A DNA stretch of 22,062 bases. Source: Chloroflexota bacterium (GTDB lineage: Bacteria > Chloroflexota > Ktedonobacteria > Ktedonobacterales > Ktedonobacteraceae). This document shows positions 1 to 22,062 of the stretch, one piece after another (the first letter of the stretch is position 1; each line of letters starts with the position of its first letter). The position numbers were made by a program, and so were the translations under genes. The stretch is taken from positions 1 to 22,062 of the forward strand of contig VBJK01000074.1 in the NCBI GenBank assembly GCA_005879655.1, in the 5' to 3' direction. The notes under the pieces are model-generated. The model did not search any database. It had not been told where the DNA came from and was given only the letters and a program-made list of their open reading frames with translations.

Positions 1-2
1 CT

Positions 3-1952
3 GGTCCAATGACGATCTATGAGCAGATGTGTGACCCCTTTGAGGTTCCCACGTTGGTGCGTGCGGAGTTGGTGTTGGCGGCACTCCATCAACTGCGAGG
101 GTTCTTCGGGAATCATTTTGAGGGCATGGCGCGGCGTGAGATTAGTCGCCAGTGCACGGAGCAGGTCAGGGAGGCGGCCTATCAACACCTGTTGGGCCTC
201 CTCGGACTGCGTGAGGCCGAGCGGACTATCTATAAGGTGATAGCCCATGGAGTCTACCCCCGACTGGCGATCTGGTGTTATTGTCCTGCTTTTGTCGATG
301 AGATCCTGTATATGGCTACGATTCAGAACCACCGGAAGATCTTGGAGGTGACATCTCTTGAGGAACGGTTGACCCTTGCCATTGCCGCAGGGTACATGGA
401 CTATGTCGTAGTTGACGCAACTGGGGCGATTGATAGGTGTCAGGGTATTCGTCTTGGGGAGCCAGAAGTTGAGGTGCTGATCAAACTTCAAGAACAGACG
501 CCAGACGTGGCTTCGTCCTCGGTCCCTGTCCTGCCTCTGAGAGAGGTGAATGCGGAAGACGTGTCTGATCCGACCATTGGTGAGAATTGGGATGAGGAAG
601 ATCAGGAGGAATATGCAGATGTGTCTACGCACCATCCGTCTGTACGTTCGGAAACATCGGCGTGGATCAAAGATTCATCAGGTCCAGATAAGGAAGAAGT
701 GCAACGTGATGGAGGGCCTGAGGTGCGATTAGAGCAGCGGACGTCTGGCCAGGGACAGCGAGAAGGAAAGCCAGAGGGGCAAGTGTTTAAGGAAAAGGAG
801 GAAGGAAAAAACGGAGAAGATGTGAAGCTAGTACATGCGTATCCCTTGGTTTCACAAGAGCTGAACGTTGGAGAAAGTGTAAAGCAGGAGGTGACGGTTG
901 GGGAAAGCCAATTGTCCACGGGATCTATGCAGAGCTTTGAAGATCAAAAGAAAATAAATGCAGGAAAAAAGAAAGGAGAAGCACCGATGGATACTAAGCG
1001 AATAGAACAGGTGTTGAAGTGTTTGATCGTTGAAATGGAAGAATATGACGTTGATGATGATGAAGAAGAGATTCGGACGGTGTGTGAGGTTCAGATGGAA
1101 GCTTGGAGATGCGGGAGTTTGGGGGAGCAGAGTCTGTCTTTCCAAGATATGGTGATAACGGCACGAATCTGTTTGCGTAGGAGTGTCCCGGCAGGCTGGA
1201 ATGAGTGGTGCAATCCAGAGACAGGAGAGTGGGAGCATATTGGTCTCAAATATCTGCATTGTACCGAAGCCGAATGGGCGCGGATGAAGGAGCAGGTGCT
1301 CTCCCGACGTTTGCACCTTCCTGATCCAGAGGCGATTGTGTCGAGAGCGAGCGGGATGTTATATGCCGGGTTGATGCAACGGGAGGCATGGCCAGAACTG
1401 GTGGTGGGGATTGCTGTACTGACTGGGCAAGGGATGATGCGCATTCTCAAGAATGGCCGCTTCTCTCGAAAGACGGCTTTCTCTCTCCTCTTTCGAGATG
1501 CGGTCCATTATAACCCCTTTTTTCCTGGTCCTTTTGAAGTTCCGACGCTGGGGCGAGCCGATCTCGTAGTAGAAGCGTGGGAGCGGCTGAGAAATCTCGT
1601 CGATTGCGGATCGCTCGATGAGCAAGAGATTTCTCGAAGCTATCGTCAGATGGTGCGTGAGACAGCATCGAAGTCCTTTCTTGATCTGGTCCCTTTGCCG
1701 GAAGGGGAGACGGATGTTTTCAAAGTCCTCTATCAATCGGTGTATCCCTGTCTGGCTGTGCATTACTACTGTCCACCGATCGTCGATAGCGTGGAGTATC
1801 TTGCACAGATTTGTCATGATCACTTGTTGCTTGCGGACCCTTTACCTAGTGAGCGTTTTGCCTGTGCCGCCGTATCCAAATATCTGGAGTATCGAGTTGC
1901 AGATGAGCGCAACAAGGGAAGAGGAGATGTATGCAGATCGTGCGGTGGTTGA
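3..1952 (+). CDS. Telomere-resolvase-like protein with duplicated, probably inactive catalytic-type domain (5' partial)
   Basis: The reading frame is open to the window edge. The first ATG is at 9, but the residues before it continue the repeat, so the gene probably starts outside the window. Numbering from that ATG, residues about 10-138 and 508-637 are diverged copies of one domain: both begin PFEVPTL-x-RA-x-LV, contain EISR, then a VYP-x-LA...YCP..VD motif and end in a Y..Y.V motif. Before the second copy (about 470-500) lies IAVLTGQGMMRILKNGRFS followed by a phenylalanine-rich strand. This order resembles protelomerases (LTGRR-x-x-EI, FSGQ-x-K, YKxLR, LGH, Y). Here the LTGRR arginines are Q and G, the KxLR arginine is Y, and the K and H sites are unclear, so catalysis looks lost. 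An acidic low-complexity linker (about 180-330) separates the units. The family link comes from remembered motif layout, not a search. A nucleoid or DNA-end-binding role is possible but unproven. Confidence 0.6.
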   Translation, partial: GPMTIYEQMCDPFEVPTLVRAELVLAALHQLRGFFGNHFEGMARREISRQCTEQVREAAYQHLLGLLGLREAERTIYKVIAHGVYPRLAIWCYCPAFVDEILYMATIQNHRKILEVTSLEERLTLAIAAGYMDYVVVDATGAIDRCQGIRLGEPEVEVLIKLQEQTPDVASSSVPVLPLREVNAEDVSDPTIGENWDEEDQEEYADVSTHHPSVRSETSAWIKDSSGPDKEEVQRDGGPEVRLEQRTSGQGQREGKPEGQVFKEKEEGKNGEDVKLVHAYPLVSQELNVGESVKQEVTVGESQLSTGSMQSFEDQKKINAGKKKGEAPMDTKRIEQVLKCLIVEMEEYDVDDDEEEIRTVCEVQMEAWRCGSLGEQSLSFQDMVITARICLRRSVPAGWNEWCNPETGEWEHIGLKYLHCTEAEWARMKEQVLSRRLHLPDPEAIVSRASGMLYAGLMQREAWPELVVGIAVLTGQGMMRILKNGRFSRKTAFSLLFRDAVHYNPFFPGPFEVPTLGRADLVVEAWERLRNLVDCGSLDEQEISRSYRQMVRETASKSFLDLVPLPEGETDVFKVLYQSVYPCLAVHYYCPPIVDSVEYLAQICHDHLLLADPLPSERFACAAVSKYLEYRVADERNKGRGDVCRSCGG

Positions 1953-2577
1953 AGTGGTGTTTGATGAAGATGAACTCTGTGTGCTTGACGATGTGCGGTG
2001 TCAGATGGGGTTTGGTCTTGGGTCTTCCGAAACTGTAACCGAAGGCCCGGGAAAAGAAGACGAGTGTGGGGAAGCCGAGAGATCTCTGGAGCTGTCCATT
2101 ACCCTCTACAATCATGGAGTGTCCCCTGCGTTGTATGCCTTTATCAAGACGGGCTTGGAGTATCTGAGTGAGGATATTGCAGAGTTTATGTCTTGTTGCC
2201 TGCGAGATGATATGACCGGCGGATTAAAGCTGCAGAGACCCTTTGAGACGATGTTGTCTTCTGAATTGAGGACGTGTAGTCATCTCAGAGCGACGTCTGA
2301 ATTAGTGCGGCGAACGATCATGACGGTGATGCGATACAACCGGACCTACACTGACCCGGCATTGCGCTGGTATTTGAACGAAGAACTGCTTGAGAGACTT
2401 ATCCAAAGAAGACGTTCTGATATAGAATGGTGTTTGGAGGACTATCAGGAGGAAATTGACCAGCATCATCAGCAGTTCAATCTCACCGCTGATGCGAATG
2501 TGAAAGCTCTTCCTGTCACAGAGGTGATTCATCTTCCCGATGATCCTGGGTTTTTTAAGGGAGATGTTCGATCGTAG
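1927..2577 (+). CDS. Hypothetical protein, translationally coupled to the upstream gene
   Basis: This 216-residue frame overlaps the end of the preceding gene by 26 bases. ATG 1927 was chosen because AAGGGA lies about 7 bases upstream; an in-frame ATG at 1903 has no visible ribosome binding site. The N-terminal 65 residues are acidic and look disordered. The rest is mostly helical and charged, with a segment rich in Y, L and E (starting ITLYNHGVSPALYAFIKTG) and a C-terminal stretch with paired histidines (EEIDQHHQQF). There is no signal peptide, membrane segment or recognisable catalytic motif. I do not recognise the family. Overlap and codirectionality suggest it works with the telomere-resolvase-like protein. 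The frame keeps ordinary codon use and ends at TAG 2575-2577, so it is probably real. Confidence 0.55.
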   Translation: MYADRAVVEVVFDEDELCVLDDVRCQMGFGLGSSETVTEGPGKEDECGEAERSLELSITLYNHGVSPALYAFIKTGLEYLSEDIAEFMSCCLRDDMTGGLKLQRPFETMLSSELRTCSHLRATSELVRRTIMTVMRYNRTYTDPALRWYLNEELLERLIQRRRSDIEWCLEDYQEEIDQHHQQFNLTADANVKALPVTEVIHLPDDPGFFKGDVRS

Positions 2578-3065
2578 GCCAAAAACAGAAAGATCTGCGC
2601 GTTTTATCCTGAAACAACAGCGCCAATTTCCTCCGGGGCATGGCGCAACATCGCCGTCATGCCTCGGACAAAAGCCCGATGAGGGGAAAGTAGCAGTGAG
2701 GAATCCACTCTCCGCTACTTCCCTGCGTGTTGTTGGTACGAGATGCACCTTTCCCTGGAAGATTTCCCGTTAAGTGGGCAGAGCTTCACGATTGAAGGTT
2801 TGCCATGAGCGAGCATGATACATGCTATGAATGTTCTGGCTTATTGTACCTGAATGCCTATACGTGTTTTCGACAATGACAAACTGCATGGAAAGATACT
2901 ATCAAAGTGCAGTGTTTGCCTCGGACCAGTCGAAATTGTTAATGAAAAAAATGCATCATTTTCCCTATCAGGTTCAGTGGTGAAATTGGCCGCGTCAGCT
3001 CCCCACCTGTATTCTCTGAACCTGGGGGAGTGCATTCTGATAATTAACAAACTGCACTATCTTGC
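2578..3065. other. Intergenic region with no convincing gene
   Basis: This 488-base stretch lies between two convergent units. Its left part (2637-2723) holds consecutive hairpins listed separately. Its right part is more AT-rich and holds only a 71-codon plus-strand frame at 2854-3069 with no ribosome binding site and no recognisable domain. I see no tRNA, promoter or repeat array here. Confidence 0.5.
2637..2723. repeat. Three adjacent hairpins (structured element, possible ncRNA or mobile-element end)
   Basis: Stem 1 pairs GGCAT (2637-2641) with ATGCC (2659-2663) and GGCG (2642-2645) with CGCC (2652-2655). Stem 2 is weaker: CCTCGG (2662-2667) against CCG and GAGG (2676-2684), with a bulge. 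Stem 3 pairs AAGTAGC (2688-2694) with GCTACTT (2714-2720), extended by GGG (2684-2686) with CCC (2721-2723) around a bulged base. No T-run follows, so it is not a standard intrinsic terminator for the upstream plus-strand genes. It could be a small structured RNA or the end of a decayed insertion element. Confidence 0.4.
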
Positions 3066-3500
3066 CTAAGATGCTGCACTTCTATCGCTGTCTTTTTCGA
3101 GGGTAATCTGCACCGTTTCGCTATCAAAAACACCTATACGCCCCAGGAGAAGTCGGCACAACTCAGCCCGATACTGGATTGGCATACGAGAAGGTGCGCC
3201 ATGCGAATCCGAGCCAGCACCTATCACCAAGTCGTGCCGCCGTGCATAGGCGAGGTAAGTTTCTACCAGTTCAGATGAATGTGTGGGATAGTAGACCTCT
3301 ATACCATCGAGCGGAATCTCAGCACGCACTTGGTCGAGCAGATCAGGGGTATAAAACGTGAATTCCTGGGGTTCCGTTTTCCCACGACCAGGATGTGCAA
3401 TGATGGCGATTCCTCCACTGCGATGTACAGCCTCTACCGTCTCCGCTATATCCACCTTGAATGCGCGATATCCCGCATCACAGATCTTATCATTACCCAT
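3066..3500 (-). pseudogene. 5'-truncated PHP-family phosphoesterase fragment
   Basis: The 144-residue frame matches the C-terminal half of PHP-domain phosphoesterases (the YciV-like nucleoside-bisphosphate phosphatase / 5'-3' RNase group). Visible metal-site motifs are IIAHPGRG (residues 33-40), DGIEVYYPTHS (65-75) and GAGSDSHGAPSRMP (94-107). Family members are usually about 270-290 residues and begin with a DLHxHTxxSDG motif. That half is absent, there is no ribosome binding site before ATG 3500, and an in-frame TGA lies two codons upstream with family-like sequence apparently continuing beyond it. The sequence upstream is hairpin-rich DNA that looks like mobile-element debris, so the 5' half was probably lost by insertion or deletion. 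The surviving part keeps all its motifs intact, which suggests recent loss. It is unlikely to make an active enzyme. Confidence 0.75.
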
Positions 3501-3793
3501 AACTCAAGGGATTTGCGTGAGATGCAAAAGAGTGAAAAAGGAGCCAAGTAGAAGCTATATCATCCAAGCGTCGTAGACGGGGAAGGAATTTCGCCTTCCT
3601 TGCTGACCAGTCGCTACCGTGGGGCCTTGCATATCTTGCGTTCACTACGCAGGTGAGGAATTGCGCCTCACTTCACATCATGAATTGTCAAGGTTTATCA
3701 TCTTGCCAGCCTTCCTCTCACGCCTGTGAGTTTCGGCGGAACGGGTCGCACATTGAGATTGTCCATGACACGGAACACGCAGGCCGCTTCCAA
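3501..3793. other. Intergenic region with twin hairpins, possible decayed insertion-element end
   Basis: Two hairpins share almost the same core. On the minus strand, GTGAGG-CGCAATT-CCTCAC spans 3671-3653 and GGAAGG-CGAAATT-CCTTCC spans 3599-3581; both contain AGGCG[C/A]AATTCCT. They are about 70 bases apart and lie downstream of jetD, between it and the truncated PHP gene. Paired hairpins of this kind are seen at the right ends and guide-RNA regions of IS200/IS605-TnpB elements, but no transposase motif is left to prove this. They might also help terminate the operon transcript, although no clear T-run follows either stem. Confidence 0.4.
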
Positions 3794-4882
3794 CTACGCC
3801 TGCCATACGTGCTGTAGCTCATCAGGCCCCAACACTTCTTCTGGCACGCGTCTGCCCGCCTGGATAATTTTCAAGACATCTACGCGCACATCCTCCGGCA
3901 ACCATGCAGATAACGCTTCGTCGCTGGCGTCCCTTCTCCGTTCCTTTGGCTGATACTCAAAGCCCTCAGGATACCCGAACTGCTGAACTGACTGTAGCAT
4001 GGCCCGATGCAATCCCCGGGCCGGAACAACTGAGGGAAGGAGCTCGCTTTGTGCCAGTTCAGCAGCCTGCCGCGCAATCCGTAGGCCATGTCTATCCAGG
4101 TCACCCACGTACTCGATGCGCTCTATCTGGTGTTCCATAAGCGTAAAATGGAGGACAGAGCGCTCAAAACTCGCTCCGCTGCCGAAGCCAAGCCAGCCAT
4201 AGGGTGGGGACGCGTACTGCTTGAGAACCGTGGCGGCTGTTCTGAACGCGGCAGCATTCTCAAAAATGAGGGCGACAGGGGATGCTCCAATCTCCTCTAT
4301 GACTAAGGGAGGAATGTCGGGTATACAGCCAAGCAATGCCAGACTGAGTCTGCCAGATCTGAACAGGGCGCTATGCAGCAGTTCGCCCAGGCGCTTCTCG
4401 TTGCCGGTTAACTGAAGGGAACGATAGGTGAGAGGGGCAGAGCGTTGCAGCACGCCCTCTCGTAACGCCTCCTGTACCCGCTTGAGAAAGATCACTTGCT
4501 CTTGGGAGAGCATGGGCATATCCGCTATCCAGCGCAGTTGTGGCAACCAGGGATAGTCACGCCAACTCTCATCGTCGCGTACCTCATTTGGTGACGTTTT
4601 CCAGACCACGGTAGGCAGAGGTGGTTCAAGTGTGTGATCCCAACAGCGCCCTCGCACGGATGGCAGGCGAATGATGTCCTGATCTGCGGCCTCTTGAAGG
4701 GCTCGCTGTAACCATTTGCGATTCTCCGATCCTCCTGGCCGATAGGGAAACGCCTCGGCAAAGTATTTCCAGAGCACAGCAATTTTCAATTGCCTAACAG
4801 AAGTATGTGCTAGACGATGCAGAAACGTCTGCATTGATTCAGGTGGCAGCATTGGTTCTTCAAAGAGAGGAGTGGATGTCAT
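3794..4882 (-). CDS. jetD: JetD-like Toprim nuclease of a Wadjet system (DUF3322/DUF2220-type)
   Basis: In Wadjet (MksG), JetD is the Toprim nuclease that cleaves small circular DNA once the JetABC SMC motor has reeled it in. This 362-residue protein has the expected layout: an N-terminal DNA-binding-type region (about 15-185) and a C-terminal Toprim-like domain. The acidic Toprim residues are visible as IFENAAAF (E208) and YVGDLDRHGLRIA (D261, D263), and the typical ending GRRVPEEVL is at 343-351. Its ATG (4882-4880) overlaps the jetC stop as ATGA, showing translational coupling. It is the last gene of the eleven-gene operon. The nuclease motifs look intact. Thirty further in-frame codons follow the TAG stop; this is probably chance. 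The assignment rests on motifs and on gene order JetA-B-C-D. Confidence 0.82.
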   Translation of the reverse strand: MTSTPLFEEPMLPPESMQTFLHRLAHTSVRQLKIAVLWKYFAEAFPYRPGGSENRKWLQRALQEAADQDIIRLPSVRGRCWDHTLEPPLPTVVWKTSPNEVRDDESWRDYPWLPQLRWIADMPMLSQEQVIFLKRVQEALREGVLQRSAPLTYRSLQLTGNEKRLGELLHSALFRSGRLSLALLGCIPDIPPLVIEEIGASPVALIFENAAAFRTAATVLKQYASPPYGWLGFGSGASFERSVLHFTLMEHQIERIEYVGDLDRHGLRIARQAAELAQSELLPSVVPARGLHRAMLQSVQQFGYPEGFEYQPKERRRDASDEALSAWLPEDVRVDVLKIIQAGRRVPEEVLGPDELQHVWQA

Positions 4883-7800
4883 GGCTGATCCTTCTGATGG
4901 TCTTGACGATCTTGATGCTCAAGAGAGAAGTTCCGCGATTCATCATGCATCATGTGAATTGCATCAAGGCCAGTCGGCGAGGTATCGTGCATCAAAAGTG
5001 CCTCACCAGTACGGCGATTCCGCTGAGAGTTGCGCAGGCGTATGATTTTGGGGAATATTTCCAGCGCATCAAAGTCTTTGAGACCGGTGGTGTAGATGAG
5101 TTGGATATCCATCGCCTGTGCCACTTCACGCTGCAACTGTAAGAAAAGCGAGCGGGAAGCAACGCCTATGGGATTATCGAGGATCAGACAACTCGACCGT
5201 CCCGCGGGCTTCGTGCGATGCGCTACCCGCATCCGCAGCAGGGTACAGTACAGCAGAACCATGCTGGTGAGGCGTTCACCGCCACTTTCTTCTCTGGCCA
5301 ATTTACTGGGGTTCATATAATGCAGATCAGCGGGATCTGGAAAAAGAAGTTCCACCTTCATAGGCTCGGCGAGGCGGTGTACCGCTTGCTGAAGGAGCTT
5401 CACGCCAGTAGGAATCTCGCCCTCCCCTTCTACGAGAGCATTCAATAGATTCGCAATTTTGCCGACGCGTTCATCTTTCGTCACGGGCATTGAGAGGTGA
5501 ATGCGTAAAAAGGGACGGCGCTCAAACGCAGGAAGCGAGGCGGGTAGCTTTGAGTATTGGCTCGCGCTCTTGAGAAAGTCCGCGCCTGACTCTGCCAGCT
5601 CCACTAAGTGCTCAACGAGAGAATTGCGATAAGCCATACTTTTCTCGCGCTCTTCCCGGATTAAGGTTTGCCGCAAAAGCATCTCAGGCAGCAAGGTATG
5701 GGAGTGCTGCTCATAGCCTCCATTCTCCCCGTCGCTATATGCCAACAGCCGTTTTGCTAGAGAAACCTCCTTAAACTCCTTGTCAACTTCATTGAGCGCG
5801 CGCCTGATGTGCTGTGAGCTTGTTTCTGCTCGGCGGTCTAAATGCCCTTTTCCCTCCTGTATCTGTTTGAGTTGCCTCTGCAATGTTTGTAAAAGCTCGT
5901 CAATCTCCTCTTCTTTCAGTGCAGCCTGTTTTTCCTGAGCTGAGGGGGCTTCGTCCAGCTCGGCTAAATCAGGAAGATCTTCATTACGTGCTCCTAGAGC
6001 GAGCAAAGCAGCATGATTTTCCTGCATCATCTCAACCTGACGTTGTACGCGAACCAGGCTTTCAATATGGGTGGCACAGTTTTGCGCGCTCTGCTGAGCC
6101 TCCAGTTCCGTGGTGCTTTGCTTCTGAGCCACCTGCTCATTATTGGCTGCCAACCGTTCTTCTTCTTCTGCCTCCTTGATACATAACGCTTCACTCTCCA
6201 GCACATCCTCTAACTCGTTTTCATCAATGCCCTGCCCGCTCAGTCGCTTTTTGAAGCCTTGCATCTCTTGTTCGGCCTTCGCTAACTTGTCCTGTTCGCG
6301 ATCCCGCTCGTTTTCAGCGTTGACTTTCGTTACGAGTGCCTCATCTGCACGTTGATCCGCATCGTCTGGGTCTGACAGTGTAGACAAGGCATCATGCACC
6401 TCACTTTCCGTGACAGGCTTTTCCAGCTTGCGTCGAAGCTGCCGCTGTGCCTGCTCCGCCTCTTTCAGTGCCTCTTTGTGGAGGACTGTAAGCTCATTGA
6501 CACCGATCTTCTGCTCATACTGCTCTTTGAGGCGCTCATACTCATCACGAAGCACCTGAAGATCACCGGAGGCAGGAGCAGGCGACTTCCCTTCCAAGTA
6601 ACGAACCTCGCCCCGTTCGCGTTCGATAATGCTGGCTTCCTCTGCAAAGCGCTTCTCAGCGTTCGCTGTCGCATTGGCTTCATCCTCTTTTTCCTGAGCT
6701 TGAGTCCGCAAGTGTTGCGCTTGCGTCCTGCATTCCTCTGCCAGGGCGCGCTGCTCATATTCTCTCTGCTGCAAGATATCGGCATCGACGTTCAATTGGA
6801 TCTCAGATGCTTGCAGCCGTATCAGGTAGCCCTTTACAAGCTCTATCTTCTTTTGAAGCTCGCGCAGCTCCTGCTGTTTTGAGGCAATCTGCTTCTTGCA
6901 ATACTCAAGTTCTTGCTCCTGTGGCCGAAGCTTCGCCTGGGAGGATTGTTGCTGCTCCTGTGCCTCTCTCAAGAGCGCGTGATGCTCATTCCACCATGTC
7001 GTCGGATAGTGTGTGAGCGTGTGCTTGAGTCGCTGAAGCGAGCTCCTCAACTGCACCGTCTCGTGGTGTAATGTGTTTATCTGATCTTCGAGGCGTTGCC
7101 GCCGCTCCTTGCGATCAAGGAGTTCGCGGTTGCCTGCCTCCTGCTGAAAGTAGGCATCACTGGTAGGCCCAAGCGACCAGCCTCGCGCTGCTATGCCATT
7201 CTGTATCTCTCGCCTGGCGAACACGACCACGGGTGTTTCTAGGTACGGCTGCGCTGTTTGGAGTGTATGCTGTGCTCGCGGCCACTGCTCATCAGGGACG
7301 ACGACACAAAAGGCCAGTTCAGGCACACGTTGCAGCCAGCTACGCCGCTCAGTTTCACCCACACTTTCAGCCAGGTAGCGCCAGCCAGACCAGACAGTAA
7401 TGTGCTCCTTCTTCAGGTGCTCCTGTACATGTGCAACGGCCTGGAGAGGAGGAAGAAAACCGTAATCAGAGAGGTACTGAATCATGGCATCCTGCTCGGC
7501 TGCCGTGATCCGCAGCCGGGCAAGCTGTTCCTCCCATGCATGCTGCTTTTCCTCTAATAGCTCTGTCGTCCGTGACGTGAGTTGATCAACGTCGAGTTCA
7601 GGCACCTCTAAATGCTGCTGTAGTATCGTATCGGCAGTGATCTGCTGACGCTCTTGCTGTGCCGGTTTCAGTAATTTTTGTTCGTGTTTAATCTGCATGT
7701 CAAGCTTATCAAGCGTGCTTATCAAGGTGCGCTGTCTCTCCTGAAGCTCTTCCCGCTCCGATTCCAGCGTCTCAAGAATTCTTTGAAGCGTTTGCAGTTC

Positions 7801-9366
7801 TTTCTGCTGCTCGTCTTGCTGCTGCTGCCAACGATAGTGTGCATTGGTTGCACGCTCGCCAGCTTGCAGAATGCCTTGATTTTCTAATTGTTTATGAAGT
7901 TGGCGCAATGCTGAAAGTTCTTTGGCCGCTTGTTTTGCCTGTGCATCATAGCCCGCAGCCTCGACATCCTGTTTCGTTGCGCTATCACGGAACTTACCTG
8001 CTTCTGCGCGTTGTTGCCGGGCCAGATCTTCGGCATGTCGCTCTTCCGCACGCAATTTCTCAGCTTTGGCAGATAAGGTGGCGGCATAGCGGCACGCGCT
8101 CTCTTGAAGCACGAGTAACAATGGCTCATGCTCTTGTTGCTGCGCTCTCATTTGCGCCTGAATGGACTCGGCTCTGGCTCTGGCCCTGATCACTGCCCGC
8201 AGCGGAATTGCCGCCTGCCACACTATGACCTGCCGCTTTGCATATTCCACGAGATCGCTCAAAGTCGCTACACCTGTCGTGAGCTGCTGAACGCGCTTCT
8301 GGGAGGCGGCAAAACGCAGAAGGAGGGCGCGTCGCCTCTGCTGCTTCGCCGCTTCTTGTACACGAAGCAACTCCGCATGAGCCTCTTGCTCTATCTCTTC
8401 CCATGTACTTTGTTCCTGGCGCAAGTTCTCCACCCACCTGTTGACTGCTCCCGTTGCATCATCAATGCCCTCTTGGACTGCATGTATCTGCCTGTAGAGG
8501 CGCGCTCGTTCGTCCGCCACTTCACATAGCAGCGCGAGTTGACTTGTTAGCGTTTGCAGCAGAGCATATTCGGGTTCAAGCTTGTGACGAAGATCTAGGA
8601 GCAATTGGCGAAACGTGGTGATATTTTTAGCGATTTCGTGGCTGGTTGCCGTCTCTCCCATCAGATCCAGAAAGAAATCGACAAAGCTATTGTCATTCTT
8701 AAAAAGGAAAGGCTCTGCCGCTCCACCTTCGCGGCTATTCATGCGGATCTGGTATCTGAACAATTCGGGGTCTGCTCCGATGCGTTCGAGCATCTCGCGC
8801 CATTGGCCCAGCGTCTCTGTATACTCGACACTCGCCTGGGGATAGGTATGATCTAACTCACGCAATTCCTGCCGAAACGTTCCCATCACGCGCTGCTCAA
8901 GCTGCCCCTGTTTGGTGATATAGATCGGCAGACCTTCCAATGTGAGGCGAGGCTCATCCTCGATGACACGCGTCGCAAAGAACATGCGATGCAGTTTTCT
9001 GCCTTCCTGAGCAGAACCGCTGGCACGCCACTCGCAAAATGCGCCGGTCAGATAACGTTCTGGTTTGCCAGACCATAATGACCTTTGCTGCCTCTGCTCA
9101 TCCATTTGCCACTCCGCCACAAGAACACTACGATCATCTGGCTGCACATACTCGTCAATCTTGTGCATGTCTGGCATTGGCCTATCGGGACAGAGCAGCC
9201 AGAATATGAGCCGAATCAGCGTTGTTTTGCCACCACCATTGCGTAGCCAGATGGCGCTATGTGTTGCCTGTCCAGTCGTAATGTCCTCCATAGACAGAGT
9301 GAGGTCGTCCATTCTGGCTCGACGTGGGCCTATATTGCAGAAACGCAGGCGAAGTAGTTGTGGCAC
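4879..9366 (-). CDS. jetC: JetC-like SMC/MukB-type ATPase of a Wadjet system
   Basis: JetC is the SMC-like ATPase that dimerises through a hinge and extrudes DNA loops. The chosen start is GTG 9366-9364: it lies one base after the jetB stop and has GGGAGG about 7 bases upstream. A further GTG at 9423 would overlap jetB by 56 bases. The 1495-residue product has a head half with the P-loop LRNGGGKTT (residues 41-49), very long coiled coils rich in Q, E, K, R and L (about 290-1240), a compact hinge-like interruption (about 625-740, around GFLPPLQAVAHV), and a C-terminal head with the ABC signature SGGERLTS (1361-1368) and Walker B LILDNPIG (1394-1401). Two departures are clear: Leu at the first glycine position of the P-loop, and Asn where SMC proteins have the catalytic Glu after the Walker B Asp. 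Coiled-coil length is typical of MukB/JetC. Overlap with jetD couples them. Confidence 0.85.
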   Translation of the reverse strand: MPQLLRLRFCNIGPRRARMDDLTLSMEDITTGQATHSAIWLRNGGGKTTLIRLIFWLLCPDRPMPDMHKIDEYVQPDDRSVLVAEWQMDEQRQQRSLWSGKPERYLTGAFCEWRASGSAQEGRKLHRMFFATRVIEDEPRLTLEGLPIYITKQGQLEQRVMGTFRQELRELDHTYPQASVEYTETLGQWREMLERIGADPELFRYQIRMNSREGGAAEPFLFKNDNSFVDFFLDLMGETATSHEIAKNITTFRQLLLDLRHKLEPEYALLQTLTSQLALLCEVADERARLYRQIHAVQEGIDDATGAVNRWVENLRQEQSTWEEIEQEAHAELLRVQEAAKQQRRRALLLRFAASQKRVQQLTTGVATLSDLVEYAKRQVIVWQAAIPLRAVIRARARAESIQAQMRAQQQEHEPLLLVLQESACRYAATLSAKAEKLRAEERHAEDLARQQRAEAGKFRDSATKQDVEAAGYDAQAKQAAKELSALRQLHKQLENQGILQAGERATNAHYRWQQQQDEQQKELQTLQRILETLESEREELQERQRTLISTLDKLDMQIKHEQKLLKPAQQERQQITADTILQQHLEVPELDVDQLTSRTTELLEEKQHAWEEQLARLRITAAEQDAMIQYLSDYGFLPPLQAVAHVQEHLKKEHITVWSGWRYLAESVGETERRSWLQRVPELAFCVVVPDEQWPRAQHTLQTAQPYLETPVVVFARREIQNGIAARGWSLGPTSDAYFQQEAGNRELLDRKERRQRLEDQINTLHHETVQLRSSLQRLKHTLTHYPTTWWNEHHALLREAQEQQQSSQAKLRPQEQELEYCKKQIASKQQELRELQKKIELVKGYLIRLQASEIQLNVDADILQQREYEQRALAEECRTQAQHLRTQAQEKEDEANATANAEKRFAEEASIIERERGEVRYLEGKSPAPASGDLQVLRDEYERLKEQYEQKIGVNELTVLHKEALKEAEQAQRQLRRKLEKPVTESEVHDALSTLSDPDDADQRADEALVTKVNAENERDREQDKLAKAEQEMQGFKKRLSGQGIDENELEDVLESEALCIKEAEEEERLAANNEQVAQKQSTTELEAQQSAQNCATHIESLVRVQRQVEMMQENHAALLALGARNEDLPDLAELDEAPSAQEKQAALKEEEIDELLQTLQRQLKQIQEGKGHLDRRAETSSQHIRRALNEVDKEFKEVSLAKRLLAYSDGENGGYEQHSHTLLPEMLLRQTLIREEREKSMAYRNSLVEHLVELAESGADFLKSASQYSKLPASLPAFERRPFLRIHLSMPVTKDERVGKIANLLNALVEGEGEIPTGVKLLQQAVHRLAEPMKVELLFPDPADLHYMNPSKLAREESGGERLTSMVLLYCTLLRMRVAHRTKPAGRSSCLILDNPIGVASRSLFLQLQREVAQAMDIQLIYTTGLKDFDALEIFPKIIRLRNSQRNRRTGEALLMHDTSPTGLDAIHMMHDESRNFSLEHQDRQDHQKDQP

Positions 9367-9367
9367 C

Positions 9368-10105
9368 TTATACCTCCCTTGCCGCGATGAGCGTACGTAC
9401 GACACTGGCCAGACGCGCAACACTTTCTTCTTGAGTCATGACCTGGTATTTCCAGGTAGGTTGATATGCCTGGTTGCCATTGCGCGAAACAATGCTCACA
9501 CATCCGTGCTGTTGCAGCGTTCCGAAGGCACGGCGAATCATCTGCAGCGTTGTGCTAGCACTCGCCCGCCCATCGCTGGTGGTCTTCGTCGCGACACGAT
9601 TCTGATAGGCCCGCCAGGCTTCATCTAGCCCGGCAGTCACCTCTTGCACCGTTGGGTCTGGCTGCGTGCGTGCTGCCTCTTCCAGATGCTCACACAGCAT
9701 GCGTAACGTTCGCTCTACCTCCTCAACGGTCACAGGCGGGCGCGCTAGCAGTGGGTCTTCCTCCAGGTCCTGCGCCCGTGGATAGAATGTGGCAAGAATG
9801 GCGACCAGGATGAAGCCATCAATGAGGCGGTCCTCAGCACTGCCAGAGCGACGGTAGTCCTCGGCGGTCATGGCAAAGACAGAATCGTCGTCAGGTGTGA
9901 GCACAACGCCTCTCTGCCCTGCCGCTGTCACCACGACGCCTAACCCGCGACAAATCGCCTGCACACACTCACGAAACGGTACCTGGTCGCGATAGCGGTC
10001 TACCAAGTGTTGATACTCCTCTTCCGTCGCAGGGCGTGCATGTGGCCGGAGTGCCCATTGAATCAGGCGGCCTGCATCAATCAAGGTTTGCGTGTCAGAA
10101 AGCAT
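9368..10105 (-). CDS. jetB: JetB-like (MukE/DUF4194-type) subunit of a Wadjet system
   Basis: The 245-residue soluble protein sits between the JetA-like and JetC genes, the position of JetB/MukE, which binds the kleisin and loads DNA onto the SMC head. ATG 10105 was chosen because AGGAG lies 7 bases upstream and overlap with jetA is then only 11 bases; an ATG at 10162 has no such site. The sequence fits a double winged-helix accessory protein: an N-terminal helical part (DTQTLIDAGRLIQWAL), a central segment with LIDGFILVAILATFYPRAQDLEEDP typical in style of MukE/DUF4194 proteins, and a C-terminal winged-helix-like part in which a helix (TLQMIRRAFGTLQQHGCVSI) precedes a beta hairpin (NGNQAYQPTWKYQVM). 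No catalytic motif is expected or seen. Identity rests on size, fold impression and gene order rather than a diagnostic motif. Confidence 0.68.
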   Translation of the reverse strand: MLSDTQTLIDAGRLIQWALRPHARPATEEEYQHLVDRYRDQVPFRECVQAICRGLGVVVTAAGQRGVVLTPDDDSVFAMTAEDYRRSGSAEDRLIDGFILVAILATFYPRAQDLEEDPLLARPPVTVEEVERTLRMLCEHLEEAARTQPDPTVQEVTAGLDEAWRAYQNRVATKTTSDGRASASTTLQMIRRAFGTLQQHGCVSIVSRNGNQAYQPTWKYQVMTQEESVARLASVVRTLIAAREV

Positions 10106-11615
10106 GTTGATGCTCCTTTCTGTTCTGCTTTGGGAAGAGCACGACATCATCGCCAGCAACATTGCTCAGCCAGAATTGCTGTGTATCCGTTTTCAGCACG
10201 TAGACAGGAAGTTTCTCCGGCTCTGGCGAGTCTTGCTCATCAAAGTAATCCATCACCAAAAACACCAGTACCTCAAGGACTGCAACAGACTCGCCCGCAT
10301 CCTGTGCGGCCAGCACCACTTCGGAGAGCCGTTTTGGCTGCTCCAAAGCGGCGAGATAGTGCTCTGCACGCTCAACCATCTCTACTGTAAAGCGAGTCTG
10401 ATCGTAGTTCGTGTCAATCAGCTCTCGTGGTTGGATCGGTATGGAGTCTACCTGTGCCTCACGGCGAGGTTGCAACAGATAGTGAAGATAACGTGCGAGT
10501 GAGAACATGCCCGGAGCGCTGGCGGGGAAGCAAGCGCTGACGATGGTGTCCAATGTCTGTACGACATGTGCACGTGGCAGGCTGAGAAGAGGGGCTAAGA
10601 GATCGTTTTGCGGGTGGGGAAAGAGCAGCAGAGGGCGCAAGGTAAAAATCTGTCGCTCTTGCTCCTCGAAAAAGATGCGTGGGGCCTCCATCAGCCGCCG
10701 CTCAAGCATCAGATGTTGTTGACGACAGGTTTCAATGAGCTCGATAATCTCTGCCAATTGATAAGCTTGCCGACTTCCAGGCTCAAGCTGCTCACGCTGC
10801 TCGCGGGCCGTCGCCACAATGCTATGCTCCACTGTGCAGCGGGTTCTTACATGCAGCAGCGCATCATCGAGCATGTGACGCATCTCCTCCCTCCAATCCA
10901 CACTGTGCAGGTCGCGGCGGGAGTCTTGTAAGCGGTGCTCCATGTGCTCGCGTAAGCGCATGGAATGCTGCAAGGCCCATTGAGCCGAGCCTCGCGCCTC
11001 CTGAATACGCCCCCGCTTGAGCTGCCACTCGATAATAGCTTCCGCTGCCACCTGGGCATCCTCCAGATTGACAGTTAAGGCGTTGAGCAAGAGATTAGCG
11101 CATTCGTTGGAGAGGCGTAACACGGTGCGCCCATCGACATGATGTCGCTCTTCAAGCAGCCGAACTGAAAGTGTACGCTTGACAGCCTCGCCCTGCTCGA
11201 ATGTGGTGTAGTCAAGCTTGAAAGGTCCTCGTCGCTCCTCCTCGTTGTACAATGTCGCCAGTACTCGTTCTGCCATGCGCACCGCTCGCGTTCGCTCTGG
11301 CTCTATGCCTGCCCCTCGATCCATGGCCTCAAGCAGTGGCAGCAGTTCCTCTATTGCCTGGCGATGCTCAATATCCTGCCCAAGCCCCGTGTGCGTGATG
11401 ATGAGATCAAACAGCTTGAGCGCTAGGGAGAGCGAGGCATAGTGCTGAAATTCGGGCGAGCGATGCTCATCACGAGATTGCAAGCTGAGTAAGCGGTCTG
11501 CGTGGAGCAAGACGCGCAATTGCTGCGTTAATTGCGCGTCCCACAGCACATTGGCAGGCTCGCTAAAGAACTCGGTATCGAATGTATTGGAAGTTGTATC
11601 GTCTTGCTCGTTCAT
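10095..11615 (-). CDS. jetA: JetA-like (MukF-type kleisin) subunit of a Wadjet system
   Basis: JetA/MukF is the kleisin that bridges the two JetC heads. This 506-residue protein is acidic, almost wholly helical and soluble, and lies directly before the JetB and JetC genes. An N-terminal region (about 20-110) looks like winged-helix plus helices (LTQQLRVLLHADRLLSL), the middle (about 120-330) is helical with a segment resembling the helix-rich core of MukF/JetA (ECANLLLNALTVNLEDAQVA, then LREHMEHRLQDSRRD), and the C-terminal part is rich in L, P and acidic residues with a small winged-helix-like end (YVLKTDTQQFWLSNV). No enzyme motif is present. ATG 11615 has GAGGAG 6 bases upstream, inside the end of the sbcC-like gene, which ends only 3 bases away. 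It overlaps jetB by 11 bases. Assignment is mostly from position, size and fold, so a lineage-specific kleisin is possible. Confidence 0.68.
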   Translation of the reverse strand: MNEQDDTTSNTFDTEFFSEPANVLWDAQLTQQLRVLLHADRLLSLQSRDEHRSPEFQHYASLSLALKLFDLIITHTGLGQDIEHRQAIEELLPLLEAMDRGAGIEPERTRAVRMAERVLATLYNEEERRGPFKLDYTTFEQGEAVKRTLSVRLLEERHHVDGRTVLRLSNECANLLLNALTVNLEDAQVAAEAIIEWQLKRGRIQEARGSAQWALQHSMRLREHMEHRLQDSRRDLHSVDWREEMRHMLDDALLHVRTRCTVEHSIVATAREQREQLEPGSRQAYQLAEIIELIETCRQQHLMLERRLMEAPRIFFEEQERQIFTLRPLLLFPHPQNDLLAPLLSLPRAHVVQTLDTIVSACFPASAPGMFSLARYLHYLLQPRREAQVDSIPIQPRELIDTNYDQTRFTVEMVERAEHYLAALEQPKRLSEVVLAAQDAGESVAVLEVLVFLVMDYFDEQDSPEPEKLPVYVLKTDTQQFWLSNVAGDDVVLFPKQNRKEHQHAF

Positions 11616-11618
11616 AGA

Positions 11619-14600
11619 TTACTCCTCGTCCATGAGCGTCACACGTGATGAGCCATCGACCAGCTTGAAGCGATAACGATTGGGAAAGGCGTAGGCGAAC
11701 TCTTCCTGGTGAGAGACGAGAATGATGCGCGCCACGTGCTCCCCTAGCGTGCGCAGCTCCTGTATCATGTCGTCGCGTCCAGTTTTGTCCAGGCCACCGA
11801 AGCCCTCATCAATGATGACCGACTCAAGGTGACGACCATCTCGACTCATGTAACGCCCTATACCCATTGCCAGGCTGACTGCAATGCGAAACTTCTGGCT
11901 GCCGCTTACTGAACCAATCGGGACGGTGCAATTGCTGATCTCTCGGTCACGCACCAATACATCTAACGCTTTGTCCGTCTGTACCTGTGCCTCATTTTCA
12001 GGACGCCATTCGAGGCGCATGCGCCCATGCGAGAGGCCGCTCAGCGTCTGATTCGCAAACTCTACAATGGCATGCTCAGCCCGATTGAGCAGGAATAGTT
12101 GCAAGCCGGTTTTTCCCAGGTGCTTCGTCAGTATGGCATAGAGATGCTGCATCCTCTCATCCTCAAGCTTCTGTTGCTCTAACGCTTGGCGTCGCTCTCG
12201 CATCCCTTCCAAATCTCCAAGCCTGTCCTTCGCCTTATCTCGCTCAGCACTTGCTCGCCTGTGTGCCTCTTTTCTTCTCAAAAGCTCACCCTCAACCTCC
12301 TGAACTGGTCGCTTCGCATCGGCTGGATAGGCCGAAATCTGTACGTTTAATTCATCAATTCTCTTCTGATACCTCTCAATGCGTTCGCGTGCGCTGGTTA
12401 ATTGCTCATGTAGCGAACGATAGCACGTGAGATCAGTACGTCTCTGCTCTAAAACTGTCACACCTGTCTCGTCAAGCGTGTTGGCTTGGCTTCGCCATTG
12501 CATCGGTAAGTTGGCCTCTCGCTCTCGCTGTATGCGCTCCCTTTCCTCTTTGCGTGCGGTTGTATCACCTATCTCGCTCTGACATCGCTGCGCCCGCGTT
12601 GTCAGTTTTTCACGCTCAGTTTCGGCTTCCTGGGCGGCCTTCCTTGCCTGCTTAAGCTTGTGGTGCTGTTCCTCACTCGAAGCCGCAAGTGTGGTTTGCT
12701 GCTTTTCGATGCTATTCTTTTCGGTGCGGGCATTTCTGGCAGCTTCGAGGTCTACATCCTGCTCCTGTTCGCTGATCTGCTGCGCAAACACCACCCTCTG
12801 TTGATGCAGCCCCTGCCACGTTTGGTAATCATCATGGAGCCGCTTCACTTCATGTGCCTGATATGCCTTGCCCTTTACCTCTTGCGATATCGTCTCTAAG
12901 TCGCTCTGCGATGGATAGACAGTTGCTAGCCATGCTGCCCTCTCTTCAGGCATTGCACTGCTGATCTGCTCCTGATGGGACTCGCTCATTGCCCTGAAAG
13001 CTCTACGCAATCGCTTCTCATGTTCTTCAGCCTGCTCACACACTGTTTGTCGCTCAAGCTTAGCTTGCCCGTGGCTATCTCTAACAGCTCCTATCTGGTC
13101 ATCTAGCTCTTGAAGCTCACACTCTTTGGTATGCTTTAGATCAACCGCATGCTGGTGTTGCTGTGTTACCGTCGCCACCTCATGTCGGCACTCCTCTATT
13201 AGCTGTTGGAGGCGCATCCGCTCTTGCCTAGCGTGTTCGCCAGTAATCTCCTGTCCACAGAGATCACACACAGGTTTCGTTGCAACACCTAGAAATTTTT
13301 CCAGACGATTTTGAGCATCTCGCAATCGTCTATTGCTATCTCGCTTTTCGTCATCCAGACGCCGCTCATCACCCCGCACAATGGTACATGCCGCTTCCTG
13401 GGCCGTTCGGCTCTTTTGCAATTCATCATAGCGCACGCGCAATGTCACCATCTGCTCACTTGCCGCTTGCTCACGCCCCAATGTAACAGCTAACACCCCT
13501 CGTACTTCGGCAAACTCGCTGAGCCAGGGCAGCATACGCTCCATGTCTTCAAGCTCACGCAATCGCTGTTCCGCCTGCGTCATCTGTTGTGCAATATCTA
13601 CTGGCAGCGTTGCTATGTGCTTATCTACTGCCTCTCTTTTGATCTGCAATTGCTCTATGGCTTCCAGCCTGCTCACTAATGGAATGAGCACAGTAAGGCG
13701 GCCCAGAAGTTGCTTGGACTTTTGCTCAATGTCATTGAGTGTGGCTTCTAAGTCCGTAACTACCTGTAGCTCGGCCTTCTTTTTGATCTCAGCAATACGT
13801 ACATCCTCTTCAATGCGTCGTGCCTGGCATTGCAACTCATCGAGACGAACCCGCAAGGCTAGCAAAGCTATTCGCTCTTCGACAATCTGTTTGAGTGGAG
13901 ACAGCACAGTATCCAACTCTTGCAACTCAGAGAAACCGCTCGCGATTTCTGCCTCTCTGTCCACTAGCCCTTGCACGCTTTGAAGCTCCATGTGCTGCTT
14001 TTGCAGCTCTGCTCTATCCGCTTCCCAATGCCGTGCCTGTTCGAGGTAGCCGCTGAATCGCTCAACCCTCTCCTGCGCGTCTTCCCATGCTTCTTCCGCA
14101 TCGTGCAGCAGCGTTCGCGCCTCCTCTAGCTCCTCATCGCGAACGACGCGCACATTGGGAGCGAGCAGTTGTCTTTCGAGCGTCTCTACAGCGCTCTTGA
14201 ATGCCTTGCGTTGCTCCTCTGCCGCAACGCGGAGTTTCTCATAGCGCGACAGATCCATCAGTTCCGCAAGAATGTCACGGCGAATTCTGGGATCGACATC
14301 GAGCAATTGCTCACTTTTCCCCTGCAACAGCAGGCAGGAGGAGGTGAAGGCCGCATAGTCCATACCTATCGTTCGCTTTACCCAATCACGAAGCTCATCA
14401 TCACTATCGGTATTGGTCATGCGTTTTGTTGGCGCACTATCGAGATTGCTACCATCTGCACTGTCCACTATAAAGACTTCACGCGTCGAGCGACCTTTGC
14501 GCGGATGAATCCGTTTGATACGATAGATGGTGTTATCCACCATGAAGTCGAATGTGACAATGAGCCTATCAGCCCGGTGATGAATCAAATCTTTTGGGCC

Positions 14601-14765
14601 ACAACGGGCACGATGATAGAGAGCAAATGTCATAGCATCAAAAACAGCAGATTTCCCTACGCTATTTGGGCCAGAAAGCGCCCATATCGATGCACCGACA
14701 AAATTGATGATTTGCTTCTTCTCATAGCTCAAGAAGCCCTCAAGCGTTACCTGTAGCGGAATCAT
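11619..14765 (-). CDS. sbcC: SbcC/Rad50-like ATPase with zinc hook
   Basis: SbcC (Rad50) is the ATPase that, with SbcD (Mre11), recognises DNA ends and hairpins and controls their cleavage. The 1048-residue protein shows the whole set of landmarks: N-terminal P-loop SGPNSVGKS (31-39), Q-loop SCLLLQGKSEQLL near residue 145, long coiled coils, a CxxC zinc hook (PVCDLCGQEI, about 498-507), then the signature SGSQKFRIA (954-962), Walker B VIIDEGFGGLD (about 983-993, with catalytic Glu987) and an H-loop VSHQEEF (His1019). All are intact, so an active enzyme is expected. Length is typical of SbcC. ATG 14765 has AAGGAGAGAGG upstream. It lies 16 bases after the SbcD-like gene, the usual partner order, and 3 bases before jetA. 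The second SMC-like ATPase of the operon is JetC, which has a globular hinge instead of a zinc hook. Confidence 0.95.
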   Translation of the reverse strand: MIPLQVTLEGFLSYEKKQIINFVGASIWALSGPNSVGKSAVFDAMTFALYHRARCGPKDLIHHRADRLIVTFDFMVDNTIYRIKRIHPRKGRSTREVFIVDSADGSNLDSAPTKRMTNTDSDDELRDWVKRTIGMDYAAFTSSCLLLQGKSEQLLDVDPRIRRDILAELMDLSRYEKLRVAAEEQRKAFKSAVETLERQLLAPNVRVVRDEELEEARTLLHDAEEAWEDAQERVERFSGYLEQARHWEADRAELQKQHMELQSVQGLVDREAEIASGFSELQELDTVLSPLKQIVEERIALLALRVRLDELQCQARRIEEDVRIAEIKKKAELQVVTDLEATLNDIEQKSKQLLGRLTVLIPLVSRLEAIEQLQIKREAVDKHIATLPVDIAQQMTQAEQRLRELEDMERMLPWLSEFAEVRGVLAVTLGREQAASEQMVTLRVRYDELQKSRTAQEAACTIVRGDERRLDDEKRDSNRRLRDAQNRLEKFLGVATKPVCDLCGQEITGEHARQERMRLQQLIEECRHEVATVTQQHQHAVDLKHTKECELQELDDQIGAVRDSHGQAKLERQTVCEQAEEHEKRLRRAFRAMSESHQEQISSAMPEERAAWLATVYPSQSDLETISQEVKGKAYQAHEVKRLHDDYQTWQGLHQQRVVFAQQISEQEQDVDLEAARNARTEKNSIEKQQTTLAASSEEQHHKLKQARKAAQEAETEREKLTTRAQRCQSEIGDTTARKEERERIQREREANLPMQWRSQANTLDETGVTVLEQRRTDLTCYRSLHEQLTSARERIERYQKRIDELNVQISAYPADAKRPVQEVEGELLRRKEAHRRASAERDKAKDRLGDLEGMRERRQALEQQKLEDERMQHLYAILTKHLGKTGLQLFLLNRAEHAIVEFANQTLSGLSHGRMRLEWRPENEAQVQTDKALDVLVRDREISNCTVPIGSVSGSQKFRIAVSLAMGIGRYMSRDGRHLESVIIDEGFGGLDKTGRDDMIQELRTLGEHVARIILVSHQEEFAYAFPNRYRFKLVDGSSRVTLMDEE

Positions 14766-14781
14766 GTTCCTCTCTCCTTAC

Positions 14782-15996
14782 CTACTCCATCGTTGCCAGC
14801 AGCGTGCGTGCCAGCTTGAGTATCTCATCCCGTTGTGGGTCATCGGCTAGGTTTTCCTGAAGGTAGTGTTCAACGGTCGAGGCCATATCATCAGGAGCAG
14901 TGACGTCAAAGGCACTGGCGGTAATGCTTGCTCCCTCGGCCTCAATCTGCGCTTCGTAATAATTGGGGAAAATACTTTCTAGTTCGTTGGTCAGGCTGTC
15001 AAGGTTGTGCTCGCCTGGCTTATAGACCAGCCGATATGAGACGAGGGCGTCTGCATGGTCGGGATAGCGCTCGCGTAAGCCCTGCATGTCAGTGTCTGGG
15101 TGAAGAATCTCGATGCGGTAGATGGGAGTTGCGTTTAGGGGCAGGCAGACGGGATCGCCGCGCCTTCCATCTGGACCGATATCAACTAGGACAACGCTCT
15201 TATCATCTTTCCATTCACCATAATTCATGCGCTCGATGCTGCCAGCATAGCGCACATGCGGCGTGTTGCGCAAGACTTCGCCCTGCTCATGAATATGCCC
15301 GTACGCAACATAATCCAGGTACGCCGGAATCTCCCCCTGGTCGATGACCACATCGTCGCTTTCCGAGACGTGATGACGTGTATAGACCTGTGTGCCGCGC
15401 ACATGAATATGGCTGACCAGCACGCTGCGTATGTGCTTTTTAATGACGGTATTCAGTATCCGGTCCCTCGTCTCTTCAAATTTGCGATGCAACAATTCAT
15501 TGCGCTTTGCCAGGCTCTCATAGGGTGTGTTATCCTCACTGAGGTAGCGGGCCGGTGTGGGATAGGGCAGTAACACAAACTGCACACTTTGCCCTACCGG
15601 ATCGGCCAGTTCTAGCACCGTTGGCCGTGTGGCTAGGTAGAGACGGCCAGGCGGACGCGGGCCAGTGGTGCTGGCATTAATGGGCACAGCCAGGTCTAGC
15701 ATATTACGCATGAAGTTGAAGACGTGCTCATTGTCGTGATTGCCGCTGATCGCTACAATGGTGCCGCCCTTGAGCAGAAACGGCTTGAAGATGCGTTGGA
15801 TATCGCTCACCGCTTCGTTCAATTCCTCCATCCGTTGCCCCTGGCTGAAGAGGTCGCCCGCAACGATCATTAGATTAACGCGCTCTTCTTCCAGGTAGCC
15901 CGCAATCTCTTCCAGCCGCTTCACCAGATGAGGACGGCGCGAGACGCGCTTGAGCCGCTCGTGTAAGTGCCAGTCGGCAGTATGCAGTATTCGCAT
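14782..15996 (-). CDS. sbcD: SbcD/Mre11-like DNA exonuclease (metallophosphoesterase)
   Basis: This 404-residue protein is the nuclease partner of the SbcC-like ATPase. Calcineurin-like phosphoesterase motifs are complete and in order: ILHTADWHLHERL (D8, H10), IVAGDLF (D48), SGNHDNE (N86, H87), LVSHIHVRG (H196, H198) and AYGHIHEQG (H234, H236). Its capping-domain region follows (about 285-365), and the C-terminus is helical, as in SbcD/Mre11. SbcD proteins cleave DNA ends and hairpins with Mn2+ and act with SbcC on the nucleoid. Start ATG 15996 follows the herA-like gene by 24 bases, with a weak purine-rich site upstream (AAAGAGAG). The catalytic set is intact, so activity is expected. Being next to HerA and NurA, it recalls the archaeal mre11-rad50-herA-nurA cluster more than a housekeeping bacterial sbcDC pair. 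Confidence 0.95.
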   Translation of the reverse strand: MRILHTADWHLHERLKRVSRRPHLVKRLEEIAGYLEEERVNLMIVAGDLFSQGQRMEELNEAVSDIQRIFKPFLLKGGTIVAISGNHDNEHVFNFMRNMLDLAVPINASTTGPRPPGRLYLATRPTVLELADPVGQSVQFVLLPYPTPARYLSEDNTPYESLAKRNELLHRKFEETRDRILNTVIKKHIRSVLVSHIHVRGTQVYTRHHVSESDDVVIDQGEIPAYLDYVAYGHIHEQGEVLRNTPHVRYAGSIERMNYGEWKDDKSVVLVDIGPDGRRGDPVCLPLNATPIYRIEILHPDTDMQGLRERYPDHADALVSYRLVYKPGEHNLDSLTNELESIFPNYYEAQIEAEGASITASAFDVTAPDDMASTVEHYLQENLADDPQRDEILKLARTLLATME

Positions 15997-16020
15997 CGTG
16001 TTCGCTCTCTTTCGCTTGCT

Positions 16021-17871
16021 CTAATATGTCGCTATCTCTTCGTCCGGTATTGTCGATGTCGGAGATGCGGCTCTATCATCAGATGGAGCTGCTTCCTTTG
16101 GATTCATGGCCCACATGGGGAAGGGCACTCGAATATGCATGGGCTCGCGGAAGTTATCCTGAATGACCAGCTTCTCTCCTGGAGGCAGCACTGTGGCTTT
16201 GCTCTTCGCGCTCGCGCTCAAAAAGCGCCACGCGGTTGCGTCCAGTTCAAGTGTGCCGGTGCGACCGAGCACGCGTAATGCCACATTTTCAATCACTTTT
16301 TCCGATACCTTCGAGGCTTGCTGCTGCGCGCCAAGCAGGATAATGCCCTGTGAACGCATTTCGGCGGCCACATTCTCGATCAGCTTGGTGATTGCATCGG
16401 TAGCCCCCCGTGGCGCAAAGCGATTCAACTCATCAAGCGCGACGAGATAAATTAACCCCGGCTGTGCTTTGGCTCCCGTACGTGCCTCTACGAGTTGGCG
16501 CAGAATAGTGGCCACGACAAAGCGCTGTATCTCTGACTTCCCAGCCAGCGTTGACAGGTCGATCACAAGCGGGTCAATGGTATCGCTGCGTGTCACCTGC
16601 AACGGCTTGCCCACCTGGTCGTCGACACGCAGCACGCCTTTGCACTCATAGACAAGCCTCAACAAACGGCGATACAGCTTCTTCCAGGTGGATGTGTGAT
16701 GGTTGCGCCATCTCCCTTTATCTTCTTGCCTCTGCTTATCCACCCACACTAAGAGTTCGCTGAACGTTTGCGGTATCTCTTTCCCCTCGCGCAGCGAGCG
16801 TGTGACGGCACTGCCATCGTTTTTGGTGCTCTCGGTGGTGAGCCAGCTTTCTATATCCATCACGAGCGCGCTAAAATTACTATCGTTCGCATCGACCTCG
16901 GCAAACAAGTAAGAGAAGAGGCCCTGGGCAATGATGTCACTCAAGCTCCAACTATAGGGCTTCACCTCACCTGTTCGCCCGGTTGGAACCGCGATGTCAC
17001 TCCCAGGCATCTGCGGCGCATAAAATGCAGCGTTCTCGAACGGTTTGGGGTCCGCAATGCCCAACGCTTGCCAGTCCGCCAAGTGCTTCTGTTCGTTATA
17101 GAGCGTGCTCTTGCGGTCAATGTAAAACAGATCGAGTCCCTTGACGTTCAGAATAATCGGCACAATGCGTAAACGGTTCTTATCGGAAGGGCGACTCCTA
17201 GCCTCTAGCCTCGCTTTGTGGAGCAGGAGCCAGATGACGAAGAGCAGAAAGCTCGATTTGGTGCCGCGTCCCGCCGAACCATTGACGTTCATATGCCCGC
17301 CGTTGGTCCCGAGCAGGTAATCCAGGTCGATGCAGCCGGGACCAGCAATCTGGTTAGCCCCATTCTTGATAAGCCCTATATCCAGGCTGTTTGTGATGTC
17401 CTCTGCCCCGTAAGCCGTACGCGCATCGTCAGCAGAGGCAAGGTAGACAGGGCTACGCTCTTGTGGCGGCGTGAAGACCTCTGAGCGCAGAATGCTGGCC
17501 GAGGCATAGGTAAAGCCGTCATTCTCGAAAGGCGGCTGATAATTGAGGTCGCCGTCAGCTTCATCTATTTCAGCCCCCATCGAACGCTTGCGGCTCTGTC
17601 GATACACCTCACTCACAATGGCATAGTAGGTATATGGAACGCCTGCGAGCCTGCTCAGACAGGTAATAAGCTGCGTCGTTTCAACCAGGGTATCAGGCGG
17701 AAGCCAGAAGAAGAAGTTTGTGCTGGTGGCCTCCTTCTGTGGCGGAGCACCGACACGCCCAATGCACAGCGAGCCGTTGATCGTTGAAGAGGTCGTGCCT
17801 CCATTGCCGTTCAGAGATACAGATTCGTCATCTATAGGGACAGAGGTAGCATCCTGATAAGAATCATCCAT
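16021..17871 (-). CDS. herA: HerA-like hexameric DNA translocase ATPase with variant P-loop
   Basis: HerA is a bidirectional DNA translocase that drives the NurA nuclease in end resection. The 616-residue protein starts at ATG 17871, which has AAGGAG 9 bases upstream and lies 17 bases after the NurA-like stop. Residues about 37-165 look like the beta-rich HAS-barrel domain (CIGRVGAPP, then GVPYTYYAIVSEVYRQS). The ATPase core follows: phosphate loop NGSAGRGTKSSF (197-208), Walker B IYLVALDELNRFAP (474-487, D480 and E481), a sensor-like ILLGAQQQASKV (511-522) and an arginine-finger-like RVLGRTGTLEL (533-543). The P-loop has an extra residue before the lysine (GxxGxGTKS instead of GxxGxGKS). The tail (about 592-616) is acidic and disordered. 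It is neither FtsK nor TraG: no membrane segment is present. Pairing with NurA directly upstream supports HerA. Confidence 0.85.
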   Translation of the reverse strand: MDDSYQDATSVPIDDESVSLNGNGGTTSSTINGSLCIGRVGAPPQKEATSTNFFFWLPPDTLVETTQLITCLSRLAGVPYTYYAIVSEVYRQSRKRSMGAEIDEADGDLNYQPPFENDGFTYASASILRSEVFTPPQERSPVYLASADDARTAYGAEDITNSLDIGLIKNGANQIAGPGCIDLDYLLGTNGGHMNVNGSAGRGTKSSFLLFVIWLLLHKARLEARSRPSDKNRLRIVPIILNVKGLDLFYIDRKSTLYNEQKHLADWQALGIADPKPFENAAFYAPQMPGSDIAVPTGRTGEVKPYSWSLSDIIAQGLFSYLFAEVDANDSNFSALVMDIESWLTTESTKNDGSAVTRSLREGKEIPQTFSELLVWVDKQRQEDKGRWRNHHTSTWKKLYRRLLRLVYECKGVLRVDDQVGKPLQVTRSDTIDPLVIDLSTLAGKSEIQRFVVATILRQLVEARTGAKAQPGLIYLVALDELNRFAPRGATDAITKLIENVAAEMRSQGIILLGAQQQASKVSEKVIENVALRVLGRTGTLELDATAWRFLSASAKSKATVLPPGEKLVIQDNFREPMHIRVPFPMWAMNPKEAAPSDDRAASPTSTIPDEEIATY

Positions 17872-17888
17872 TGGGAAAATCTCCTTGC

Positions 17889-18935
17889 TCACAACTGGGT
17901 GAGATTGTAGAAACGAGAGACGATTTGGTCGCCACCAGTCATGGTTGCCCCCAAAATCTCCTCGGCTCGCTGAATCGGATAGAGCGAGACTGAGGCCCGC
18001 TCGTAACTTTTGTCTTTGCAGCGATACTCGCACACCATGCGAGATAGAGCGTCAATATAGGTCGAATCTTGCTGTAGTTGCAGGCGAAAGAATTTCTCTG
18101 GTATCTCTAACCTGACGATGCCCCAATCTGGCATAGCGCTGGTGGTGCTATCCAGGCGCAAGTACCAGGAAACGACCGTGATATGCTCCTGTGGGAGCAG
18201 AAATGCAGGCGTACGTTGACCAAATTGCAGATTGTAGTAGATACGCCACCCTTCATCGTGCAGGTAGTTGCGGTGGTGTCCCTTAATCATGCCCACGACT
18301 GGCGTGTTCGCTTCGTCGAAACCGCCCCGGCGCGGGTCCAGGCGTCCATCGACCAGGATGGGCACCTGTCCTGCTCGTACCAGAGCTTGTTTCTCTAACC
18401 GAATCATCTCATCCATCGAGCGGTTCTGTGTTGCCTTGCGCATCTCCTGAAAGTCGTAGGTCAGGCCCTCTTTTGGCTTTTGACAGGGCAGCAGACGAAA
18501 ACCCTCGGCTTGCAGAGCAGCTGCAAAGCTCTCTACCTCATCCCAGGGAAACGGCTCTACGACCATCGTCACCACGCGCTCAACAATGTGCCACTCGCGC
18601 TGCAAACGGCGATTTGCATTGCACATCAGCACCGCACCGATTTCGGAAAGCCGTACCGGTATGGGAAAGCCCTCCACTGTCTGAAGCCAGGCCACTGTGC
18701 GTCCAACGTCCTTGCCATCTATGAAAAGCTTTGGGTTATGAGCCTCCGTGGCAGAGAGGGTAACATTACAGGTATCAATCGGCACCCATTCTCCGACTTT
18801 CTTTTCATAGTCCATCTTAGGTTGTTCCTTCTTTGGCACCTCTCCGATTTCTATACTGTCATTAAGCAACAGTGGACGTATCGCATCATCGCGCATTCTG
18901 TGCGCGCCATTACTTCGTAAAAATTCAAGCCCCAT
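17889..18935 (-). CDS. nurA: NurA-like 5'-3' nuclease
   Basis: NurA is a nuclease that works only with HerA. This 348-residue protein starts at ATG 18935, with AGGAG about 10 bases upstream; a TTG at 18962 lacks a site. NurA landmarks are visible: a first acidic motif PKLFIDGKDVGRTV (69-81), an E-rich helix before the second (RSMDEMIRLEKQALV), ILVDGRLDPRRGGF (193-206), a lysine motif VVGMIKGHHRNYL (213-225), the beta pair VVSWYLRL and WGIVRLEIPE (254-280), and the terminal motif SLYPIQRAEEIL (317-328), which in NurA carries the conserved C-terminal tyrosine-proline and acidic positions. Gene order directly before the HerA-like gene, 17 bases apart, is the diagnostic partner arrangement. The sequence is divergent from what I remember of archaeal NurA, so the call is from motifs plus context. 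Aspartates 73 and 196 are the best catalytic candidates. Confidence 0.78.
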   Translation of the reverse strand: MGLEFLRSNGAHRMRDDAIRPLLLNDSIEIGEVPKKEQPKMDYEKKVGEWVPIDTCNVTLSATEAHNPKLFIDGKDVGRTVAWLQTVEGFPIPVRLSEIGAVLMCNANRRLQREWHIVERVVTMVVEPFPWDEVESFAAALQAEGFRLLPCQKPKEGLTYDFQEMRKATQNRSMDEMIRLEKQALVRAGQVPILVDGRLDPRRGGFDEANTPVVGMIKGHHRNYLHDEGWRIYYNLQFGQRTPAFLLPQEHITVVSWYLRLDSTTSAMPDWGIVRLEIPEKFFRLQLQQDSTYIDALSRMVCEYRCKDKSYERASVSLYPIQRAEEILGATMTGGDQIVSRFYNLTQL

Positions 18936-18958
18936 ACAAACACTTCTCCTCACTACTC

Positions 18959-19660
18959 TCAATTCAAATGTGCCGCCACTAGCGGCAACAAGTGCAGATC
19001 TCGTAATCGTCGGCGCATGGCTGTCCCGCTCACCAGCATCTCGGTCGCGAGTCGCCAGATCAAGTCATCGCCGCGGAAATCGGGCGCGTAACGTGTGAAG
19101 AGATACTGTACAGCCTCAGCAGGCATGAGCAGCTCGGCAGCAAACTGATTAGCCTCTTTTTCCATCTGGTTATAGGAAGGAAGATGAAGATGCGGTGCAT
19201 GGACGACTCGCCCCTCAGGTAGATCATCTGCGTTCTCGTCGGCGGAGAATAAGGCCAGCCCCTCTGTAATCTCAAGCGGTTCGTACGAATCGCTCAGTCG
19301 CTGCTCACGAAGAAGCGGATAAAAATGGAGCACGTAGTGGCCAAACTCATGCGCAACCGAGAAGCGACGACGCACTAAGAGATCGTCGCGCTCGACGAAA
19401 ATATATCCATTGCTGCTATCGACATAGATATACCCCGCCAGCGGCTCCTGGTTCGCGCTGCCTATCGGCTCAAAAATGGCCCCACGCCGCATGAGAAAGT
19501 GTGATGCGACCTCACTCGTTAAGCCCACCAGTTCTATGCAGGTCAGGTTATAGCCCCCTAGCAGCTCATTGAGCACAACTACTCGCTCCTGCTGCGTTGG
19601 CGGTGTCATCGCACAGATGCAATACAGTTCCGCAATTGCATCTGTAATCGTTTGTGACAT
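18959..19660 (-). CDS. ImmA/IrrE-type HExxH metallopeptidase
   Basis: This 233-residue protein carries the ImmA/IrrE zinc protease signature: RFSVAHEFGHYVLHFYP (99-115, zinc-binding HEFGH at 104-108) and the downstream MEKEANQFAAELLMP (166-180), which supplies the third ligand. Proteins of this family cut repressors or anti-repressors: ImmA cleaves the ICEBs1 repressor ImmR, and IrrE/PprI cuts DdrO after DNA damage in Deinococcus. The N-terminal 60 residues are helical and could be an adaptor; there is no helix-turn-helix in the protein itself. ATG 19660 follows the upstream gene by 3 bases and the nurA-like gene comes 23 bases later. Neighbouring sigma factor and unknown regulator are plausible cleavage targets. 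This would allow induction of the nuclease genes after damage or invasion, but no target site is shown by the sequence. Confidence 0.9.
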   Translation of the reverse strand: MSQTITDAIAELYCICAMTPPTQQERVVVLNELLGGYNLTCIELVGLTSEVASHFLMRRGAIFEPIGSANQEPLAGYIYVDSSNGYIFVERDDLLVRRRFSVAHEFGHYVLHFYPLLREQRLSDSYEPLEITEGLALFSADENADDLPEGRVVHAPHLHLPSYNQMEKEANQFAAELLMPAEAVQYLFTRYAPDFRGDDLIWRLATEMLVSGTAMRRRLRDLHLLPLVAAHLN

Positions 19661-19663
19661 AGC

Positions 19664-20308
19664 TTATCCCTCCTCCTCTTCTGTCGGAAGCTTTTGTTCT
19701 GTCTCTATTGCCTCTTGCATCGGTGGTACTTTCTTCTGATAGAGCTGTTCATGCTGGCGTCGTGTTGCCGCAAGCTGCGCCATACCCTGCTGTCTGCCCG
19801 ACGTAAGAAAGAGCGCGGTCTGGCTAAAGAGCTTTTGTAGCTGCTTGCTCGCCTGCACGCCAAGCTGTGCGAAGAGCGTACGTACTCCGTGTAGGCCCAA
19901 CTGCTCTGGTAGCGCCTGATTCGATTGGCGAAGCCGTTGCACAACGCTCAGCAGTTCCCGCTTGACGGAGCCACGGATCGCCTCATCAGCTTGCATCCGT
20001 GCGACCACATCGCTCACTGTCAAAGGTGGCATCTCTTCAAGCGTAAGCGGCGTTTCCAGACCGGAGGGCAAAAGCTGGAGCAAAAGCTGCCGCACCTGTT
20101 CGACTTCATGCTCTCGCTGCTCGTATTCCTCCTCGGCAGCGCAAGCGGCGTGTACCTCCCAGATCAGCGTTTCCAGGTCCGCGTCCTGCTCGGCTTGGGC
20201 GAGGACTTGAGACATTACCTCGAAATCATTCCGCTCAAAAGCATCCATATAGCGGTGTAATGCCCTCTCGCGTGAAAGATGCTGCTCTCGTGCGTTCTGC
20301 TCATTCAT
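19664..20308 (-). CDS. Helical protein of unknown function between sigma factor and ImmA/IrrE gene (candidate regulator)
   Basis: This 214-residue soluble protein overlaps the end of the sigma factor gene by 8 bases if translation begins at ATG 20308; GTG 20317 is an alternative with a close purine stretch. Its N-terminal part (13-60) is an acidic helical hairpin (YMDAFERNDFEVMSQVL), then comes a Glu-rich stretch, and its C-terminal part has the pattern LPEQLGLHGVRTLFAQLGV and GRQQGMAQLAATRRQHE (about 133-187), which I recall as a recurring style in Ktedonobacteria next to ImmA-type peptidases. It has no membrane segment, so it is not a classic membrane anti-sigma factor. Being coupled to sigma and to a peptidase, it is a good candidate for a soluble anti-sigma or for the peptidase's substrate. 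No function can be assigned from sequence alone. Confidence 0.6.
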   Translation of the reverse strand: MNEQNAREQHLSRERALHRYMDAFERNDFEVMSQVLAQAEQDADLETLIWEVHAACAAEEEYEQREHEVEQVRQLLLQLLPSGLETPLTLEEMPPLTVSDVVARMQADEAIRGSVKRELLSVVQRLRQSNQALPEQLGLHGVRTLFAQLGVQASKQLQKLFSQTALFLTSGRQQGMAQLAATRRQHEQLYQKKVPPMQEAIETEQKLPTEEEEG

Positions 20309-20948
20309 TGCGTACACTTCCCTCTCTCTCCAACGCTACACGTAGCCGTGCTCTGGCTCTGCATAGCCGTACCTGGGCTGCCGTATAAGCACATCCCAAC
20401 CGCTGAGCCAACTCCTCACCATCTAATCCCTCGATAATGGAGAGGTGCAAAACCTCTCGGTCGCTTGCTGAAACAAGGGAAAGCAGATATTCCGCCTGCG
20501 CTCTGGCCTCAATCTGCTGCTCCATCCCATCACTAATCAGCGTGCTGGTTAGGGTGAGTGAAGCGAGTACAACCTCTGCTTCCTGCCGGTCATGTTGTAG
20601 AGCACTGAGGGGAATTTCTGGCTTATGCTTTGCCTGCTCGGCTCTCTTCTTGCTAATGATATGTGTTGCAATACCGAGCAACCACGCGCGTGGCGGGCGA
20701 GCAGGATCGAAGGAATGTGCTGTCTTCGTAGCCTCAATATAGACTTCGTTGAGTAGCTCTAGCGCCACCTCTTGCACCTCTTCAGGCTTTGAAGCCAGTC
20801 CCGCTTTACGCACACGACTCCGAAAAATGCCAATGATAGCGATTGCATCTTGCTCAATATACTGCAACAGCAATCTGGCAATATCGGGCGGTTTTGTGTC
20901 TATGCGATCCTCAGCTTGCTGTTGTTGCATTGAGGTTCTCTCCTCCAT
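20301..20948 (-). CDS. ECF-like sigma-70 factor, first gene of the operon
   Basis: This 215-residue protein has the two-domain layout of an extracytoplasmic-function sigma factor. Region 2 (about 30-107) includes EVQEVALELLNEVYIEA and RPPRAWLLGIATHIISKKR, the usual core-binding and promoter -10 recognition part. Region 4 (about 150-205) reads SASDREVLHLSIIEGLDGEELAQRL then AQVRLCRARARLRVAL, a helix-turn-helix for the -35 element. Start choice is open: ATG 20948 has GAGG 5 bases upstream and ATG 20930 has a stronger GGAGGAG 9 bases upstream. As the first gene of the operon it may drive its own transcription. The linker between regions 2 and 4 is short, so regions 1 and 3 are absent, as expected for this group. 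I cannot tell which ECF group it belongs to. Confidence 0.88.
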   Translation of the reverse strand: MEERTSMQQQQAEDRIDTKPPDIARLLLQYIEQDAIAIIGIFRSRVRKAGLASKPEEVQEVALELLNEVYIEATKTAHSFDPARPPRAWLLGIATHIISKKRAEQAKHKPEIPLSALQHDRQEAEVVLASLTLTSTLISDGMEQQIEARAQAEYLLSLVSASDREVLHLSIIEGLDGEELAQRLGCAYTAAQVRLCRARARLRVALEREGSVRNE

Positions 20949-21271
20949 ATATACCTCTTCATCAAAGTAGCGACAAGTTTTTGCCGTTCACTTATATATT
21001 GGATTTCCAACTCCAAAATATTACACTAGAACAAATATTCATATACTTCTTCATTGCTATCCAGCAACAGGTTTTACAAACAATCAGAGGTAGCACAGTG
21101 TTGATGGATAGTAAATGGCATAATTATAAAACGATACAGCAACGATTATATAACATATATTTCCTGTAGTGCGTGCTGTATTCCTCTGAATCCGGGTATG
21201 GACTATTACCAGCAGCATAGCATGTGCTTCCCCTGTATCTCAGTATTTCATCGCATTGTAGAGGGGTACAA
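20949..21271 (-). promoter_or_regulatory. Probable control region of the operon
   Basis: This AT-rich stretch upstream of the sigma gene has no coding frame. On the minus strand a TATAAT hexamer lies at 21128-21123, about 175 bases before the start codon, but no good -35 hexamer sits at the right distance. If the sigma factor is autoregulated, the -35/-10 pair would not match the housekeeping consensus, so absence of a consensus pair is not informative. No operator-like palindrome stood out. Confidence 0.35.
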
Positions 21272-21568
21272 CTAATTCATTTGTAGAGCTCTGTTGGAAG
21301 TGGAAAGCAATGCAGCATCGATGGCTTTTGCCTGTTGCAAGGCACGCACATTGATAATCAGATAGGTGAGGGTATTGAGATTGACAACCGAGCAAGTATT
21401 GCAGACTTTAGGATGCGCAATACCAACTTCTTTGGCTTGGTTATTGATACGCTCATAGGCAGTCCGCTGGCAGTAGAGCGGACTGATGCAGTCCGGGGTG
21501 ACGCGTTGAATGCCTCCACGTTTCCAGTTGTCATCCTTGACACAGCCTGTGCCTTTGGCAAATTGCAC
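21272..21568 (-). pseudogene. C-terminal fragment of a DDE-type transposase
   Basis: The 98-residue frame ends in a pattern I recognise from transposase C-termini common in Chloroflexota: LYCQRTAYERINNQAKEVG, then HPKV and a VVNLNTLTYLIINVRALQQ segment. The conserved E of the RTxxERIN motif, usually the last catalytic residue, is present. Family-like sequence appears to continue upstream (PTYEHVQFAKGTG) but is interrupted by an in-frame TAG near 21585, and the N-terminal two thirds with the first two acidic residues are missing. I do not assign an IS family. It is a relic marking past element activity next to the operon's upstream end. Confidence 0.65.
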
Positions 21569-21687
21569 ATGCTCGTAGGTCGGCCCAGTCCGCTAGAGAA
21601 AGAGCAACGGACTGGGGAACTGCCCAAGGGTCCGCACGGTCTGCGCATACAAACGGGTCAAGCTCACTGGAAAAACCTGGCACGCTC

Positions 21688-21751
21688 TCTGACTTTTTCC
21701 GAAGTTACCGTGGACGATTTTCCCAGTTGCTTCTGACTTTTTCCGAAGTTA
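21688..21751. repeat. Two perfect 20-base direct repeats
   Basis: TCTGACTTTTTCCGAAGTTA occurs at 21688-21707 and again at 21732-21751, with 24 bases between. Only two copies are present, so this is not a CRISPR array. The position just upstream of a transposase relic suggests element-end or nested-insertion sequence. Confidence 0.8.
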
Positions 21752-21811
21752 ATATCAGTAAGACCCTTTGCATGAATTCCATGCTAAACACCCTCTTCCT
21801 TCAAGCAGCGT

Positions 21812-21893
21812 CATCTATGTACTACCAGTTGGTATATTCACAGGCATCTACTCCCCTGTGTTCTCATTCTCATGGACTGGTAGTTTATAGATG
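21812..21893. repeat. Imperfect 18-base inverted repeat with nested hairpin
   Basis: CATCTATGTACTACCAGT (21812-21829) pairs with ACTGGTAGTTTATAGATG (21876-21893), 16 of 18 positions matching. Inside the 46-base loop CACAGG (21839-21844) pairs with CCTGTG (21855-21860). The arms may be terminal repeats of a very small element or a recombination or protein-binding site; no coding sequence lies between them. Confidence 0.65.
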
Positions 21894-22062
21894 GCCTAGC
21901 CTGTAGAGGGGCTTCATACCATTTTCCTGCTAGTTAAAATGACGCGATTCCAAATTGGTTACACGAGATAAAGGATATAAGGAGTTTAATACCTCACTTA
22001 TTGATTGACGTTTGGACTAAGAGGAAGTAGCGGAACCCCTCAAGAAGTTCCGTGGAAAGTGA

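Follow-up and report, generated by a model that had tools for sequence, protein, structure and literature searches.

Eleven adjacent minus-strand genes at 3794..20948 of the window, i.e., the whole 22,062-nucleotide stretch of Ktedonobacteraceae DNA analysed, encode a sigma factor, a protein here called g10, ImmA, NurA, HerA, SbcD, SbcC and JetA-B-C-D, in this order. The genes are likely to form a single operon, judging from their sequence. We hypothesize, with a probability of about 55%, that a Wadjet system encoded there cuts small circular invading DNA, that the other nucleases degrade the opened ends and that ImmA operates the switch of the whole. Gene content, gene order and catalytic motifs are established for the array, and the close spacing and the gene identities (a Wadjet-like SMC cassette, SbcCD, HerA-NurA and a sigma/ImmA module) given in the initial annotation proved right, the latter through profile matches and motifs. 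Chance co-orientation was ruled out by the recurrence of the seven-gene order in three phyla, and in a fourth with NurA and HerA fused. Rfam at gathering scores and a tRNA search found nothing in the window. The features are as follows:

20301..20948, minus strand: first gene, an ECF-like sigma factor of the sigma-70 family; Pfam Sigma70_r4_2 at 1.4e-7 passes its cut-off, r2 at 1.2e-4 does not
19664..20317, minus strand: g10, predicted soluble anti-sigma factor; N-terminal domain common to sigma-linked proteins
18959..19660, minus strand: ImmA/IrrE (M78, CapP-like) metallopeptidase, HEFGH at residue 104; Pfam 1.3e-14, PADLOC capP 1.2e-22
17889..18962, minus strand: NurA nuclease; start probably near 18935
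16021..18033, minus strand: HerA ATPase/translocase; profile against Deinococcus HerA 7f6d 6.8e-149, start probably near 17871
14782..15996, minus strand: SbcD/Mre11 nuclease; TIGR00619 97.9 bits against a cut-off of 77.65, phosphoesterase motifs present
11619..14765, minus strand: SbcC/Rad50 ATPase with Walker A and B, signature and CxxC zinc hook; TIGR00618 2e-46, short of the curated cut-off
10095..11615, minus strand: JetA, Wadjet type III; PADLOC JetA3 4.2e-84
9368..10162, minus strand: JetB, Wadjet type III; PADLOC JetB3 4.1e-5, Pfam DUF6063 below cut-off, weak by sequence, position right
4879..9423, minus strand: JetC, Wadjet type III SMC ATPase; PADLOC JetC3 4.5e-152
3794..4882, minus strand: JetD, Wadjet type III Toprim-type nuclease; PADLOC JetD3 2.1e-65, EN and DLD/DID motifs
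21021..21035, minus strand: 15-nt stretch preceding the sigma gene, identical to one preceding the Thermogemmatispora sigma gene; a weak lead for part of a promoter
1..2577, plus strand: ResT/TelK telomere-resolvase-family gene, neighbour outside the operon; Pfam PF16684 3.7e-19

The four Jet genes stand in the order of known type III Wadjets, and all were recognized by the PADLOC type III models, JetB at only 4e-5. The NGGGK Walker A, SGG signature and LDNP Walker B motifs are found in all seven aligned JetC3 sequences (the window and six others), and the Toprim residues of JetD are present in an alignment with five other JetD3. Small circular DNA that invades the cell is the predicted target of the type III Wadjet, which would cut it. 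Wadjet type I cleaves circular DNA and spares linear DNA, and work to date has mostly dealt with type I, according to PMC10586767. What the window adds to a type III Wadjet is NurA, HerA, SbcD and SbcC, with a sigma/anti-sigma/ImmA switch in front. No resection or switch genes were found around seven other type III loci that were examined, by sequence search at five (L119, L120, L121, L138, L139) and by annotation of 8-kb flanks at two (L140, L141).

The HerA-NurA-Mre11-Rad50 resection set is complete, with the NurA fold and HerA family membership both recognized, and from sequence it is predicted to process DNA ends. HerA has 477 homologs, the 11 best of which are 612-619 aa long. Linkage of herA, nurA, rad50 and mre11 is known in archaea (PMC2288612). 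Compared with that linkage and with Deinococcus HerA-NurA, the module described here is sporadic, sometimes on plasmids or near defence genes; it begins with the sigma, anti-sigma and ImmA genes and, in three Chloroflexota lineages, ends in a Wadjet. TdpAB, a HerA-NurA-like pair, differs from the window operon in that the latter has SbcCD and Wadjet.

The block from sigma to SbcC recurs in three phyla, Chloroflexota, Cyanobacteria and Planctomycetota; the Acidobacteriota genome L014 has a version in which NurA and HerA form a fusion in a single reading frame. In three Chloroflexota lineages a Wadjet stands directly behind NurA-HerA-SbcD-SbcC, of a different type in each: on the same strand, sbcC is followed by a complete type I after 44 nt in Thermogemmatispora (L008/L204), by a complete type II after 163 nt in another Chloroflexota genome (L011/L179) and by the type III after 3 nt in the window. 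A fusion restricted to one lineage is ruled out by the type I and type II arrangements. The resection half and the Wadjet half probably work together, because the same four proteins directly precede the other two Wadjet types in two related genomes. The sigma/anti-sigma/ImmA head precedes the core in two of the three Wadjet-joined cases (types I and III). The switch is not a constant partner, since no sigma, g10 or ImmA was found in the ~8.8 kb upstream in L011.

In the sequence examined, Wadjet is missing from 12 of the 15 informative loci with this kind of module; therefore, the module works without Wadjet, and the resection/switch half and the Wadjet half are separable. The full eleven-gene set with type III was found in one close lineage only, the window and three metagenome contigs (34,521, 89,601 and 19,265 bp), the latter joined to it solely through matches on records of identical length. 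HerA rows at 83-89% (contigs of 51,487, 25,452 and 21,431 bp) had no partner of equal length, and neither had JetA rows at 90-94% (contigs of 176,861, 23,075 and 18,176 bp); such absences say little either way, since only the longest contig of each cluster is listed. A length of 8,632 bp shared by a HerA row (64%) and a resolvase row (49%) would be a fourth such case and may be coincidental. The initial annotation's view that the genes form one machine held in part: the core stands directly before all three Wadjet types, but the full type III set was seen in that lineage only and the module mostly stands without a Wadjet, which agrees in part with what the annotation named as grounds for refuting it.

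These counts bear on a different and rather unlikely explanation, in which a damage-induced repair/resection operon, running from the sigma gene to sbcC, and a Wadjet that came to lie downstream of it are neighbours in a defence island, sharing at most a promoter and acting on different target molecules. The loci without Wadjet fit it, as do the type I JetC places in 47 Ktedonobacteria genomes, of which four were found (one a fragment), three in genomes without such a HerA. Other defence genes also lie less than 5 kb from three further blocks, HmaC at L001, Cas3 at L014 and Cas3/Cas8b with an Hhe-like protein at L018, as clustering predicts; this proximity counts in favour of our preferred reading as well. 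However, three Wadjet types lie behind sbcC in the same position and orientation, and the window has a 3-nt sbcC-jetA junction. The HerA tree also speaks against that explanation. In this tree of 44 chosen rows, seven of which carry the Wadjet label (three only through identical-length linkage), the label needs four changes, gains or losses, and the starred branches force four; the fourth is on a Streptomyces linear plasmid. Two points weigh against our preferred reading: the association of Wadjet with this HerA clade relative to the other gave only 0.033 in a Fisher test, and 0.11 without the window, and there may be one slot in which Wadjets replaced one another, rather than separate gains.

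Under our preferred reading of one switched operon, control would lie with the first three genes. A sigma gene heads the block in four phyla. ImmA is an M78 peptidase with HEXXH; its sequence search against the PDB gave no match at 0.01. As in CapP-CapH and PprI-DdrO, the peptidase (best PADLOC match capP) lies beside a presumed regulator and before defence genes; the partner there is an HTH repressor, whereas here it resembles an anti-sigma factor adjoining sigma. The AlphaFold model of g10 (pLDDT 78, pTM 0.42) has N- and C-terminal helical domains joined by a low-confidence linker at residues 84-93. Outside the module, 17 of 20 matches to the N-terminal domain are encoded just downstream of a sigma gene, against 0 of 13 in the control. 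As a sigma-adjacent gene with a domain of sigma-linked proteins, the pattern of ECF sigma/anti-sigma pairs, g10 is predicted to be an anti-sigma factor. It does not fit the HTH repressor cleaved by M78 peptidases elsewhere, having no Pfam family at E 0.1 and an N-terminal domain common to sigma-linked proteins. It may still be a diverged HTH protein, as the fold search against the PDB gave no match at 0.001 either way.

A promoter pattern built post hoc from three cyanobacterial loci was exact in those three, good in L014 and weak in the others. We dropped a promoter motif for the window, because 16% of shuffles under the first pattern and 28% under the second scored as well; the sole lead that we retained is the 15-nt stretch shared with L008.

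We propose that DNA damage, probably in the form of ssDNA, would activate the ImmA/CapP-like peptidase; ssDNA activates proteolysis by PprI and CapP (PMC10904395). The peptidase would then cleave g10, with the flexible stretch that joins the two helical domains as the likely site, and the freed sigma factor would transcribe its own operon. JetABC would extrude a circular molecule for JetD to cut, SbcCD would open and trim the ends, and HerA-NurA would resect them processively until the invader is destroyed. Resection would yield more ssDNA and so keep the switch on.

The ResT/TelK-family gene 1.2 kb from the operon may point to a linear replicon. Its family profile matches the solved protelomerase 4e10 at 2e-14, and it shares the PF16684 domain with TelN and ResT. 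Several Ktedonobacterial relatives carry two PF16684-type domains in tandem. In the window, the gene is truncated at the contig end, where the first domain is cut off, and changes frame near 1905-1960. By eye, its second domain lacks the arginines of the protelomerase pattern, which we take to be the catalytic set, and looks degenerate in sequence.

We consider it improbable that the locus serves a linear replicon in competition with others. Wadjet would then remove circular rivals and SbcCD those whose hairpin or broken ends lack protection, while the resolvase-family protein would shield the replicon's own ends. Going by identical length, relatives of the resolvase gene, JetA and HerA are all listed for one contig of 34,521 bp. 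Twelve resolvase relatives were found on plasmids, with six of nine checked records marked linear; of four JetA3 plasmid records, three are linear. TelN shields hairpin telomeres from SbcCD (PMC12624138). The state of the window gene runs against this idea, as do resolvase relatives on two Ktedonobacteria contigs as long as 6.1 and 8.9 Mb, the type I version of L008 on a 6-Mb contig and a Leptolyngbya plasmid that is linear in one strain's record and circular in another's. An extended form, to which we give equally little credence, would have a linear hairpin-ended replicon carry a two-front weapon against all other extrachromosomal DNA. Wadjet would attack circles, and SbcCD with HerA-NurA would attack opened circles and unshielded hairpins, while the replicon's own resolvase would shield its ends in a TelN-like manner. 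The ssDNA made by the attack would feed the peptidase/anti-sigma/sigma alarm and keep the weapon on, and a portable resection-and-alarm cassette would have acquired each of the three Wadjet types separately.

A viral origin was rejected: searches of the viral collection with the alignments of JetA and of the telomere resolvase came back empty, the HerA alignment gave three distant relatives and a single-sequence HerA scan none.

As the initial annotation had stated, no prior description of the full combination is known; we found none in open-licence PMC papers. Among the papers listed there, none joins Wadjet with the sigma/ImmA/NurA/HerA/SbcCD set (other naming could hide one), and no paper in that collection contains both Wadjet and NurA. 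The reading of one switched operon bears on what happens to DNA once a circle has been opened by Wadjet and on what turns Wadjet on. Natural gene arrangements point to a testable answer, with an end-resection core directly before all three Wadjet types, and this recurrence lends support to the claim that resection and Wadjet form one unit. If the switch works as proposed, it would be a new route by which ImmA-type peptidases control immunity, through cleavage of an anti-sigma factor and not of a repressor.

Loci encoding HerA fall on a tree into two clades, one of the window type (W) and the other of an actinobacterial/other type (A). They comprise the best 80 of 581 loci from a HerA alignment against genomes, to which plasmid matches, three viral-collection loci and matches in 27 of 400 Chloroflexota genomes were added. 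The module order sigma–g10–ImmA–NurA–HerA–SbcD–SbcC, g10 being the operon's second gene, is kept in Chlorohelix and Aulosira plasmids and also in Mastigocoleus, Thermogemmatispora, Zavarzinella, Fimbriiglobus and Gemmata; Calothrix keeps it as far as HerA, where the contig ends. The NurA–HerA pair also occurs naturally fused: in an Acidobacteria bin (L014, 2247-5150), a single 967-aa frame holds both, with the NurA domain N-terminal. The module is rare. At E 1e-6, g10 was matched in 1/386 Cyanobacteria and 1/392 Planctomycetota genomes. Window-type HerA was found in 1/47 Ktedonobacteria genomes. Since the module is sporadic in four phyla and present on plasmids, its distribution points to horizontal spread. 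Two Mastigocoleus loci, L006 and L023, carry the same letter-identical 21.8-kb module-bearing stretch on different contigs of one assembly.

The set used for calling Wadjet genes held 115 loci, L023 having been omitted beforehand as identical to L006. Four that repeat another locus's genome (L178, L179, L180 and L204) were set aside, leaving 23 W and 88 A. A locus was informative when sbcC was present with at least 1.5 kb of sequence past it; 8 W (L007, L009, L012, L015, L017, L021, L086 and L196) and 36 A loci were dropped, and 15 W and 52 A remained. With 25 query sequences, which diverged Wadjets may escape, Wadjet genes were detected in 3 of the 15 W loci, always directly 3′ of sbcC and on the same strand: type III in the window, all four type I genes in Thermogemmatispora (L008/L204) and all four type II genes in a Chloroflexota locus (L011/L179). 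The single case among the 52 A loci is a Streptomyces linear plasmid, where a type II Wadjet lies in divergent orientation with an ImmA gene on the Wadjet side. A 72.7-kb linear plasmid record of Streptomyces dangxiongensis (L209) opens with an ImmA gene, behind which lies a type II Wadjet with a fragmented annotation.

The contrast between W and A in Wadjet presence is weak (Fisher test, 0.033; 0.11 without the window). A stronger argument lies in position and type: Wadjets of types I, II and III occupy one and the same slot, and well-supported branches of the HerA tree require four changes of Wadjet label, gains or losses, among 44 hand-picked rows (20 W, 12 A and 12 database proteins), where 3 of the 7 Wadjet labels come only from HerA and JetA matches on equal-sized contigs, unlabelled database rows may conceal a Wadjet, and L022 and L195 form long branches. 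Type I JetC occurs in 4/47 Ktedonobacteria genomes. Chance adjacency, with a Wadjet in one slot among several thousand genes, is roughly estimated at 1 in 100,000 per locus, ignoring defence-island clustering, which raises it by an unquantified factor.

The eleven-gene type III form likely recurs in the window's lineage. Among 37 JetA relatives and 120 listed of 477 HerA relatives, the two share exact contig sizes three times (89,601, 34,521 and 19,265 bp; 85-92% identity), which suggests shared contigs, on which the two may be adjacent. Among the matches listed, which show each cluster's longest contig only, no equal-sized partner was found for the other 83-94% HerA/JetA rows on long contigs, nor were there equal-sized contigs for HerA rows below 75% or JetA rows below 70%. 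JetA3 was found in 3/400 Chloroflexota genomes, and no module genes were found in the 14-20 kb around each of these three loci.

Twenty proteins near modules were scanned with PADLOC, seven being the Wadjet components encoded at L008 and L011. Five of the 13 others were matched, as follows, and eight were without a match.

Non-Wadjet neighbour proteins matched by PADLOC
L001, about 5 kb 5′ of the module: HmaC
L014 (Acidobacteria bin), 11141-13918, about 2 kb behind sbcC: Cas3 (type I CRISPR)
L018 (Gemmata), 12534-16993, 0.4 kb behind sbcC: Cas3 and Cas8b (type I CRISPR)
L018 (Gemmata): Hhe-like protein

The operon's surroundings in the window hold the following features.

Features outside the operon
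1-2577 (+): ResT/TelK telomere-resolvase-family gene, on the operon's other flank
3066-3500 (-): ORF, putative PHP-type phosphoesterase fragment, by reading (Pfam PHP_C only 0.058)
21272-21751: putative transposase remnants, by reading (no Pfam match here); the two copies of a perfect 20-nt direct repeat lie at 21688 and 21732

The resolvase gene, whose ResT/TelK-family profile matches a solved protelomerase at 2e-14, has two tandem ResT/TelK domains, the second degenerate-looking; it is cut by the contig end, and a frame change near 1905-1960, real or from assembly, was judged from relatives. Twelve plasmid records with relatives were found and nine checked, six of which are marked linear, and one relative is listed on a 34,521-bp contig, the size of a JetA/HerA-bearing one. 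Given this gene and its relatives, and since TelN is described as shielding hairpin telomeres from SbcCD (PMC12624138), it is thinkable that the window operon lies on a linear replicon. Type III Wadjet is present on three linear plasmid records, from Rhodococcus pseudokoreensis and two Streptomyces (L138, L139 and L140), and on one circular record, from Polaromonas (L141). This may mean that Wadjet is favoured on linear plasmids, although actinobacterial plasmids are commonly linear anyway.

No Pfam family matched g10. Its profile hit 21 places in 14/47 Ktedonobacteria genomes, one being the Thermogemmatispora module. At 17 of the 20 non-module places a sigma-factor gene lies 5′ on the same strand, spaced from overlap to 162 nt, and three have no upstream sigma gene; in the control, 0/13 equal-sized stretches of the same genomes had a sigma match. 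Four g10-like proteins, the four sequences read, show by eye a transmembrane-looking stretch C-terminal to the shared N-terminal domain. In view of this linkage and these relatives, we read g10 as a predicted anti-sigma factor in which a soluble helical domain has taken the place of the membrane part. Its predicted model has two helical domains joined by a low-confidence linker (residues 84-93), their mutual placement being unsure at a pTM of 0.42. A family of sigma-linked Ktedonobacterial proteins (L094-L113) carries the same N-terminal domain, which may be an undescribed anti-sigma domain. As the next gene encodes a CapP-like peptidase, cleavage of g10 by it is a natural prediction. PprI and CapP are reported to be stimulated by ssDNA (PMC10904395).

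Each enzyme family is already known, and linkage of HerA, NurA, Mre11 and Rad50 genes is described in archaea (PMC2288612). In the literature searched, we found no description of the combined assembly, of an anti-sigma variant of the ImmA switch, or of the NurA–HerA–SbcD–SbcC core placed before three Wadjet types. According to a 2023 review, Wadjet cleaves circular DNA but leaves linear molecules intact, and work has mostly concerned type I, with types II and III still to be characterised (PMC10586767). We propose that a damage-operated sigma switch would control Wadjet together with end-shredding enzymes: Wadjet would open the circle, HerA, NurA and SbcCD would then shred the ends, and the ssDNA so produced may feed back positively on the switch.
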